Source: Streptomyces sp. NBC_00461
GTDB lineage: Bacteria; Actinomycetota; Actinomycetes; Streptomycetales; Streptomycetaceae
Direction: 5' to 3'
Assembly: GCF_036013935.1 (NCBI RefSeq)
Contig: NZ_CP107902.1
Coordinates: 5,861,001 to 5,925,000 of the forward strand
Length of the DNA: 64,000 bases
In this document: one piece after another, positions 1 to 64,000 of the stretch
Numbering within the stretch: position 1 is the stretch's first letter
Layout: each line of letters opens with the position of its first letter
The notes under the pieces: model-generated
The model's database searches: none
Told to the model about the DNA's origin: nothing
What the model saw: the letters and a program-made list of their open reading frames with translations, nothing else
Made by a program: the position numbers and the translations under genes

Positions 1-652
1 GGGCGAACAGCGGCACCCGGGGAAACCCGGTGGCCAGGGCGGTCGACAGGTGCAGGAGCCAGTCGTGGTGGGCGCGGGCGTGGTCGCGCTCATGGGTGAG
101 GACGGCGTTGAGCTGGTGGTCGGTGAGCCGGTGCAGGGCACCCGTCGTGACGACCAGTTGGGGCGGATGGCCCGGCATCCACCAGGCGTCGGGGTACTCG
201 TCCTCCAGCACCAGCAGCGGGCCGCGCGCCGTCTCCTCCAGCCCGGCGGGCAGCTCGGGGGCGCGTTCACGCAGGTGCGCACGGGCCTGGCCGCGGCGCC
301 TGCGAGCGTCGACGAGTTCACGCGCGAGCATCGCCGTGGTCCAGCCGGCACCGCAGGCCAGCAGCAGGGTGAGGGCGACGGCCCAGGCCGGGGCGGCCGT
401 CAGGTCGTACGCCGCGGCCACGGCCGGGGGCGCCGGCGCGAAGACGTGGTCGCGGAAGGTGTGGAAGACGGCGGCCGCGCCCAGCACGAGCGCCGTCAGA
501 CAGCACAGCAGCACGGTGGCGACCAGGCACTGCCACACCCACAGCGCGACCACGGGCTCCCGCTCGGGCCACGCCGCCCGCACCAGCGCACGCGGAACCG
601 GCACGGCGGCCATCACGGCGGCGACGCTCAGCAGGAGCAGACAGACGGTCAT
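1..652 (-). CDS. M56 family (BlaR1-like) membrane metallopeptidase, partial
   Basis: The gene runs off the left edge of the window; about 217 N-terminal residues are visible and no stop codon. The protein has hydrophobic segments near residues 1-20, 38-62 and 88-105, then the zinc-peptidase motif HERDH at residues 187-191, in the context LTHERDHARAHHDW. This arrangement is typical of M56 peptidases related to BlaR1/MecR1, which usually cleave a BlaI-type repressor or act in membrane proteolysis. The ATG at 652 has a GGAG ribosome site 8-9 bases upstream. In many Streptomyces a BlaI repressor gene precedes this gene; none is recognisable in the 230 bases upstream here. The substrate is unknown. 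Confidence 0.85.
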   Translation of the reverse strand, partial: MTVCLLLLSVAAVMAAVPVPRALVRAAWPEREPVVALWVWQCLVATVLLCCLTALVLGAAAVFHTFRDHVFAPAPPAVAAAYDLTAAPAWAVALTLLLACGAGWTTAMLARELVDARRRRGQARAHLRERAPELPAGLEETARGPLLVLEDEYPDAWWMPGHPPQLVVTTGALHRLTDHQLNAVLTHERDHARAHHDWLLHLSTALATGFPRVPLFA

Positions 653-775
653 GCCACGGTCTCCTGATCCTGGTGAGGAAGGGGCGGGGCGGTGGGACGA
701 CGCGGCTCGGCGCGCGGGACCCCGCCCGCCAGTATGACGGCGAACGGCGCGTGAGTCAGGGGCTGACGGCCATCA

Positions 776-890
776 CGTACGTCCCACACTGTCATCGTGT
801 ACGTCCCGCACGGACCGCCCCGTACGTCCCGCGCGGTCGTCGTCACACCCCGCGACTCCCACTCCACACCCCGCGACTCCCGCTCACTCC
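776..890. repeat. Short direct repeats upstream of the M56 gene
   Basis: TACGTCCC occurs three times (from 778, 800 and 823), and a CACACCCCGCGACTCCC-like word occurs twice between about 844 and 880. They lie in the 230-bp non-coding stretch between the M56 start and the fumarylacetoacetase stop. They could be regulator sites for the M56 gene, but no family could be assigned. Confidence 0.3.
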
Positions 891-2122
891 ACCCCGCCTG
901 TCACGATCCGGCCGCTCACCTCGCCCAGTCCGACCTGGGTCCCGTCCGGCCCGGGCGCCCACGCCGAGAGCGTGACCACGTCCCCGTCCTCCAGGAACGT
1001 CCGCTTGCCGTCGGGAAGTTCCAGCGGATCCCGTCCGTTCCAGGTCAGCTCCAGCAGGGACCCGCGCTGCGACAGCTCCGGGCCGCTCACCGTGCCCGAG
1101 CCGTACAGGTCGCCGGTCCGCAGCGAGGCGCCGTTCACCGTCATGTGGGCCAGCTGCTGCGCCGCCGTCCAGTACATGGTGGAGAAGGGCGGCTCGGAGA
1201 CGACATGGCCGTTGATCGCGACGGAGATCCGCAGGTCGTAGCCGCCGGGCCCGTCACCCGAGGTGCCCGAGCCGTCCGTGTCGTCCAGATAGGGCAGCAG
1301 CGCATGCGTCCGCTCCGGCGGTGCCACGCGCGCGTCCTCCAGGGCGTCCAGCGGGGTGATCCACGCGGACACCGACGTGGCGAAGGACTTGCCGAGGAAC
1401 GGTCCGAGGGGGACGTACTCCCAGGCCTGGATGTCGCGCGCGGACCAGTCGTTGAGCAGGCACAGCCCGAACACGTGCTCCCGGAAGTCGCCGAGCGCCA
1501 CCGGCGTCCCGTGCTCCGAGGGCGCGCCCACCACGAAGCCGACCTCGGCCTCGATGTCCAGGCGGACGGACGGCCCGAAGACGGGAGCCGCGTCGGCCGG
1601 AGCCTTGCGCTGCCCGGACGGCCGTACGACGTCCGTGCCCGAGACCACCACCGTCCCCGAGCGCCCGTGGTAACCGATCGGGAGGTGCTTCCAGTTCGGT
1701 GTCAGCGAGTCCGCCGCGTCCGGGCGGAAGATCTGGCCGACGTTTCGCGCATGGTTCTCGGAGGCGTAGAAGTCGACGTAGTCCGCGACCTCGAACGGAA
1801 GATGGAGCGTCACCGACGACAGCGGGTGCAGGAAGGATCCGATCGCCCCCTGATGCGCCGGCACCGTGACCCACGCCGTCAGCGCGCGCCGCACGTCCGA
1901 CCAGGCGGTGCGGCCCGCTGCGAGAAGCGGGTTCAGCGAGGGGCGCGCGAGCAGGGTGGCGTACGGCGAGCTGAGCGCCTGCGCCGCCGCGCCCGCGTCG
2001 AGGACCTGGTCACCGAGCCGGACTCCGACGGTCCGCTGCGTCGAACCGGCGGGGGAGAACACGCCGTACGGAAGGTTGTGCGGACCGAAGGGGTCACCTT
2101 CGGGTACATCGAAGGGGGGCAT
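884..2122 (-). CDS. fahA: Fumarylacetoacetase
   Basis: Encodes 412 residues matching fumarylacetoacetate hydrolase in length and order. A short N-terminal domain begins PPFDVPEGDPFGPHNLPYG. The catalytic FAH domain includes FYASENHARNVGQIF, PIGYHGRSGTVVVSG, DIEAEVGFVVG, LLNDWSARDIQAWEY and PLGPFLGKSFATSVS, which carry the catalytic His and the metal-binding Asp/Glu residues. The enzyme performs the last step of tyrosine/homogentisate catabolism, giving fumarate and acetoacetate in the cytoplasm. The ATG at 2122 is preferred over the upstream in-frame ATG at 2167 because homologues start MPPFDVPEG. It stands alone and is transcribed away from the ATP-grasp gene. Confidence 0.95.
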   Translation of the reverse strand: MPPFDVPEGDPFGPHNLPYGVFSPAGSTQRTVGVRLGDQVLDAGAAAQALSSPYATLLARPSLNPLLAAGRTAWSDVRRALTAWVTVPAHQGAIGSFLHPLSSVTLHLPFEVADYVDFYASENHARNVGQIFRPDAADSLTPNWKHLPIGYHGRSGTVVVSGTDVVRPSGQRKAPADAAPVFGPSVRLDIEAEVGFVVGAPSEHGTPVALGDFREHVFGLCLLNDWSARDIQAWEYVPLGPFLGKSFATSVSAWITPLDALEDARVAPPERTHALLPYLDDTDGSGTSGDGPGGYDLRISVAINGHVVSEPPFSTMYWTAAQQLAHMTVNGASLRTGDLYGSGTVSGPELSQRGSLLELTWNGRDPLELPDGKRTFLEDGDVVTLSAWAPGPDGTQVGLGEVSGRIVTGGVE

Positions 2123-2305
2123 GGGGTGCTGCCTCACTCTCGTGTGTTCCTGCTGGTCGTGCCACACGTTACGGCTGAGTTGCCTCTCTTGGGCAGTGTC
2201 TAAAGAGTTTGCAATGTCCGAATTGGCCTTGTCGGAGACCCCAATTCCGGCTTAGCGTCCTTTGGGGGACACGGACGGGGTGGGTCCGGTCCGTAGGGGG
2301 GACGC

Positions 2306-3586
2306 GTGGGGGGACCCGTGGCCAGGAGCAGCAGGAGTGTGCCTTTTGAGGCCGACCGTGATGTGCCCGGCCTGATCGTCAAGTTCGGCGACTATCCGCT
2401 GCACCACGGCGGCGTCGGCGCGATCCGCAGCCTGGGCCGCCTGGGCGTGCCGATGTATGCAATCACGGAGGACCGCTACACGCCCGCCGCCTCCTCCCGC
2501 TATCTCAAGAAGGCCTTCGTCTGGCCGACCACCGGCACCGAGAATCCCGACCACCTGGTGGAAGGCCTGCTGCGCGTCGGCCGCCGCATCGGCCGTCCCA
2601 CCGTCCTCGTCCCCACGGACGAGGAGGCAGCCGTCCTGATCGCCGAGAACCAGGACGCGCTCAAGAGCTTCTTCCTTTTCCCGCGCGTCGAACCGGCCCT
2701 GCCGCGCCGCCTCGCCAGCAAGCAGGGCCTGCACGAACTGTGCGTGGAACACGGCATCCCGAGCCCGACCGCCGCGTTCCCGCAGTCCTACGACGACATC
2801 GTGGCCTTCGCCGACAAGGCCCGCTTCCCGATGGTGGCCAAGAACCGCGAGGCGTTCATGCGGCGCAAGCAGCCCGCGGTGAACGGCACGACGAGGATCG
2901 CCACCCGAGAGGGCCTGCTCAGCCTCGCCCGGGACTGGGGCGAGCACCCCGGGGTGATCCTCCAGGAGTACCTGCCGCGGGAGGACGCCGAGGACTGGAT
3001 CGTGCACGCCTACTTCGACCAGGACTCGACCCCGCTCGCCATGTTCACCGGAGTCAAGGTGCGCTCCTGGCCACCGCACGCGGGCATGACGGCGAACGCG
3101 TACGTCGTCGACAATCCGGAACTCGCGGACCTCGCCGCGCGTTTCATCAAACAGATCGGCTTCACCGGCATCATCGACCTCGACCTGCGCTTCGACCGGC
3201 GCGACGGACTGTACAAACTCCTCGACTTCAACCCGCGCATGGGCGCCCAGTTCCGGCTCTTCGAGAACGAGTCGGGGGTGGACGTCGTCCGCGCCATGCA
3301 TCTGGATCTGACCGGACGCCCCGTCCCGGAGGGGGAACAGCGGGCCGGCCACCGGTACATCGTGGAGAACATCGACCTGCCCGCCCTGCTCGCCTACCGC
3401 CGCAGCGGCTATACGACGCCGCACGCACCGGCGCGCGCGAGCGGGACGGAGCTGGCCTGGCTCGCGGGTGACGACCCGCTGCCTTTCGTCACGATGCTCG
3501 CGCGCTTCGTGCGGCCTGGCGCGAAGCACCTGTACCAACTGTGGCGGACCAACCGCCGTGGCAGCAGCACCAGTTCGAGCAGCTAG
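2306..3586 (+). CDS. ATP-grasp domain protein (carboxylate-amine/thiol ligase-like)
   Basis: Up to 426 residues with an ATP-grasp fold. The N-terminal subdomain (GLIVKFGDYPLHHGGVGAIR onward) resembles a pre-ATP-grasp Rossmann-like domain. A nucleotide-binding segment contains FPMVAKNREAF and VILQEYLPRE, and a metal-binding segment contains IDLDLRFDRRDGLYKLLDFN, where D and N are the likely Mg ligands. The specific substrate cannot be told from sequence; distant relatives ligate amino acids or peptides. The start is ambiguous: GTG at 2306, 2318 and 2339 are in frame and each has a G-rich upstream stretch. The FAD oxidoreductase gene follows 64 bases after the stop and the pair is probably co-transcribed. 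Confidence 0.8.
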   Translation: MGGPVARSSRSVPFEADRDVPGLIVKFGDYPLHHGGVGAIRSLGRLGVPMYAITEDRYTPAASSRYLKKAFVWPTTGTENPDHLVEGLLRVGRRIGRPTVLVPTDEEAAVLIAENQDALKSFFLFPRVEPALPRRLASKQGLHELCVEHGIPSPTAAFPQSYDDIVAFADKARFPMVAKNREAFMRRKQPAVNGTTRIATREGLLSLARDWGEHPGVILQEYLPREDAEDWIVHAYFDQDSTPLAMFTGVKVRSWPPHAGMTANAYVVDNPELADLAARFIKQIGFTGIIDLDLRFDRRDGLYKLLDFNPRMGAQFRLFENESGVDVVRAMHLDLTGRPVPEGEQRAGHRYIVENIDLPALLAYRRSGYTTPHAPARASGTELAWLAGDDPLPFVTMLARFVRPGAKHLYQLWRTNRRGSSTSSSS

Positions 3587-3650
3587 CAGCAGTACCAGCT
3601 GCGAGAGCCGGACACGAAGTGACGAAGTAATTGTCCTGGGGAGGGACTTC

Positions 3651-4853
3651 GTGATTCAACCGGTTGCAGTCATCGGCGCCGGGCCCTTCGGCCTGTCGAC
3701 CGCCGCCCATCTGCGAGCGCGTGGCATCCCTGTCCGCGTCTTCGGCGACCCCATGGTCAGCTGGCGCGACCACATGCCCGTCGGAATGCTCCTGAAGTCG
3801 ACTCCGGCCGCATCCAATTTCGACGCCCCGCAGCAGGGGCACAACCTCGTCGACTACTGCGACGCCGCCGGCATCAAGCGGCTCGTGACGGATGAGGACA
3901 TCATCCCGGTCGAGACGTTCATCGCCTACGGCGAGTGGTTCCGGCAGAAGCTGGTGCCCGAGCTGGAGCAGGTGCGGGTCGTGTCGGTGGAGCGGAACAA
4001 GAGCGGCGGCTTCGAACTGAAGCTGGACTCGGGCGAGTTGTTCACCGCCCGCGCGGTCGTCGTGGCGACCGGCCTGTCCGGCCTGGAGCGCCTGCCGGCC
4101 GAGCTCGCCTCGGCCGCGCCGGACGGGCCCACGCCCACGGGCCCGGTCTCCCACAGCTCCCAGCAGCACGACCTCACGCGCTACGCCGGCAAGGACCTGA
4201 TCGTCGTCGGCGCCGGCCAGTCCGCGCTGGAGACGGCGGCGCTGGCGGCGGAGGCGGGCGCGCAGGTCAGGGTGGTGTCCCGCGGCCGCGGCAGGGTCGC
4301 CTTCGGGGCGCCGCCGTGGAAGCAGCCGAAGCTGCGCCCCGAGTCGCCCTTCGGCCGCGCCTGGTCCCTGTGGGCCCTCAGCTACTACCCGCACCCCTAC
4401 CGCTACCTCCCGGCCGAGGCCCGCCACTATCTGGTGCGCCGCGTCCTCGGCCCGCTCGGCGCCTGGTGGCTTCGCGACCGCTTCGAGGGGAAGGTGCAGG
4501 TCAGCGAGGTCGACCGGATCGTGCGCACGGACGCGACCGACGGCGGCCCGACCCTGACGGTCCGTACGCACGCCGGTGGCCTCCAGAAGCTGTCCGCGGA
4601 CCACGTCATCGCGGCCACCGGATACCGCGTGGACATCGCCGCGATGGACTTCCTCGGCCACGGACTGCGCACACGTCTGGCGGTGAGCCGGGGCGCGCCC
4701 AAACTGGGCGCGGGGTACGTCTCCTCGGTCCCGGGCCTGTACTTCACGGGCCTGCCGGCCGCGTCGTCGTACGGCCCCGTGATGCGCTTCGTGTGCGGCA
4801 CGGAGTTCGCCTCTCCGAGGCTCGCCGCACACTTGGCCGCAGCGCACGGGTAG
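3651..4853 (+). CDS. FAD/NAD(P)-binding flavoprotein oxidoreductase
   Basis: About 400 residues. The N-terminal dinucleotide-binding glycine motif is VIGAGPFGLSTAAHL (residues 6-20) and a second Rossmann motif is LIVVGAGQSALETAAL, near residue 185, as in two-dinucleotide-binding flavoproteins (FMO/lysine N-hydroxylase-like). An ATG-motif-like VVATGL (about residue 140) and AATGYR near the C-terminus support FAD binding. The GTG at 3651 follows a GGGGAGGGA ribosome site and puts the glycine motif at the usual distance from the N-terminus; the open frame extends upstream into the ATP-grasp gene without a credible start. Co-directional with the ATP-grasp gene, which suggests a shared tailoring pathway. 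Substrate unknown. Confidence 0.82.
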   Translation: MIQPVAVIGAGPFGLSTAAHLRARGIPVRVFGDPMVSWRDHMPVGMLLKSTPAASNFDAPQQGHNLVDYCDAAGIKRLVTDEDIIPVETFIAYGEWFRQKLVPELEQVRVVSVERNKSGGFELKLDSGELFTARAVVVATGLSGLERLPAELASAAPDGPTPTGPVSHSSQQHDLTRYAGKDLIVVGAGQSALETAALAAEAGAQVRVVSRGRGRVAFGAPPWKQPKLRPESPFGRAWSLWALSYYPHPYRYLPAEARHYLVRRVLGPLGAWWLRDRFEGKVQVSEVDRIVRTDATDGGPTLTVRTHAGGLQKLSADHVIAATGYRVDIAAMDFLGHGLRTRLAVSRGAPKLGAGYVSSVPGLYFTGLPAASSYGPVMRFVCGTEFASPRLAAHLAAAHG

Positions 4854-4986
4854 ACGGGCGCCGCGCACGCCACCGGGCGATGAAGGGCCCACAGGACCAG
4901 GGGAGTTGACCAAGGAGCGGCGGTGCACATCGCCATCGTCCGGTTCGCGATGAGTCGGTGGGGCGTCTGGTCCGTATTCTCTGATC

Positions 4987-5799
4987 ATGGCCGCACCCAC
5001 CGCATATGCACTCATCGCCACCGACCTGGACGGCACGCTGCTCCGTGGCGACGACACGCTGTCCGACCGGTCTCTCGCAGCGCTCGCGCGGGTGGCCGGT
5101 GCCGGCGCCCGTCACCTCGTCGTGACGGGCCGGCCGGCGCCCAGAGTGCGGCCGCTCCTGGACGCCCTGGGCAGCAGGGGGCTCGCGGTGTGCGGACAGG
5201 GCGCGCAGGTGTACGACGCCGGCGCGAACCGTCTGCTGTGGTCCGTCACGCTGGACCGGGAGCTGGCCGAGACCGCCCTCGGCAAGATCGAGGCAGAGGT
5301 GGGCCAGGTGTACGCGGCCGTCGACCAGGACGGAGTGGAGGGACTCACGCTCATCGAACCGGGCTATCTGATGCCGCACCCGACCCTGCCGGCCGTGCGG
5401 GTCGACCGGCGCGACGACCTGTGGTGCGAGCCCATCAGCAAGGTGCTGCTGCGCCATCCTGACCTGTCCGACGACGAGTTGGCGTCGACGGCGCGCTCGG
5501 TGGTCGGTTCGCTGGCCACCGTCACCATGTCCGGACCCGGGACCGTCGAACTCCAGCCATGCGGCATCACCAAGGCGACGGGTCTCGCGCTGGCCGCCGC
5601 GCACCTGGGACTCGGACCGGAACAGACGATCGCCTTCGGCGACATGCCCAACGACATCCCGATGTTCGACTGGGCCGCCCACGGCGTCGCCATGGCCAAC
5701 GCCCATCCCGAACTCAAGGCGGTGGCCGACGAGATCACCACGTCGAACGAGGACGACGGCATCGCCGTCGTCCTCGAAAGACTCTTCCCGAGCGAGTGA
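4987..5799 (+). CDS. HAD-superfamily (Cof/IIB type) hydrolase
   Basis: A 270-residue haloacid-dehalogenase-like phosphatase. Motif I is TDLDGTLL, with the nucleophile Asp13 and Asp15. Motif II is VVTGRP, near residues 40-45. Motif III includes GITKATGLALAAAHLG, and motif IV is FGDMPNDIPMFDWA, near residues 217-230. The large cap between motifs II and III places it in subfamily IIB (Cof-type), which dephosphorylates small sugar or nucleotide phosphates. It starts with ATG and ends 7 bases before the convergent SLT-domain gene. The natural substrate is not predictable. Confidence 0.9.
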   Translation: MAAPTAYALIATDLDGTLLRGDDTLSDRSLAALARVAGAGARHLVVTGRPAPRVRPLLDALGSRGLAVCGQGAQVYDAGANRLLWSVTLDRELAETALGKIEAEVGQVYAAVDQDGVEGLTLIEPGYLMPHPTLPAVRVDRRDDLWCEPISKVLLRHPDLSDDELASTARSVVGSLATVTMSGPGTVELQPCGITKATGLALAAAHLGLGPEQTIAFGDMPNDIPMFDWAAHGVAMANAHPELKAVADEITTSNEDDGIAVVLERLFPSE

Positions 5800-5805
5800 T
5801 ACGGC

Positions 5806-6288
5806 TCAGTACGCGCCGAACACGTTGTCGATCGACCCGTACCGCGCGGCCGCGTACTTGCAGGCGGCGGTGATGTTCGCGACCGGGTCGTAGGGGTCGT
5901 ACAAGGTGCCGGGCACGTGGTAGGCGAGGAACGTCGGGTCGATGACCTGCAGCAGCCCCTTGGACGGGGTTCCGGCGACCGCGTTCGAGTCCCAGAGGTT
6001 GATGGCGGCCGGGTTGCCCGAGGACTCGCGGATGACGTTGCGGTAAATGCCGTCGTACGTCCCGGGGATGCCGTTCTGCGCCATCACCTGCAGGGATGCC
6101 CGGATCCAGCCGTCGAGGTTGTCGGCGTAGCCCAGGGACTTGGCGGTGGCCACGGTCGGGGTGGCCGCGGAGGCGCTGGTCGCGCCGATGATCGGGAGGG
6201 CGAGAACGGCGGCGCCCGTGCCGATGACGGCGAGCTTGCGGGCGAGGCGGGAGTTCTTGGTGCGGCGGTGCTGAGCGGCAGCAGGCAT
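5806..6288 (-). CDS. Secreted SLT-domain (lytic transglycosylase-like) protein
   Basis: 160 residues. A Sec signal peptide is visible: a basic N-region, a hydrophobic core (KLAVIGTGAAVLALPIIGA) and a TSASAA cleavage region near residue 41. The mature part is an SLT/goose-lysozyme-like fold with IYRNVIRESSGNPAAINLWDSNA, whose Glu is the expected catalytic acid, followed by KGLLQVIDPTFLAYH and NITAACKYAAARYGSIDNVFG. This is the short secreted SLT family common in Streptomyces, which cuts or remodels peptidoglycan. Expression is probably controlled by the c-di-AMP riboswitch just upstream, as is typical for actinobacterial cell-wall hydrolases. Confidence 0.92.
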   Translation of the reverse strand: MPAAAQHRRTKNSRLARKLAVIGTGAAVLALPIIGATSASAATPTVATAKSLGYADNLDGWIRASLQVMAQNGIPGTYDGIYRNVIRESSGNPAAINLWDSNAVAGTPSKGLLQVIDPTFLAYHVPGTLYDPYDPVANITAACKYAAARYGSIDNVFGAY

Positions 6289-6302
6289 GGCGGGGTTCCT
6301 CT

Positions 6303-6443
6303 CCGGCGCCTACGAGGTGAGCTGTCGGGTTCGGGCGGGAGCTGCCCGGCCGCGCCGCCCTGCGGCGTCGCGACTTCACCCCTAGCCGGTCCGGGACGGT
6401 GCCCGGTCCGGCGGCTTACCTGGTTCCCCCGCTCCTGCCGTGC
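6303..6443 (-). ncRNA. c-di-AMP riboswitch (ydaO/yuaA type)
   Basis: Read on the minus strand, the leader of the SLT-domain gene holds the conserved pieces of a ydaO aptamer in order. These are GGAGCGGGGGAACCAGGTAAG, split by pairing elements, then TAGGGGTGAAGTCGCGACGCC, a variable GC-rich stem, and finally CCGAACCCGACAGCTCACC followed by TCGTAGGCGCCGGAGAGG, which runs into the ribosome site. In Streptomyces this class binds cyclic di-AMP and switches off resuscitation-promoting-factor and transglycosylase genes. The position 15 bases from the ATG of a cell-wall hydrolase fits that role. Confidence 0.88.
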
Positions 6444-6450
6444 GAGTGAG

Positions 6451-7493
6451 TTCGTCGATGGGTCGTGTCCAGGCGGCGGCAGGATTCGGCGTTCCGCCCG
6501 ACAGGCCGGGAACGTATGCGAGAGCACATGTCCGGAACAAGTGCCGAATTCAGAGATCACGCCTATTGACCTTGGTCTGAGGCATATGGGTCGCTTGATC
6601 CTTTGCGGTTGCCAACCCTCAACTTGCGTACGGGCGCAGCGAAATCGACAGAAGTCGGACGGCCGTCGACCTGCGCGACGGCGTGACCCAACTCACTGGC
6701 TCCCGTAACAGTGGCAAATCGGGCAATGGGCCCAACTCGTAGTCAATCAACTGTCCGTGGGGTTCGCTTCCCCCAGCTTCGATGGAAGATTACGTCTCCA
6801 TCTTCGGCGTACACCACCCCATTAGGGGTGAAAGGGACTCCCTGGCGCAGGTGGTCCACCGGGGATCCGGGGGCGGCGGACGAGCGTGGCGGCCGCCCGT
6901 GCGTGCATGTCCACCGCGAGGGCGGAACCTCCCCTGTGGTGCGCGTCGTTGTCATGGCAGTCGTCCGTCGAGCACACCGTGACGACCGCTTGAGCGGCTC
7001 GGGCGGGCGGGTCGCGATCTGGAGGGAGTGGAAGCCGCCCCAGGAGATGCCGACGTGCCCACTCCCATGGAGTAGTCGCCGCACGGCGGGAAAGGGTGAG
7101 CGCAGACCCCCCGGTCGGCCGAAGGGGGCGTGGTCGCCGTCAGGGGGACTGCCCGCTGCCGGATGCGGCGCCTGTCTCCGTCCGGGGCGCAGACTGCTGC
7201 CTGCCTCGGAGCGGGCGGAGGCGCCGACAGGCAAGGCGACGGGTAGGGCGACGGGTGGGGCGACAGGTAGGGCGACAGGTAGGGCGACAGGCAAGGTGAT
7301 GGGGAAGTCGATAGATATCCGCTCATATCAGGTGATCAAAAACATACCGGTCGTGATCCGATACCGCCCGTGGTGGACGGGTGGGTGGCATCGGTGATCG
7401 AAAGGTGACCGGATACGCTGACTTGAGTGATGTCAGCGACCTATCGACAAACCGTGTAACCGCCAGCAGACACCAGCAGACAGGAGACCCCTC
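6451..7493. other. About 1 kb without a convincing gene
   Basis: Open frames exist on both strands (for example 6711-7397 plus and 6743-7294 minus), but their translations are low-complexity, Arg/Pro/Gly-rich and match no family I know. The stretch holds a 12-bp tandem repeat (listed separately) and, by position, the promoters of the SLT gene (leftward) and of the polyprenyl synthase (rightward). The 7310-7430 part is relatively AT-rich for this genome and is the likeliest promoter zone. Confidence 0.5.
7223..7306. repeat. 12-bp tandem repeat, seven units
   Basis: Seven consecutive 12-base units with the core GGCGACAGGTAG and variants GGCGACGGGTAG, GGCGACGGGTGG, GGCGACAGGCAA and GGTGATGGGGAA. 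They lie about 190 bp upstream of the polyprenyl synthase start. Because the unit is a multiple of three, every reading frame stays open through it, which inflates spurious ORFs here. Confidence 0.85.
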
Positions 7494-8504
7494 GTGACCG
7501 TCGTCGGGCCGTTCGGGCTGAGCGTGCGGGACCAGGCTCTGGAAGCCGATGTCCAGGCCGGATTGGCGGCCGTCGAGGAAGGTTTGCTCGAAGCCACCAA
7601 GAGTGAGGTGCCCTTCATCACGGAGGCCGCCCAGCACCTGGTGCGGGCGGGTGGAAAGCGCTTCCGCCCGCTGCTCGTGATGCTCGCCGCCCAGTTCGGT
7701 GATCCGTACGCCCCCGGGATCGTGCCGTCGGCCGTGGTGGTGGAGCTGACCCATCTGGCGACGCTGTACCACGACGACGTGATGGACGAGGCCGCGGTGC
7801 GGCGCGGTGTGGACAGCGCCAACACCCGCTGGGGCAACTCGGTCGCGGTCCTCACCGGCGATTTCCTGTTCGCGCGCGCCTCGCACATCCTGGCCGACCT
7901 CGGTCCCGAGGCGGTCCGGGTCCAGGCGGAGGCGTTCGAGCGGTTGGTCACCGGGCAGATCCTGGAGACGGCGGGGCCGCAGGACGGGCGGGACCCGGTC
8001 GATCACTACCTGGACGTGCTGGGGGGCAAGACGGGCTCGCTGGTGGCCGTGTCGTGCCGCTTCGGCGCAATGATGTCGGGCGCCGACGAGACGGTCGTGG
8101 ACGTGCTGACGCAGTACGGGGAGCGGCTCGGCGTGGCCTTCCAGCTGGCGGACGACGTGCTGGACATCGCCTCGGACTCGCGCGAGTCCGGAAAGACGCC
8201 GGGCACCGATCTGCGCGAGGGGATCCCCACGATGCCGGTGCTGCGGCTGCGGGAGCGGGCGGCGCGGCTGGGGCTGGCCGAGGACATCGCCCTGTGCGAG
8301 CTGCTGGACTCCGACCTCGGCGACGACGCCCGGCTCGCGGAGGCGCTCACGGCGCTTCGCGCGCACCCCGCGCTGGAGCAGGCGCGCCGGGACACCGTGC
8401 GCTACGCCGAGGAGGCGCGGGCGGCGCTGGCTCCGCTGCCGGAGTGCGGCGCGAGGCTCGCGCTGATGGAAATGTGCGACGCCGTGGTGCACCGGGCCGG
8501 CTGA
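7494..8504 (+). CDS. Polyprenyl diphosphate synthase (trans-isoprenyl synthase)
   Basis: 336 residues with both aspartate-rich motifs of the trans-isoprenyl diphosphate synthase family. The first is LATLYHDDVMDEAAVRRG (DDxxD), preceded by GGKRFRPLLVMLAAQ; the second is FQLADDVLDIASD (DDxxD). It elongates allylic diphosphates with IPP; in this genomic position in Streptomyces it is presumed to make the long menaquinone side chain. The residues before the first motif are small/bulky (THLATLY), consistent with a long-chain product, though this is only a hint. The GTG start at 7494 has a CAGGAG site 8 bases upstream. Confidence 0.93.
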   Translation: MTVVGPFGLSVRDQALEADVQAGLAAVEEGLLEATKSEVPFITEAAQHLVRAGGKRFRPLLVMLAAQFGDPYAPGIVPSAVVVELTHLATLYHDDVMDEAAVRRGVDSANTRWGNSVAVLTGDFLFARASHILADLGPEAVRVQAEAFERLVTGQILETAGPQDGRDPVDHYLDVLGGKTGSLVAVSCRFGAMMSGADETVVDVLTQYGERLGVAFQLADDVLDIASDSRESGKTPGTDLREGIPTMPVLRLRERAARLGLAEDIALCELLDSDLGDDARLAEALTALRAHPALEQARRDTVRYAEEARAALAPLPECGARLALMEMCDAVVHRAG

Positions 8505-8555
8505 ACTCCCCACCGGCCCGCGTCTGAACGCGCCACTGACCTGCGCCTACGGCGA

Positions 8556-8571
8556 TGTGACGCCCATCACA
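8556..8571. promoter_or_regulatory. CRP-type palindromic operator candidate
   Basis: TGTGACGCCCATCACA is a perfect TGTGA-N6-TCACA palindrome, the classical CRP/FNR-family site. It is close to the GTG-N6-GNCAC motif reported for Streptomyces Crp. It lies 97 bp upstream of the CHRD-domain gene start and 52 bp after the polyprenyl synthase stop, so it most likely regulates the CHRD gene. Confidence 0.55.
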
Positions 8572-8667
8572 TGCCTGGACTGAGTCCAAACTGAGATCGC
8601 TTCCGTAGTCATACGCAGAAGGTCGACGCAGGGGGTGTCGGCCGGTCTACGGGGAGAAAACAGCATC

Positions 8668-9687
8668 ATGGGCATGAACACGACGTTCCCGAAGCGCCGT
8701 AAGAGCCTGATCGTCACCGCTGTCGCGGTGGCTGCCGCCGGCGGTGTGGCCGCCGCGGTGATTCCCGCCTTCGCAGCCGGAGGCACCCGCGCCGACCACG
8801 CGGACCACTCCGGCGGCATGGGCGGCCAGAGCATGGTGACCCAGAGCGGGACCGTGTCCGGCGGCACCGGGGGGACCCTCCTCGCCGCCAGTCTGCGGGG
8901 AGCCGACGAGGTTCCCGTCGCGGGCGGTCCGGCCGTCGGCGACAAGGACGGTGCCGCGGTGGAGTTCATCAAGGTGAAGGGCGACAAGGTGTCCGTGGCC
9001 GTGACCTGGCGCGGAACCGGCAAGCCGACCATGCTCCACATCCACCAGGGCGCCAAGGGGACCAACGGTGGCGTCAAGGTCGACTTCACCGACCTGCTGA
9101 AGAAGAGCAAGCGGCACAGCGTCACCGGCACCGTCAAGGTCGAGGACCACGACCTGCTCGCCGCTCTCACGTCCGATCCCGGTTCCTTCTACGCCAACCT
9201 GCACACCGCCGAGTTCCCCGGCGGAGCCGTCCGAGGCCAGCTCCACAAGGTCACGGTCGCCGCCTTCGACTTCCGCCACGCCCTGGACAACTTCCAGGCG
9301 TCGGTCGTCAAGGGCAAGCAGATCTACGAGTGCAAGCCGGCCGACGGCGGCGGCTACGCCTTCGCCCAGCGGGACGTCAACGCCCTGCTCGGCGGCGGCA
9401 TCCGGCACACGTTCGTCAAGCCCAACTCCGGTACGCCGCAGTGGGTCGCGCCGGACGGCAGCGCGGTGACCGGGGCCCTGCTGTCCAAGACGCCGAACGG
9501 GGACGGCAACATCCCCGAGCTCGACCTCAAGGCCACCCGGTCCGGCAAGCACCACGGCCTGCTCGCGGACACCGCCGAGATCCTGCGGCTCAACACCCTC
9601 GGCGGAATCGCCCCGTCCGGCTCCTGCTCACCGGGCGCGATCGTCGGCGTCCCCTACCAGGCGGACTACGTGTTCCTGCAGAGCTGA
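8668..9687 (+). CDS. Secreted CHRD-domain / DUF3455-like protein
   Basis: 339 residues. The N-terminus MGMNTTFPKRRKSLIVTAVA with a long hydrophobic stretch and AFAAGG near residue 35 is a Sec or possibly Tat-like export signal. A CHRD domain spans about residues 70-195 (LRGADEVPVAGGPAVGDKDG, LHIHQGAKGTNGGVKVDF, FYANLHTAEFPGGAVRGQL). A C-terminal DUF3455-like region follows (IYECKPADGGGYAF, HTFVKPNSGTPQWVAPDGSA, ILRLNTLGGIAPSGSCSPGA). CHRD domains occur in chordin and in bacterial surface proteins of unknown role. The ATG at 8668 is chosen over the ATG at 8635 because the signal peptide starts there and GGGGAG lies 11 bases upstream. Confidence 0.85.
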   Translation: MGMNTTFPKRRKSLIVTAVAVAAAGGVAAAVIPAFAAGGTRADHADHSGGMGGQSMVTQSGTVSGGTGGTLLAASLRGADEVPVAGGPAVGDKDGAAVEFIKVKGDKVSVAVTWRGTGKPTMLHIHQGAKGTNGGVKVDFTDLLKKSKRHSVTGTVKVEDHDLLAALTSDPGSFYANLHTAEFPGGAVRGQLHKVTVAAFDFRHALDNFQASVVKGKQIYECKPADGGGYAFAQRDVNALLGGGIRHTFVKPNSGTPQWVAPDGSAVTGALLSKTPNGDGNIPELDLKATRSGKHHGLLADTAEILRLNTLGGIAPSGSCSPGAIVGVPYQADYVFLQS

Positions 9688-9717
9688 TCGAGTAGTTGAC
9701 ACAACCTCACCAGGGCG

Positions 9718-9756
9718 GCGCCTTCCCTCGTGACCCCTACGGGTCGGGGGAGGCGC
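9718..9756. terminator. Stem-loop after the CHRD gene
   Basis: Interrupted inverted repeat GCGCCT ... GACCC-CTAC-GGGTC ... AGGCGC beginning 30 bases after the CHRD stop codon. There is no T-run, as is common for Streptomyces terminators. Confidence 0.5.
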
Positions 9757-9951
9757 AGCCCTCTCGTGTCATACCCCAGGAGTACGCGGAGTTGCCTCCG
9801 GGGTCTGACGCTTCTTCCTGGCCGATTTGGTGAGATGGAAACCACGGAAAACACCACTCCTCACCGATTCGGGTGAGAATGGCGGCTCGGGGTGGACAAC
9901 AAGAGCACGAGAGTTGGACAAGCCGCCGCCGACGACGGAGGTAGTGCACAC

Positions 9952-11196
9952 ATGGCACCGTACGAATCCGACGACAGTACGACCGCCGGGGAGGCCGACG
10001 ACCTGCGCGCGGGCCGACGCAAGGCCGCGCGGTACGTGGTCCCGGTCGCGGTGGTGGGGGTGGCGGCGGCGACCATCGGCCTCGTCCCGGCCCTCGCCAA
10101 CTCCGGCGACCCCGACCTGCCGAAGATCAGCGCACAGCAACTCATCGACAAGATCGCCAAGTCGGACGTGCAGCAGATGTCCGGCACGGTGAAGATCAGC
10201 ACGGACCTGGGACTGCCGAACCTCGGTGGTCTCGAAAACAGCCTGGCGTCCGGCGCCGCGGGGTCGGGTGACGGCTCGTCCGCCGACCCGTCCTCCAAGC
10301 TCACGGAGCTCGCCACCGGTACCCACACCCTGCGTGTCGCGGCCGACGGCCCGGACCGCCAGAAGGTGTCGCTGCTGGAGCACGCGGCGGAGTACAGCCT
10401 CATCCACAACGGCAAGGACGTCTGGGGCTACGACAGCCAGTCGAACGAGGTCTACCACGCGACCTCTCCCGACAGCGCGGGCGCGAAGCAGAAGGAAGAC
10501 GTCCCCGCCACGCCCAAGGACCTCACCGAGGAAGCCCTGAAGTCGGTCGACGACACCACGTCGGTGACCGTCGAGGGGACCGCCCAGGTCGCGGGCCGTG
10601 ACGCGTACCGGCTGGTCGTCAAGCCGAAGCAGTCCGGTTCGACGGTCGGTCAGATCACCGTGGCCGTGGACTCGAAGACCGGGCTCCCGCTGAAGTTCAC
10701 GCTGACCCCGTCGAGCGGTGGCGCCGCGGTCATCGACGCCGGCTTCACCCAGGTCAGCTTCGCCAGGCCGAGTGCCTCGACCTTCGACTTCACCGTGCCC
10801 AAGGGCGCGAAGGTCACCGAGGACAACCAGGCCGAGCACCGGAGCAAGGCCGAGCACGGAAGCCGGACCGAGCACGGGAGCAAGGGCAGCGACAAGGCTC
10901 CGAAGCCGGACGAGGGCCTCGCCAAGGGTCTCGACGGACTGAACGTCATCGGCAAGGGCTGGAACTCCATCGCCACCTTCGACACCGGCGGCCAGGGCAT
11001 GCCCTCCGGCTCCGAGGCCGGCGGCGGAGCCGTCGGCGGCTTCCTGGACTCGCTCGGCGACAAGGTCTCCGGCAAGTTCGGCTCGGGCACGGTCTTCAAG
11101 ACCCGCCTGATCAACGCCCTGATGACCGACGACGGCAAGGTCTACGTCGGCGCGGTGAACAAGGACGCGCTGGTGAAGGCGGCGAACGCGGGCTAG
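9952..11196 (+). CDS. LolA-like / DUF2092-type secreted or membrane-anchored protein
   Basis: 414 residues from the ATG at 9952 (GGAGG 12 bases upstream); an in-frame GTG at 9892 is an alternative. A basic segment RAGRRKAARYV precedes one N-terminal hydrophobic helix (VVPVAVVGVAAATIGLVPAL), then ISAQQLIDKIAKSDVQQMSG opens a beta-rich LolA-like domain. That domain includes VEGTAQVAGRDAYRLVVKPK and VAVDSKTGLPLKFTL, the usual LolA/LppX-type hairpin. A charged linker EHRSKAEHGSRTEHGSKG, near residues 295-312, separates a C-terminal tail. Probably a lipid or lipoprotein chaperone on the outer face of the membrane. It is followed by an ABC-2 exporter pair 83 bases downstream, a common association in Streptomyces. 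Confidence 0.82.
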   Translation: MAPYESDDSTTAGEADDLRAGRRKAARYVVPVAVVGVAAATIGLVPALANSGDPDLPKISAQQLIDKIAKSDVQQMSGTVKISTDLGLPNLGGLENSLASGAAGSGDGSSADPSSKLTELATGTHTLRVAADGPDRQKVSLLEHAAEYSLIHNGKDVWGYDSQSNEVYHATSPDSAGAKQKEDVPATPKDLTEEALKSVDDTTSVTVEGTAQVAGRDAYRLVVKPKQSGSTVGQITVAVDSKTGLPLKFTLTPSSGGAAVIDAGFTQVSFARPSASTFDFTVPKGAKVTEDNQAEHRSKAEHGSRTEHGSKGSDKAPKPDEGLAKGLDGLNVIGKGWNSIATFDTGGQGMPSGSEAGGGAVGGFLDSLGDKVSGKFGSGTVFKTRLINALMTDDGKVYVGAVNKDALVKAANAG

Positions 11197-11279
11197 CCGG
11201 GAACCTTGCGCGGCGGCCACTCGTACTCACTGTGTGTAACCGCCGCACGAGGTCGTACGAGCACGAATCGAGGGAGCCG

Positions 11280-12254
11280 ATGGACGAGCCGTCCGCCGCG
11301 GAGCCGGAACAGAGCGAGCCGGGTGACAGCGTCATCGCCACCCGGGCGCTCACCAAGCGCTACCGAGGCGGACAGCTCGCCGTCGACGGCCTGGACCTGA
11401 CCGTCCCGGCGGGCAGCGTCTTCGGCTTCCTCGGTCCGAATGGCTCGGGCAAGACCACCACCATCCGCATGCTGATGGGCCTCATCGAGCCCACCTCGGG
11501 CACGGCGCGTGTGCTCGGCCGGCCCATGCCACGGGCCTCGCGCGCCGTGCTCCCGCACGTCGGCGCCCTCATCGAGGGACCCGCCCTGTACGGCTTCCTC
11601 TCCGGACGCGACAACCTCCTTCGCTACGACGCCGCCGACCCGACCGCCGATCCGCGCACCCGGCGCATCCGCGTCACGGCGGCGCTGGAGCGGGTGGGCC
11701 TGACGGCTGCGGCCGGCAAGAAGGCGAAGGCGTACTCGCTGGGCATGAAACAGCGGCTCGGCCTCGCGGCCGCGCTGCTGCAGCCACGCAAACTGCTCGT
11801 GCTCGACGAGCCGACCAACGGGCTCGACCCGCAGGGAATGCGCGAAATCCGTTCCCTGGTCAGGGAGTTGGCCTCCGACGGCACGACCGTCTTCCTCTCC
11901 TCCCACCTTCTCGACGAGATCGAGCAGGTCTGCACCCATGCCGCGGTGATGGCGCAGGGGCGCCTGATCACCCAGGGCGCCGTGGCCGACCTGGCGGCGG
12001 GGGCGCGCGGCCGGCTGGTCGTCACCACCCCCGACACGGTGGACGCGGCCCGCGTCCTGAAGGAGCAGGGCGCCGCCGATGTCGTCAACGCCGAGGACCG
12101 GGTGACCGCCGAGCCCCCGGACGGCGACCTCGCCGAGGTGAACGCCGCGCTGGTGACTGCCGGTGTCCGCGTTCGCGGCTTCGGTGTGGAGCGTGCCTCC
12201 CTGGAGGACGCGTTCGTGGCACTGACGGGGGAGGGCTTCGATGTCGCAGGCTGA
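11280..12254 (+). CDS. ABC transporter ATP-binding protein (ABC-2 exporter)
   Basis: 324 residues with Walker A GPNGSGKTT, Q-loop region MLMGLIEPTSG, signature YSLGMKQRLGLAAALL, Walker B LLVLDEPTNGLD and H-loop SSHLLDE. The family is the CcmA/NatA-like ATPase of ABC-2 exporters. The ATG at 11280 has GAGGGAG just upstream; an in-frame GTG at 11232 is less likely. It overlaps the permease gene by 14 bases, so the two are translationally coupled. Substrate unknown; drug, peptide or antibiotic export is typical. Confidence 0.93.
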   Translation: MDEPSAAEPEQSEPGDSVIATRALTKRYRGGQLAVDGLDLTVPAGSVFGFLGPNGSGKTTTIRMLMGLIEPTSGTARVLGRPMPRASRAVLPHVGALIEGPALYGFLSGRDNLLRYDAADPTADPRTRRIRVTAALERVGLTAAAGKKAKAYSLGMKQRLGLAAALLQPRKLLVLDEPTNGLDPQGMREIRSLVRELASDGTTVFLSSHLLDEIEQVCTHAAVMAQGRLITQGAVADLAAGARGRLVVTTPDTVDAARVLKEQGAADVVNAEDRVTAEPPDGDLAEVNAALVTAGVRVRGFGVERASLEDAFVALTGEGFDVAG

Positions 12255-13116
12255 GGCGATCCGCGCTCCACGGCTGCTGTGGACCTTCGGGCTCCTGCGC
12301 AGCGAACTGCTCACCACGTTCCGGCGCTGGCGCACGCTCGCGCTGCTGGCCGTGCTGGCGGCCGTACCGATCCTGGTCGGGATCGCCGTCAAGATCGAGA
12401 CGAGCGACGGTTCGTCCGCGGGCGGGGGCCGGGGTGGCGGCGGAGGCCCCGCGTTCATCTCGCAGATCACCAACAACGGCCTGTTCCTGGTCTTCACCGC
12501 GCTGGCCGCGACGCTCCCGTTCTTCCTGCCGATGGCGATCGGGGTCATCGCGGGCGACGCGATCGCCGGCGAGTCGAACTCGGGCACCCTGCGTTATCTC
12601 CTGGTCGCCCCCGCCGGCCGCACCCGTCTACTGCTCACCAAGTACGCGACGGTGATGACGTTCTGCCTGGTCGCCACCCTCGTGGTCGCGGGGTCGGCGC
12701 TGACGGTCGGAGCCGTTCTCTTCCCGCTCGGCGACCTGACGACCATCTCCGGCACACAGATCAGCTTCGGCGAGGGCCTGGCCAGAGCCCTGCTGATCGC
12801 CCTGATCGTCGCCGTGTCCCTCATCGGCGTCGCGGCACTCGGCCTGTTCGTCTCGACGCTGACCGGCAGCGGCATCGCGGCGATGGCGACCACCGTCGGA
12901 CTGCTGATCACCGTCCAGATCCTCGACCAGATACCCCAACTCCACGCGATACAGCCGTACTTCTTCTCCCACTACTGGCTGTCCTTCGCCGACCTCATGC
13001 GCGAGCCGATCTACTGGGACGACCTGGTGAAGAACCTCGAACTGCAGGCTCTGTACGCGGCGGTGTTCGGCTCGGCGGCCTGGGCGCGGTTCACGACGAA
13101 GGACATCACGGCATAG
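12241..13116 (+). CDS. ABC-2 type transporter permease
   Basis: 291 residues. After a cytoplasmic N-terminus it shows a first transmembrane helix (TLALLAVLAAVPILVGIAV), a Gly-rich extracytoplasmic loop with RGGGGGPAF, and five further hydrophobic segments (LFLVFTALAATLPFFLPMAI, TFCLVATLVVAGSALTVG, ALLIALIVAVSLIGVAALGL, IAAMATTVGLLITV and the C-terminal helix). This is a typical six-helix ABC-2 permease pairing with the ATPase upstream. Its stop lies 3 bases before the convergent FMN reductase gene. Confidence 0.92.
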   Translation: MSQAEAIRAPRLLWTFGLLRSELLTTFRRWRTLALLAVLAAVPILVGIAVKIETSDGSSAGGGRGGGGGPAFISQITNNGLFLVFTALAATLPFFLPMAIGVIAGDAIAGESNSGTLRYLLVAPAGRTRLLLTKYATVMTFCLVATLVVAGSALTVGAVLFPLGDLTTISGTQISFGEGLARALLIALIVAVSLIGVAALGLFVSTLTGSGIAAMATTVGLLITVQILDQIPQLHAIQPYFFSHYWLSFADLMREPIYWDDLVKNLELQALYAAVFGSAAWARFTTKDITA

Positions 13117-13119
13117 GGC

Positions 13120-13710
13120 TCAGCCGACTTGGTGCGGGAAGCGGGCGAGCGGCGCCTCCTGGGTGAAGAAGGTCTTGGCGCGGGCCAGTGCGTCGGTGTC
13201 GTTCAGTACGTCACCGCGCCCGCTGCCGTTGCCGAGGAGCACCCCTCCGAAGCGCATCCCCAGATAGGCGGCCGAATGGTTGAGCGCGCCGACCAGCGGT
13301 TCGGCGACCGTCGGCTCGTGGTCCGCGAGCGCGGTGACCCCCCAGAGCGTGCGGCCGGCCATGGTCGTCTTGAAGTCGATGCCGGGGGTGCGCAGCCAGC
13401 CCGACCAGTAGTCGAGGTAGCGCTTGGTGAGGCTGGAGAGCGAGTACCAGTACAGCGGCGAGGCGATCACGACGTCGGTGGCCGCCAGCGTGGCGTCGAG
13501 CAGCAGCGCCGGGGCGGTTCCGGTGGGCGGGTGCACATGGTCGCTGTCGCGTCGCAGGTCCAGGAAGTCGGGCAGTGGCTGCTCGGCAAGGCTGATCCAC
13601 TGCTGCTCGACATCCCGCGGCAGCTGCTCGGCGGCCCGGCGGGCGAGCAGTTCGGTGTTGCCGTCGGTGCGGCTGCTGCCCAGGACGAACAGGAAGCGGC
13701 GGTGGGTCAT
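13120..13710 (-). CDS. NADPH-dependent FMN reductase / flavodoxin-like protein
   Basis: 196 residues with a flavodoxin-like fold. FVLGSSRTDGNTELLARRAA (residues 8-27) is the FMN phosphate-binding loop, and DVVIASPLYWYSLSSLTKRYLDYW contains the P-x-Y-W-x-S motif of NAD(P)H:quinone/FMN reductases. Probably reduces quinones, azo compounds or FMN in the cytoplasm. The ATG is at 13710. An AT-rich upstream region with a 12-bp perfect palindrome may be its operator. Confidence 0.88.
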   Translation of the reverse strand: MTHRRFLFVLGSSRTDGNTELLARRAAEQLPRDVEQQWISLAEQPLPDFLDLRRDSDHVHPPTGTAPALLLDATLAATDVVIASPLYWYSLSSLTKRYLDYWSGWLRTPGIDFKTTMAGRTLWGVTALADHEPTVAEPLVGALNHSAAYLGMRFGGVLLGNGSGRGDVLNDTDALARAKTFFTQEAPLARFPHQVG

Positions 13711-13795
13711 GAGGTCCCCCAGATGATCGGCGTGATCGACGTGATCGGTGTGATGAGCACGATGGGCTCAGAGCAATTACAGATACCTGCATTAT

Positions 13796-13807
13796 ATGCG
13801 TACGCAT
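13796..13807. promoter_or_regulatory. 12-bp palindrome in the FMN reductase promoter region
   Basis: ATGCGTACGCAT is a perfect palindrome set in an AT-rich context (TAT before, CTATA after). It lies 86 bp upstream of the FMN reductase start and 42 bp beyond the stop of the DUF6668 gene. TetR- and MarR-type regulators use sites of this kind. No regulator gene is adjacent. Confidence 0.45.
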
Positions 13808-13849
13808 CTATATGTCCAGGAGGGTGCCGGCGCACCAGCTCCCGACCGG

Positions 13850-14365
13850 CTACCTGTGCCGCGTGGTCGCCCCGGTGAGGCGGGCCAGCGCCGCCGTCTC
13901 GCGCGGCGGTGTCCCGTTCAGGTCGCCGAGACGCCAGTCGGACACCCAGGGCACGCGGTACACGTCGATGTGCGACTCGATCAGCCGGACCTGCTTCTCG
14001 AGGGGCCGAGGCAGCCGCCCCGGCGCGTCCGCGACGAGAACGACGGCGTCGAGGTCGAGCCCGGGCGGAGCCTCCCCGAGCCGGAAGACCTCCAGGGCGC
14101 GCAGGACGGCCGCCAGTCCGGAGGCGTGCGTGCGGGCGACGAGCAGGACGGACCGGGCGGCGTCGGGGCCGGGCCAGTCACGGCCGCAGTCGTGGCCGCC
14201 GTAGACGGCGGTGAGCGTGGAGACGCCGGCGCCGCCGTGTGTGCCGACCCAGGAGTAGCGCCGGGCGGTCGCGGCGGAATGGGCGGGCTCGCTGTGTCCC
14301 GGCTCCGGTACGGTGACCGGACCGCGGATCCATATCTCCGGTCCCTGCTGCACGTCCGTGCGCAT
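13850..14365 (-). CDS. DUF6668-like protein with degenerate P-loop
   Basis: 171 residues; I recognise it as the Streptomyces DUF6668 type, function unknown. The segment WVGTHGGAGVSTLTAVYGG (residues 38-56) looks like a ParA/MinD deviant Walker A in which the lysines are missing (GGAGVST instead of GGVGKT). DLDAVVLVADAPGRLP resembles a Walker-B/switch region. So it may be a non-hydrolysing ParA-like fold. It is divergent from the TPR/proline-rich gene at 14622, with a 256-bp shared promoter region, and the two may work together. Confidence 0.65.
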   Translation of the reverse strand: MRTDVQQGPEIWIRGPVTVPEPGHSEPAHSAATARRYSWVGTHGGAGVSTLTAVYGGHDCGRDWPGPDAARSVLLVARTHASGLAAVLRALEVFRLGEAPPGLDLDAVVLVADAPGRLPRPLEKQVRLIESHIDVYRVPWVSDWRLGDLNGTPPRETAALARLTGATTRHR

Positions 14366-14621
14366 GCCCGCTCTCCTTCCTCGCCATGCCCACCGATCCT
14401 CATGGCCCGGATTCGGTCACGCGACGGGGAGCGATCTCCTGGGACGAGTCTGTGACGCCACGGTGACGTGAGAACCGGGAGCGACCGGAGAGACTACTCA
14501 ACAGTACGTGCAAGGCCGGAGCTTGACGCCGGGGGAGCGGAAACCCGACGGCGGGAGGGAGCACCATGGAATCCGGACGCGCTGTCCGCCGACTCCCCGA
14601 CGCATCCGAGTGAGGGAACCG

Positions 14622-16133
14622 ATGTCTCGACTCAGCCGCGAGAAGAAGCGGGATCAGAACCGCGCCGTGGGCTCGGCGGCCCTCGTGACGGCACCGATCG
14701 ACGTCCGCGTCCCCGCGGCTGGCGTGGTCGGCGCGTGGGTCGGCGGTGTGCCGGTCGCCGCGGCCGCCGGCGAGGAGATCCAGCAGGCCGTCCTGAACCA
14801 CCTCCAGCGCGTGGCTCTCGCCACGGGCAACCCCGTCCACGCCACGGTCCACGACGAGCGGATCGGTTACGTCGTACACCTTCGGGTGGACACGGACGGG
14901 GCCAGCAGTTTCGCGGGGGAACCCGTAGGGATGACTGCTCCTGCGGGAGAGTCGCGGGACGCGGCGAAGGGCCTGCCGGCCCTGCCTCCTGTGCCGTCCC
15001 CGCCACCAGCACCGTCCCCTCCCCGGTCACTGCCGCCGTCTCCGCCGCCGGCGCCGGCCCTGCCGCCCGCGCTGTCGGTGCCGGCCCCGTCGCCCGCCGT
15101 GCCGGAGGCGCCCCTCGCCGAGCCGGTGGCTTCGTCCACCGAGCCGTCGGAGGCCCCCGCTGCCGCGGAACCGGGGCAGCCCGAGGAGCCGCCCCGGCGT
15201 GACAAGCCGACGCATGTCCTCCGGGCGACGCAGGAACCCGTGCGGGAGACCGCCCCGACCTTCCCGCTGCGGGCGGTCTCGGAGCCGCTGCCGTTGGGTG
15301 AGAACGTGCCGACGTTCCCCCTGAGGGCCGTCCCGGAGCCGTCGGACGGCACGGCGGGAGGGGCGGCGCAGACGTTCGCGCTGCGCGCTCTGCCGGAGCC
15401 GCCCGAGGACAGGGCTCCCGGCACGGTCGCGGCGCCGATGGGCGAGTTCGGCCCGCCCCCGCCGATGGACATGGTGCCGCAGCGTGGCCTCGAACCCGAG
15501 GACGCACCCGCACCCCGCCGGGAACCCCCACGCGACCGCTCGGCCGGTTCTCTCCTCGTCGTCCCCTCGGACCCGGCCCTCGACCCCGACCCCAAGCCCA
15601 CCCCGGCCCGCGGCTTCGACGCCGTGGCCGAGGCGGTCCTCGGCGACGAACCGCCGACCACGCCCGACTTCCTCGCGGAGCCGATGGCGCAGATCAACGA
15701 GGCCGTGAAGGCGGGACGGATAGAGACGGCGGCGGGACTGGCCGAGAGCGCGGTCGGGGAGGCGTCGGCGGCGCTCGGACCGGAGCACACCGAGGTGCTG
15801 CGGCTACGTGAACTCACGGCGTACATCGCCTACTTGGCGGGTGACCCGATCCGTTCCTTCCGGCTCTCGCTCGACCTCGCCCGGATCCGCCGTGGCAGCC
15901 GGGACACGGAGGCGGCCTACGGCAACATCCAGAGCGCGGCCTCCGCCTGGCGTGCCGTGCGCGATCCGCAGCAGGGCCTGGACCTCGGCCGCGATCTGAT
16001 CGGCCTGTGGACCGAGCTCACGGCCGAGGACGGCCCGGCCGCCGACGACATCGAGCAGCTGGAGTCGGCCCGCGCCCGCATGGGCCGGCTCACGGAACGC
16101 GCCCGCAAGTCGGCCCAGCCGCCGATGGGTTGA
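14622..16133 (+). CDS. Proline-rich protein with TPR-like C-terminus
   Basis: 503 residues from the ATG at 14622 (GAGGGAACCG upstream); an in-frame start at 14508 has weaker support. The N-terminus (to about residue 100) is a small folded domain. A long Pro/Glu/Ala-rich linker (about 110-340) follows, with four copies of a T-x-x-LRA-x-x-EP motif between about residues 197 and 260. The C-terminus (about 350-503) is helical and TPR-like, with pairs such as EAVKAGRIETAAGLAESAVG and TAYIAYLAGDPIRSFRLSLD. No enzyme motif is visible; a scaffold role is plausible. Its neighbour is the divergent DUF6668 gene. Confidence 0.7.
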   Translation: MSRLSREKKRDQNRAVGSAALVTAPIDVRVPAAGVVGAWVGGVPVAAAAGEEIQQAVLNHLQRVALATGNPVHATVHDERIGYVVHLRVDTDGASSFAGEPVGMTAPAGESRDAAKGLPALPPVPSPPPAPSPPRSLPPSPPPAPALPPALSVPAPSPAVPEAPLAEPVASSTEPSEAPAAAEPGQPEEPPRRDKPTHVLRATQEPVRETAPTFPLRAVSEPLPLGENVPTFPLRAVPEPSDGTAGGAAQTFALRALPEPPEDRAPGTVAAPMGEFGPPPPMDMVPQRGLEPEDAPAPRREPPRDRSAGSLLVVPSDPALDPDPKPTPARGFDAVAEAVLGDEPPTTPDFLAEPMAQINEAVKAGRIETAAGLAESAVGEASAALGPEHTEVLRLRELTAYIAYLAGDPIRSFRLSLDLARIRRGSRDTEAAYGNIQSAASAWRAVRDPQQGLDLGRDLIGLWTELTAEDGPAADDIEQLESARARMGRLTERARKSAQPPMG

Positions 16134-16243
16134 CCGTACGCCCAATGGGTTGAGCAGACGCTCGGTCGGCTGACCGGACGCCCGGTGAGCCGACCGGGCG
16201 ACCGATGGATCGACGTGCGCCCGATGCGCTGAACGGCTGCTCG
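16125..16243. repeat. 20-bp degenerate tandem repeat, six units
   Basis: Units begin at 16125, 16145, 16165, 16185, 16205 (19 bases) and 16224. The approximate consensus is RTGGGYTGACCGNACGCCCG. The first unit overlaps the stop codon of the TPR-like gene and the array ends 5 bases before the stop of the convergent M28 gene. It fills the whole convergent intergenic space. Confidence 0.75.
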
Positions 16244-16247
16244 GACG

Positions 16248-17264
<1,017 letters not shown>

Positions 17265-17354
17265 CTATGAGTCAAGAGCGTTATCAGGACAGGGGGTTCG
17301 CATAACGGAGCATCCGACGGTGCGGCCGCCTTGTCGGGCACGCCCTGCGCTCAC

Positions 17355-17813
17355 CTACTGGACGCAGAACTCGTTCCCTTCCGGATCCGCCATCACCACC
17401 CACTCCCCGCCCGCCTCCTTGACCCGGCGCACCACACTCGCCCCGAGCCCCTCCAGCCGTTCGACCTCCCCGTCCCGGCGTCCCTCGCCGGGATGCAGAT
17501 CGAGGTGGAGCCGGTTCTTCACGGTCTTCGCCTCCGGCACCCGTTGGAACAGCAGCCGCCGCCCGAGACCGGTTCCGCTGTCCTGGTCGTACGGGTCGTC
17601 CGGATGCCGTACGGCGATCAGGTCCCGGAAGGCCGGGCGGCCGTGGAAGTCGAGGGTGGCCGCGGCGGGCAGGGCACCGAGCTTCAGCAGCCGCTCGATC
17701 AGCGCGCTGTTGTCCTCGACCTCGTACCGGAGCGCGGCGCTCCAGAACTCGGCCTGCGCATGCGGATCGGCGGAGTCGATGACGAGCTTCCAGTGCACGG
17801 GAGTCTGTGTCAT
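17355..17813 (-). CDS. VOC (glyoxalase/bleomycin-resistance-like) family protein
   Basis: 152 residues with the paired beta-alpha-beta-beta-beta units of the vicinal oxygen chelate superfamily: HWKLVIDSADPHAQAEFWSAAL in the first half and NRLHLDLHPGE, GEWVVMADPEGNEFCV in the second. The final DPEGNEFC motif carries the usual metal-ligand Glu. The reaction is not predictable. The ATG at 17813 fits the family start; the upstream ATG at 17840 adds nine unconserved residues. Confidence 0.88.
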   Translation of the reverse strand: MTQTPVHWKLVIDSADPHAQAEFWSAALRYEVEDNSALIERLLKLGALPAAATLDFHGRPAFRDLIAVRHPDDPYDQDSGTGLGRRLLFQRVPEAKTVKNRLHLDLHPGEGRRDGEVERLEGLGASVVRRVKEAGGEWVVMADPEGNEFCVQ

Positions 17814-17932
17814 GGACCACTTATAACCGGCGGGCACCATTTTTCAGCGCCACCCGCATCAGTCAGCCCGTCCGGCGTTCGAGGACGCGGTCGTTCAGGC
17901 CGAAGCGCCTGTCCCGAAGAGGGCGGCCCCCG

Positions 17933-18883
17933 TCAGGCATCCACCGCAGCCGCAGCCGCCGTGTCCACCCGCTCCGTCCTGACCTCGGCCCGCACCCTCC
18001 GCGCAGCGCGCCACGCGTCCCACGTCAGGAGGCACAGCGCCACCCACACCAGCGCGAACCCGGCCCACCGCTCCACCGGCATCGCCTCATGGAAGTACAG
18101 AATCCCGAGCACGAACTGGAACACCGGCGCCAGATACTGCAGCAACCCCAGCGTCGACAACGGCACCCGGATCGCCGCCGCCCCGAAGCAGACCAGCGGC
18201 AACGCGGTCACCACCCCGGTCGCGGCGAGCAGTGCCCCGTGCCCCACCCCGCCGGTCGTGAAGGTCGACTCACCCCGCGAGGCCAGCCACAGCAGGTAGC
18301 CGACCGCGGGCAGGAACTGGATCGCGGTCTCCGCGGCCAGCGACTCGATCCCGCCGAGACCGACCTTCTTCTTCACCAGCCCGTACGTGGCGAACGAGAA
18401 GGCGAGCGTGAGCGAGATCCACGGCGGCTGCCCGTATCCCACCGCGAGCACGACCACCGCGGCGAACCCGGTTCCGACCGCCACCCACTGCACGGGCCGC
18501 AGCCGTTCCTTCAGGAGCAGCACGCCCATCGCGATGGTGACCAGCGGATTGATGAAGTACCCGAGTGAGGCCTCGACCACGTGTCCGCTGTTGACGGACC
18601 AGATGTACACGCCCCAGTTGACGGTGATGACCGCCGCGGCGACCGCGACGAGCCCCAGCCTGCGCGGCTGCCGAAGCAACTCGCCGGCCCAGGCCCAACG
18701 CCGTGTCACCACGAGTGCGACGCCCACGAAGACGAGGGACCAGGCCATCCGGTGGGCGAGGATCTCGATCGCTCCGGCGGGCTTCAGCAGCGGCCAGAAG
18801 AGGGGTACGAGGCCCCACATCCCGTATGCCGCGAAGCCGTTCAGCAGCCCTATGTGCCGCTCGCCCCTCGCCTTCCCGGTCAC
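17933..18883 (-). CDS. rarD: RarD-type EamA family transporter
   Basis: 316 residues with about ten hydrophobic helices in two EamA/DMT repeats. RarD hallmarks are GLLNGFAAYGMWGLVPLFWPL at the start, AHRMAWSLVFVG, NWGVYIWSVNSGHVVEASLGYFINPL and LLQYLAPVFQFVLGILYFHE. Inner-membrane drug/metabolite transporter; the S. coelicolor and E. coli substrates are not settled. The GTG at 18883 is preferred because it follows a GAGGAGGA ribosome site; the frame is open to an ATG at 18952. Confidence 0.9.
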   Translation of the reverse strand: MTGKARGERHIGLLNGFAAYGMWGLVPLFWPLLKPAGAIEILAHRMAWSLVFVGVALVVTRRWAWAGELLRQPRRLGLVAVAAAVITVNWGVYIWSVNSGHVVEASLGYFINPLVTIAMGVLLLKERLRPVQWVAVGTGFAAVVVLAVGYGQPPWISLTLAFSFATYGLVKKKVGLGGIESLAAETAIQFLPAVGYLLWLASRGESTFTTGGVGHGALLAATGVVTALPLVCFGAAAIRVPLSTLGLLQYLAPVFQFVLGILYFHEAMPVERWAGFALVWVALCLLTWDAWRAARRVRAEVRTERVDTAAAAAVDA

Positions 18884-19003
18884 GGGGTCCTCCTCGCCTC
18901 GTCGCGCATGCGTGCCAGGCAGAAGGTAACGCCGAGCGCCCCCGCCTGTCATGCCCGTATCGCCATACGGTCATGACAGGCGGCGGTGTGCCCGGAGGGA
19001 GCG

Positions 19004-19858
19004 TCAGCCCTTGACCGCCACCGCGATCGCGTCGGCGAGCGGCGTGGTCGGACGGCCGGCCAGCCGGGACAGGTCGCCGGAGGAGACGACCAGCTCGCCC
19101 TTCTCGATGGAGGCGTCCACGCCCGCGAGGATCGCGGCGAGCGGACCGGGCAGCCCGACACCGGCCAGGATCCCGGTGAAGGCCTCGACGGAGACGGGGC
19201 TGTACGCGATCTCCTTGCCGGTCTGCCTGCTGAGCTCGGCCGCGTACTCGGAGAAGCTCCACGCCTCGTCGCCGCCCAGCTCGTACGTCTTGTTCTCGTG
19301 CCCCTCGCCGGTCAGAACGGCGACGGCGGCGGCCGCGTAGTCGGCGCGCGAGGCGGAGGAGACCCGGCCCTCGCCGGCCGCCTGGACGACGGCGCCGTGC
19401 TCGAGCGCGGGGGCCAGGTTCTCGGTGTAGTTCTCGTGGTACCAGCCGTTGCGCAGCAGCGCGTAGGGCACGCCGGAGGCGAGGAGGACCTCCTCGGTGG
19501 CGCGGTGGTCGTCGGCGAGCGCGGCGGTCAGGGTGCCGGGGGCGCTGGTGTAGGCGAGCAGGGCGACACCGGCGGCCTTCGCGGCCTCGATGACCACCGT
19601 GTGCTGGCCGACGCGGCCCTTGTCGAACTCGTTGCCGGAGATGAGCAGCACCTTGTCGCCGGCCGAGAAGAGGCTGCCGAAGGTCTCGGGGGTGTTGTAG
19701 TCGGCGACCGCGATCTTCACGCCGCGCGAGGCGAAGCCGGCGGCCTTCGCCTCGTCGCGTACGACGGCGGTGATCTGGTCGGCCGGAACCTTCTCCAGCA
19801 GCTGCTCAACGACGTGGCGGCCGAGGTGTCCGGTGGCGCCGGTGACGACGATGCTCAT
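19004..19858 (-). CDS. NAD(P)H-binding NmrA/QorB-like quinone oxidoreductase
   Basis: 284 residues of the atypical SDR (NmrA-like) family. The nucleotide motif is VTGATGHLGRHVVEQLL (residues 5-21), with GVKIAVADYNTPETFGSLF and NGWYHENYTENL, as in QorB NAD(P)H:quinone oxidoreductase 2. It starts at the ATG at 19858 behind AAGGAG. It is divergent from an HxlR regulator, the standard qorB/qorR arrangement, so control by that regulator through the 91-bp intergenic region is likely. Probable role: quinone or aldehyde stress. Confidence 0.88.
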   Translation of the reverse strand: MSIVVTGATGHLGRHVVEQLLEKVPADQITAVVRDEAKAAGFASRGVKIAVADYNTPETFGSLFSAGDKVLLISGNEFDKGRVGQHTVVIEAAKAAGVALLAYTSAPGTLTAALADDHRATEEVLLASGVPYALLRNGWYHENYTENLAPALEHGAVVQAAGEGRVSSASRADYAAAAVAVLTGEGHENKTYELGGDEAWSFSEYAAELSRQTGKEIAYSPVSVEAFTGILAGVGLPGPLAAILAGVDASIEKGELVVSSGDLSRLAGRPTTPLADAIAVAVKG

Positions 19859-19891
19859 GATTGATGACTCCTTGTGGGGTGCGTATGACAC

Positions 19892-19946
19892 TTACCTTAG
19901 GATGTGCGCTAACTCTTCGAAAGTACCCACTTTGAAGTAAGGTACT
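19892..19946. promoter_or_regulatory. HxlR operator candidate between qorB-like and hxlR genes
   Basis: TACCTTA occurs once in each orientation (around 19893-19899 and 19938-19944), and AGTACC ... GGTACT (19922-19927 and 19941-19946) forms a second inverted pair with a 13-base spacer. They occupy the divergent promoter region of the quinone oxidoreductase and its presumed regulator. Confidence 0.45.
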
Positions 19947-19949
19947 GGC

Positions 19950-20354
19950 ATGACAGTAAGTACCGTGGGCGGCGGGACCGCAGGTGGCGCGAAGTACGAC
20001 ACCGGCGAGGCGATGTGCCCCCATCGCCTCGTCCTGGAGCACCTCACCAGCCGCTGGGGCGTGCTGGTCCTGATCGAACTCCTCGACCGCCCCTACCGCT
20101 TCAGCGAACTGCGCCGGGCCATCGGCCGGGTCAGCGAGAAGATGCTCACGCAGACCCTGCAGACCCTGGAGCGCGACGGTCTGGTGCACCGCGACGCCAA
20201 GCCGGTGATCCCTCCGAGGGTCGACTACTCCCTCACCGACCTGGGCCGGGAGGCGGCGCAGCAGGTGCGGGCCCTGGCGACATGGACCGAGCGGCGGATG
20301 GGGGAGGTGCAGAAGGCACGCGAGGTGTACGACGCCGCGAAAGGGCGGGGCTGA
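19950..20354 (+). CDS. HxlR family transcriptional regulator
   Basis: 134 residues with the HxlR winged helix-turn-helix. MCPHRLVLEHLTSRWGVLVL includes the conserved Cys and the W of the family, followed by LLDRPYRFSELRRAIGRVSEKMLTQTLQTLERDGLV and the wing DYSLTDLGREAAQQV. The N-terminal Cys (about residue 23) could sense thiol or quinone electrophiles, as in QorR/YodB. Divergent from the QorB-like gene, which it probably represses along with itself. Confidence 0.9.
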   Translation: MTVSTVGGGTAGGAKYDTGEAMCPHRLVLEHLTSRWGVLVLIELLDRPYRFSELRRAIGRVSEKMLTQTLQTLERDGLVHRDAKPVIPPRVDYSLTDLGREAAQQVRALATWTERRMGEVQKAREVYDAAKGRG

Positions 20355-20474
20355 GCAGCGTCGACGCCCTCCAGTGGCAGCATCGGCATCCGCCGGTGGC
20401 CGGCATCGACGCCCTCCGGCGAAGGAGTGGCGCAGGCGCTCGCAGGGCACATACAAGACAGGGCGTCGGTTGAC

Positions 20475-21197
20475 ATGAGCGGTTCGTCCACCCATGCGCC
20501 CCCTCTCCGCCTCCCGCGCCGTCTTGATCCGCCCGGCATCCTGGGGGCGGGCGCTGTGCCCAACCGCGCGCTGGTCCTCGTGCCGCCCACGAGGTCATCG
20601 ACCGGTGCGCGGACGCCTATTCGGGGGTTCGCATTGGCCACACAGAATCCGGACGCGCGAAGGATCGGTTCTGCAGGACGGCCCCGGGCCGGTCGGACCC
20701 GCGTCCCCTTTCCCCGTCAGGCCTGGCGGCGCCGCCAGGAGGAACTGGCCCTGGACCTCCTCGGCGAACTCACCCGGCTCACCGACGAGATCCGACATGC
20801 CAACCTGATCCAGTTGCACCGGATCACCGCCGCGCAGGTCGATCACGCCATGGCGGATCCCGCGCTGGCGTCGGCCATGAGCACGCTGGACAGCGTGTCG
20901 CACGGCAAGCGACGGCAGGTGTTGTTCGCCAACCGTGAATACGGCGCGATCGTCCTCGGCCATCGCATCGGTGCCTACGACTGGGACGAACTGATCGGCC
21001 ACCTGCGGATCCTCGCCCGGAACGAGGTGTTCAAGGAGTACTGGGAGGCGACGGTCGAGCACCGTCGGAGTGTTCCGCACCAGAGCCTTGAGGCGAGGGT
21101 GGGCCGGGCGGTCGACGTGATCATGGAGGAGCTCGGGGAGGGCCCGGAAGAGTGGTGGGTCGTGGGGCCGAGGCCGGATACCGACCCGTCCGGGTGA
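20475..21197 (+). CDS. DUF6082 family protein
   Basis: Up to 240 residues. The conserved part begins around bp 20700 (ELALDLLGELTRLTDEIRHA through DELIGHLRILARNEVFKEYW and SLEARVGRAVDVIMEELGEG) and matches the DUF6082 group I know from Streptomyces; function unknown. The region before it is Pro/Arg-rich, no ribosome site stands out, and the true start could be anywhere between 20475 and about 20690. No membrane helix is evident in the part conserved here. A 92-base gap separates it from the next small gene. Confidence 0.7.
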   Translation: MSGSSTHAPPLRLPRRLDPPGILGAGAVPNRALVLVPPTRSSTGARTPIRGFALATQNPDARRIGSAGRPRAGRTRVPFPRQAWRRRQEELALDLLGELTRLTDEIRHANLIQLHRITAAQVDHAMADPALASAMSTLDSVSHGKRRQVLFANREYGAIVLGHRIGAYDWDELIGHLRILARNEVFKEYWEATVEHRRSVPHQSLEARVGRAVDVIMEELGEGPEEWWVVGPRPDTDPSG

Positions 21198-21288
21198 CCG
21201 TACGAACCTGGCAGTGTTTGAGGTAGCGTCTTTTCGTTTGGGGCTGAGGGGCCCAGAGTTGGGGCCTGGTAAGGAAGAGGTCACCTCA

Positions 21289-21549
21289 GTGCCAAGCAAT
21301 GAGTTCCGGTCCGTCCACATCACTCGCCGCCTCGGGGACACGCCCCGTCAGCGCGGATCCATGACGGGCGAGTCGTGCCCGGATCTCTTCGAGTTGAGTG
21401 ACGGTGCCTTCGCGGTGATCGGAACCGACCGGACCGAAGAACTGGACGCACTGCTTCCGGCGGATGCCGCTCGCGCCGACTACGAGCGCATCGTCGTCAT
21501 CACCCGCGACACCCTCCTCCGAGCCAAGAGAGACATTCCCGACGCGTGA
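21289..21549 (+). CDS. Small conserved hypothetical protein
   Basis: 86 residues from a GTG at 21289 behind GGAAGAGG. The sequence CPDLFELSDGAFAVIGTDRTEELDALLP followed by ADYERIVVITRDTLLRAKRDI is typical of a small Streptomyces protein family often encoded beside an XRE regulator. No such regulator is adjacent here. There is no known motif, export signal or membrane segment. It ends just before a strong bidirectional terminator. Confidence 0.75.
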   Translation: MPSNEFRSVHITRRLGDTPRQRGSMTGESCPDLFELSDGAFAVIGTDRTEELDALLPADAARADYERIVVITRDTLLRAKRDIPDA

Positions 21550-21552
21550 GAC

Positions 21553-21592
21553 GGAAGGGCCCGGATGCGCCGTATGCATCCGGGCCCTTTCC
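21553..21592. terminator. Strong bidirectional terminator
   Basis: Perfect 16-bp stem GGAAGGGCCCGGATGC paired with GCATCCGGGCCCTTTCC around a 7-base loop. It begins 4 bases after the small hypothetical gene's stop and precedes the convergent korB stop. Confidence 0.88.
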
Positions 21593-21666
21593 GTGTCGGG
21601 TCTCCGCGCAGGGTCCCGTGTCAGGTTTCCGTGCGGGATGCCTCGTCAGGGCCCCGTGTCAGGCCG

Positions 21667-22746
21667 TCAGCCGACGACCGTCCAGGCGTCCCCGCCCGTC
21701 AGCAGCGCCGCCAGGTCGCCCTTGCCGTTCTGCTCGATCGCGGTGTCGAGCTGGTCGGCCATCTGCGTGTCGTAGACCGGCCGGTCCACCGACCGGAGCA
21801 CACCGATCGGGGTGTGGTGCAGGGTGTCCGGGTCGGCCAGCCGGGACAGCGCGAAGGCCGTGGTCGGCGACGGGGAGTGGGCGTCGTGGACCACAATCCG
21901 GGACTCGTTGTCCGCGGTCACGTCGACCACCTTCAGGTCACCGGTCACCGCGTCCCGTACGACACCTCGCGAACCGTCCGCCCCGAAGCGGATTGGCTTC
22001 CCGTGCTCCAGCCGGATCACCGCCTCCTCGGCCTGCTGCTTGTCCTTGAGGGCGTCGAACGCGCCGTCGTTGAAGATGTTGCAGTTCTGGTAGATCTCGA
22101 TCAGCGCGGTGCCGGTGTGGGCGGCCGCCTCCCGCAGGACCGACGTGAGGTGCTTGCGGTCCGAGTCGATCGTCCGGGCCACGAAGGACGCCTCCGCGCC
22201 GAGGGCCAGGGACACCGGGTTGAAGGGCGCGTCCAGTGAGCCCATCGGCGTCGACTTGGTGATCTTGCCGACTTCCGAGGTGGGGGAGTACTGGCCCTTG
22301 GTGAGGCCGTAGATCCGGTTGTTGAACAGCAGGATCTTGAGGTTGACGTTGCGGCGCAGGGCGTGGATGAGGTGGTTGCCACCGATGGACAGCGCGTCGC
22401 CGTCACCGGTGACCACCCAGACGCTCAGGTCCCGCCGGCTGGCGGCGAGTCCGGTGGCGATGGCGGGGGCCCGTCCGTGGATGGAGTGCATGCCGTACGT
22501 GTTCATGTAGTACGGGAAGCGGGACGAGCAGCCGATGCCGGAGACGAAGACGATGTTCTCCTTGGCGAGTCCCAGCTCCGGCATGAAGCCCTGGACGGCC
22601 GCCAGGATCGCGTAGTCACCGCAGCCGGGGCACCAGCGCACTTCCTGATCGGACTTGAAGTCCTTCATGGACTGGCGGGCCTCGGCCTTGGGGACGAGCG
22701 AGAGCGCCTCGATCGTGCCCGTGCCTTCCGTGGACGTCTCAGCCAT
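21667..22746 (-). CDS. korB: 2-oxoacid:ferredoxin oxidoreductase, beta subunit
   Basis: 359 residues of the thiamine-diphosphate-binding subunit. WCPGCGDYAILAAVQ (from residue 38) carries two Cys of the iron-sulfur/TPP region, GIGCSSRFPYYMNTYGMH the third, and VTGDGDALSIGGNHLIHALR is the GDG...N TPP-Mg motif. It forms, with the alpha subunit upstream, the oxygen-tolerant KorAB-type enzyme that converts 2-oxoglutarate plus CoA to succinyl-CoA while reducing ferredoxin. Start and korA stop overlap by 8 bases (22739-22746), so the two are translationally coupled. Confidence 0.95.
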   Translation of the reverse strand: MAETSTEGTGTIEALSLVPKAEARQSMKDFKSDQEVRWCPGCGDYAILAAVQGFMPELGLAKENIVFVSGIGCSSRFPYYMNTYGMHSIHGRAPAIATGLAASRRDLSVWVVTGDGDALSIGGNHLIHALRRNVNLKILLFNNRIYGLTKGQYSPTSEVGKITKSTPMGSLDAPFNPVSLALGAEASFVARTIDSDRKHLTSVLREAAAHTGTALIEIYQNCNIFNDGAFDALKDKQQAEEAVIRLEHGKPIRFGADGSRGVVRDAVTGDLKVVDVTADNESRIVVHDAHSPSPTTAFALSRLADPDTLHHTPIGVLRSVDRPVYDTQMADQLDTAIEQNGKGDLAALLTGGDAWTVVG

Positions 22747-24667
22747 CGATGGCCTCCTTGAGAGCCGTGGCGAGCTGCTCAGCCTTGAACGGCATGCCGT
22801 TCACCTGGTTGTACGAGTGGGCGTCCACCAGGTACTTCGCCCGGATCAGCGTGGCGAGCTGACCGAGGTTCATCTCGGGGATCACCACCTTGTCGTAACG
22901 CTTCAACACCGTGCCGAGATTCCTCGGGAACGGGTTGAGGTGACGCAGATGGGCCTGCGCGATGGACTCACCGGCCGCGCGCAGCCGCCGTACCGCCGCC
23001 GTGATCGGTCCGTACGTCGAACCCCAGCCGAGCACCAGGGTGCTCGCCTCGTGCGGGTCGTCGACCTCCAGATCCGGTACGTCGATACCGTCGATCTTGG
23101 CCTGCCGGATGCGGACCATGAAGTCGTGGTTGGCGGGGGCGTACGAGATGTTGCCGGTGCCGTCTTCCTTCTCGATGCCCCCGATGCGGTGCTCCAGGCC
23201 GGGCGTGCCGGGGACGGCCCAGGGGCGGGCGAGTGTCTGCGGGTCACGCTTGTACGGCCAGAAGACCTCGGTGCCGTCGTCCAGGGTGTGGTTCGGTCCC
23301 TGCGCGAACTGCACGGTCAGGTCCGGGAGTTCGTCGAGTTCAGGGATGCGCCAGGGCTCGGAGCCGTTGGCCAGGTAGCCGTCGGAGAGCAGCATCACCG
23401 GGGTGCGGTACGTCAGCGCGATCCGCGCCGCCTCCACGGCCGCCTCGAAGCAGTCGGCCGGCGTCCTGGGCGCGATCACCGGGACGGGCGCCTCGCCGTT
23501 GCGGCCGAACATGGCCTGCAGCAGGTCCGCCTGCTCGGTCTTGGTGGGCAGGCCGGTGGACGGGCCGCCGCGCTGGATGTCGATGACGAGGAGCGGCAGC
23601 TCCAGGGAGACGGCGAGCCCGATGGTCTCGCTCTTGAGCGCCACCCCCGGGCCGGAGGTCGTCGTCACCCCGAGCGAGCCGCCGAAGGCCGCACCCAGCG
23701 CCGCGCCGATGCCGGCGATCTCGTCCTCGGCCTGGAAGGTCCGTACGCCGAAGTTCTTGTGCTTCGACAGCTCGTGCAGGATGTCCGAGGCCGGGGTGAT
23801 CGGGTACGAGCCCAGGAACAACGGCAGGTCCGCCTGGCGAGACGCGGCGATCAGCCCGTAGGACAACGCGAGGTTCCCGGAGATGTTGCGGTAGGTCCCC
23901 GGCGGGAAGGCGGTGGCGGCCGGTGCGACCTCGTAGGAGACCGCGAAGTCCTCGGTCGTCTCGCCGAAGTTCCAGCCGGCCCGGAAGGCGGCGAGGTTCG
24001 CCTCGGCGATCTCGGGCTTCTTCGCGAACTTGGCCCGCAGGAACCTCTCGGTCCCCTCGGTGGGCCGGTGGTACATCCACGACAGCAGCCCCAGCGCGAA
24101 CATGTTCTTGCTGCGCTCGGCCTCCTTGCGGCTGAGGTCGAACTCCTTGAGCGCCTCGACCGTGAGGGTCGTCAGCGGCACCGGATGCAGGCTGTAGCCG
24201 TCGAGCGAGCCGTCATCCAGGGGGGAGGCGGCGTATCCGACCTTCTGCATCGCCCGTTTGGTGAACTCGTCCGTGTTGACGATGATCTCCGCGCCGCGCG
24301 GCACATCGGCGAGGTTCGCCTTCAGGGCGGCGGGGTTCATGGCGACCAGCACGTTCGGCGCGTCGCCCGGGGTGAGGATGTCGTGGTCGGCGAAGTGCAG
24401 CTGGAAGGACGAGACGCCCGGCAGGGTTCCGGCAGGCGCCCGGATCTCGGCCGGGAAGTTGGGAAGGGTGGAGAGATCATTGCCGAAGGACGCGGTCTCG
24501 GAGGTGAAGCGGTCGCCGGTGAGCTGCATACCGTCACCGGAGTCTCCCGCGAACCGGATGATCACCCGGTCCAGCCTTCGTACGTCCTTTGTTCCGCCCG
24601 GCCCCCGCTGCTCTCCGACGACGGTTCCGTCTGCCTGCTCCGCTGTCCTGCTGACCTGGCTGGTCAC
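22739..24667 (-). CDS. korA: 2-oxoacid:ferredoxin oxidoreductase, alpha subunit
   Basis: 642 residues, a gamma-alpha fusion. The N-terminal gamma domain (about 35-210) begins VIIRFAGDSGDGMQLTGDRF. The alpha part carries NISGNLALSYGLIAASRQAD, LGSYPITPASDILHELSKHK and FQAEDEIAGIGAALGAAFGG, the pyrimidine-binding TPP core, and ends with the LRHLNPFPRNLGTVLKRYDK swivel domain. This is the Streptomyces/Mycobacterium KorA organisation. The GTG start at 24667 follows a GGAGG-type site. First gene of the korAB operon; a promoter must lie in the 311-bp region upstream. Confidence 0.95.
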   Translation of the reverse strand: MTSQVSRTAEQADGTVVGEQRGPGGTKDVRRLDRVIIRFAGDSGDGMQLTGDRFTSETASFGNDLSTLPNFPAEIRAPAGTLPGVSSFQLHFADHDILTPGDAPNVLVAMNPAALKANLADVPRGAEIIVNTDEFTKRAMQKVGYAASPLDDGSLDGYSLHPVPLTTLTVEALKEFDLSRKEAERSKNMFALGLLSWMYHRPTEGTERFLRAKFAKKPEIAEANLAAFRAGWNFGETTEDFAVSYEVAPAATAFPPGTYRNISGNLALSYGLIAASRQADLPLFLGSYPITPASDILHELSKHKNFGVRTFQAEDEIAGIGAALGAAFGGSLGVTTTSGPGVALKSETIGLAVSLELPLLVIDIQRGGPSTGLPTKTEQADLLQAMFGRNGEAPVPVIAPRTPADCFEAAVEAARIALTYRTPVMLLSDGYLANGSEPWRIPELDELPDLTVQFAQGPNHTLDDGTEVFWPYKRDPQTLARPWAVPGTPGLEHRIGGIEKEDGTGNISYAPANHDFMVRIRQAKIDGIDVPDLEVDDPHEASTLVLGWGSTYGPITAAVRRLRAAGESIAQAHLRHLNPFPRNLGTVLKRYDKVVIPEMNLGQLATLIRAKYLVDAHSYNQVNGMPFKAEQLATALKEAIDG

Positions 24668-24978
24668 TGAACTGGACCTCCCTCGAGGCGGCTGTCTGGG
24701 ACCGGCCCTCCCGCAGGCCCTCCCAGGATCAACCCTACGTCGGTTAGGGTCGCCTTCCTGTGGCCATTCGCATCATGGACACAGTTTTGAGACGATGTGA
24801 CGCCCTGACTTGTCATGATTTCTCGCCCCCCGGCGCTTCCCTTGAAGACGCTCCCCGTAATTCTTCGGTTCTAGGGCTGGACGGACGCTGGATTGACGGC
24901 TGAATGGGCTGCTGCTGACGCGCTGACGGGCGGCTGATGACTCGTTGACCAGGCTGCTATTGACTCAGTGTCAGCCCG
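24668..24978. other. 311-bp intergenic region upstream of korA
   Basis: No gene is visible. It must hold the korA promoter. From about 24880 to 24970 there are several loosely repeated TGACGGGC/GCTGATGAC/GCTGCT-type words, with no clear palindrome. The response-regulator gene ends at its right side. Confidence 0.5.
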
Positions 24979-25650
24979 TCACGAGTTCAGATAGGTGAGG
25001 ACTGCAAGAACACGCCGGTGATCCCCGTCACTCTGGGACAGCCCGAGCTTCAGGAAGATGTTGCTGACGTGCTTCTCGACGGCACCGTCGCTGACCACGA
25101 GCTGTCGCGCGATGGCCGAATTGGTCCGCCCCTCCGCCATGAGCCCCAGCACCTCCCGCTCCCGGGGTGTCAGCCCGGCCAGCACGTCCTGCTTACGGCT
25201 GCGCCCGAGCAGCTGCGCGACCACCTCGGGGTCCAGCGCCGTACCCCCCTGGGCCACCCGCACCACCGCGTCCACGAACTCGCGCACCTCGGCGACCCGG
25301 TCCTTGAGCAGGTAGCCGACGCCATGACTCGAACCGGCCAGCAGTTCGGTGGCGTAGCGCTCCTCCACGTACTGCGACAGCACGAGCACGCCGAGCCCCG
25401 GATGTGCCTTGCGCAGCTGCACCGCGGCCCGCACCCCTTCGTCGGTGTGCGTCGGCGGCATCCGCACGTCGGCGACCACCACGTCGGGCAGCTCGCCCTG
25501 CGCGTCCAGCTCGGTGATGGTCTTGATCAACGCTTCCCCGTCGCCGACCCCGGCGACCACGTCGTGCCCTCGGTCGGTCAACAGCCGGGTCAGTCCCTCC
25601 CTGAGCAGTACTGAATCCTCGGCGATGACCACGCGCACCCTGTCCTCCAC
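24979..25650 (-). CDS. NarL/LuxR family response regulator
   Basis: 223 residues. The receiver domain (residues 5-125) has the acidic pair ED at 11-12, the phosphoacceptor Asp61 in VVVADVRMPP, and the conserved Lys in YLLKDRV. A LuxR-type helix-turn-helix spans about 160-203 (LTPREREVLGLMAEGRTNSAIARQLVVSDGAVEKHV). It is downstream of, and co-directional with, two DesK-like sensor kinases; one or both should phosphorylate it. Targets unknown. Confidence 0.95.
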   Translation of the reverse strand: MEDRVRVVIAEDSVLLREGLTRLLTDRGHDVVAGVGDGEALIKTITELDAQGELPDVVVADVRMPPTHTDEGVRAAVQLRKAHPGLGVLVLSQYVEERYATELLAGSSHGVGYLLKDRVAEVREFVDAVVRVAQGGTALDPEVVAQLLGRSRKQDVLAGLTPREREVLGLMAEGRTNSAIARQLVVSDGAVEKHVSNIFLKLGLSQSDGDHRRVLAVLTYLNS

Positions 25651-25972
25651 GATCTCCGGCCCCCCAGCCCGACTTCAACTGCCGGTAGTCCAGCATTCCA
25701 GCATTCGGACCGGGTCGCCCCTGACCAACAGGAATCAACGCGAATACGTGCACTGCGCGGCGGGTTCCCGCCCCTCGGAGCCTCTCGGGTCACGGGTTGC
25801 TCATACGGGGTGACGGATTGTTGATCTTTGGGTGGATGGGTGGATGGGTGGGGAGTGGGTGGGTGGGGAGGCGAGGGCGTTCAGGCGGAACCGCCAGAGG
25901 GCGCCGGGCGCTCTCTGGCGGGGGTGCAAGCGGCGTGCAAGCGGCGTGTGAGCGGCGTGCAAGCGGCCGTGG
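25651..25972. repeat. Intergenic region with G-rich and 11-bp repeats
   Basis: The 322 bp between the response regulator and the second kinase hold no credible gene. From 25831 to about 25880 there are GGTGGATG/GGTGGGG repeats (G-rich on the plus strand). From about 25925 to 25968 a GTGCAAGCGGC unit of 11 bases is repeated about four times. The G-runs could form quadruplexes; the second array lies just after the kinase stop codon. Confidence 0.7.
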
Positions 25973-27370
25973 TCAGCCCAACGCCCGCTCGCCACGCCAG
26001 GGCAACTCCGCGGTGACCCGGGTGGGACCGCCCACCGGTGAGTCGACCACCAGGATCCCGTCCACCGCGTCCAACCGCTCCGTGAGCCCCCCGAGCCCGG
26101 ACCCGCCGGTGACGTCCGCGCCGCCCACGCCGTTGTCCACGACCTGCACCATCAGCCGGTTCTCCACCCGCCACACATCCACCGCCGCCCACGTGGCCCG
26201 CGCGTGCTTGCTGATGTTCTGCAGCAGCTCGGAGACGGTGAAGTAGGCGATGCCCTCGATGGCCGGCGCCGGCCGCTCGGCCAGATCCACCTCCACCTGC
26301 ACCGGCACGGTGCACCGCGAGGCAACGGCCGACAGCGCCGCGTCCAGGCCCCGGTCCGTCAGCACCGCCGGATGGATTCCGCGAGCAAGATCCCGCAGCT
26401 CCTGCAAGGCCGTCTTCACCTCGCCGTGCGCCTCGTCGACCATCCGCGCGGCCGCCGCCGGATCCTCTGTGAGCTTCTCCTTCGCCAGCCCCAGATCCAT
26501 GGCCAACGCCACCAGACGGGCCTGTGCCCCGTCGTGCAGATCCCGCTCGATCCGCCGCAGGTCCGCAGCCGCCGTGTCCACCACGACCCCCCGGTCCGAC
26601 TCCAGCTCCACCACCCGCGTCGCCAGCCGCGACGGCCCGAGCAGCCCGTGCACCATCAGCCGGTCCACCATCGTCAGCGCTCGTACGATCCACGGCGTGG
26701 CCAGCGTGAACAGCAGCCCCACCAGCGCGGTGACGGTGATCTCGAAGGGGTTGTCCAGGTAGATGCTGTGGCTGCCGTCGCCGTACAGCTGAAGCCCGCC
26801 CTGGCCGCCGTACATCGGGAAGAGCCAGAACCACAGCGGATACGTGAGCAGCGCCCACCCGTACGCCCAGAAGTTCACGGCGACCACGAACGAGAACACC
26901 GACCAGGGGAACTGCAGCAGCGCGTACAGCAACGTCCGCCACGACGTGCCGCTCTTCAGCACCGCCCCCATCCAGGCCATCACGCCGGGCTTCTTCATCC
27001 GCAGCGGCTCGGGGTCGGCGACGTCGAGGCCCAGCAGCCCGCGCGCCCGCGCCCGCTCCATCGCCCCGAAGCCCCGGCAGCCCGCCAGCCCGGCCGCCAG
27101 CACCGGAATGCCGAGGAACGTCACCAGCAGACCCGCCCCGAGCGACAGCATCGTGACGGCGTACGTGAACATCAGGACGCCGATCGGCAGGCCCAGCAGC
27201 ACATATCCGAACTCGCGCCAGCTGCGCCCCTCGAAGGGTGCCCGCAGCCCGACGGGCAGCCGGCGCCGCCGGTCTCCGAGCCCGAACCCGTCGCCGAACC
27301 CGTCGTCGTAACCGTGCCCGTCGTCGTAACCGTGCCCGTGCCCGTAGCCCTGTCCGTACTCCGTGGCCAT
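25973..27370 (-). CDS. Sensor histidine kinase (HisKA_3 type), second copy
   Basis: 465 residues. The N-terminal tail is a repetitive Gly/Tyr/Asp/His-rich stretch (YGHGHGYDDGHGYDDGFGDG, residues 7-30). Then come about four membrane helices, including FGYVLLGLPIGVLMFTYAV and LLVTFLGIPVLAAGLAG. The HisKA_3 dimerisation motif is LRRIERDLHDGAQARLVALA, with the phosphorylated His. The HATPase_c domain includes TVSELLQNISKHARAT, VVDNGVGGAD and GGSGLGGLTERLDAVDG. Paralogous to the kinase encoded at 27492-28685, from which it is separated by 121 bp, with the response regulator gene 322 bp downstream. Confidence 0.93.
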   Translation of the reverse strand: MATEYGQGYGHGHGYDDGHGYDDGFGDGFGLGDRRRRLPVGLRAPFEGRSWREFGYVLLGLPIGVLMFTYAVTMLSLGAGLLVTFLGIPVLAAGLAGCRGFGAMERARARGLLGLDVADPEPLRMKKPGVMAWMGAVLKSGTSWRTLLYALLQFPWSVFSFVVAVNFWAYGWALLTYPLWFWLFPMYGGQGGLQLYGDGSHSIYLDNPFEITVTALVGLLFTLATPWIVRALTMVDRLMVHGLLGPSRLATRVVELESDRGVVVDTAAADLRRIERDLHDGAQARLVALAMDLGLAKEKLTEDPAAAARMVDEAHGEVKTALQELRDLARGIHPAVLTDRGLDAALSAVASRCTVPVQVEVDLAERPAPAIEGIAYFTVSELLQNISKHARATWAAVDVWRVENRLMVQVVDNGVGGADVTGGSGLGGLTERLDAVDGILVVDSPVGGPTRVTAELPWRGERALG

Positions 27371-27491
27371 CGGCGTCGTCCGTTTCTACTCGTCCTTCCA
27401 GCCGTGCGGCTGACCTGTCGTACCTCCACACTCCTCCGCCGCAGGTCCGCGAACCATGGAGTCCGTCGGCGTCTTGGAAGGGGGGTTTTCC

Positions 27492-28685
27492 CTACCCCTC
27501 GCCCGGGGCACGGTCGCGCCACGGCAGTTCCGCGGTCACGACGGTCGGGCCGCCCTGCGGCGAGTCGATGACGAACAGCCCGTCGACGGCGTCCAGCCGG
27601 TCGGCGAGCCCCTTCATCCCGCTGCCGCCGTCGAGGCGCGCGCCGCCGCGGCCGTCGTCCTCCACCTGGATGAGCAGGCGGTCCGACGACCGCCACACCT
27701 CGACGGACGCGGTCTTCGCCGCACTGTGTTTGCTGACGTTCTGCAGCAGCTCGGAGACGGTGAAGTAGGCGATGCCCTCGATGGCGGCCGCGGGCCGTGC
27801 GGCGAGGTCGACCGTCACCTTCACGGGGACGGTGCAGCGCGAGGCGACCGCGGACAGCGCGGCGTCGAGACCCCGGTCGGTGAGTACGGCGGGATGGATG
27901 CCGCGTGCCAGATCCCGCAGCTCCTGCAGCGCGAGTTTCACCTCGCCGTGCGCCTCCGCGACCATCTCCGCCGCCGTGTCGGGGTCCTCCAGGAGCTTCT
28001 CCTTGGCCAGGCCGAGCCCCATCGCGAGATTGACCAGGCGGGCCTGCGCCCCGTCGTGCAGGTCGCGCTCGATGCGACGCAGGTCGGCGTTGGCCGTGTC
28101 GACCACGACCCCGCGGTCCGACTCCAGCTCCGCGATGCGCCGCTCCAGCTCGTCGGAGGGCGACAGCAGGCCGCGCACCATCGCCCGGTCGGCGTTGGTC
28201 AGCCCCCGCGCGATGAACGGCAGTACCGGCCACAGCACGAACAGCGAGGTCAGCGTGATGGCGAAGGTGAGGATGCCCCAGGGCAGCCGGATGAAGTCGT
28301 ACAGCACCGTGCGCCAGCCCACCGGGTCCTTCACCCTCATCCACAGCCACGGCAGGAAACCGGTGCCGCGTCCGGGCAGCGGGCTCGGCTCGTCCACCCG
28401 CACCCCGAGCAGCTTCCTGGCCCGCGCCCGCTCCATCCGGCCCAGCAGCCGCGCACCGGCCAGCCCGGCCGCCAGCAACGGGAACCCGATCACCGTCACG
28501 GTCAGCCAGAACCCCGTGAACAGCACCGTGACGACGTAGATGAACCCCAGCAGCGCCACCGGAAGATTTGCCAGGAGATGCGCGATCTCCTTCCAGGTGT
28601 GCCGGTCGTAGGCGAAACGGACGGGCGGCAGACGGTCGCCGTCACTTTCCGGGGCCCGCATCGGGCGCGAGAGTCGTTCGGTCAT
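27492..28685 (-). CDS. Sensor histidine kinase (HisKA_3 type), first copy
   Basis: 397 residues with four to five membrane helices (LPVALLGFIYVVTVLFTGFW, LTVTVIGFPLLAAGLAG and LTFAITLTSLFVLWPVLPFI). The HisKA_3 box is LRRIERDLHDGAQARLVNLA. HATPase_c motifs are TVSELLQNVSKHSA, VEDDGRGGAR and GGSGMKGLADRLDAVDG. Through the catalytic half it closely parallels the adjacent kinase, so the pair looks like a tandem duplication sharing one response regulator. It is divergent from the nuo operon. Confidence 0.93.
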   Translation of the reverse strand: MTERLSRPMRAPESDGDRLPPVRFAYDRHTWKEIAHLLANLPVALLGFIYVVTVLFTGFWLTVTVIGFPLLAAGLAGARLLGRMERARARKLLGVRVDEPSPLPGRGTGFLPWLWMRVKDPVGWRTVLYDFIRLPWGILTFAITLTSLFVLWPVLPFIARGLTNADRAMVRGLLSPSDELERRIAELESDRGVVVDTANADLRRIERDLHDGAQARLVNLAMGLGLAKEKLLEDPDTAAEMVAEAHGEVKLALQELRDLARGIHPAVLTDRGLDAALSAVASRCTVPVKVTVDLAARPAAAIEGIAYFTVSELLQNVSKHSAAKTASVEVWRSSDRLLIQVEDDGRGGARLDGGSGMKGLADRLDAVDGLFVIDSPQGGPTVVTAELPWRDRAPGEG

Positions 28686-28798
28686 ATGGGCCAGCGTGCC
28701 GCGCGCCGGGCGTCAGCGCCATGAGGTCGACCGCCGCCGTCCCCTGGGGAAAACCCCACCCCGGCATCTCAAGGTGATCTCAAGGCGTGACGGGCTGC

Positions 28799-28826
28799 TT
28801 ACCGTCTCTTTATCAGGGCCTAGACT
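28799..28826 (+). promoter_or_regulatory. Possible promoter of the nuo operon
   Basis: TTACCG, a 16-base spacer, then TAGACT resembles a SigHrdB-type -35/-10 pair. It is about 130 bp upstream of the nuoA start in the region divergent from the kinase gene. Sequence match only. Confidence 0.3.
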
Positions 28827-28955
28827 CCCGTGCGTACAGATCGTCGAACAGCAGCGTTCATCAGGGCCGCAGGTCACCGGGGCGGATGGCGACCCGCGGC
28901 AGACGGCCCACGGTGATGCCGCAGGGTCGCAGAGTCAGGGAGCGAGGGTACGGAC

Positions 28956-29348
28956 GTGCGGGAACCGACCGTTGTCGCGGCGGACTACTTCCAGTCGTAC
29001 TCCGTCGTCGGACTGCTCGCCGTCGTCGGCGTGCTCTTCGTCGCCGTCGCCTTCGGGGCCGGCCGCCTGCTGCGGCCCGTGGTCCCCACCCCGGAGAAGC
29101 TCCTGACCTACGAGTGCGGAGTCGACCCCGTCGGCGAGGGCTGGGCCCACACCCAGGTCCGCTACTACGTCTACGCGTTCCTGTACGTCGTCTTCGCCGT
29201 CGACTCGATCTTCCTGTTCCCCTGGGCCACGGTCTTCGCCGCCCCCGGCTACGGCGCGACGACCCTCGTCGAGATGTTCATCTTCCTGGGCTTCCTGGCC
29301 GTGGGCCTGCTCTACGCATACAAGAAGGGCGTTCTGGCATGGATGTGA
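28956..29348 (+). CDS. nuoA: NADH-quinone oxidoreductase subunit A
   Basis: 130 residues with three transmembrane helices. The family motif is [43 protein letters not shown], carrying the conserved Cys loop and the charged helix 2/3 residues. Membrane-arm subunit of complex I next to the quinone channel. The GTG start is at 28956. It overlaps nuoB by 10 bases and opens the ten-gene operon. Confidence 0.96.
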
Positions 29349-29989
29349 CGACGCCAGAAACCAACGGGCAGCCGACCGCGCCGGGTGTGCCGGGCGAGCC
29401 GAGTGGGCCGGTTCTGCTGCCGGAGCCCAAGCGCCTCGGCGCCCTCGCCCGCCTCGCCCCCGAGCCGATGAAGGTGGTCCTGAACTGGGGCCGCCGGTAT
29501 TCGCTGTGGGTCTTCAACTTCGGCCTCGCCTGCTGCGCGATCGAGTTCATCGCCGCGTCGATGGCCCGCCACGACTTCATCCGCCTCGGCGTCATTCCCT
29601 TCGCACCCGGGCCGCGACAGGCCGACCTGATGGTCGTCTCCGGCACGGTGACGGACAAGATGGCGCCGGCGGTGAAGCGCCTGTACGAGCAGATGCCGGA
29701 ACCGAAGTACGTCATCTCCTTCGGCGCGTGCAGCAACTGCGGAGGCCCCTACTGGGACTCCTACTCCGTCACCAAGGGCGTCGACCAGATCATCCCGGTC
29801 GACGTCTACGTCCCCGGCTGCCCGCCGCGCCCCGAGGCCCTGCTCCAGGGGATCCTGAAGCTCCAGGAGAAGATCGCGCGGGAGTCGCTGAGCGAGCGGT
29901 ACGGCACCTCCCGCCCTTCGGCCGCGGCTCTGCAGACCGGCCTGGTGAAGCCGCCGGCCGCCGAGTCCTCGGGGCGGGAGGACCGATGA
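29339..29989 (+). CDS. nuoB: NADH-quinone oxidoreductase subunit B
   Basis: 216 residues carrying cluster N2, the last iron-sulfur centre before quinone. Ligands are the CC pair (Cys65-Cys66 in [10 protein letters not shown]), Cys131 in FGACSNCGG and Cys161 in [10 protein letters not shown]. The extra N-terminal 30 residues and the C-terminal tail are Pro/Glu-rich. The ATG at 29339 overlaps nuoA; the stop overlaps the nuoC start (ATGA). All N2 ligands are intact, so the subunit should carry its cluster even though NuoD, its normal partner, is not encoded here. Confidence 0.96.
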
Positions 29990-31710
29990 GCACGGTCGGC
30001 TGGCTCCCCGCCCCCGTCGACGAGTTGTTCGGTACGGAGGCCACCGCCGAGGAGGCGTACGAGGTCCTCACGGTCGACGTCCCGCCGGCCACCTGGCTTG
30101 CCGCGCTGGAGGTGGCGCGCGACCGGTTGTCCTGCACGTACTTCGACTGGCTGAGCGCGGTGGACGAACCGGGCACGGGGTTCCGCGTCGCGGCCCACGT
30201 GGTGTCCCTGTCTCCCGTACGCCGCCTGCTGCTGCGCACGACGGTCCCGCACGAGGCGCCGTCGCTGGCCTCCGCCGTCGGCGTCTACGCGGGCGCGGCC
30301 TGGCACGAACGCGAGACCCACGAAATGTTCGGCGTCGTCTTCGAGGGCCACCCCGCCCTGGACCACCTCCTCCTCCCAGAGACCTTCGAAGGCCACCCCC
30401 TCCGCAAGGACTTCGTCCTGGCCGCCCGCGTGGCCAAGGCCTGGCCCGGCGCCAAGGAACCGGGCGAGTCCGAGCACGGCGGCCCCAAGCGCCGCCAGAT
30501 GCTTCCCCCAGGCGTCCCTGACCCGAACGAATGGGGTCCCCTGAAGGGCCAGCTCCCCCCGGCCCCGACCCGCCCCACCAGGGCCGCGGGCCGACCAACA
30601 GCCGACCGCCCCACCCGCACACCGGCCGACCGCCCGCCCCGCCGCACCCGCACAACCGCAGAGGGCTCGGCCAGCCAGACGGCCGGTTCCGGCAGCCAGA
30701 TGGCGGGTTCCGGTTCCGGTTCCGGTTCGGACGATGCCGGGGCCGGGGCCGGGGCCGGGAGTGGGCGTTCGGTGGGGGAGGGGTCGGCGAGTCAGGCGGT
30801 GACGCCAGGATCTGCTGATGCTCCGAGTAGGCCGCGGCGTACGCGTTCGGCTGCGGAGGGTTCGGTGAGTCAGGCGGAGGGCGCGACGAGTCAGGGGGAG
30901 GGCGCGTCCGGTCGGGCGGCGACTTCGGGGACCGGCGATGCTTCGGGGTCCGGCGATGCTGAGGCTCGGCCGCGGCGTGCCCGTTCGGCCACGGGAGGAT
31001 CGGCGAGTCAGGCGGCGTCGACTCCGGCTGGGGGAGCCCCGGCTGCCCCGTCCGCATCGGATGGCCAGCCCTCTGCGGCAGAGGCACCGGCCGACCGGCA
31101 ACCGGGGGCAGCCGGTGCGGGTACGGGTGCCCGTGCGACCTCGCCGCGACGCGCGCGCAGCGCGAGCGAAGGCTCGGCCTCGCAGACCGCACCCCCCTCC
31201 CCGACAAAGGGCGCGACAACCCCACCCGCTCACACCCCCCGCAGTTCTGACGCCCCGTGGCATCACGCCCGCCCGGCCTTCGACGAGCAGGAGCCGGGGC
31301 AGGAACAGGAGCCCGTGCAGGAGCAGGAGCTGCAGGCGCAGGTGCCGCAGCCGGGGCCGGAGCCGGAGCCAAGCCCTGGTACGAAGTCCGGCTCGGAGTC
31401 TGAGGCGGGCCCTGAGCCTGAGGCGGGCGTGGAGGCAGAGCAGGAACAGGAGCAGGCGCCGCAGCCGGACCCGGAGCCAGAGGCGAGCCAGGAGACGGAG
31501 CCTGTCGCGGAACCGGCGGGCGAAGCCGAGCCCACCCCGAAACCCCCTGCTGGTGCCAGGGCCGCCGATCGCGGTTCGGATGCGGCCGAAGGAAAATCCG
31601 ACCCCTCTGAACCCATCTCAGAGCCGTCCGCCTCCGAGGAGACCCCCGCCGAGCAGGAGGCCGAATCCCCGGTCGCGAACCCCGAAGACCCCGCAGGAGG
31701 CCCGCAGTGA
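29986..31710 (+). CDS. nuoC: NADH-quinone oxidoreductase subunit C with long repetitive tail
   Basis: 574 residues, versus about 200-250 for a normal NuoC. Residues 1 to about 190 are the NuoC fold ([56 protein letters not shown]). From about residue 190 the protein becomes low-complexity. Four spaced copies of RR(T/A)R(S/T)(A/T)xxGSxSQ sit near residues 218, 283, 330 and 388, in Ala/Gly/Ser-rich linkers. Then comes a Glu/Gln/Pro-rich acidic stretch (about 430-570). The frame is uninterrupted and ends exactly at the GTGA overlap with nuoH, so the tail is part of the gene. There is no nuoD fusion in it. Confidence 0.93.
30637..31190 (+). repeat. Coding repeats in the nuoC tail
   Basis: Four copies of a module encoding a basic RRxR cluster followed by an EGSASQ-like end, spaced 45-65 codons apart (near 30640, 30836, 30976 and 31150). 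A shorter partial copy (EGSASQ) lies near 30778. The linkers are GGTTCCGGTTCC- or GCCGGGGCC-type microrepeats. Confidence 0.8.
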
Positions 31711-32675
31711 CCGACGCTCTGGACGTCGTCCTGCGACTCCTGATCGTGTTCGTCGTCTTCCTCACCTTCCCTCTGATCGTCGGTCAGACCGAACACAAGG
31801 TCATGGCTCACATGCAGGGCCGCCTCGGCCCGATGTACGCCGGCGGCTTCCACGGCTGGGCCCAACTCGTAGCCGACGGCGTGAAGTTCGCGCAGAAGGA
31901 AGACATCGTCCCGGCGGGCGCGGACCGGCGCGTCTTCCAACTCGCCCCTGCCGTGGCCCTCCTGCCGTACCTCCTGGTCCTTCTGGCCATTCCCATCGGC
32001 CCGGGCGAGGGCGCGGTCGGCCAGGTCCTCGACGCGGGCATCTTCTTCGTGCTCGCGGTGATGGGGGTGGGGGTCCTCGGCTCGCTCATGGCCGGTTGGG
32101 CCTCCGCCAACAAGTTCTCCCTACTCGGTGGTCTCCGTACCGCCGCCCAGCTCCTCGCCTACGAACTCCCGATGCTCCTCGCCGCCGCCTCCGTCGCGAT
32201 GGCGGCCGGCACGGTCTCCCTCCCCGGCATCCTGGACGCCTTCCACTGGTGGTGGCTGCCCTGGCAGATCGTCGGCGCGATCGTCTTCTTCGTCGCCGGC
32301 CTCGCCGAACTCCAGCGCCCGCCCTTCGACATGCCGGTCGCCGACTCGGAGATCATCTTCGGTGCGTACACCGAGTACACGGGCCTGCGCTTCGCTTTGT
32401 TCCTCCTCGCCGAATACGCCGGAATCATCGTCCTGTGCGGGCTGACCACCGTCCTCTTCCTGGGCGGCTGGCACGGCCCCTGGGGCGCCGACGGCCTCGG
32501 CTGGGTCTGGACCCTGCTGAAGACGGCCGTCCTCGCCTTCCTCGTGATCTGGCTCCGCGTCACCTATCCCCGCCTGCGCGAGGACCAGCTGCAGAAACTC
32601 TCGTGGACCCTCCTCGTCCCCCTCTCCCTCGCTCAGATCGCCCTCACCGGCATCGTCAAGGTGGTGATCTCCTGA
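31707..32675 (+). CDS. nuoH: NADH-quinone oxidoreductase subunit H
   Basis: 322 residues with about eight membrane helices. Signature regions are [48 protein letters not shown], and [27 protein letters not shown], which lines the quinone chamber entrance. Couples quinone reduction to the membrane arm. It directly follows nuoC here (GTGA overlap), so nuoD-E-F-G are missing from their usual place. Confidence 0.96.
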
Positions 32676-33328
32676 TGGCTGAGCCGCTGCCGTCCACCCG
32701 GTCCCGCATCCCCGGCTCCGGCCTGGCCAAGGGCCTGGCCGTCACCCTTCGCACGATGACGCGGAAGACGGTCACCGAGCAGTACCCGGACGTCCAGCCC
32801 GACCTGCCGCCCCGCACCCGGGGCGTCATCGGACTGTTCGAGGAGAACTGCACGGTCTGCATGCTGTGTGCCCGTGAGTGCCCGGACTGGTGCATCTACA
32901 TCGACTCCCACAAGGAGACGGTCCCGGCGGCGACCCCCGGCGGCCGTGAACGCAGCCGCAACGTCCTCGACCGCTTCGCCATCGACTTCTCCCTGTGCAT
33001 GTACTGCGGTATCTGCATCGAGGTCTGTCCTTTCGACGCCCTGTTCTGGTCCCCGGAGTTCGAGTACGCCGAGACCGACATCCACGAACTCACCCACGAG
33101 CGCGACAAGCTCCGCGAGTGGATGTGGACGGTCCCGGCTCCGCCCGCCCTCGACCCTGGCGCGGAGGAGCCGAAGGAGATCGCCGCCGCCCGCAAGACCG
33201 CTGAGAAGCTGGCGGCCGCGTCAGCCGCGTCGGCCGAGCCCGTCGAGCCGTCGCCCGAGCGGAACCAGCCGAACCAGCCGACCGAGCCACCGGCCGGTCC
33301 GACCGAACCCGAGGGAGGCGCGTCGTGA
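32675..33328 (+). CDS. nuoI: NADH-quinone oxidoreductase subunit I
   Basis: 217 residues with two complete 4Fe-4S motifs: Cys59-x2-Cys62-x2-Cys65-x3-Cys69 ([12 protein letters not shown]) and Cys108-x2-Cys111-x2-Cys114-x3-Cys118 ([13 protein letters not shown]). These carry N6a and N6b. The C-terminal 60 residues are a Pro/Glu-rich tail. Start and nuoH stop share one base (TGATG). Electrons would reach it from the peripheral arm, whose genes are not in this operon. Confidence 0.96.
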
Positions 33329-34101
33329 CCCTCACCGCAGTCGCTGAGACGGCGGCGCACGCCATGGCCGCCCCCGCCACGGCCGCCAATGCGATGGCCG
33401 CCCACGCCACGGCCGCTCACGCGACGGCAGCCCACGCCACCGCGACCACGGCCGCCGCGGGCACCCACGGCTTCCTCTCACCGACCGGTGTCGAGGTTGC
33501 CTTCCTCCTCGTCGGCCTGGCCACCTTCGGCGCCGCCCTCGTCACCGTCACCACGCGGCAACTGGTGCACGCCGCACTGTGGCTGGTCGTCACGCTCGGC
33601 GGCCTCGCCGTCGAATACCTCCTGCTCACCGCCGAGTTCATCGCCTGGGTGCAGGTCCTCATCTACGTGGGTTCCGTCGTCGTCCTCCTTCTGTTCGGTC
33701 TGATGCTCACCAAGGCCCCCATCGGCCGCTCTCCGGACGCCGACTCCGGCAACCGCTGGGCCGCCCTCACCGTGGCCGTCGCCGCGGCTGCCGCCCTGGT
33801 CTGGGTCGTCATCGACGCCTTCCGCGCAACCTGGATCGACCTGGACGGCCCGGCCGCCGGCTCCACCGCCGTCACCGGAGCGAGCCTCTTCCAGAACTGG
33901 GTCCTTCCCTTCGAGGCCCTCTCCGTCCTCCTCCTCGCCGCCCTGGTCGGCGCGATCGTCCTGTCCCGCAAGGCGACGGCGGAGATGAGCTCTCCCCCTG
34001 TGAACTCCCGAGCCGCGACCGGCAGTTCCCCTTCCGTCCCGGATTCCCGGATTCACCCGGTCGAGGGACAGGACCCGGCCGAGCAGGAAGGCGCCCGCTG
34101 A
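33325..34101 (+). CDS. nuoJ: NADH-quinone oxidoreductase subunit J
   Basis: 258 residues with five membrane helices, including the pi-bulge region [31 protein letters not shown]. The N-terminus (residues 1-45) is an unusual Ala/His/Thr repeat ([16 protein letters not shown]) before the first helix, and the C-terminus is a polar Ser/Pro tail. GTG start overlapping nuoI (GTGA). Confidence 0.95.
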
Positions 34102-34490
34102 TGCACCTCGCCTATCCCGCCGTACTCTCCTCCCTTCTCTTCTGCACCGGCCTGTACGGCGTCCTCGCTCGCCGCAACGCGATCCTGGTCCTGATGTCCG
34201 TCGAGCTGATGCTCAACGCCGTCAACCTCAACCTCGTCGCCTTCGACGTCTGGCTCAGCAAGGCCGCCCAGGACACACTCCACTCCGGCCAGGCCCTGAC
34301 CCTGTTCACCATCGCCATCGCCGCCGCCGAGATCGGTATCGGCCTCGCGATCGTCCTCTCCGTCTACCGCAACCGCGGCACCTCGGACATCGACAAGCTC
34401 CGCGACAGCGCCGAGGGCCACGAGAGCGACGGCCCCGACGGTGACGCCCTGCCGACGGATCAGACCGGGAAGGCTGAGGCCACCGCGTGA
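34101..34490 (+). CDS. nuoK: NADH-quinone oxidoreductase subunit K
   Basis: 129 residues with three helices. The conserved membrane glutamates of the proton path are in [20 protein letters not shown] and [21 protein letters not shown]. The C-terminal 30 residues are a polar extension beyond the usual 100-residue length. Start and nuoJ stop share one base (TGATG); the stop overlaps nuoL (GTGA). Confidence 0.96.
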
Positions 34491-36481
34491 CCACGACCAC
34501 CCTCGCCGTCCTCGTCCCCCTTCTGCCGTTCCTGGGCGCCGCGGCCGGCCTGCTCCTGGGCCGCACGGCCCCCGGGTTCGTCCGCCCGCTCGCCGTCCTG
34601 CCGCCCCTCGCCTCCCTCGTGCTGGCCGCGCTCGTCGCCGTGCGCCAGGGCGGCGAACAGGCGATCGACGCCGCCACGGAACTCACGCCCACCGGTTCGG
34701 TCCCGGTCGAACTCGCCCTGCACATCGACGGCTTCGCCGCCCTCGTCGCCGTGCTGGTCGCCCTGGTCGCCTCCTGCGTGCAGATCTACTCGACGGGCTA
34801 CCTGCGCGACGACCCGCGCTACCCCTCGTATGCCGCCCTCGTCTCCCTCTTCACCTCCGCGATGCTGCTCGTCGTCTACTCCGGCGACCTGATCGTGCTG
34901 CTGGTCGGCTGGGAGATCATGGGCATCTGCTCGTACTTCCTGGTCGGGCACTACTGGGAGACCCCGGAGGCCCGCGCCGCCTCCATCAAGGCCTTCCTGG
35001 TGACCAAGCTCGGCGACGTCCCCTTCCTCATCGGCCTGTTCGCGCTCGCCACCGATGCCGGCTCCTTCCGCATCACGAAGGTCCTCGGCACGGTCGCGAG
35101 CGGCGGACTCGACCATCCGACACTGATCGCGCTGCTGCTCCTGGCCGGCGTGGCAGGCAAATCGGCCCAGTTCCCGCTGCACACCTGGCTCCCCGACGCG
35201 ATGGCGGGCCCGACACCCGTCTCCGCGCTGATCCACGCCGCGACGATGGTCGCCGCCGGTGTCTACTTCATCGCCCGTCTCCTTCCGGTCTTCGAGGCTT
35301 CCTCGGCCGCGATGATCGTCCTCGCCGTCATGGCAGCCGTCACGATGGTCGGCTCGGGTCTCGCCGCGCTCGCCCAGGACGACATCAAGCGCGTCCTGGC
35401 CTACTCGACGATCGGCCAGCTCGGCTACATGACCGGCGCCCTCGCGGTCGGTGACCGCGGTGCCGCCGTCTTCCACCTCCTTACGCACGGCGCCTTCAAG
35501 GCGCTGCTGTTCCTCGCGGCCGGCGTGATCATCCACGCAGTGGGCACCAACTCGCTCGCCGCCATGTCCCGGATGCGGGGCCTGCGCGACCGTGTCCCCG
35601 ACGCCTACTGGACGATGACCGTGGCGCTCCTCTCCCTCGCCGCGATCCCGCCCTTCAGCGGCTTCTTCTCCAAGGAGTCCGTCCTCGGCGCGGCCGAGCA
35701 CGTCGCCACCGGCCACACCGAGCACGCCCCGGCCGCAGCAGGCTGGATCGCCCTCGTCGCCGGCCTCGTCACGGCGGCGCTCACCGCCGCGTACGCCACA
35801 CGCCTTTGGCTGCTGACGTTCCAGGGCCGGGGAACCGAGGCCCCCGACCACGGCCGCCAGCCGCTCACCATGACCGTGGTGCTGTGGGTGCTCGCCGTCC
35901 CGTCCCTCGCGCTCGGCGGGCTCGCCTACCGCTCGCTGCCCGACTGGTTCGGCGGCCGCGACCTCACCCCGACCCTCACCACCTCCGTACTGGGCACGGG
36001 TGTGGCGCTGGTGGGCGGCATCGTCACCTACGGGGCCTGGCGCCACACCACCGCCCTCGCGGCTCGCGTCCCGCTGGGTGCGGTCGCGGCCCACCCCGAG
36101 GGCGACGCCGGACTGGTTGAGGCCGAGGCGATCGCCAGCCACGCACCCGCGTACGGCGACGTCGCCTCGGCGCCCGACCCGTCGGACCCCGGGCGGCTGC
36201 TGCTCGGCCCGTTGCACCGGCACGCGGCCGTCGGCTTCCACCTCGACGCCGTCTACGCGGCCCTCTTCGTCCGCCCGGTCCTGGCCGGAGCAAGTCTCGT
36301 CCGGTTCCTGGACCGCGAGGTCGTCGAGACCTACGTACGCGGTGCGGGCGCCCTACCCAGGCTGCTCGGGGCCGCCGTACGGCGCGCCCAGACCGGCAAT
36401 GTGCAGACCTATGTGAGCGCGCTGCTCGCCGGCACCGTCGTCCTGGCGGTCGCCGCCCTCCTCGTCGCCACGGGAGCGTGA
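34487..36481 (+). CDS. nuoL: NADH-quinone oxidoreductase subunit L
   Basis: 664 residues with antiporter-like (MrpA/MrpD) helices. Motifs are [19 protein letters not shown] (conserved Glu), [36 protein letters not shown] (Lys/His channel residues), [18 protein letters not shown] and [15 protein letters not shown]. The lateral helix and C-terminal anchor are present. GTG start, overlapping nuoK. Distal proton-pumping subunit. Confidence 0.96.
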
Positions 36482-36487
36482 GCAGGC

Positions 36488-38062
36488 GTGATCGATATCA
36501 ACGAGTCCGTGATGCAGTTTCTTCTGGCATTCGTCGTCGTCGGCCCGCTCCTCGGCGCCGCGGCGGCTCTGCTGCCCGCCCCGCCCGGGCTGAAGGGGAA
36601 GTCGCCCGAGCAGGCCGTGCTGCGGCACGGTGTCGCCGTGACCGGTGCGGTGCTCATCGCCGCGATCGTCCTCGCGCTCGGCTTCGACCACGACCATCCG
36701 TCGAAGATGCAGGCCACGACCGACATCAGCTGGATCCCCGCACTCGACGTGCGCATCCACCTCGGCATCGACGGCATTTCCCTCCCCCTTCTGGTCCTGA
36801 CCGCGCTGCTGACCTTCCTCTGCGCGCTCTACTCGTACTTCAATATGCCCTCGGGCCCGACCCCGAAGGCCTTCGTCGCACTTGTGCTGGTCCTCGAGTC
36901 CGGCACCCTCGCGAGCTTCTCCGTTCTCGATCTGCTGCTGTTCTTCCTCGCGTTCGAGATGGTGCTCATCCCGATGTACTTCCTCATCGCCCGCTGGGGT
37001 GGCGAGGGCCGGACCCAGGCCGCCTGGCGGTTCATCCTCTACACACTGCTCGGTTCGGTCGTCATGCTGCTCGGCCTGCTCCTGATCGGGATCAAGGCCG
37101 GCACTTTCGACATGGTGGCACTCGCCACTGACAACGGCCGGTCGCTGACCCCATCCGTGCAGGTCATCGCGGTTTTGGCGATCGGCGTCGGGCTTGCGGT
37201 CAAGACGCCGATGTGGCCGTTGCACAGCTGGCTGCCCGACGCGCACACCGCCGCGCCGACCGTCGGCTCGGTCCTGCTGGCAGGCGTTCTGCTCAAGATG
37301 GGTACGTATGGGTTCGTCCGGATCCTCCTTCCGATCGCGCCGGACGGCTTCCGCACCTTCGCGCCCTACCTCGCCGCCTTCGCCGTCGTCGGGATCATCT
37401 ACGGATCCCTGGCCTGCCTGGCTCTGGCCAAGCGGGGCGCGAAGGGCGACCTCAAGCGCCTCATCGCCTACTCCTCCGTCGGCCACATGGGCTTCGTCCT
37501 GCTCGGCATCGCGACCATGACCCCGACCGGCGTGAACGGCGCCCTGTTCGCCAACATCGCCCACGGCCTCATCACCGGCCTCCTCTTCTTCCTGGTCGGC
37601 GCTCTGAAGGACCGGGCGGGCACCACCGACCTCGACGACCTCGCCGACAAGACGGGAGCCGCGCTCTACGGCAAGGCGCCGCGCCTGGGCGGGCTGCTCG
37701 CCTTCGGCGCCGTCGCCTCGCTCGGGCTGCCAGGCCTGGCCGGGTTCTGGGGCGAGATGCTGGCCCTGTTCGGCGCGTTCAAACCGGCCGTCGGCCTCAG
37801 CCGCCCGGCGTTCCTCACCTTCATGGCGATCGCCGCCTTCGGCACCCTCCTCACGGCCGCGTACATGCTCGTCGTCGTCCGCCGGGTCTGCATGGGCGTC
37901 GTACCGCAGGAAGCGCCGCAGTTCGCCGACGTCCAGACGTACGAGTTCGCGGCCTGGACCCCGCTCGTCGCCCTCACCGTCTTCGCCGGGCTGTGGCCCA
38001 AGGCCCTCCTCGGCCTGACCGACCCGGCCGTGCAGCAGCTCCTCGCAGGAGGCACCCGATGA
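36488..38062 (+). CDS. nuoM: NADH-quinone oxidoreductase subunit M
   Basis: 524 residues. Antiporter-like motifs are LAFEMVLIPMYFLIARWGG (conserved Glu), VKTPMWPLHSWLPDAHTAAPTVGSVLLAGVLLKMGTYGF (Lys and His), DLKRLIAYSSVGHMGFVLLG and ANIAHGLITGLLFFLVG. Six bases separate it from nuoL; its stop overlaps the nuoN start (ATGA). Confidence 0.96.
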   Translation: MIDINESVMQFLLAFVVVGPLLGAAAALLPAPPGLKGKSPEQAVLRHGVAVTGAVLIAAIVLALGFDHDHPSKMQATTDISWIPALDVRIHLGIDGISLPLLVLTALLTFLCALYSYFNMPSGPTPKAFVALVLVLESGTLASFSVLDLLLFFLAFEMVLIPMYFLIARWGGEGRTQAAWRFILYTLLGSVVMLLGLLLIGIKAGTFDMVALATDNGRSLTPSVQVIAVLAIGVGLAVKTPMWPLHSWLPDAHTAAPTVGSVLLAGVLLKMGTYGFVRILLPIAPDGFRTFAPYLAAFAVVGIIYGSLACLALAKRGAKGDLKRLIAYSSVGHMGFVLLGIATMTPTGVNGALFANIAHGLITGLLFFLVGALKDRAGTTDLDDLADKTGAALYGKAPRLGGLLAFGAVASLGLPGLAGFWGEMLALFGAFKPAVGLSRPAFLTFMAIAAFGTLLTAAYMLVVVRRVCMGVVPQEAPQFADVQTYEFAAWTPLVALTVFAGLWPKALLGLTDPAVQQLLAGGTR

Positions 38063-39582
38063 GCAGCCTGGCCCAGCCGCTGGCCGCGAATCTCGTCCAG
38101 TCCGTGGACTGGCTCGCCATCGCGCCGCCCACCCTGACCGCGATCGTCGGACTCGTCGTCCTGGTCGCCGACCTGTTCGTCGGCGACACCAGGAAGGCAC
38201 TTCTCGGCTGGGTGTCGGTCGCCGGCCTCGCCGCCTCCGCGCTCCTGCTGCTGCCCCTCGTGGACGGCGACCGCTCCACGTTCTGCCTGACCGGCAACGC
38301 CCACGTCTGCAGCTACACGGCGGACCGCTTCACCCTGGTCATCCAGTTCCTGGTCCTCGGAGGCGCGCTCCTCGCCGCGCTCCTGTCGGTGACAGCTCTC
38401 AAGGACGCGGACAAACAACTCCCCGAAGGGGAGTATTGGTTCCTGCTGCTGTCCTCCGCCGCCGGCGCCGCCCTCCTGCCCGCCTCCCGCGACCTCGCGA
38501 CCCTGATCGTCGCCCTGGAGGTCGCCTCCCTGCCGGCCTTCGCCCTCGTCGGCATCCGGCAGGGCGACAAGAAGTCCTCCGAAGCGGCCCTGAAGTTCTT
38601 CCTGTCGTCGGTCACCGCGACCGCCGTCAGCCTCATGGGCATCAGCTTCGTGTACGCCTCCGCCGGCACCCTCTACCTCACCCAGGTCGCCGACCGGATC
38701 CAGCACGTCGACGGACAGCTCCACACCCTCGCCCAGACCGGCGTCGTCCTCACTCTCGTCGGATTCGCCTTCAAGACGGCGGCCGTGCCCTTCCACTTCT
38801 GGGTCCCGGACACCTACGTAGGGGCGCCGCTGCCGATCGCCGCCTACCTCTCGGTCGTCGGCAAGGCCGTCGGCTTCTCCGGCCTGATCCTCGTCACGGT
38901 GGTCGCGTTCCCGTCGTACGCCGACGTCTGGGGTCCCGCACTCGCGGGCCTGGCCGCCCTGACCATGACCGTCGGCAACGTCGGCGCCCTGCGTCAGCAG
39001 GCCACGCGCGCGTACAGCGCCGTACGACTTCTCGCCTGGTCGTCGGTCGGTCAGGCCGGCTACCTCCTCGTACCGATCGCCGCGGCCGCCTACTCCGACG
39101 ACGCCGAGCACTCCATCGGCTCCACGGTCGCCTACGCCCTCATGTACGCGGCCATGAACCTCGGGGCCTTCGCGGTGGCCGCACTGGTCGGACGGACCAG
39201 GTCCGCGAACCGCATCACGGACTACCGCGGCCTCTACGCGACGAATCCGCTCGCCGCTCTCCTGCTGGCCTTCTTCCTGCTCTGCCTGGCCGGACTGCCC
39301 CCGGGCATCATCGGCCTCTTCGCCAAGGTCACCGTGTTCTCGGCAGCGGTCGACGCGGGGCTCGGCTGGCTGGCCGTGGTCATGGCCGCCAACGTCGTCA
39401 TCGCCCTGTTCTACTACCTCCAATGGACGGCCCTGCTGTTCCGCGCCCCCGAGGGTGAGCCCGTCAAGCACCGTCTTCCGGCGCCCCTCACCGTGGCGAT
39501 CACCCTCACCGGCGCCCTCGGAATCGTCCTCTCCGGGGCACCTCAGCTGGTCCTGCGCTTCGCGGACACCGCCCTCTTCTGA
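38059..39582 (+). CDS. nuoN: NADH-quinone oxidoreductase subunit N
   Basis: 507 residues with about fourteen helices. Motifs are EVASLPAFALVGIRQ, AALKFFLSSVTATAVSLMGI, FKTAAVPFHFWVPDTYVGAPLPIAAYLS and QATRAYSAVRLLAWSSVGQAGYLL. Last gene of the operon; a 193-bp non-coding stretch separates it from htpX. No obvious terminator hairpin with a T-run follows. Confidence 0.96.
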   Translation: MSSLAQPLAANLVQSVDWLAIAPPTLTAIVGLVVLVADLFVGDTRKALLGWVSVAGLAASALLLLPLVDGDRSTFCLTGNAHVCSYTADRFTLVIQFLVLGGALLAALLSVTALKDADKQLPEGEYWFLLLSSAAGAALLPASRDLATLIVALEVASLPAFALVGIRQGDKKSSEAALKFFLSSVTATAVSLMGISFVYASAGTLYLTQVADRIQHVDGQLHTLAQTGVVLTLVGFAFKTAAVPFHFWVPDTYVGAPLPIAAYLSVVGKAVGFSGLILVTVVAFPSYADVWGPALAGLAALTMTVGNVGALRQQATRAYSAVRLLAWSSVGQAGYLLVPIAAAAYSDDAEHSIGSTVAYALMYAAMNLGAFAVAALVGRTRSANRITDYRGLYATNPLAALLLAFFLLCLAGLPPGIIGLFAKVTVFSAAVDAGLGWLAVVMAANVVIALFYYLQWTALLFRAPEGEPVKHRLPAPLTVAITLTGALGIVLSGAPQLVLRFADTALF

Positions 39583-39775
39583 GCGGGCATCGGCCGCTCG
39601 GGCCCGAAGTCACCCGGACGGCCCACGAACGCCGCCGTACGCACAAGGGAACTAGTGCCCCCCGCCTGGCGTTGACCAGTACGGGAGGGTCCACTGGACG
39701 TGACATCACGGCACCAGTGACATCGGAAATCAGCAAGCAAAGGGTTCCCCTGCTGCACGACTTGGAGGGCGTACC

Positions 39776-40639
39776 GTGCACCGCCGGCACAACGGGCTAA
39801 GGACCGCAGTACTCCTCGGAGGACTGTCCGCCCTCATCATCGTCATCGGCAGTTTCTTCGGCCGTATGGGGCTCGTCGTCGCGGTTGTGATCGCACTGGG
39901 CACGAACGCGTACGCGTACTGGAACAGCGACAAGCTGGCGCTACGCGCGATGCGCGCCCGCCCGGTCAGCGAGTTCGAGGCCCCCGTTCTCTACCGCATG
40001 GTCCGCGACCTCTCCACCCAGGCCCGCCAGCCCATGCCACGCCTGTACATCTCACCGACGGTAGCGCCGAACGCCTTCGCGACGGGCCGCAATCCGCGCA
40101 ACGCCGCGGTGTGCTGCACGGAAGGCATCCTGCGCATCCTGGACGAGCACGAACTGCGCGGCGTCATCGGCCACGAGCTCAGTCACGTCTACAACCGCGA
40201 CATCCTCATCTCGTCGGTCGCCGGAGCCCTCGCCTCCGTGATCATGTTCCTGGTCAACTTCGCCTGGCTGATCCCGATCGGCCGTTCCAATGACGATGAC
40301 GGCCCGGGCATCCTCGGCATGCTGATGATCATGATCCTGGGTCCGCTCGCGGCCAGCCTCATCCAGCTGGCCATCAGCCGCTCCAGGGAATACGAGGCTG
40401 ACGCGTCCGGCGCCCAGCTGACCGGTGACCCCCTCGCACTGGCCAGCGCGCTGCGCAAGCTCGAAGCGGGCACCAAGCAGCTGCCGTTGCCTCCCGAGCC
40501 GCGCATCGAGACCGCCAGCCATATGATGATCGCGAACCCGTTCCGCCCGGGTCAGGGACTCTCCAAGATGTTCTCGACACACCCGCCGATGGCGGAGCGC
40601 ATCGCCCGGCTCGAGAAGATGGCAGGTCGTCCCCAATGA
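39776..40639 (+). CDS. htpX: HtpX-type membrane zinc protease
   Basis: 287 residues of the M48B family. Two N-terminal helices ([18 protein letters not shown] and [19 protein letters not shown]), the zinc motif HELSH at 133-137, further helices around 145-200, and the third ligand Glu in [15 protein letters not shown]. HtpX degrades misfolded membrane proteins at the cytoplasmic side. The GTG start at 39776 has a GGAGG site. Overlaps yccF by 4 bases (ATGA), so the two form a small operon. Confidence 0.94.
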
Positions 40640-41028
40640 AAACCATTCTGAACGTCATTTGGCTCGTCCTGAGCGGCTTCTGGCTGTTCCTCGGGTACCT
40701 GGCAGCAGGCGTCCTGCTCTGCATCACGATCATCGGTATCCCGTTCGGCATCGCGGCGTTCCGCATCGGCGTCTACGCCCTGTGGCCCTTCGGGTACACG
40801 ACGGTCGAGCGCCGCGATGCCGGTGCGCCTTCCTGCATCGGCAACGTTCTGTGGCTGGTGCTCGCGGGCTGGTGGCTGGCGATCGCGCACATCGTCACGG
40901 GCTTCGCCCTGTGCCTCACGATCATCGGTATCCCGTTCGGTATCGCCAACTTCAAGCTGATCCCGGTCTCGCTGCTGCCCCTCGGCCGCGAAATCGTGCG
41001 GACGGACCAGCCGTTCGCAACTCGCTGA
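40636..41028 (+). CDS. yccF: YccF domain (DUF307) membrane protein
   Basis: 130 residues made of two YccF repeats, each with a helix then the exact motif [26 protein letters not shown] near residue 26 and [15 protein letters not shown] near residue 93. Inner-membrane protein of unknown function, often next to stress proteins. Translationally coupled to htpX (ATGA overlap). Confidence 0.92.
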
Positions 41029-41150
41029 CCGGGCAGGACGAAGGTGGGGGGCGGCTTGCCCGCCCCCCATCCGACCCACCTGGTTTTCCACAACCCGGTG
41101 GTTGTCCACAGGCCGGCCCGATTGTCAGTGGCGCCTTGCATCATGAACCC

Positions 41151-41717
41151 ATGACCGAGAACGAGCAGTTGCTGGCACGGGTGGCAGCCAAGGCACGCAA
41201 CACCCGCCCATGGGGCTGGCCTTCACTCCCGGAGCCCGCGGACGCGGCCACGACGGCCCGCGCCGAGGCCGCCCTGGGCTTCGCCCTGCCTCCACTGCTC
41301 GCCGACCTCTACCTGCGCATAGGAGACGGCGGATTCGGCCCGGAATACGGCCTGTTGCCTCTCCTCGACAGCCCGCCCGCAGGAGAACCCGCCGCCGTCG
41401 TGCAGTACCTCGCCAACCGCGAGTGCGCCCGCAAGGACCCCGACTGGCCCTGGCCCGAAGGCGTCCTGCCGATATCCCACTGGGGCTGCGCGATATACGC
41501 GTGCGTGGACTGCCGCACCCCGGAGGCCACCGTCCTCCTCTTCGAACCGAACACCGACGAGGCCGACCACGCCTGGTACGTCGACGCCCCCAGCCTCACG
41601 GTCTGGCTGACCTCCTGGCTCGACGGCACGGGCTGGTACGAGGAGACGAACGAGGAGCTGGAGATGACCCCGTGGGCAGACTTCCGCATACGCACGACGA
41701 CGGCGCGAGCGTCCTAG
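41151..41717 (+). CDS. SMI1/KNR4 family protein
   Basis: 188 residues with the SMI1/KNR4 (SUKH) pattern: WPSLPEPADAATTARAEAALGFALPPLLADLYLRIGDGGFGPEYGLLPL, then ISHWGCAIYACVDCRT and WYVDAPSLTVWLTSWLDGTGW. Family members are cytoplasmic and frequently act as immunity proteins to contact or secreted toxins. No toxin gene is adjacent here, so the role is open. ATG at 41151. Confidence 0.88.
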   Translation: MTENEQLLARVAAKARNTRPWGWPSLPEPADAATTARAEAALGFALPPLLADLYLRIGDGGFGPEYGLLPLLDSPPAGEPAAVVQYLANRECARKDPDWPWPEGVLPISHWGCAIYACVDCRTPEATVLLFEPNTDEADHAWYVDAPSLTVWLTSWLDGTGWYEETNEELEMTPWADFRIRTTTARAS

Positions 41718-42099
41718 CCGCCACGACACCATCGGCGCGGCCGACCCGACGCCACAACCGACCATGACGCCACAACCGACCATCTCGTACGGCGGCTGCG
41801 GGGATCCCGCGGCCTAGCAGCCGGAAGACCGGGCCCTGTCGGACTGATAGCCCGCCGACCCTGACCGGGGGCCTATCACCGGTGGCCCCCGCCCTGACCG
41901 GTGGCCCCCACCCCCGTCGGCCCTCACTGCGCACGGCCCGGCGCCCCCATTCCACACGGCTCAACCCCACTCCGCACGGTCCGGCAGGCACCACCCCCAG
42001 CTCAGCCGACACCACCCCGGCCCACCGGCCTGGACCACATGCCCGCAGGCGGCCGCTACTGCCGTTCCGCCCGCTCCCACCGCTGCCCCGCCCAGCCTG
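41718..42099. other. 382-bp non-coding region with short direct repeats
   Basis: No credible gene. GACGCCACAACCGACCAT is repeated in direct orientation around 41748 and 41766, and CCGGTGGCCCCCxCCC-type words repeat around 41879-41915. It lies between convergent genes (SMI1/KNR4 and the APC permease), so it probably holds their transcription ends. Confidence 0.5.
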
Positions 42100-43350
42100 C
42101 TACCGCGCGGCCACCCACCGACGTACGCCGTACGCGACCACACCCACCACCAACACACCCGCGCCCACGAGCACCGAGATCCCCGGCAGAGAGAAGGCCA
42201 GCACCACGCATCCGACGAGGCCCAGCATGGGCAGCACTCGGGCGGTGGGAGCCGAACTGAGCGTCCAGGCCGAGGCATTGGCGACGGCGTAGTACGCCAG
42301 CACACCGAAGGAGGAGAACCCGATCGCGCCCCGTACGTCCACCGTGGCGGCCAGGAGGGCGACCACCGCGCCCACGGCCAGTTCGGCCCGGTGCGGCACT
42401 TGGAAACGCGGATGCACGGCCGACAACGCCCCGGGCAGATGCCGGTCGCGGGCCATGGCCAGAGTCGTCCGTGAGACCCCCAGGATCAGGGCGAGCAGCG
42501 ACCCCAGCGCAGCCACGGCCGCCCCCACCCGCACCACCGGCACCAGCCCCGGCACCCCGGCCACCCGCACCGCGTCGGCCAGCGGAGCACCCGCGTGCCC
42601 GAGACCTTCCGCCCCCAGCACGGAAAGGACAGCCACCGCCACACACACGTACACCGCCAGCGCGATGCTCAGAGCCACCGGGATCGCGCGAGGGATGGTG
42701 CGCGCCGGCTCCCGTACCTCCTCACCGAGGGTCGCGATACGCGCATACCCGGCGAACGCGAAGAACAGCAGCCCGGCCGCTTGCAACACGCCGCCCACAC
42801 CACCCGAGGTCCCGACGCCCAGGCGCCCGGCGTCAAAGGCCCCGGACCCCAGGCACACGACCACGACGGAAGCGAGGACAGCCAGCACCACCGCCACGAT
42901 CACCCGCGTCACCCAGGCGGACTTCTGGACACCGCCGTAGTTCACCGCCGTCAACGCCACCACGGCCGCGACCGCCACAGCGTGCGCCTGCCCCGGCCAG
43001 ACGTACGCCCCCACCGTGAGCGCCATCGCCGCACAGGAGGCGGTCTTCCCGACCACGAACGACCAGCCCGCGAGATAACCCCAGAACGGGCCGAGCCGCT
43101 CGCGCCCGTACACATAGGTGCCGCCCGAGGCCGGATACAGAGCGGCCAGGCGCGCCGACGCCGTGGCGTTGCAGTAGGCGACGACGGCGGCGACGGCGAG
43201 GCCCAGCAGCAGCCCGGACCCGGCCGCACGCGCCGCGGGCCCCAGAGCGGCGAAGATCCCCGCCCCGACCATCGAGCCGAGTCCGATGACCACGGCGTCA
43301 CCGACGCCCAGCGTGCGCCGTAGTTCCGATGCAGAACCGGTCGATGCCAT
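42100..43350 (-). CDS. APC family amino-acid/polyamine permease
   Basis: 416 residues with about twelve helices. APC motifs are GLGSMVGAGIFAALGPAARAAG in the first helix, YCNATASARLAALYPASGGTYVYGRERLGP, the helix-6 region FFAFAGYARIATLGEEVREPARTIPRAI and LILGVSRTTLAMARDRHLPGAL. The last two helices are short. The ATG at 43350 is chosen because the conserved sequence begins there; the frame is open to 43482. Substrate not predictable. Confidence 0.92.
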   Translation of the reverse strand: MASTGSASELRRTLGVGDAVVIGLGSMVGAGIFAALGPAARAAGSGLLLGLAVAAVVAYCNATASARLAALYPASGGTYVYGRERLGPFWGYLAGWSFVVGKTASCAAMALTVGAYVWPGQAHAVAVAAVVALTAVNYGGVQKSAWVTRVIVAVVLAVLASVVVVCLGSGAFDAGRLGVGTSGGVGGVLQAAGLLFFAFAGYARIATLGEEVREPARTIPRAIPVALSIALAVYVCVAVAVLSVLGAEGLGHAGAPLADAVRVAGVPGLVPVVRVGAAVAALGSLLALILGVSRTTLAMARDRHLPGALSAVHPRFQVPHRAELAVGAVVALLAATVDVRGAIGFSSFGVLAYYAVANASAWTLSSAPTARVLPMLGLVGCVVLAFSLPGISVLVGAGVLVVGVVAYGVRRWVAAR

Positions 43351-43504
43351 GGCGCGCAGCCTACTGATCACTGCAACCGATGGAGCCGGCGCGGCGTCCT
43401 GCTCAACGACGGAGCAGGAGCAAGCCCGTGACGCACAACGGATCTTGACCGAAATCACACTGTCCTGAAAGTGCAAGCGCAATGCGGAAGGGCAGGTTCA
43501 CGGC

Positions 43505-43771
43505 ATGACCATCATCAGCTGGATCATCCTGGGGCTGTTGGCCGGAGCCATCGCCAAGTTCCTGCTGCCGGGCCGGGACCCGGGCGGCTTCATCGGAACG
43601 ACTCTCATCGGCATCGCGGGCGCGTTCATCGGCGGCTGGATATCCGCCCGCTGGATGGACCACCCGATCACCAAGAACTTCTACGACGGTGGCACGTGGG
43701 CCGCGGCGATCGGAGGATCGCTCGTCCTCCTGGTCGCCTACCGCGTCCTGTTCGGCAACTCGCGCAACTGA
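43505..43771 (+). CDS. GlsB/YeaQ/YmgE family stress-response membrane protein
   Basis: 88 residues, three helices. The family motifs are IISWIILGLLAGAIAKFLLPGRDPGGFIGTTLIGIAGAFIGGWI and the C-terminal GGSLVLLVAYRVLFG. Inner-membrane transglycosylase-associated-like protein of unknown function. The ATG at 43505 is close to the upstream divergent APC permease. Confidence 0.92.
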   Translation: MTIISWIILGLLAGAIAKFLLPGRDPGGFIGTTLIGIAGAFIGGWISARWMDHPITKNFYDGGTWAAAIGGSLVLLVAYRVLFGNSRN

Positions 43772-43811
43772 GCACGACCGAGCACGCTCCCGGACCGCAG
43801 CCAGCAGGCGC

Positions 43812-43844
43812 GAAGGGTGGGCACCCGCCAGGTGCCCACCCTTC
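43812..43844. terminator. Bidirectional terminator between yeaQ-like gene and yajQ
   Basis: Perfect 13-bp stem AAGGGTGGGCACC / GGTGCCCACCCTT with a 5-base loop, placed between two convergent stop codons; T- and A-rich ends are short. Confidence 0.85.
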
Positions 43845-43880
43845 TCGTGCGCGGTCAGTCGGTGATGGCGAGCCGGTGGC

Positions 43881-44369
43881 TCACCGGTAGTTCACGAACT
43901 GCAGCGCGAAGTCGAAGTCCTTGCCCTTCAGAAGGGCGATCACACCCTGCAGGTCGTCACGGCTCTTCGAGCTGACGCGCAGCTCATCGCCCTGCACCTG
44001 CGCCTTGATGCCCTTCGGGCCCTCGTCGCGGATGATCTTCGCCACCTTCTTCGCGTTGTCCTGGGAGATGCCCTCCTCGATCGTGGCGAAGATCTTGTAC
44101 TCCTTGCCGGACAGCTGGGGCTCACCGGCGTCCAGCGCCTTCAGCGAGATACCGCGCTTGATCAGCTTGGACTGGAAGACGTCGAGGACGGCGTTGACCC
44201 TGTCCTCGGAGTTCGCCTCCATGAGGATCTTGTCACCGGACCACGAGATCGAGGCACCCACGCCCTTGAAGTCGTAGCGCTGAGAGATCTCCTTGGCGGC
44301 CTGGTTGAGGGCGTTGTCGACCTCCTGCCGCTCGACCTTCGAGACGATGTCGAAACTGGAGTCGGCCAT
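43881..44369 (-). CDS. yajQ: YajQ family cyclic di-GMP-binding protein
   Basis: 162 residues, full length for the family. [33 protein letters not shown] and [33 protein letters not shown] are hallmark stretches. YajQ proteins bind nucleotides or RNA and in some bacteria cyclic di-GMP. The ATG at 44369 begins the conserved MADSSFDIV. Located next to tRNA-Tyr. Confidence 0.95.
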
Positions 44370-44593
44370 GTCCTGTGGCTCCTTGTATCGGGGTGCGTGT
44401 GGGGTGCGTATCGGCGGGCGTGGGGGTGGCCGCCACCCCGGCGTGGTGCCAGGGCCGCATTCGGACAAGCCTAGCCACCCGTTGTCCTCCAGGCGCAGAT
44501 CAATCGGGTGGCGAAGCACCCCTCCACATCGGGTATTGTTTATGTCGTTGCCAAGGAGCACCGCCGAAAAGCAGTGCGAAGGGCAGCAACCCC

Positions 44594-44675
44594 GGCGGTG
44601 TGCCCGAGCGGCCAAAGGGAGCAGACTGTAAATCTGCCGGCTCAGCCTACCCAGGTTCGAACCCTGGCGCCGCCA
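44594..44675 (+). tRNA. tRNA-Tyr (anticodon GTA)
   Basis: 82-base type II tRNA. The acceptor GGCGGTG pairs with CGCCGCC (one G-T pair). The anticodon stem GCAGA/TCTGC encloses loop CTGTAAA, with anticodon GTA. A long variable arm precedes the T-stem CCAGG/CCTGG with loop TTCGAAC, and the discriminator base is A. CCA is not encoded. The integrase of the mobile element ends 135 bases downstream, so the 3' half of this gene is the expected attachment site, as for SLP1 in S. coelicolor tRNA-Tyr. Confidence 0.97.
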
Positions 44676-44684
44676 CGCTGAGAG

Positions 44685-44728
44685 AGACCCCCTCCGAACT
44701 GCGGAAACGCAGAGTGGAGGGGGTCTTT
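44685..44728 (+). terminator. Terminator of tRNA-Tyr
   Basis: AGACCCCCTCC pairs with GGAGGGGGTCT, followed by TTT. A small inner hairpin CTGCG-GAAA-CGCAG sits in the loop. It starts 10 bases after the tRNA. Confidence 0.9.
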
Positions 44729-44809
44729 GCGTATTCGAACAGTGTCATTCGAACGATGGTCGAAATGCGCAGCTTGTCTCACCTGGTCTCGGGTGAGTCC
44801 CAGCCCTGA

Positions 44810-46222
44810 TCAGCGCGTGTCCCCCAGGCGTCCCCCGGGGGAGAGGCCAGTCCCGTCCCATTCCCGCAGGCCAGCCTCAATCTGAAGGTTCGCCCGTTCC
44901 TGGGCTTGCGCCAGAACCTTCGCGTAGACACGCAGCAGCACAGCGACGGAGTGTCCGGCCCGACGCGCCACTTCCATCGGATCGACTCCGCTGTAGAGCC
45001 AGAACGAGACCCCGGCGCACCGGAGGTCGTAGGGTCGCCGGGCGAGCGGCGATGCCTCCTGCTCCGGCGTCAGTGCGTCGCCTCGGGCGCTTGCCCACAC
45101 CTCGCCGTATCCCGTGTCCTGAATCACGCCGCCACGGTTCGTGCGGAAGAGGCGGCCGTCCGGAGCCGTGCCGTAGCGCTCGATATGCCACCGGAGCATC
45201 GCGACGAAGTGGGGAGGGATGGGCACCACGCGCGAGTCTCGCTGTGCTCGTGCCTTGAGGTGACGGTCTTGGTGGGCCCGACCATCGTCCGTCCAGTCGC
45301 GGCCGGCGTGGACGATCCCACCGCGAAGGGTGAGCTTGCCCCACCCGCTCTTTGGCAAGTGGCACTGGGACGCGTTCAGTCCAACCGCTTCGGCGGGGCG
45401 CATGGCGGCGTAGTACAGGCACCCGAAGAACGCCTCAAGGTGTGCACCCCGTTCGCCCTGCCCCCGTACGCCCTCAAGCAGAGCCCGCACCTGGCGAGGG
45501 TTGGCGACGCTCGCCGGGTCAACCTCTTCGGTCGACTTCGGAGCCGACCACTTCACGGTGGACAGTGGATTGACCGGAACGCTGAAGTAGCGCCGTTCGA
45601 CCGCGAGCCCCAAGACGTCGCTGAGGCATGCCCTCTTGCGCCGCGCCGTGCGCGCGCCGGCGGAGGAGCCGTTGAGCAGCGTCGACAGGGCGTCCAGAGC
45701 CAGACGGAGCGTGGCGGGGTCTTCGAGAGCGGCCACGGGGAGGGAGTTCTTCTCCAGCCAGCGGAGCGCGTCCGTGACGTCGCTGGGGTGCTCTTGCGAC
45801 CAGCGGCTCTTGTTGTACGCCCAGCCGTACAAGGCGGTGCGGAGTACGCGGGGCGAGGGCTGCCCGACGGTTGTCTTCACGAGTGCGGGGGTGATGGTGG
45901 CCAGGGCGTCGGCATCGTTGCGGCGCGACTTGGCAGGAAGCTTCTCCCACCTGCGGTCGATGTAGGCGCGTGTGTGCTCGTACCAGGTCACGGAGCCGTT
46001 CAGCGCGCGGAGTTCGGAGGCGGGGAGGCCCGTCTCCACGTCGAACTGTTCGCCCTTGCGTAGCGCGGTCATCAGCTCCGAGCGACGACCGTCAGCCTGG
46101 GCTTTGACGGTGTAGCTCTTGGAATGCTTCTGAGGGCCTACAAGCCACCGGACGCGGTAAGGCTTCGGGCGGTCACGGCGGGTTTCGATGCTGTAGATCC
46201 GGACGTCGTAGGTGAGGGGCAT
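44810..46222 (-). CDS. int: Tyrosine-type site-specific integrase
   Basis: 470 residues. The core-binding domain is about 75-225 and the catalytic domain about 240-450. Catalytic residues are Arg275 in YYAAMRPAEAVGL, Arg401 in RRPYDLRCAGVSFW, His424 in RRAGHSVAVLLRVYAK and the nucleophile Tyr433. The box-II His of the usual H-x-x-R is Tyr398 here (PYDLR). It integrates and, with Xis, excises the element at tRNA-Tyr. The ATG is at 46222, 60 bases downstream of xis, as in most AICEs; a perfect hairpin lies in between. Confidence 0.95.
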   Translation of the reverse strand: MPLTYDVRIYSIETRRDRPKPYRVRWLVGPQKHSKSYTVKAQADGRRSELMTALRKGEQFDVETGLPASELRALNGSVTWYEHTRAYIDRRWEKLPAKSRRNDADALATITPALVKTTVGQPSPRVLRTALYGWAYNKSRWSQEHPSDVTDALRWLEKNSLPVAALEDPATLRLALDALSTLLNGSSAGARTARRKRACLSDVLGLAVERRYFSVPVNPLSTVKWSAPKSTEEVDPASVANPRQVRALLEGVRGQGERGAHLEAFFGCLYYAAMRPAEAVGLNASQCHLPKSGWGKLTLRGGIVHAGRDWTDDGRAHQDRHLKARAQRDSRVVPIPPHFVAMLRWHIERYGTAPDGRLFRTNRGGVIQDTGYGEVWASARGDALTPEQEASPLARRPYDLRCAGVSFWLYSGVDPMEVARRAGHSVAVLLRVYAKVLAQAQERANLQIEAGLREWDGTGLSPGGRLGDTR

Positions 46223-46241
46223 GGCTCTCCGAGCAGTGAAA

Positions 46242-46267
46242 GAGCCCGCCCCAAGTGGGGCGGGCTC
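46242..46267. terminator. Hairpin between xis and int
   Basis: Perfect 11-bp stem GAGCCCGCCCC / GGGGCGGGCTC with a 4-base loop (AAGT), in the 60-bp gap between xis and int on the minus strand. It could attenuate transcription into int or mark the end of the upstream transcript. Confidence 0.7.
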
Positions 46268-46282
46268 GATGGGGCGGGGGCG

Positions 46283-46471
46283 TCAGGCGGCCGTGTCTTC
46301 GATGGACGACCACCAAGCGTCGAGGTCGGCGCGGCGGCAGCGAATCTGACCGTTGGGGAGCTTGATGAGCTTCGGGGCCTTACCCCGGGCGCGCATGCGG
46401 TAGAAGGCGGCGCGGCTCATGTCGATCTCTTCTAGGACTTCGGGGAGCTTGAGCATCTTCGGGCGAGCCAT
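46283..46471 (-). CDS. xis: Excisionase (MerR-like helix-turn-helix)
   Basis: 62 residues with a winged helix-turn-helix of the AlpA/Xis type: LPEVLEEIDMSRAAFYRMRARG, then KLIKLPNGQIRCRRADLDAWW. It directs excision with the integrase. The ATG at 46471 follows GAGGAGT; the frame is open upstream but that stretch has no gene-like sequence. Confidence 0.92.
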   Translation of the reverse strand: MARPKMLKLPEVLEEIDMSRAAFYRMRARGKAPKLIKLPNGQIRCRRADLDAWWSSIEDTAA

Positions 46472-46504
46472 CGTTGCGACTCCTCGTCTCGGGCCTTCTG
46501 GGGA

Positions 46505-46755
46505 ATCCGCAACATCCGCCACGCCGCAACATTGCTGGTCAGCGACTTGCATTTGTGGCGGATGCCGGTTGCGTTGCGGATAGGTGCCGCCACGCGGATG
46601 CGCGGCGGCACCTATCGGGTGCGGCTGGTCAGCCGGCGATGCGGAGCTGGCGTGTGTCGGTTTCCGCGAGCACGTGGCGGCTCTCGGAAGGGTCTTCCGC
46701 CACAGATTCACCCTCGTTGACCTGCGGTGTTGCGGACGTTGCGGATGTTGCGGAC
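46505..46755. repeat. Iteron-like GTTGCGGAY repeats and hairpin (origin or Xis region)
   Basis: GTTGCGGAC, GTTGCGGAT and GTTGCGGAC are in perfect tandem at 46729-46755, inside the 3' end of the DUF3631 gene. GTTGCGGAT recurs at 46573-46581, and inverted copies ATCCGCAAC-ATCCGCCAC lie at 46505-46522, facing GTGGCGGAT at 46555-46563. A 13-bp perfect inverted repeat GATAGGTGCCGCC / GGCGGCACCTATC (46579-46591 and 46604-46616) sits at the end of the DUF3631 gene. The 157-bp gap between xis and the DUF3631 stop is therefore almost entirely repeats, suggesting a replication origin or recombination/excision control site. Confidence 0.65.
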
Positions 46756-47897
46756 TTCTCGGGGGGAGGGGGGCAGTAGCGGTTCCAGGCGTCGCTGAGG
46801 TCTTCCGCGTAGTAGCCCTTCGGGGTGCCGCTCCCCACCCGGATGCCGCGGGGCTTGATGGGGCTGTTGTCGGGACGCACGTACTGGCTCAGGAACTTGG
46901 ACAGGGCCCGCGCGGTGAGCGGCTTGGTGCTTTGTCCGTCCTCGCTCAGATCGGCCCACGGCGCGTCATCGAGCCCGAGTAGGACTTCGAGGATGGCGGC
47001 GGTGGGCATGCGGTCCGCGCCGCAGAACGCGCGGTCACGCAGGTCCGTCAGCAGCCGCACCCCGAGCGATGCCTCATCGCCCTGCGAGGCTGCCTTGATG
47101 AGCGAGACACAGGCGATCCGGGCCCGCTCGGGCCATTGCCCACCGGCCGCGTCGGCGACGGCGAGAAGCGGTTCCCACACGTCCGCAGGGCGGTCGGAGA
47201 CTCCCTCGGGCATCTCCGGCCAGGCCGCGGCGACGTCGTCCCTGATGGTGATGGCCCAGTCGGCGAGCCGATCCCGCAACGCGTGCCCCTGCTTCTCATG
47301 GACGCGCCGACGGTAGGGCTCGGCCTTCTCGTTGGGGGCCTTCTTGCGCATCCGGATGATGACCGAGCGGGTCAGGATTGTGTCCGGCAGCGAGCCGAGC
47401 CCGGCCATGGCGACGGCGCAGAACGAGGAGAACCACTCGGTGCTCTGGTTGGAGCCGTCCCCGACGCAGCGCAGCGACTTGGCACCCCGCCGGTAGCCGG
47501 AGTTCAGAAACCCGCGCACCTCTTCGTTACCGCCGGCCTTGGGCCCGAACACGGTGTCGATCTCGTCGAAGAGGAGCGTCGGCGTGCCTCCCTCAGCCTC
47601 CACCAGCCGGAACAAGGCGTTGGCGGAGGCATTGACCGTGGTGGCCGCACGCGGGGTGAGGGTTTCCACGATCTCTAGCGCGCGGGACTTGCCTGATCCT
47701 GGTTCGGGGGAGAGGAACGCGAGACGGGCGGTGCCGTCGAACGCGTCGATCAGGTGGGCGTGGGCGTCCCACAGGGTGACGGCGACGTACGCGGCTTCGG
47801 TCGGAAAGATGTTGAAGCGGCGGTGGAACGCTTCGACCTCGTCGAGCAGAGCCGCGCCATCGATGGACGAATCGGGGGTGTTGGTGCTGGTGGTCAT
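46629..47897 (-). CDS. DUF3631 ATPase, AICE replication protein
   Basis: 422 residues. The P-loop ATPase part has Walker A SPEPGSGKSRALE (about residues 63-75) and Walker B TLLFDEIDTVFG (107-118), plus arginine-rich RSVIIRMRKK. The DUF3631 region fills the C-terminal half (DRPADVWEPLLAVADAAGG, LVRLL-type helices, LTARALSKFLSQYV). Family members are helicase-like partners of prim-pol replication proteins in integrative elements. The C-terminus SATSATSATPQ is encoded by the 9-bp iteron-like repeats. The ATG at 47897 overlaps the upstream gene's stop. Confidence 0.88.
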   Translation of the reverse strand: MTTSTNTPDSSIDGAALLDEVEAFHRRFNIFPTEAAYVAVTLWDAHAHLIDAFDGTARLAFLSPEPGSGKSRALEIVETLTPRAATTVNASANALFRLVEAEGGTPTLLFDEIDTVFGPKAGGNEEVRGFLNSGYRRGAKSLRCVGDGSNQSTEWFSSFCAVAMAGLGSLPDTILTRSVIIRMRKKAPNEKAEPYRRRVHEKQGHALRDRLADWAITIRDDVAAAWPEMPEGVSDRPADVWEPLLAVADAAGGQWPERARIACVSLIKAASQGDEASLGVRLLTDLRDRAFCGADRMPTAAILEVLLGLDDAPWADLSEDGQSTKPLTARALSKFLSQYVRPDNSPIKPRGIRVGSGTPKGYYAEDLSDAWNRYCPPPPEKSATSATSATPQVNEGESVAEDPSESRHVLAETDTRQLRIAG

Positions 47898-48256
47898 GCG
47901 GCGTTCCTCCTTTCCTGGGTGGTGCGGAGCGGGCATGCGTCGCGGTGGGCTTCGTGGTCGGCGATCAGGGCGTGCACCTTGGGGTGGCCCACGGCGCTGC
48001 GGTCCCGGCCGCACAGGCACTTCGAGGTGGCGGTGGGGGTGGTGCCACGAGGCGCCCGGATGCAGAGCCAGGCCACGGGGAAGCGCCCGTCACCCCGCGG
48101 CGGGGCGCTGTGGTCCTGCCCCGGGGGAAGGACTGAAAGGACGGCCTGACGGCCGTCGCCCGTGGTGCCACGGCCGCCGTCCGGGGCGGCCGGAAACAGG
48201 CGCGGACAGCCCGGTGTGGGTGGGTGAGGCTTTTCAGGGCCACGGCGGGGGCTCAT
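47894..48256 (-). CDS. Small AICE protein of unknown function
   Basis: 120 residues. The N-terminal half is Pro/Gly-rich; the C-terminal half is VAWLCIRAPRGTTPTATSKC then KCLCGRDRSAVGHPKVHALI and DHEAHRDACPL. The Cys/His spacing (C-x-C, H, H-x2-H, C) looks like a small zinc site. It overlaps both neighbours by 4 bases (ATGA), between prim-pol and DUF3631, so it is probably translated as part of the replication cassette. I recognise it from similar elements but no function is known to me. Confidence 0.75.
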   Translation of the reverse strand: MSPRRGPEKPHPPTPGCPRLFPAAPDGGRGTTGDGRQAVLSVLPPGQDHSAPPRGDGRFPVAWLCIRAPRGTTPTATSKCLCGRDRSAVGHPKVHALIADHEAHRDACPLRTTQERRNAA

Positions 48257-49161
48257 GCGGCCTCCCGCGGGCGGCAGGTGCGAATCGACCAGTCCAGGGC
48301 GCTGCGGATGGTGGTCCGGCACTCGGTCGCGGACAGGCCGGCCGCCTCGCCGGCCGCCTGAAAAGCCTCCTCCACCACGTCCCGGGTGATCTCGCCCCAG
48401 GCGACGAACCGCCCCAGGGCGCGGGCGCCCGCCAACAGTCGGTTGTTCCGGCCTCCTTCCGAGGTGCCGCGGACGGCGGCCGCCTCGCGCTCCAGTGCTG
48501 CCGTGGCGCGGCGGGTGGCCTGGCCCGGGATCAGGAGCGGAGCGGGCGCCGCGACGGGTGAGGACGGGGTCTGGAGCTGGAACAGAAGCCAGGAAGGCAG
48601 TCCCGCCACGGGGGCGCCGTTGATGACCTCGTAGTCGCCCTGCGGCGTGGTGCTGCCCGCGGCGACGATGTTGCCTCCCCATGCGCGGGTGTCGACGTTG
48701 GGCGCCACAGTCCGCGCGGTGTTGAACAGCCGGACCTCCGGCGCAACCGCGTAGTACAGGTGCAGTCCGCCGCTCGGTGTCCGCACCGTGTGGGTGAGGG
48801 GGATTGGCTGCCCGGCGCGCTCGCAGAGCGCCGCAAAGGACGTTGCGCCGTCAGGCGCGTCCGAACTGTCCTTCCCCTTCTGGTCCTTGGGGACGTCCAA
48901 GTCGACGACGACCAGGCCGGAGGGACCGGTGGCGATGCCGACGTTGAATGCGCCCGCAGACCACGCCCGGCGGATGCGGGCGGGGTTGGTGGTGGAGCGC
49001 TGCTCCCACTTCATGTGGCCGTCGGCGCACTCGCCCGCGCGGGGGCAGGCGCGTTCGCCGTGCAGCGCGGAGCCCTTGGCACCGGGGCGGAGCGGGTGGA
49101 CGTACCAGCCGCGCGCGGCGGCCGTCAGAGCAGCATTCAGCAGCTGCGAGGGTGTCGTCAT
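48253..49161 (-). CDS. Bifunctional DNA primase/polymerase (prim-pol)
   Basis: 302 residues. The archaeo-eukaryotic primase-like prim-pol fold shows GWYVHPLRPGAKGSALHGE, GIATGPSGLVVVDLDVPKD (metal-binding Asp pair), HTVRTPSGGLHLYYAVA (His motif) and DTRAWGGNIVAAGSTTPQGDY. The C-terminal helical domain (about 220-300) is typical of AICE replication initiators. Replicates the excised circular form with the DUF3631 ATPase. Overlaps the methyltransferase gene upstream by 4 bases. Confidence 0.93.
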   Translation of the reverse strand: MTTPSQLLNAALTAAARGWYVHPLRPGAKGSALHGERACPRAGECADGHMKWEQRSTTNPARIRRAWSAGAFNVGIATGPSGLVVVDLDVPKDQKGKDSSDAPDGATSFAALCERAGQPIPLTHTVRTPSGGLHLYYAVAPEVRLFNTARTVAPNVDTRAWGGNIVAAGSTTPQGDYEVINGAPVAGLPSWLLFQLQTPSSPVAAPAPLLIPGQATRRATAALEREAAAVRGTSEGGRNNRLLAGARALGRFVAWGEITRDVVEEAFQAAGEAAGLSATECRTTIRSALDWSIRTCRPREAA

Positions 49162-49790
49162 GCGGCGGTCCTCCCTTCGAGGGAGAGGAACTGGGCAGCG
49201 ATCCAGCGGGAGTAGGCGGGCGGCACTGCCTTGCGGGCCTCGACGTTGGTCATCCAGGTGCAGCCCATGGCGTCCGCGTAGGCCCGTTCACCCTTGTGCG
49301 CGAACGCCAGCAGGCCCTTGTGGTGCCAGCAGGGCGGCACCAGGTCCCCGCCCCCGCCCCGCGACGTCTCGAACGCGCGGTGACGGCGGACCCTGAGCCC
49401 GAACTGGGTACCGCACAGCAGGTAGTCCGCCCTCAGAGGTGCTTCGGGGACGTTCTCGATGACCCACGGAATCCCGGACGCCTGAAGCCGTGCGCGTTCA
49501 GGGGTGAGCAGATCGGGGTGGTTGTCGCGGCTGCCGCGCCAGGCCGTCACCCTGGCGAAGTGCTCACACGGCCACGAGGCGTGGAGCAGGTCGAAACCAC
49601 CCAGCGGGAAGGTGAGGGCGTCGGCCTGGTGGAAGGGGAAGGGGTAGTTGGGCTGCGGGCGGATGTCGACGCCCACGACGTCGAAGCCGGCCAGGTGATA
49701 GCCCATGCCGGCGCCGCCCTGGCAGCAGAAGGCGTCTAGCAGACGCGGGCGTTGGTCGACCCGGTGCCGGATGTCAGTGGGTTGGGTCAT
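49158..49790 (-). CDS. DNA cytosine-5-type methyltransferase (short)
   Basis: 210 residues. AdoMet motif LLDAFCCQGGAGMGYHLAGF (17-36) and acidic VVGVDIRPQ, catalytic Pro-Cys in ASWPCEHFARVTAW (Cys75) and the ENV motif WVIENVPEAP (109-118) place it with C5-cytosine methyltransferases. It is much shorter than typical (300+) and has little room for a target-recognition domain, like actinophage-type enzymes. Probably marks the element's DNA. The ATG is at 49790; divergent from the HNH nuclease gene with 101 bp between. Confidence 0.85.
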   Translation of the reverse strand: MTQPTDIRHRVDQRPRLLDAFCCQGGAGMGYHLAGFDVVGVDIRPQPNYPFPFHQADALTFPLGGFDLLHASWPCEHFARVTAWRGSRDNHPDLLTPERARLQASGIPWVIENVPEAPLRADYLLCGTQFGLRVRRHRAFETSRGGGGDLVPPCWHHKGLLAFAHKGERAYADAMGCTWMTNVEARKAVPPAYSRWIAAQFLSLEGRTAA

Positions 49791-49827
49791 GCTTGACCTC
49801 TCCAGTTCTGTGGTTGAGCTGGGATGA

Positions 49828-49865
49828 GGGGCAGCCGCGGTCTTTGGCGAGAGAGCGGCTGCCCC
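49828..49865. promoter_or_regulatory. Hairpin in divergent methyltransferase/HNH promoter
   Basis: GGGGCAGCCGC (49828-49838) pairs with GCGGCTGCCCC (49855-49865). The 16-base loop carries GTCTTTGGCGAGA, which overlaps it at 49840-49852. The same 13 bases are found in the loop of the hairpin at 51497-51540. It sits 27 bases upstream of the HNH start. Confidence 0.65.
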
Positions 49866-49891
49866 GGCCTGTGGGATGAAAAGGGGGCGCA

Positions 49892-50836
49892 ATGACGACT
49901 GCGTGGCTGCTGCTGGCCGTGGGGGATGCCCGCCAGCACGGCGGGAACGACGGCTACGACGACAACCCGCGTGAGCACTACCGGTGGGACAGCACCGTTC
50001 CAAACCACGCCCGTCTGGCGGTGGGGGACGTCGTCGCGCTGTGGGACAAGAAGGAGCTCATCGGTGTCTCGGCCATCGACAGCATCGAGACCGGCACCGA
50101 GGACAAGACCCTCTACTTCTGTCCGCAGTGCCAGAAGGCCGACTTCAAGCGGCGCTCACGGATGACGCCGGCCTGCCGCTGCAACCAGTGCGGCGCCACC
50201 TTCGACACGCCAGGGCAGAAGGTGAAGCCGGTCACCACCTACCTGTCGAGGCACGGCCGACGCTGGATGGACGGCCGCGGCCTGCTGACCGGGGCGCAGC
50301 TGCGGGCCCTGTGTGACTCGCCGAACTCACAGCTGAGCATGCGCCCGGCCCAGTGGGAGAAACTGCGCGATGCCCTGCTTGCAACTGGGCGGGCCAGCAC
50401 CGAGGCCGTCTCCGGCCTGACCGGCCAGCAGCACCGGCGGGTGCCCATCGCCGGCGGGCACCGGTTCGCGAAGGTCCGCACCCGGGTGGGGCAGGCGGCG
50501 TTCCGGGCCGCGCTGCTGCGCGAGCAGGGCCAGCAGTGCGCCATCAGCGGACCGGCCCCCGCCGAAGTACTGGAGGCGGCACACCTGTACAGCTACGCCG
50601 CAACCGGCGAGCATCACGACTTCGGCGGCCTGCTGCTGCGCCGGGACCTGCACACGCTGTTCGACAAGGGCCGCATCGCGGTCGACCCGGAAACGGGCCT
50701 GCTGGACGCTGACCCCGAGCTGGACGCCTATCCCGTCTATGCCGAACTTCACGGCAAACCGCTCGTCTTCGACCTACATGCCGAGCATCGGGTGTGGCTC
50801 GCGGCGCACTGGAATGCGCACCGGGCCGGTTCGTAG
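49892..50836 (+). CDS. HNH endonuclease with PUA/EVE-like domain and zinc ribbon
   Basis: 314 residues. Residues 1-70 (AWLLLAVGDARQHGGNDGYDD, HARLAVGDVVALWDKKELIGVSAI) resemble a PUA/EVE-like base-reading domain. A zinc ribbon follows: Cys77-x2-Cys80 and Cys97-x2-Cys100. The C-terminal HNH module has Cys216, His231 in LEAAHLYSYA and His254 in GGLLLRRDLHTLFDKG; the middle Asn of HNH is Gly here, a variant I have seen in this family. Likely a modification-dependent (type IV-like) restriction enzyme or a homing-type nuclease. Plus strand, divergent from the C5 methyltransferase. Specificity is inferred, not shown. Confidence 0.82.
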   Translation: MTTAWLLLAVGDARQHGGNDGYDDNPREHYRWDSTVPNHARLAVGDVVALWDKKELIGVSAIDSIETGTEDKTLYFCPQCQKADFKRRSRMTPACRCNQCGATFDTPGQKVKPVTTYLSRHGRRWMDGRGLLTGAQLRALCDSPNSQLSMRPAQWEKLRDALLATGRASTEAVSGLTGQQHRRVPIAGGHRFAKVRTRVGQAAFRAALLREQGQQCAISGPAPAEVLEAAHLYSYAATGEHHDFGGLLLRRDLHTLFDKGRIAVDPETGLLDADPELDAYPVYAELHGKPLVFDLHAEHRVWLAAHWNAHRAGS

Positions 50837-50860
50837 CCGTCACGAAGTTGGGGGGATGCT

Positions 50861-51431
50861 GTGGGAAGTACTGCCATCGCGCTGGTGGCCGCGGCCGTGG
50901 GTGTCACCGGGACCCTGCTCGCCCCGGTCTTCGCGCAGAGATCCGGGGCGAAGGCGCAGGAGGCGGAGTTCGGACGGCAGCAGCAGGCCGTCCAGGCGCA
51001 GTGGGACCGCGAACAGCAGCATGCGGAACTCGGGGTGCGCCGTACCTGTTACATCGAGACGAACGCGGCCTACCGCCGTTACCGCACGGAGCAGATGAAC
51101 TATTTGTGGCACGTGCACCGTGGCGAGGTCGGTCAGGGAGTCCCTGGAAGCGGCCCGTCATGCCCATCACGCCGCGTTCGCCGAAGCGCAGATGGTGGCC
51201 TCCCCTGCCGTGCTCGCGCAGCTTGATGCGGTGGCCAAAGCGCTGGCTGAGGGATACCGCCGGACCAAGTGCCTGGAAGAGGGCATTCCCGATGAGGGCG
51301 ACACCTTCGAAGTCATCGAGGCGTACCTTCAGTGGATCTGGGAGCGCTGGGAAGAGATGAGGGCCGTCATGCGGGCAGACCTGGGACAGGCCAACTCCCC
51401 GGCACCCCCGTCAGGTGACGGCGCTCTGTAG
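50861..51431 (+). pseudogene. Frameshifted gene for a membrane-anchored coiled-coil protein
   Basis: The first part starts with GTG at 50861 behind GGGGGGA. It encodes an N-terminal helix (TAIALVAAAVGVTGTLLAPVF) and a long helical segment (KAQEAEFGRQQQAVQAQWDREQ ... YRTEQMNYLWHVHRGE), then continues in frame into unlike sequence ending at 51226. Natural continuation lies in the +1 frame, RESLEAARHAHHAAFAEAQM to DLGQANSP, ending at 51431. The frame changes around 51118-51130 (GAGGTCGGTCAGGGAG), by one extra or two missing bases. Either a pseudogene, a sequencing error or, less likely, programmed frameshifting. Confidence 0.7.
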
Positions 51432-51496
51432 CTGCTGGGCTACCGGTCTGAGAGGCACTATGGATACCGGCGGCCCCGTATGAGGGTGCTGGCTGG

Positions 51497-51540
51497 CAAG
51501 GGCGGCCCCGGAGTCTTTGGCGAGATGAGGGCCGCCCTTG
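51497..51540. terminator. Hairpin after ssb with shared loop motif
   Basis: CAAGGGCGGCCC pairs with GGGCCGCCCTTG (12 bp) across a 20-base loop containing GTCTTTGGCGAGA (51513-51525), identical to the loop of the hairpin at 49828-49865. It starts 66 bases after the frameshifted gene and ends 7 bases before the ssb stop, so it may terminate both convergent transcripts. Confidence 0.7.
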
Positions 51541-51546
51541 GCGCAG

Positions 51547-51987
51547 CTAGAACGGGGGCTTGGGGCTGTTGCCGTCGGTCGTCCACGGGGCATCTGCTGG
51601 GGTACCGCCGTTGTCGCCCGTGGTCTTGCCGTTGATGCTCACGGTGGTGAAGCGCAGGGACGCGCCGATCTCGTCGACCTCGACGGCGAGCATGGAGCGG
51701 TTGTCGCCCTCCGGGGTCTTCCAGTCGTGCTGCCGGATGCGACCGGACAGCACCACCCGCGAGCCCTTGCCGAGGGACTCGGCGACGTGTTCGGCCAGGG
51801 CGCGCCAGGCGGCGCAGCGGAAGAACGTGGACGTGCCGTCCTTCCACTGGTTCGCCTCGCGGTCGAAGGTGCGCGGTGTGGACGCGACGGTGAACTTCGC
51901 GAGCGCCTGGCCGGAGTCGGTGAACTTCAACTCGGGGTCGGTGGTCAGGTTGCCGATGATGGTGATCGGGGTCTCTCCGAAGGACAT
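51547..51987 (-). CDS. ssb: Single-stranded DNA-binding protein
   Basis: 146 residues. OB-fold hallmarks are PITIIGNLTTDPELKFTDSG, TVASTPRTFDREANQWKDG, FFRCAAWRALAEHVAESLGKGSRVVLSGRIRQHDW and NRSMLAVEVDEIGASLRF. The C-terminal tail is short and ends NSPKPPF instead of the usual acidic DDDIPF tip. Accessory SSB for element replication or transfer of single strands. The ATG at 51987 lies 2 bases after the end of the frameshifted small gene upstream. Confidence 0.94.
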   Translation of the reverse strand: MSFGETPITIIGNLTTDPELKFTDSGQALAKFTVASTPRTFDREANQWKDGTSTFFRCAAWRALAEHVAESLGKGSRVVLSGRIRQHDWKTPEGDNRSMLAVEVDEIGASLRFTTVSINGKTTGDNGGTPADAPWTTDGNSPKPPF

Positions 51988-51989
51988 GG

Positions 51990-52137
51990 TCACTCGCTTT
52001 CGGGTGTGGTGGGCTGGTGGTCGGCGGTGACGTAGAGGCGGGTGCGCTTGCCGTCGCTGGTGGGGTACTGGCGTGCCGGGCCGGTGTCGAACGCGGTCGG
52101 CGTCGTCCGGCTCGCAGATGACGCGGATCTCGAACAT
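51990..52137 (-). pseudogene. Frameshifted remnant of a small AICE protein
   Basis: A strong ribosome site (AAAAGGAG) and ATG at 52137 start FEIRVICEPDDADRVR, the N-terminus of a small protein common beside ssb in these elements. The expected C-terminus, FDTGPARQYPTSDGKRTRLY then VTADHQPTTPESE and a TGA at 51990-51992, lies in another frame. The 148-bp length is not a multiple of three, and the two halves join with about 5-7 residues missing, so a small deletion broke the gene. In the original frame translation would read on into ssb. Confidence 0.72.
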
Positions 52138-52155
52138 GGCGCTCCTTTTCGCAGG

Positions 52156-52377
52156 TCAGCGCTCAGAGCGGAAGAGTTTGAGGGTGATGCCGCCGACGCC
52201 TATGGGTCCGGCGGCATGTGCGATGACGGTCGCGGTATGGGCGGCGATGCCGAGCAGCCAGGCCAGGGCAGTAACCAGTCCCCAGACGCCGACCACGAAC
52301 GCGCCGGCTATGGCGAACGGGTACAGGAAGCGCCGCCACGGGAAGTCGGTGCCGCTGGTGCCGTTGATGTTCGCCAT
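52156..52377 (-). CDS. Small AICE membrane protein
   Basis: 73 residues. A short polar N-terminus (DFPWRRF) precedes a long hydrophobic stretch with one or two helices (LYPFAIAGAFVVGVWGLVTALAWLLGIAAHTATVIAHA), then a small C-terminus ending LKLFRSER. ATG behind GGAGAT. Position between the transfer ATPase and ssb suggests a minor transfer or entry-exclusion component. Function unknown. Confidence 0.75.
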   Translation of the reverse strand: MANINGTSGTDFPWRRFLYPFAIAGAFVVGVWGLVTALAWLLGIAAHTATVIAHAAGPIGVGGITLKLFRSER

Positions 52378-52546
52378 AACGGGATCTCCTTGTCTCTCGG
52401 GGCGGTGCGGGGTGGCCGGGCGGCCTGTTCAGTCCTGGCTCGCCGCGCGCGGGCGGGTGGGCGAGGACTGGACGGAGCGTCCGGAGGTGAGCACGCGTGA
52501 GGGCCCGCACCCTCGGGGGGCGCGGGCCGTCAGTGGCAGGTGTGCG

Positions 52547-54706
52547 TCAGAGGTCGGACGGGAGCTTGTCTCCGCTCTGTGCGTCGTAGGCGATCCCGGT
52601 CGGGGACAGCCGGACGGTCAGGGAGACGGCTCGGGAGCCTTCCTTCCAGGTGCGACCGCCGACCGCGACGTGAACCGTCACGTCCGCGAGGGGATCCGTC
52701 ACCGGCAACTTGATCTCAGGGTCCTTGGGGAACCATCCGTTTTCCCGGACGCTGCTGGCGGTCTTGCCGGCCCCGTCGATCCGCAGGTACCTGGCGTTCT
52801 TATCGAAGTACGAGCGCAGTTCGATGATCACAATGTCCCTGTCCGTGGTCCACTGCGCCACGACGTCGGCCTTGACGCCGTCGAGAGTGAGCGCCGCGCC
52901 CGACCGGCCCTTGTAGGCGGCGGCTTTCTGCTGGCGCTCGTGGGTGTGGTGTTCGTTCTGGGCATTGGTCCACACGCAGGCAGCCGCGATGGAGAGGGTG
53001 GCGATCGCGGCGACGTAGGGCCAGGTGCGCCGGCGTGCCCGTGCGGGTTGTTCGTCGGCCAGTGCTGGTGCGGGGGCGGGCGGTTGGGGAACGCTGTGCC
53101 AGGCCGGGGATGTGCTGTTGCCGTTCTTCTCGAACCATTCGCCGTCGTCGTTGCCCATGCGGGCGACGGTAGCGCGCAGTTGCATCGCCTGTCCGAGCTC
53201 CCCACGCAGATCCGCCACCTGCGCTCGGGTCTCCAACCAGGCAAGCGCCTGGGGGGAGTTGAGCCCGTGAGCGGCGATGTCCTCGCGCTCGTAAAGGGCG
53301 GCCAGCTGGGCGGCCTCGTCGAACCGGCCTTCCATCGCGGCCTGGAGGACGCTCTCGTGCCGGGCAAGGTCGAAGTGCTCCGGTCCGATGACGTTCGGCG
53401 GCAGCGTCTCCCAGTCCCAGGTGTCGTCGGCCGTCGTGAACGGCGCGTACAAATCCTCGCTCGGGTCGGCGTCGGTGTCCTCGCTCGGCGCCGTGACCGG
53501 GTCGGCCGGGGTGGTGATGTCCTGTTCGACGGCCAGGTTCTGCTGTGCCATGCGGCGCCGTGCCGAGGTGTCGGTTAGCGCGGCCTCCTCGTTACTGAGG
53601 ACGGTCTGGACGATGTCGACGTAGTCGGGGCCGACCTTCCACACGGCCTGTCCCGGATCGAGCGTGGGGATCCTTTCGACTGCCCAGGCGGGCAGGCCGA
53701 GCAGGGTGCCGACGATGGCGGCTTCCTCGGGGTTGAGGCGGCCGACGTGGGCGATCTCGCACAGCCGGGCCAGGTCCCGCGCCTTGCCCTCACCCAGGTC
53801 GGACAGTGTGTGCATCAGCACGTCCAGCGACAGCCCCGCCTTCCGGCTGTTCTTCAGCAGCCGCTGGATCAGCTCGGAGGTGGCCGGGGACAGCAGGATC
53901 TGCCACGCCTCCTCCAGCACCAGGTGCTTGTGCACGGCGGTCGACTGACGCAGCCACACGTGCTCTGCCCAGCAGCTGACTGCGGCCATCAGCGAGGGAA
54001 TCGCCGGCGAATTGCGGTCCAGGTGGGAGAAGTCGAAGGAGATGATCGGCAGGTCCGTCTCCGGCAGGCTCGCGCCCTGGCCGTCGAACAGGCCGCGAAG
54101 TGAGCCTTCGGTGTAGCGGGACAGGCCGATCGCGGCGCCCTCGCCCCACTCGGTCAGCTTGGCGGCCGGCCAGCGGCCGTCTTCTGGGCTGACCAGGGCA
54201 TCCACCAGGCCGTTGAGTGAGGTCGCCTTCGGGTGGTTCAAGGCGTGCTGTAGCGCGTGGGTGGCCTGGTGGGTGAGCGCTCCGGGCTCGACCGCCAGAA
54301 TCAGCGACCGGACCAGCTGTTCGCGCACTTCGGGCGGGAACAGGGTGCTGACCGGGTTGAGGGTGAAGGTGCCGGCTTCGATGACCCGGCCGTTCAGGGA
54401 GCGCACCAGCGCCGCCCACTCGCCGCTGTTGTCCTCGCCGAAGGAGTCGATGATGACGGCCTGGTGGCCGTTGTCGAGGATCTCGCGGCGGATCCGCGTC
54501 TTTGCCGTCGTGCTCTTGCCGGAGCCGAGACCGCCCAGGGCAAGCGAGTTGGTCGACGGCAGCAGCGCGGCCGATGTCTGGACGGGGGAGAGGTGGAAGG
54601 GCCGTCCATCCAGCAGAGAGCGACCGATCGCGATGCCGGGGAAGGCTGTGTTGGAGGCGACCAGCGGCGCGGTGATCGCGGCGTGGGTGGTGGGCAGGCG
54701 GATCAC
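52547..54706 (-). CDS. VirB4-like transfer ATPase with C-terminal membrane-anchored domain
   Basis: 719 residues. Residues 1 to about 390 are a VirB4/TraC-type ATPase: Walker A GGLGSGKST (58-66), IDSFGEDNSG, Walker B HLVLEEAW (261-268) and the RLLKNSRKAGLSLDVLMH block. A helical TPR-like stretch (about 440-515) follows. After a Pro/Ala linker a single transmembrane helix (562-580) leads to a 140-residue C-terminal domain. VirB4 proteins normally lack this tail. The N-terminal VirB4 domain seems to be encoded separately by the next gene upstream (4-base overlap). Energises the mating channel, presumably. Confidence 0.82.
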   Translation of the reverse strand: MIRLPTTHAAITAPLVASNTAFPGIAIGRSLLDGRPFHLSPVQTSAALLPSTNSLALGGLGSGKSTTAKTRIRREILDNGHQAVIIDSFGEDNSGEWAALVRSLNGRVIEAGTFTLNPVSTLFPPEVREQLVRSLILAVEPGALTHQATHALQHALNHPKATSLNGLVDALVSPEDGRWPAAKLTEWGEGAAIGLSRYTEGSLRGLFDGQGASLPETDLPIISFDFSHLDRNSPAIPSLMAAVSCWAEHVWLRQSTAVHKHLVLEEAWQILLSPATSELIQRLLKNSRKAGLSLDVLMHTLSDLGEGKARDLARLCEIAHVGRLNPEEAAIVGTLLGLPAWAVERIPTLDPGQAVWKVGPDYVDIVQTVLSNEEAALTDTSARRRMAQQNLAVEQDITTPADPVTAPSEDTDADPSEDLYAPFTTADDTWDWETLPPNVIGPEHFDLARHESVLQAAMEGRFDEAAQLAALYEREDIAAHGLNSPQALAWLETRAQVADLRGELGQAMQLRATVARMGNDDGEWFEKNGNSTSPAWHSVPQPPAPAPALADEQPARARRRTWPYVAAIATLSIAAACVWTNAQNEHHTHERQQKAAAYKGRSGAALTLDGVKADVVAQWTTDRDIVIIELRSYFDKNARYLRIDGAGKTASSVRENGWFPKDPEIKLPVTDPLADVTVHVAVGGRTWKEGSRAVSLTVRLSPTGIAYDAQSGDKLPSDL

Positions 54707-55776
54707 AGGATGGCCCCTTTCCTGGTGGAGGCTCCGTGCGGGGTGGTCATCACGTGCGCGCGGTGCTGCTGGCCGGCGAGCCAGTCGAGCCGGATGCGGT
54801 GCCGGTCGGCCGCAAGGCAGGCCTGCCAGCGGGCCTCGGTGACGCTCTCGGGGCTGTCACCCCACACGGTGAGGTAGGCGTCCAGGTCCACGAGGGTGGC
54901 GCCTTGGACGAGCGCGCCGTGTGTCGTCCCGCTGGCGATGTCGTGCGCATCCTGCTTCACCTTGTCGGCGGTGAAGGCCTCGGAGGCGGCGCGCTGCCAC
55001 TTGGCGGACCGGCGGGACAGGCCCACCGGCAGCGGCCGGTACAGGACGGAAAGGGACCGGTCCGTGCCCGGACCGAGCAGCAGGTTCGGCATGAGGTCGC
55101 CGTCCGTCTCCTCCGGCCAGGCCGTGATCCGGGCGGTCGCCGCGTAACGGCCGTCGTCCAGAGCGGCCCAGCCGGGGCCGGGTTCGGTCACGGCGGGCAG
55201 CCGCTCGGGGGTGACGGGGTTCAGCACCCCGAGGTTGGCGAACTCGCCATGCAGGCTGTCGAGGACCCTGGTGGGGTGGGCGATCAGTCCCTTGGGGAGG
55301 TGGACGGTGATGGTCTGGGTGTGGTCGGTGTAGTCGCGGGCGGTGGTGTGGTGGGTGACGTGGACCTGGATGCCCGCGGTGCGGGCCTGCCCGCTGGCGA
55401 AGACCAGGGCGCGGGCAAACGCGTCATGGAAGCCTGCCCGGCGCTGGGGGTCCTGCATAGTGCCGTGGTCCGGGTAGAGCGCCCACGTCGTGGTCGTGCC
55501 CGGGTGGGCGGCGATCGTGTCCGGGGCACCGCGTTCGCGCAGGTGCCGGTAGCCGACTGCCGCCCAGCGGGCGAGCGAGCGCGGCCCCGGCGCGAGGTTC
55601 AGCACGGCGGCCGTGGCGCCCACGGCGCCGAACGTCCACACCGGCGGCGGGGTGAGCATCGCCGACATCAGCGCGGCACTCCCGAGCCCGGCGTTCACCT
55701 TGGTCAGCAGGGTTTCGGTGCGGCTGAGTCCGCGCTGCAGGGCGGGGATGCGGTAGCCGGGGGTCAGGGAGTACAC
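54703..55776 (-). CDS. SCO6880-like / VirB3-VirB4 N-terminal-like protein
   Basis: 357 residues. After a short N-terminus come one or two hydrophobic segments (LGSAALMSAMLTPPPVWTFGAVGATAAVLNL, about 31-62), as in VirB3/PrgI-type proteins. The soluble part (GFHDAFARALVFASGQARTA, SLHGEFANLGVLNPVTPERL, ALDDGRYAATARITAWPEE) resembles the SCO6880 family and the N-terminal VirB4 domain. Overlaps the ATPase gene by 4 bases; together the two look like a VirB4 protein split in two. ATG start. Confidence 0.75.
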   Translation of the reverse strand: MYSLTPGYRIPALQRGLSRTETLLTKVNAGLGSAALMSAMLTPPPVWTFGAVGATAAVLNLAPGPRSLARWAAVGYRHLRERGAPDTIAAHPGTTTTWALYPDHGTMQDPQRRAGFHDAFARALVFASGQARTAGIQVHVTHHTTARDYTDHTQTITVHLPKGLIAHPTRVLDSLHGEFANLGVLNPVTPERLPAVTEPGPGWAALDDGRYAATARITAWPEETDGDLMPNLLLGPGTDRSLSVLYRPLPVGLSRRSAKWQRAASEAFTADKVKQDAHDIASGTTHGALVQGATLVDLDAYLTVWGDSPESVTEARWQACLAADRHRIRLDWLAGQQHRAHVMTTPHGASTRKGAIL

Positions 55777-55881
55777 GGGAGCAACCTCCTGAAGTCTGTG
55801 GGTGAGCGGGCCTGGCCCCGGCGCGCTCCCCTGCCGCCGGGCGGCGGAGAGCGGTGAGCGCGCCGGGGCCAGGAACCGGCT

Positions 55882-57147
55882 CTACGGGGTGGGCGGCTGG
55901 CCCGGGGTCGGACGTGGATTCGCCGCCGGGCCTTGGGGGCGCGGTGGCGGGGTGGGGGGATTGGCCGGCTGGCCTGCGGGGGTCGCGGCCTGCGGCCGGG
56001 TGGTGCGGTACTGCTGCCTCACGTCCCGCAGCTGCTGGCGACGGGTGGCGCTTTCGCTCGCGTCCCGCCGCTCCTTCGCGACCGCTGACGTGGTGGTCAG
56101 CCGACCGGCCCGCTCGGGCTTGTTGATGCCGTAGGCGGCGAACAGGACACCGCGGTCCTGGGAGGCTGCGCGGCCCGGGGTGTTCACCGTGCGGGGACCG
56201 CGCGGGGCGTTCTCTTTCTCGTAGAAGTCCGGGGCACCTGCCCGCACCACGGCATGGGCCAACGGGCTGGGGGTCCGGCGCTCCACCCAGGCCCGTGCGC
56301 CGCGGGCCACCTTGGGGCCGAAGTACGGCACACCGTGGAAGATCATCCGCAGCATCAGGGCATCCGCGGCGACCAGCAGAACGGAGTCCACAACGAGCGA
56401 ACCCTTCGTGATCTCCACGAACGGCGAGATGAGTAGCAGCGCGAACGGGGCCAACATCAGCCCCAACAGCCGCTGAGCCCAGGTCTTGACCGCGGTCATG
56501 TCGCCCCCGCGGGCCAGCGATGCCAGCACCAGCGGAGCCATGCACACGAACGCCAGGATGCCGAGCTGGCGAGTCATGAAGACCAGCGCGGCAAACGCGA
56601 GGGCGACAGCCAGGGCACTGAAGATGACCAGGATGGCAAGCGGGTTACCCGAGTCCGCTCCGTGCTGCATGTCGTCGCTGATCGCGCCGAACAGCGTGGA
56701 CTCGTTGCTACTGAACGCGGCCGTGAACGCGCCGCTCACGGCCTTGTTCAACAGCATGACGGCCCCGGGGACCGAAGCCATGCCGGCGACGGCCACCAGG
56801 GTCCATCCGGTCGATGCGCCCATCTGCCGAAGTCGGGGTGCGCCCTGCCAGGCGGTCAGGGCGCACACGACGACGACACAGACGAAGATGGCGACCGCGA
56901 GGTGCTGACCGAGCCACAGGAACGGCTCGTACAGCCCGCTGTCCGACTTCGCCGGCGCCCACGAATGTTCCGGCGCAATAAGCCCCTTGATCTTCGCAAT
57001 GAGGCTGTCGGCAAGGGCGCGAACGTGGTCGGAGGCGCCACCGGTGGCACTGCCGGTGCCGGGGGGACTGTTCGAGTCCGGGCCCCTTGTGCAGTAGTCG
57101 TAGCCCGGAGTGCCCTTCAGTGCGTCACACGGGTCCTTGTCTGCCAT
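55882..57147 (-). CDS. VirB6/TrbL-like polytopic membrane protein
   Basis: 421 residues. A short N-terminus with four Cys-like polar residues (KDPCDALKGTPGYDYC) and an amphipathic region lead to about six transmembrane helices between residues 75 and 290 (LAVAIFVCVVVVCALTAW, TLVAVAGMASVPGAVMLL, LAILVIFSALAVALAFAAL and LVLASLARGGDM onward). The C-terminal 120 residues are basic then Pro-rich (NPPTPPPRPQGPAANPRPTP). This is the VirB6/TrbL pattern of type IV secretion inner-membrane channels. Six bases separate it from the VirB2-like gene upstream. Confidence 0.78.
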   Translation of the reverse strand: MADKDPCDALKGTPGYDYCTRGPDSNSPPGTGSATGGASDHVRALADSLIAKIKGLIAPEHSWAPAKSDSGLYEPFLWLGQHLAVAIFVCVVVVCALTAWQGAPRLRQMGASTGWTLVAVAGMASVPGAVMLLNKAVSGAFTAAFSSNESTLFGAISDDMQHGADSGNPLAILVIFSALAVALAFAALVFMTRQLGILAFVCMAPLVLASLARGGDMTAVKTWAQRLLGLMLAPFALLLISPFVEITKGSLVVDSVLLVAADALMLRMIFHGVPYFGPKVARGARAWVERRTPSPLAHAVVRAGAPDFYEKENAPRGPRTVNTPGRAASQDRGVLFAAYGINKPERAGRLTTTSAVAKERRDASESATRRQQLRDVRQQYRTTRPQAATPAGQPANPPTPPPRPQGPAANPRPTPGQPPTP

Positions 57148-57153
57148 GCGGCA

Positions 57154-57429
57154 TCAGCCCTTGGCCTGGGTGACGGTGGAGAACAGGGTGTCCCCGTACA
57201 GGGCGAGCACGACGGCGACGAACAGCGTGCCGATCGCCGTGCTGCCCTTGCGCAGGGCGCCCTTGGGGTCACCGGACAGTTGCAGCAACATACGCAGGGC
57301 GATGACCGCGATGACGGCGGCGATGCCTTTGGTGACCAGGCCGCCGCCGGTCAGGCCGATGGTGTCGAAGAAGTCCTTGAACCCAACGGACATGTCGGTC
57401 GGCTTGGCGAGCACGGTGAACTTGGACAT
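57154..57429 (-). CDS. VirB2-like small membrane protein
   Basis: 91 residues with two hydrophobic helices (GLVTKGIAAVIAVIALRMLL and GTLFVAVVLALYG) joined by a basic loop SGDPKGALRKG. There is no clear cleaved signal. Size and topology resemble VirB2/TrbC-type pilin-like proteins or small VirB3-like proteins of mating systems. Three bases from the VirB1-like gene upstream and 6 from the VirB6-like gene downstream. Confidence 0.65.
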   Translation of the reverse strand: MSKFTVLAKPTDMSVGFKDFFDTIGLTGGGLVTKGIAAVIAVIALRMLLQLSGDPKGALRKGSTAIGTLFVAVVLALYGDTLFSTVTQAKG

Positions 57430-57432
57430 GGA

Positions 57433-58425
57433 TCAGATCTCCTTGTTGCCGTGGGAGGTGGGACGGGCGACAGCGATCAGGTCAGTCATGACGTCCATGG
57501 GGTCGTAGCGGACCTGGGTGCCGGGGCGGGGGGCGTCGAGAATCCAGCCGCCGCCGATGTAGAGGCCGACGTGGTGAATGCTCGTGAGGCTGGAGCCGTA
57601 GAAGACGAGATCCCCGGGGCGCACGTCCCCGGGCTTGACCGGCTCCGAGGCCGCGTACTGCTCGGCAGCCGTGCGGGGCAGGGAAATACCCGCCTTCGCG
57701 TAGGCGTAGAGCGTGAGCCCGGAGCAGTCGAACCCGGAAATGTCTGTTCCGGAACGACCCTTGGGTGAGCAGCAGGTTCCCGTGCTGGGCCCGCTGGCGC
57801 TTCCGCCGCCCCACGAATACGGCTGGCCGATCATTGCTTTTGCCGCGCTGATCGCGGCTTCGGCCTGCGTGGTGGTGGCGGGTTTCCCGCCGGACGGCTG
57901 GTCGGCGAGCGCTTGGATGGATTTGACGTAGTTCTGTGTCTCCTTGTACGGGGGAACGCCCCCGTATTTGCGGACGGCGCCGCTTCCGGCGTTGTAGGCG
58001 GCCAGCATGTTGCCCTGCGCGTTGCCGGGAACGTCCTTGACGTCCTTGGCTATGCCGCACAGGTATGCGGCTGCCGAGGGAATCGCGTCTGCCGGATCCC
58101 ACACATCGCGCTTTCCGTCGCCGTTGCCGTCGATTCCATGGGTCTCCCAGGTCGACGGCATGAACTGTGCGATGCCTTCCGCGCCGACCTGGGACTGTGC
58201 TTTCGGATTGAAGCCGGATTCCTGCGTCAAAAGCGCGGCGAGCAGGTTCGGGGTGACGGTCGAGCAGCTGTTTCCCGCGTTCTCGATCAGGGATTTGTAC
58301 TGGCGGGGGACGGTCAGACTGAGCGCCGTGGACACGGGGTCGTCGCCGGCGCCCTGCACGAGCGCGGACACCAGGACTGCCGCGGTCGCTCCCACACCGA
58401 CTGTGACGGCTGTAGAGGCTCGCAA
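57433..58425 (-). CDS. Bifunctional lytic transglycosylase-NlpC/P60 endopeptidase (VirB1-like)
   Basis: 330 residues. An N-terminal hydrophobic segment (AVTVGVGATAAVLVSALV) acts as a signal or anchor. An SLT transglycosylase domain spans about 42-170 (LLAALLTQESGFNPKAQS with catalytic Glu69, then GIAQFMPSTWETHG, MLAAYNAGSGAV). An NlpC/P60 domain spans about 195-325 with Cys234 in SGFDCSGLTLYAYAKAG and His284-285 in SIHHVGLYIGGGWI. It should open peptidoglycan for the mating channel. The TTG start at 58425 has a GGAGG site 7 bases upstream. Head of the transfer cluster that ends with the VirB4-like ATPase. Confidence 0.92.
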   Translation of the reverse strand: MRASTAVTVGVGATAAVLVSALVQGAGDDPVSTALSLTVPRQYKSLIENAGNSCSTVTPNLLAALLTQESGFNPKAQSQVGAEGIAQFMPSTWETHGIDGNGDGKRDVWDPADAIPSAAAYLCGIAKDVKDVPGNAQGNMLAAYNAGSGAVRKYGGVPPYKETQNYVKSIQALADQPSGGKPATTTQAEAAISAAKAMIGQPYSWGGGSASGPSTGTCCSPKGRSGTDISGFDCSGLTLYAYAKAGISLPRTAAEQYAASEPVKPGDVRPGDLVFYGSSLTSIHHVGLYIGGGWILDAPRPGTQVRYDPMDVMTDLIAVARPTSHGNKEI

Positions 58426-58616
58426 CGGGCCTCCTCCCTCCTCTCAGGGGCAATCGATCATTTCTGCTTGTCAGGACCGCCACCCGGGTCCGCCAGGAGT
58501 CCGCCAGTAGTCCGCCGTACACCCGCCGTGAGGGCGGACGCACGGCGGGCAAGCAGCCCGCCACGGCGGTGCCGTGGCGGGTGCCTGGCGGATGGTCCGG
58601 CGGGCCCGGATGACGG

Positions 58617-60293
58617 TCAGGTACCGGACATAGCGGCTGCCGTGAGATCGGTCAGCCAGTAGCCGCGCGCGCCCTTGTCGTCCTTGCCCGGCGCGACTCC
58701 GAGCAGCTTCGACAACTGCTTTCCGCGCTCACCAGGGCGGGTGTCAGTGATGCCGAGCGCGGGTGCCAGATCGGAGGTGAGCATGAACTCGGCATCGTTC
58801 TTCCTCAGCAGGTCGATGGCCTGCTTCAGCGGAGAATCCGGGATCGCCGCTTCACGCCGGGCATGAACTTCGTCGACCACACCCCAGATGAACTCATCCG
58901 AGAAATTGAAGCCCCGGAGCAGCGTTGACGAGCCGTTCGCGAACAGCACGCCCTGCCCCTTGACGTCCGGGTCAAGGAGCGCCGGGTGAATCGGGGCGAC
59001 CGTATCGAAGTACGAGTCCCCGAGGGCGACTTTCGCACTGCCCTCCGACGCCACGTACAGGCACATCCGGTACAGGAACTGATCCCGCACCTTCACCGGA
59101 ATCGCATCCCTGGCTGGACGCTGCGTCAGCATCACCGTGGAAATCCCCGATTCCAGGGATTTCGCAACCAGGGAGCGAGACTTGTCCTCTACCCGGCGAA
59201 CCTGTTCCTTCGATTCTTTCGTGCCGTTGTCGGTGTAGAAGTCGGCAGCTTCGTCGATGATGAAGAACACCGGCTTGAACACCGGGGCGCGCTGCCGGTT
59301 GCGGATGGCCTCCTGCAACTGCGTGTACCGGTCGTCCACACGAACGAGCAGCTCATTGAGCATGCTCTCCAGAACGGCCGGGTCGTCCGACGCTTCGTAG
59401 CGCACCGCGAGCTTCTCGAACCTGGTCAGCCCGCACAGCTTGCCGTCGAGCAGGTACAGGTCGAAGTCGCCGTACGCGATCAGCAGGCACGTGATGAGCC
59501 CGTTGACCAGCGTCGTCTTGCCCATCTGGGTCATGCCACCGACCAACAAGGAGGCCTTGTCGAAGGTGGGCACCCCGGCGAGCCGGCCGGTCACCTCGTG
59601 TCCGAGGGGAACCCCCGCGAACGTCTGGATCTCCTGCCGGGTCGGCGCCGGGAACGGTCGACTGAACGGCGGCTCGTTGAGCACCAGAAGACGAACACGG
59701 CGCTCGGTCTTCCGGCTCGTCTCCAGCTTCAGGTGCAGGCGCGTGACGCCGAACATCGACGCGATCGGACCGAGCCGCTTCGCGACATCGTCGTGGGTAC
59801 GGCCCTCCGGCACCAGGAAGTCGTAGACGGTGCCGATACCGGGCAGCGTCTCGATCACGACGTCACCGGCACGAACGTGCTCACCCCTGCCGATGGCCCC
59901 AACCCGGCTGAGCACCATGGTCAGTTGCGAGTGACTCTCATCCCCACTCGGAGAAGCCACGGCAGGCGCTTGCGCCTGGTCCACGGGCTCACCCGGCGCC
60001 TGCGCCTGGACGGCCTCGACAGGGGATTCCTGTTGCAGGGCCGTCTGTTGGACCGCAGGGGAGGTTTCCGGTTGGCATGCCCACAGACGCGGGACGCCCC
60101 AACGGATCCTCCATGCCAGGTAACCGATGGCCACCAGCCCTCCGGCGGTAAGTAGCACCGTGGCCGGCCAGGACAAGCTCAACTTGTCCTTGATGGTGGC
60201 GAGGAAGCCGAAAGCGATGGCGAGGCCGCCGATGGCGCCTGCCATCTGCCCGTAGGTGTCCTCGCCCGGACCTTGCTGTTTCTTCCTGCCCAC
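58617..60293 (-). CDS. traB: TraB/FtsK-SpoIIIE type DNA translocase
   Basis: 558 residues from the GTG at 60293 (GGAGAGGG upstream); a GTG at 60323 is possible. Two N-terminal helices (about 16-33, 43-63) are followed by a Pro/Gln linker. The FtsK ATPase domain contains Walker A VGGMTQMGKTTL (about 252-262) and Walker B VFFIIDEAADF (342-352), then TVMLTQRPARDAIPVKVRDQ. The C-terminal winged-helix-like part (FMLTSDLAPALGI ... GYWLTDL) could bind DNA. This is the Streptomyces conjugation pump that moves double-stranded DNA. Its upstream region has TraB-recognition-like repeats. Confidence 0.93.
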   Translation of the reverse strand: MGRKKQQGPGEDTYGQMAGAIGGLAIAFGFLATIKDKLSLSWPATVLLTAGGLVAIGYLAWRIRWGVPRLWACQPETSPAVQQTALQQESPVEAVQAQAPGEPVDQAQAPAVASPSGDESHSQLTMVLSRVGAIGRGEHVRAGDVVIETLPGIGTVYDFLVPEGRTHDDVAKRLGPIASMFGVTRLHLKLETSRKTERRVRLLVLNEPPFSRPFPAPTRQEIQTFAGVPLGHEVTGRLAGVPTFDKASLLVGGMTQMGKTTLVNGLITCLLIAYGDFDLYLLDGKLCGLTRFEKLAVRYEASDDPAVLESMLNELLVRVDDRYTQLQEAIRNRQRAPVFKPVFFIIDEAADFYTDNGTKESKEQVRRVEDKSRSLVAKSLESGISTVMLTQRPARDAIPVKVRDQFLYRMCLYVASEGSAKVALGDSYFDTVAPIHPALLDPDVKGQGVLFANGSSTLLRGFNFSDEFIWGVVDEVHARREAAIPDSPLKQAIDLLRKNDAEFMLTSDLAPALGITDTRPGERGKQLSKLLGVAPGKDDKGARGYWLTDLTAAAMSGT

Positions 60294-60380
60294 ACCCTCT
60301 CCGTTCTGTGTGATCACGGGCACGCGGGCATGGCTCGCGCGCCGCTTGGGATGCGCGGGATTGGCTTTCTGTGATGCTCG

Positions 60381-60438
60381 CTAGGTCTGCGCGCCGGGTC
60401 TGCGAAGGTGCCGCTCGCCGGGGCTCACCGGGTCTGCT
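60381..60438. promoter_or_regulatory. Candidate clt: GACCCGG repeats upstream of traB
   Basis: CCGGGTCTGC occurs twice (60394-60403 and 60429-60438) with a partial third copy AGGTCTGC at 60383-60390. Read on the minus strand these are GCAGACCCGG, containing GACCCGG. That is seven bases of the GACCCGGA recognition word I recall for the pSVH1 TraB protein. Position 90-145 bp upstream of traB is where a clt transfer locus would be expected. Confidence 0.5.
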
Positions 60439-60473
60439 TCACTTGGGTTCGACTGCTTCCGGCAGTCGCAACG

Positions 60474-60506
60474 ACGGCCAGCCCACTAGTCCTGGGCTGG
60501 CCGTCA
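60474..60506. terminator. Terminator/hairpin before traB
   Basis: Perfect 13-bp stem GACGGCCAGCCCA / TGGGCTGGCCGTC with a 7-base loop (CTAGTCC), 23 bases after the stop of the Spd-like gene on the minus strand. It closes the distal transfer-gene operon, separating it from traB. Confidence 0.88.
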
Positions 60507-60528
60507 TTGGTGTGTGCCGGATGGCGGC

Positions 60529-61533
60529 TTACGGCTGTGCGTCCTCCGCGTCGATCAGCGCGGCGTAGGCCTTACGCACCCGCTCTTCCTTCGCGGAGAA
60601 GCCCGCCGCGCGGTACGCGGCCAGGGCCTTGCGGTAGGACAGCGGGGGGTTCTCCGAGTGGCGCAGCCACCGCAGCACGACCATGAGCTGTTCCTCGGTC
60701 AGCGGCTCGCCCGGCCGGGGCGTCTCGACGCCGACCACGGCCGCCACGTGGGCGAGCCCCGGCCAGTCGAGCGGGGTGTGTCCCTCGCCCTTGGCGGCGG
60801 CGATTTCCCCGATCGGGGACACGGGGCTGACCTGCGGGGACACAGGGGACACGCCCTCCTGTGTCCACTGCCCCAAGACCTGGGCCAGGTCCTCATCCGA
60901 GAACAGTGCCGGAACCCCCTCGGGGAGGTCCGCGGCCGGGTGCTCGGAGGCGAGCTCCGCCAGCTTCTCGGCTGCCGCGTGGCGCACCTTGTGCGCCCTG
61001 CCGCGGGCAGCGTGTTCCTCGCGCTCCAGGTGGGCGGCCGTCTTGTGCCGGTCGGCTTTGGCCCGGGTGACCGCGCGGCCGATCGCGACCTGATCCCTTG
61101 TCGCGCTGCGCACGGCGTCGATCTGCTGCTGTGCTGAGGGGGAGATGCGGGTGGTGTCCCGCTCCACGGCCATGATGAGCGTGGCCTTGGCGGCGGCCGG
61201 AACCACCGCACCGATCACGGCGACGATCGCCGTGGCGTAGAGCAGGCCGTGGGTGACCAGTACGCCGACCGAGGTGACCAGGAACAGCCAGCCGAGAGAG
61301 GCAGGCAGTTTGCCGGACGATCCCTGCCGACGGTGCGCGGTCTCCATGGCCAGCGCGTACAGCCACACCGCGTCGTAGATCCCGGCCACCGTGTAGGCGA
61401 GCGGTGCCGGGGCCTGGTGGGCGAGGATCTCCCCCACCGCGTACACGGTCCAGCCCAGCGACAGGCCGGTCAGACCGACCGGCAGACTCCAGTGCACCGC
61501 CCTGCGGGCGGCTTCCTTCCACTCCATGTCCAT
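60529..61533 (-). CDS. Membrane protein, SpdB-like spread protein
   Basis: 334 residues. Four hydrophobic helices fill residues 15-140 (SLPVGLTGLSLGWTVYAVGE, LAYTVAGIYDAVWLYALAME, LGWLFLVTSVGVLVTHGLLYATAIVAVIGAVVPAAAK). Then comes a charged coiled-coil-like region (AVTRAKADRHKTAAHLEREE), and the C-terminus (RPGEPLTEEQLMVVLRWLRH to RVRKAYAALID) is a winged-helix-like module. This resembles SpdB-type proteins thought to assist intra-mycelial spreading of conjugative elements. The ATG at 61533 gives the best membrane start; 5 bases separate it from the RRQRL gene. Confidence 0.7.
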   Translation of the reverse strand: MDMEWKEAARRAVHWSLPVGLTGLSLGWTVYAVGEILAHQAPAPLAYTVAGIYDAVWLYALAMETAHRRQGSSGKLPASLGWLFLVTSVGVLVTHGLLYATAIVAVIGAVVPAAAKATLIMAVERDTTRISPSAQQQIDAVRSATRDQVAIGRAVTRAKADRHKTAAHLEREEHAARGRAHKVRHAAAEKLAELASEHPAADLPEGVPALFSDEDLAQVLGQWTQEGVSPVSPQVSPVSPIGEIAAAKGEGHTPLDWPGLAHVAAVVGVETPRPGEPLTEEQLMVVLRWLRHSENPPLSYRKALAAYRAAGFSAKEERVRKAYAALIDAEDAQP

Positions 61534-61537
61534 GTGA

Positions 61538-61921
61538 TCACTTCCATTCGTGTTCCTGGTCGTCGGGGTAGGCGCAGGGGACGCACACCCCGAGCGAGGT
61601 GGGGATGACGTAACCGGCATCCCGGCGGCACTGCGGGCAGGTCCGGCGGGCGCGCATCGCGCACTCCAGCGCCCGCCGCTTGGCCGGCGTCATCGGCCGT
61701 ACCGGCTTGGCCTTGTCGAGCCGGTAGAGGTAGGCGACCAGCGGCCCGCGCCGAAAGCGCGGCCGGAGCACCTGCGCCGCGACCGGCTGTCCGCCGGGAC
61801 GCAGGCCACGGGCCCGCAACTGCCGCCTGGTGGCCAACCCGTCGGGTGCGTAGCGCCACGGGTAGGTGGGGATGCCGTGCCGGGCGCCGGTCGGGTCGAA
61901 GCACTTGGCTAACGCGGCCAT
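61538..61921 (-). CDS. RRQRL-motif zinc-binding protein
   Basis: 127 residues. The RRQL-type motif is GLATRRQLRARGLRPGGQP (about residues 28-46), followed by PLVAYLYRLDKAKPVRPMTP. A zinc knuckle CPQC (about 95-98) and CVPC (about 112-115) sits at the C-terminus. The family occurs in Streptomyces conjugative elements next to Spd proteins, function unknown. Its start shares one base (61921) with the last base of the preceding gene's stop. Confidence 0.85.
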   Translation of the reverse strand: MAALAKCFDPTGARHGIPTYPWRYAPDGLATRRQLRARGLRPGGQPVAAQVLRPRFRRGPLVAYLYRLDKAKPVRPMTPAKRRALECAMRARRTCPQCRRDAGYVIPTSLGVCVPCAYPDDQEHEWK

Positions 61922-62250
61922 CAGGCCACTACCCCGACCGGTGCCGGGGCGGCGACGTCGCCGTAGCCGACCAACTCCAGCTCGGCACCCGCGTACGCGA
62001 CGGTCGTGCGCAAGACGCGCGTTTGGCCGTCGCTCTGCAAGCGGTAGGTCACCTCCTCGGGAGCGACACCCAATGCCTCGCGCCAGGCCTCGAACCCGGG
62101 CAGCCCGGAGTGGAGCGCCAGCTCTAACCGGTCCGGGTAGATAGGTGAGATGCTCACGGTCGGTGCCGGCAGGTGCCCGAAGTCCACAGTCAGCAGGCGC
62201 AGCGCCCGCAGCGGCACGGAGAGGTCGTCCAGCGCCAGGCCGTCGCTCAT
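61921..62250 (-). CDS. Small AICE hypothetical protein
   Basis: 109 residues, no membrane helix. LSVPLRALRLLTVDFGHLPAPTVSIS, then LELALHSGLPGFEAWREALG and VLRTTVAYAGAELELVGYGD form an alternating beta-rich pattern. Not recognised as a known domain. Overlaps the Pycsar-effector-like gene upstream by 4 bases (ATGA) and touches the RRQRL gene downstream, so it belongs to one operon with them. Confidence 0.7.
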   Translation of the reverse strand: MSDGLALDDLSVPLRALRLLTVDFGHLPAPTVSISPIYPDRLELALHSGLPGFEAWREALGVAPEEVTYRLQSDGQTRVLRTTVAYAGAELELVGYGDVAAPAPVGVVA

Positions 62251-62693
62251 GCCGCGCCCCCCAGCGCGATCAGGGCAGACAGGATGAGCAGCGCGCCACC
62301 CGCAAAGGTCAGGTCGATTGCCCGGCGCAGGCAGGTGAACTTGGCCACCGCCAGCCGGGACAGGCCCGCGACGTCGGCGGCGAGATCACCGGAGACCGCG
62401 GCGGGAATCTCCTCCGGCGCCAGCGTGGCCCACAGTGGGAAGCCGTGCCGCCCCCGCAGGTTCGGCCGTACTGACCGCAGCAGCAGGCCGGCCGCCGTAA
62501 CCAGCAGTGCCAGACCGAGCCCGCCCGCGCCGTACGCGGCCACGCTCAGGGGCAGGTCACGCGCTACCGTCCAGGCGCCGGCGAGCACCGCGCCGACAAA
62601 CGCCAGCAGCAGGGCGGTTTTGGTATCGGTCCGCGCAATCTCCGCCTTCACTTCGGCGTGGGCGGCCGTCACGCCCTGTCCGGCGGCGCTCAT
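62247..62693 (-). CDS. Pycsar-effector-like (PycTM/DUF5706) membrane protein
   Basis: 148 residues. A helical start (AHAEVKAEIARTDTKTALLL) leads into two close transmembrane helices (LLAFVGAVLAGAWTVA and VAAYGAGGLGLALLVTAAGLLL). Then SVRPNL, a short soluble stretch, LSRLAVAKFTCLRRAIDLTF and a final helix (AGGALLILSALIAL). The order R-T-D-x-K-T / helix pair / R-P-x-L / K-x-x-x-L-R / helix is that of PycTM proteins, effectors of cCMP/cUMP-triggered anti-phage systems. No nucleotide cyclase is adjacent. In an AICE it may instead serve in membrane sensing or superinfection exclusion. Confidence 0.75.
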   Translation of the reverse strand: MSAAGQGVTAAHAEVKAEIARTDTKTALLLAFVGAVLAGAWTVARDLPLSVAAYGAGGLGLALLVTAAGLLLRSVRPNLRGRHGFPLWATLAPEEIPAAVSGDLAADVAGLSRLAVAKFTCLRRAIDLTFAGGALLILSALIALGGAA

Positions 62694-62983
62694 GCGGCAA
62701 CCCCTCGACCTGTCGCACGGCGGCGGATCGGGCGGACCATCGGGATCACGTTGAACAGGTCCGGGTGCTCCTCGACGACCCGAGCGGCCAGGCGGATCAG
62801 GTCGTCGGGCAGCGTGCGGAACTCGGGGTCGGCGAGGATGTCACGGGCCGCGTCCAGCCGTGCCGCGCACTCCTCGTCGCTCTCGCCGTCGACCCCGAGC
62901 CAGAGTTCGGCGGGGGTGCCGAGGGCGAGTTCGGCGAAGTCCTGCGGGGTGTCGGCCCGGTGTCCACAGACGTAATTGAGCAT
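62690..62983 (-). CDS. Small hypothetical AICE protein
   Basis: 97 residues starting LNYVCGHRADTPQDFAELAL. CGH and later DEECAARLDAARDILADPEF, then RLAARVVEEHPDLFNVIPM; mostly helical, acidic in the middle and basic at the end (RPIRRRATGRG). No domain recognised. The ATG at 62983 has GGGAG 4 bases upstream; an in-frame ATG at 62995 lacks one. The frame stays open upstream to 63556, including an ATG at 63331. Overlaps the Pycsar-like gene by 4 bases. Confidence 0.6.
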   Translation of the reverse strand: MLNYVCGHRADTPQDFAELALGTPAELWLGVDGESDEECAARLDAARDILADPEFRTLPDDLIRLAARVVEEHPDLFNVIPMVRPIRRRATGRGVAA

Positions 62984-63854
62984 GGGAGCTCCCATGTCGA
63001 AGGGATAGGAGAAGTGCGCGGCACCACGGGTCGAACCCGGGGGACCGCTTAGGGCCGGACTGTCCGGCTCCCCCCGCCCCGCCCGTACGGCCGGCGCACC
63101 CAGGTGCGGGCCGGACGGGCGAGGAGAGGGAACCGGCCGCAGCGCAGGCCGCTGCGAAGCCAGGAAGAGGCGGACCGGGAAGTTGTTCAGGCGCTGCAAG
63201 TCGGTCCATACGGCAGCGCCCGGCCATGTCGTCGGCCCACGCCGACCTCCCGCAGGTAGCAGGGACACGGCTTCACCGGCGCTCCGTTGCCACGGATCGC
63301 CGGTCCCGAGCCGGGGAGTCGGGTGCGTCATCGTCGCTGCTCTGACGCCAGCAGGCGGCTTGCACGAATCGGTGCAGGGTGGCGTGCCGCCGACGACATC
63401 ACCCGGTCGTCGCGGGGGCGGTCTCACTCTTGCCGCCACATGCGTTGGGGCCCGCTGTACTTCCCCACACCCGGAACCGGGTGGCGCCTGCCAGGCGCGT
63501 AGGGGGAGAGCCACGTTCATCACGGCGGTTTGCCCCCGGACCCTCGCCCTAGGCACCTGCCGTGACCGCCGCTCTCGCGTCAGCCCCGCACGATCACTGT
63601 TCAGTTTTCAAGGACGTGCGACATGAGCCGCTTCCGGCGAGTTGTCGCGTCCAGCAGGTGCAGTACCTGTTTTACAGGTACTGCATGGGGGTCCGTCAAG
63701 TACAGCGACGGAACCTCTTGGTTTTGCGCCGGGACTTTTTGGCGCACAATCAGAATCGCCCCAGGTCAGGGGAGTTCGTTACCCCCTACGTGGACAGCTC
63801 CCGATCAGCCAACTACCGTCAAGAGCTCCCTAGATGTCCCTCGAAGGGGTGCAG
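62984..63854. other. About 870 bp with no certain gene
   Basis: On the minus strand an ATG at 63331 opens a frame running into the 97-residue protein (THPTPRLGTGDPWQRSAGE; VWTDLQRLNNFPVRLFLASQ) without a good ribosome site. It might be a real N-terminal extension or an unrecognised short gene. The plus-strand ORFs here look like shadows. The 63590-63850 stretch is relatively AT-rich, carries a 25-bp palindrome and precedes the XRE gene, so it is probably its promoter and operator. A second weaker inverted pair (TGCGCC / GGCGCA) lies near 63727-63755. Confidence 0.5.
63660..63684. promoter_or_regulatory. 25-bp palindromic operator upstream of the XRE gene
   Basis: GCAGTACCTGT, a TTT spacer, then ACAGGTACTGC: a perfect 11-bp inverted repeat. 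It lies 171 bp upstream of the XRE regulator start in a non-coding region. The strict dyad symmetry suggests a dimeric repressor site, for example of a GntR-type (KorSA-like) or XRE regulator; an RNA hairpin is the alternative. Confidence 0.7.
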
Positions 63855-64000
63855 ATGTCCAACGAGCGGTTGCGGTCGGCCCTGTTAGCCCGTGGCATGA
63901 CCGTTCAGAGCCTCGCGGACGAGATCCAGGTCAACGCAAAGACCGTGGAGCGCTGGATCACGCAGAGCAAGGTGCCGTACCGGCGTCACCAGTACGCAAC
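63855..64000 (+). CDS. XRE-like helix-turn-helix regulator, partial
   Basis: The start is visible and the gene runs off the right edge; 48 residues. RLRSALLARGMTVQSLADEI and QVNAKTVERWITQSKVPYRR form a clear Cro/CI-type helix-turn-helix. Streptomyces AICEs often carry this gene with a NUDIX (Pif-like) hydrolase downstream; the downstream part is not in the window. ATG at 63855 with GAAGGGG 5 bases upstream. It is the only rightward gene in the distal transfer region and probably regulates the element. Confidence 0.85.
   Translation, partial: MSNERLRSALLARGMTVQSLADEIQVNAKTVERWITQSKVPYRRHQYA

What the first reader, a model, noticed from the sequence alone, without database searches (positions are those of the whole stretch)
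44594..64000. AICE integrated at tRNA-Tyr, mixing FtsK-type and type IV-secretion-type transfer genes
Directly after tRNA-Tyr come int, xis, prim-pol and DUF3631. A transfer block follows with both a TraB/FtsK pump (normally sufficient for Streptomyces mycelial DNA transfer) and VirB1-, VirB2-, VirB4- and VirB6-like genes. The two transfer logics in one element raise the question whether DNA, protein or both move through a channel. SLP1 of S. coelicolor uses the same tRNA but, as I recall, a simpler gene set.
Basis: partly seen in the sequence, partly recalled or inferred. Interest (0 to 1): 0.7.

Follow-up and report, generated by a model that had tools for sequence, protein, structure and literature searches.

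The report
Mobile element with hybrid DNA-transfer machine
A mobile DNA element inserted at a tRNA gene, apparently in a Streptomyces chromosome, carries one conserved transfer machine that joins an FtsK-type DNA pump to type IV secretion-like parts, a combination reported as needed for transfer of plasmid SLP2, and it makes the question of double-stranded DNA passing through such a channel testable.

Summary
tRNA-Tyr (44594-44676) is attL of a 35.2-kb AICE that the window cuts; attR lies beyond, with an identical 57-bp core in a 112-bp repeat, and relatives show the site without the element. The FtsK/VirB mixture is real and is one unit. SpdB2-like, TraB/FtsK, VirB1, VirB2, VirB6, VirB3-VirB4N, VirB4 recur in that order in 12 of 12 loci from 11 of 150 genus genomes and in linear plasmid SLP2, where six co-transcribed genes are reported as required for conjugation. 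VirB4 and its split N domain are supported by predicted folds; VirB6 by weak homology to a chromosomal T4SS-like cluster; VirB2 only by position, size and hydrophobicity. No relaxase was found in four families searched. Instead, 8-bp repeats follow traB in 33 of 33 loci tested and change with TraB's C-terminal region, as expected of a clt. Most likely TraB selects double-stranded element DNA there and acts as coupling ATPase of a minimal T4SS-like envelope conduit. Protein export is unsupported. The kinds are known (SLP2-type transfer, SLP1 site); the combination in an AICE, the repeat code and the dsDNA-T4SS reading are the newer parts.

The parts
44594..44676 (+). tRNA-Tyr (gta), kept whole at attL; identical 57-bp att core 44626-44682
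   Evidence: ARAGORN; second copy at genome 5940834 = window-equivalent 79834
44810..46222 (-). tyrosine integrase
   Evidence: PHROG integrase 7.3e-27; Pfam Phage_integrase E 0.017, below cut-off
46283..46471 (-). Xis-like HTH protein (about 62 aa; start chosen by eye within ORF 46283-46711)
   Evidence: HTH_17 1.4e-6; 96% identical in the second element
46629..48020 (-). DUF3631 (RepAM-type) replication protein
   Evidence: Pfam 6.3e-58; RepAM = DUF3631 as in PMC3218068
48253..49161 (-). Prim-Pol primase-polymerase
   Evidence: Pfam 9e-40
51547..52137 (-). SSB
   Evidence: Pfam 5.1e-26
52547..54706 (-). VirB4-like ATPase (Walker A-like GLGSGKST, invariant in 26 sequences) with TPR-like stretch (about 443-523), long helix read as TM (about 564-596) and C-terminal beta domain (about 600-719)
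54703..55776 (-). VirB4 N-terminal domain as a separate protein, preceded by two helices (low confidence, pLDDT under 50) that I read as VirB3-like
55882..57147 (-). VirB6-like polytopic membrane protein
   Evidence: several hydrophobic segments; profile match to the colinear core-cluster protein, 5.4e-14 in own genome and 1.2e-8 in G031, E-values for the few hundred ORFs of one locus
57154..57429 (-). VirB2-like small membrane protein, 91 aa
   Evidence: position, size, hydrophobic segments; 73-95% identity to 14 relatives; no profile hit, and no hit in the core cluster
57433..58425 (-). VirB1-like lytic transglycosylase plus NlpC/P60 peptidase
   Evidence: Pfam SLT 3e-22, NLPC_P60 1e-24
58426..58616 (.). 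clt-like array of about ten 8-bp repeats (consensus TCCGCCAg), mostly one orientation in the half near traB and the other in the far half
58617..60323 (-). TraB-type FtsK/SpoIIIE DNA translocase; C-terminal region taken to be the winged helix by analogy with pSVH1 TraB
   Evidence: Pfam FtsK_SpoIIIE 2.3e-10; 62% identical to SLP2
60529..61620 (-). SpdB2-like membrane protein
   Evidence: position and similarity to the SLP2 gene annotated spdB2-like
61538..61921 (-). RRQRL-motif zinc-binding protein
   Evidence: NCBIfam NF041638 6.9e-46; also in SLP2

Best explanation
This is an actinomycete integrative and conjugative element at the SLP1 site (tRNA-Tyr) whose transfer module is of the SLP2 linear-plasmid type. 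Int/Xis excise it and RepAM/Prim-Pol/SSB replicate it. TraB, an FtsK-type motor, binds the repeat array just 3' of its own gene (a clt) and pumps unprocessed double-stranded DNA. VirB1 (wall opening), VirB2, VirB6, split VirB3/VirB4-N and VirB4 build a minimal T4SS-like envelope conduit, with TraB in the place a VirD4 coupling protein would hold. Shown here: element bounds, gene order, conservation as a unit, purifying selection, predicted folds of VirB4 and its split N domain, no hit to four relaxase families in the genome, the repeat array and its covariation with the TraB C-terminal region. Taken from a citing paper: requirement of the homologous SLP2 genes for transfer. Inferred: dsDNA substrate, TraB binding to the array, physical TraB-VirB coupling, channel function, operon structure here, excision.
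For: Same seven-gene order in 12 of 12 loci from 11 of 150 genus genomes. TraB is found in 34 of 36 distinct loci; of the other two, L077 is cut by a contig end, and L084 has no hit for TraB, VirB1, VirB2 or VirB6 in about 7.5 kb upstream. Among plasmid records, 25 of 25 with SLP2-type TraB (47% identity or more) also carry the VirB4, and 25 of 26 with the VirB4 (55% or more) carry that TraB; the 26th has a distant ATPase (29% identity to TraB) in the same slot. SLP2 has the same order, and PMC2782261 (passages) says six co-transcribed SLP2 genes are required for transfer. dN/dS is 0.10-0.22 for each of the seven genes between the two elements of this genome. Folds. No TrwC, Relaxase, MobA_MobL or Rep_trans match in the own genome. 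Array: score above the best of 20 shuffles in 33 of 33 loci; 0 of 100 dinucleotide shuffles as high in each of 5 loci. Arg at one C-terminal position versus base 5: C in 0 of 9 loci with Arg and 22 of 24 without, Fisher 1.4e-6; 9 of 9 nearest-relative pairs agree. Mantel r 0.32 for the last 72 columns of TraB against 0.19 for VirB4.
Against: VirB6 and VirB2 have no T4SS profile match and no VirB8 was recognised. VirB4 matches lie below curated cut-offs, and both AlphaFold models are of modest confidence (mean pLDDT 57 and 61). The clt covariation rules were framed after looking at the data; the loci are related; two of the 24 non-Arg loci (G017, G128) break the rule; the register is unsure in L069, L076 and L088; the TraB motor region correlates nearly as well (Mantel r 0.27). 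The window's own array is the second weakest of the 33 (18.1; range 15.8-28). G019 has a TrwC relaxase 13 kb from its module. The Mob_Pre search had no positive control. The primary SLP2 transfer papers could not be read.
Confidence: 0.72

Rival explanations
1. TraB alone moves the DNA, as described for pIJ101 and pSAM2, and the VirB-like genes serve an accessory step such as wall remodelling, spreading or surface contact, not a DNA channel.
For: The neighbouring AICE at tRNA-Ser in the same genome has a 708-aa FtsK-type protein followed by a repeat cluster, and no VirB-like gene was found in it. TraB is described as acting without other known T4SS subunits (PMC12857230, passages).
Against: In the plasmid collection SLP2-type TraB occurs with the VirB4 in 25 of 25 records; the SLP2 genes are reported as required for transfer; VirB4 is described as the signature subunit of T4SSs.
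Confidence: 0.22
2. It is an ordinary T4SS-type ICE moving single-stranded DNA with a relaxase and a VirD4-like coupling protein.
For: VirB4-, VirB6- and VirB1-like genes; a TrwC gene 13 kb from the module in 1 of 11 genomes.
Against: No TrwC, Relaxase, MobA_MobL or Rep_trans match in the own genome; an FtsK-type TraB with a clt-like array and no VirD4 match in the module.
Confidence: 0.04
3. The module exports proteins, alone or with DNA.
For: T4SSs as a class move DNA or proteins (PMC12857230 abstract).
Against: No secreted substrate or chaperone was recognised among the genes scanned (no dedicated search was made); TraB appears tied to a DNA motif.
Confidence: 0.03
4. Two unrelated modules lie side by side by chance or decay.
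For: AICEs exchange modules and decay (PMC9513070, passages).
Against: Same order in 12 of 12 loci and in SLP2; dN/dS 0.10-0.22.
Confidence: 0.01

Closest known systems
Streptomyces lividans linear plasmid SLP2 transfer region (NC_004933)
   Same: Same genes in the same order, TraB 62%, VirB4 62%, repeat array after traB
   Different: SLP2 is a linear plasmid; here the module sits in a chromosomal element with int, xis, DUF3631 and Prim-Pol
SLP1 (Gi11) of S. coelicolor
   Same: tRNA-Tyr site, 112-bp direct repeat, type IV McrA-type restriction enzyme near attR (PMC3009677, passages)
   Different: 17.1 kb against 35.2 kb; SLP1's own sequence and its Tra protein were not compared here
cmdABCDEF (SCO4126-4131) core cluster
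   Same: Colinear VirB6-, VirB4N- (SCO6880 family) and VirB4-like genes in the two clusters inspected; SLP2.21-23 resemble SCO4127-4129 (PMC2782261)
   Different: Chromosomal, with a TraG/VirD4-like gene next to VirB4 and no TraB hit; deletion affects sporulation and, as unshown data, did not alter transfer of an SLP2-derived plasmid (PMC2782261)
pCW3 Tcp system of Clostridium perfringens (TcpA)
   Same: FtsK-like coupling ATPase in a T4SS, dsDNA substrate suggested (PMC12857230, passages)
   Different: Not compared by sequence here

Membership tests
AICE (FtsK-type actinomycete ICE) | integrase and flanking att repeats at a tRNA | tested here: met
AICE (FtsK-type actinomycete ICE) | Rep module (RepAM and/or Prim-Pol) | tested here: met
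AICE (FtsK-type actinomycete ICE) | FtsK/TraB transfer protein | tested here: met
   FtsK_SpoIIIE 2.3e-10; NCBIfam plasmid_TraB only 21 bits against a cut-off of 800; accompanied by VirB-like genes
AICE (FtsK-type actinomycete ICE) | excision and transfer | not testable with these tools
   needs PCR and mating
SLP2-type transfer module | gene content and order | tested here: met
SLP2-type transfer module | requirement of the genes for transfer | not tested
   reported for SLP2 in PMC2782261 (passages); one primary paper not held, the other not looked up
SLP1 family | tRNA-Tyr site and 112-bp repeat | tested here: met
SLP1 family | SLP1-type transfer genes | not tested
   SLP1 sequence not fetched
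T4SS-type ICE | VirB4 ATPase | tested here: met
   below curated cut-offs by profile
T4SS-type ICE | relaxase | tested here: not met
   no match in the own genome for TrwC, Relaxase, MobA_MobL, Rep_trans; Mob_Pre inconclusive; other MOB families not tested
T4SS-type ICE | VirD4-type coupling protein | tested here: not met
   none among the module proteins scanned; FtsK-type TraB instead
T4SS-type ICE | VirB6 | tested here: inconclusive
   no profile hit; weak homology to the colinear core gene
T4SS-type ICE | VirB8 | tested here: inconclusive
   none recognised among proteins scanned
clt (TraB binding locus) | repeats of about 8 bp next to tra | tested here: met
clt (TraB binding locus) | binding by the TraB winged helix and need in cis | not testable with these tools
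   covariation only

The most novel reading that the evidence does not exclude
A double-stranded-DNA type IV secretion system: an FtsK motor with its own clt recognition code has taken the coupling-protein seat of a minimal, relaxase-free T4SS. Motors with different DNA specificities can be swapped into that seat while the VirB conduit is kept (G128, G017 and the S. althioticus plasmid).
Probability: 0.5. Interest if true: 0.8.

Novelty: new variant of a known kind. Interest (0 to 1): 0.6.

Why it matters
Streptomyces conjugation is commonly described as needing a single plasmid protein, TraB (PMC4170104; PMC3218068), and a T4SS review of December 2025 says TraB works without other known T4SS subunits. 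A conserved module in which one TraB clade comes with VirB4-, VirB6- and VirB1-like partners (25 of 25 plasmid records for VirB4) makes it testable whether dsDNA can pass through a T4SS-like conduit, and how the two kinds of conjugation are related. The link between repeat and TraB C terminus, if confirmed at the bench, offers a way to predict which elements a given TraB will move.

Tried and rejected

The residue-base rules were formed after seeing the table, so their p values are descriptive. Motif register was set by best fit to one reference. The shuffles were of 2-base blocks; proper dinucleotide shuffles were run for 5 of 33 loci. 'Wing' and 'winged helix' positions are read by eye and by analogy, not from a structure.

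Full report
Element and bounds. The window is bases 5861001-5925000 of a single 10.37-Mb contig. tRNA-Tyr at 44594-44676 is followed by an element that runs about 15.9 kb past the window's end. Its right end is a copy of the tRNA 3' half at genome 5940834-5940945: 57 identical bases and then a diverged terminator, 112 bp at 91% overall. SLP1 of S. coelicolor is reported to make a 112-bp direct repeat in the same tRNA (PMC3009677, passages). From repeat to repeat the element is 35.2 kb. In four relatives (G004, G007, G009, G012) the left flank matches up to the tRNA and the right flank again from attR; tRNA-Thr lies 2.2, 3.1, 9.3 and 3.6 kb beyond tRNA-Tyr there, and 42.3 kb here. The 3.5-4.2 kb just right of attR are not matched in these four. 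G011 has a second tRNA-Tyr-like copy 20 kb away, so it too may hold an element here. The genus is Streptomyces by inference: five unnamed genus genomes have contigs of the same length and match as named Streptomyces records.

One module, not two. A search of 150 genus genomes with VirB4 found relatives in 148. Twelve loci in 11 genomes are of this full-length type (59-100% identity); in 12 of 12 the other six genes are present in the same order. Adding 28 loci from the genome collection of 84,980 species and SLP2 gives 41 loci, 36 of them distinct; TraB is found in 34 of 36. In the plasmid collection 25 of 25 records with SLP2-type TraB have the VirB4, and 25 of 26 with the VirB4 have that TraB. 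The exception, a linear plasmid of S. althioticus, keeps VirB1, VirB2, VirB6, VirB4N and VirB4 at 63-88% identity but has an ATPase only 29% identical to TraB in its slot, with weak AAA_10, HerA and FtsK matches below cut-off. Trees of VirB4 (33 rows) and TraB (32 rows) disagree for G128, G017 and L068, so TraB and parts of the block seem to have been exchanged between modules. dN/dS between the two elements of this genome is 0.10-0.22 for each of the seven genes.

SLP2 and the core cluster. S. lividans linear plasmid SLP2 has the same order, annotated spdB2-like, FtsK/SpoIIIE, lytic transglycosylase/C40, hypothetical proteins and ATP/GTP-binding protein. PMC2782261 (passages) says six co-transcribed SLP2 genes are required for conjugal transfer and that three resemble SCO4127-4129; that the six are TraB to VirB4 is my inference. 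Of the primary SLP2 papers one was not held and one not looked up; a later SLP2 paper was not held. Most other VirB4 relatives are about 37% identical over residues 10-390. I inspected two of them (own genome and G031): a VirB6-like, an SCO6880-family (1.2e-52) and a VirB4-like gene (AAA_10 2e-13, above cut-off) lie in the module's order, followed in the own genome by a TraG/VirD4-like gene; G031 also has a VirB1-like gene a few kb away on the other strand. This matches the cmd cluster. It gives the T4SS reading of the mobile module a second line of support. No VirB2 or TraB hit was found there.

DNA selection. No TrwC, Relaxase, MobA_MobL or Rep_trans match was found in the own genome; the Mob_Pre search had no positive control. 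Of the 11 genomes with the module, six have TrwC and three have Relaxase somewhere; in one (G019) a TrwC gene lies 13 kb from the module. The spacer between traB and virB1 holds a cluster of 8-bp repeats, mostly in one orientation in the half near traB and the other in the far half. In 33 of 33 loci the score exceeds the best of 20 shuffles; in 5 of 5 loci none of 100 dinucleotide shuffles reached it, and in the window's element the best of 370 windows overlaps this spacer. Known clt loci hold such repeats, in pWTY27 right beside tra, and pSVH1 TraB reads 8-bp motifs with a C-terminal winged helix (PMC3583192, passages). The repeat changes with the TraB C terminus: with Arg at one position base 5 is C in 0 of 9 loci, without it in 22 of 24 (Fisher 1.4e-6); where the next residue is Asp, base 1 is A in 0 of 7, otherwise in 22 of 26 (7.7e-5). 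Nine of nine closest-relative pairs differing in the Arg differ in base 5 in the expected way. The two elements of this genome, 90% alike in TraB, differ in both together. Mantel r is 0.32 for the last 72 columns of TraB (3 of 2000 permutations), 0.27 for the TraB motor (15), 0.19 VirB4 (104), 0.18 VirB1 (116), 0.15 VirB6 (209), 0.09 VirB4N (442); partial r for the C terminus is 0.20 (31). The rules were read off the data and the loci are related, so these numbers describe rather than prove. The FtsK-type gene of the tRNA-Ser neighbour AICE also has a repeat cluster right after it, and so, with another motif, has the S. althioticus plasmid.

Reading. The element most likely moves double-stranded DNA chosen by TraB, with the VirB-like proteins supplying wall opening and an envelope conduit; protein export has no support here. 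In kind it is an AICE with an SLP2-type module at the SLP1 site. Six loci have DUF3631, Prim-Pol and SSB matches near the module (this element, the second one in this genome, G067, L064, L065, L068; in the second element the best Prim-Pol match lies in the neighbouring AICE). In L064, L065 and L068 a tRNA-Thr, tRNA-Pro and tRNA-Arg lie on the replication side, but an integrase was found only in L068, and none in G067, so those sites are guesses. Ghinet et al. found the two largest AICE Tra clades free of plasmid Tra proteins, SLP2's included, and called such exchange rare (PMC3218068, passages); this element looks like such an exchange. A review of December 2025 describes TraB as working without other known T4SS subunits and notes TcpA of pCW3 as a possible dsDNA pump inside a T4SS (PMC12857230, passages). 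That makes the present module a natural place to test a dsDNA T4SS.

Noticed in passing
genome 5936637-5940890 (window-equivalent 75637-79890): A 1153-aa NACHT protein (4e-21; Trypsin E 0.026, below cut-off) and a Trypco2 protein (3e-26) fill the 4.2 kb between a degenerate att copy and attR: a CIME-like cassette, possibly defence, though PADLOC gave no match.
   Followed up: partly
genome 5934159-5935877 (window-equivalent 73159-74877): Type IV methyl-directed restriction enzyme (PADLOC mREase_IV, 1154 bits); SLP1 carries one, ScoMcrA, near attR.
   Followed up: partly
genome about 4847100-4876760 (L042, L043): Two AICEs in tandem at tRNA-Ser: one with the same SLP2-type module (88% DNA identity), one with a 708-aa FtsK-type protein and no VirB-like gene found.
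   Followed up: yes
L093 4237-11497; VirB4 relatives in 148 of 150 genus genomes: A chromosomal cluster that matches cmdABCDEF looks like a T4SS (VirB6-like, SCO6880-family, VirB4, TraG/VirD4-like); only two copies were inspected.
   Followed up: partly
genome 5929253-5930182 and L042 1604-2533: A Ku homologue lies in both elements within a 2.2-kb stretch of 92% DNA identity.
   Followed up: no
window 62247-62693: Small membrane protein matching Pycsar effector PycTM (2e-10); SLP2 has a gene annotated so downstream of its transfer genes. It may be a transfer or exclusion protein rather than defence.
   Followed up: no
genome 5941040-5944090: Beyond attR lie a long ORF that reads like an MFS transporter and what looks like a broken second copy of the element's Nudix gene (both by eye), perhaps left by an earlier element.
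   Followed up: no
window 52547-54706, protein residues 443-719: VirB4 with TPR-like stretch, long helix and beta domain; the shorter core-cluster relative (475 aa) aligns only to about residue 390.
   Followed up: partly
window 49892-50836: HNH_2 nuclease gene (3e-10) on the opposite strand, overlapping the start region of the methyltransferase-like ORF.
   Followed up: no
L068 13616-13691: A tRNA-Gly gene lies between virB4 and the Prim-Pol gene of this AICE-like locus.
   Followed up: no
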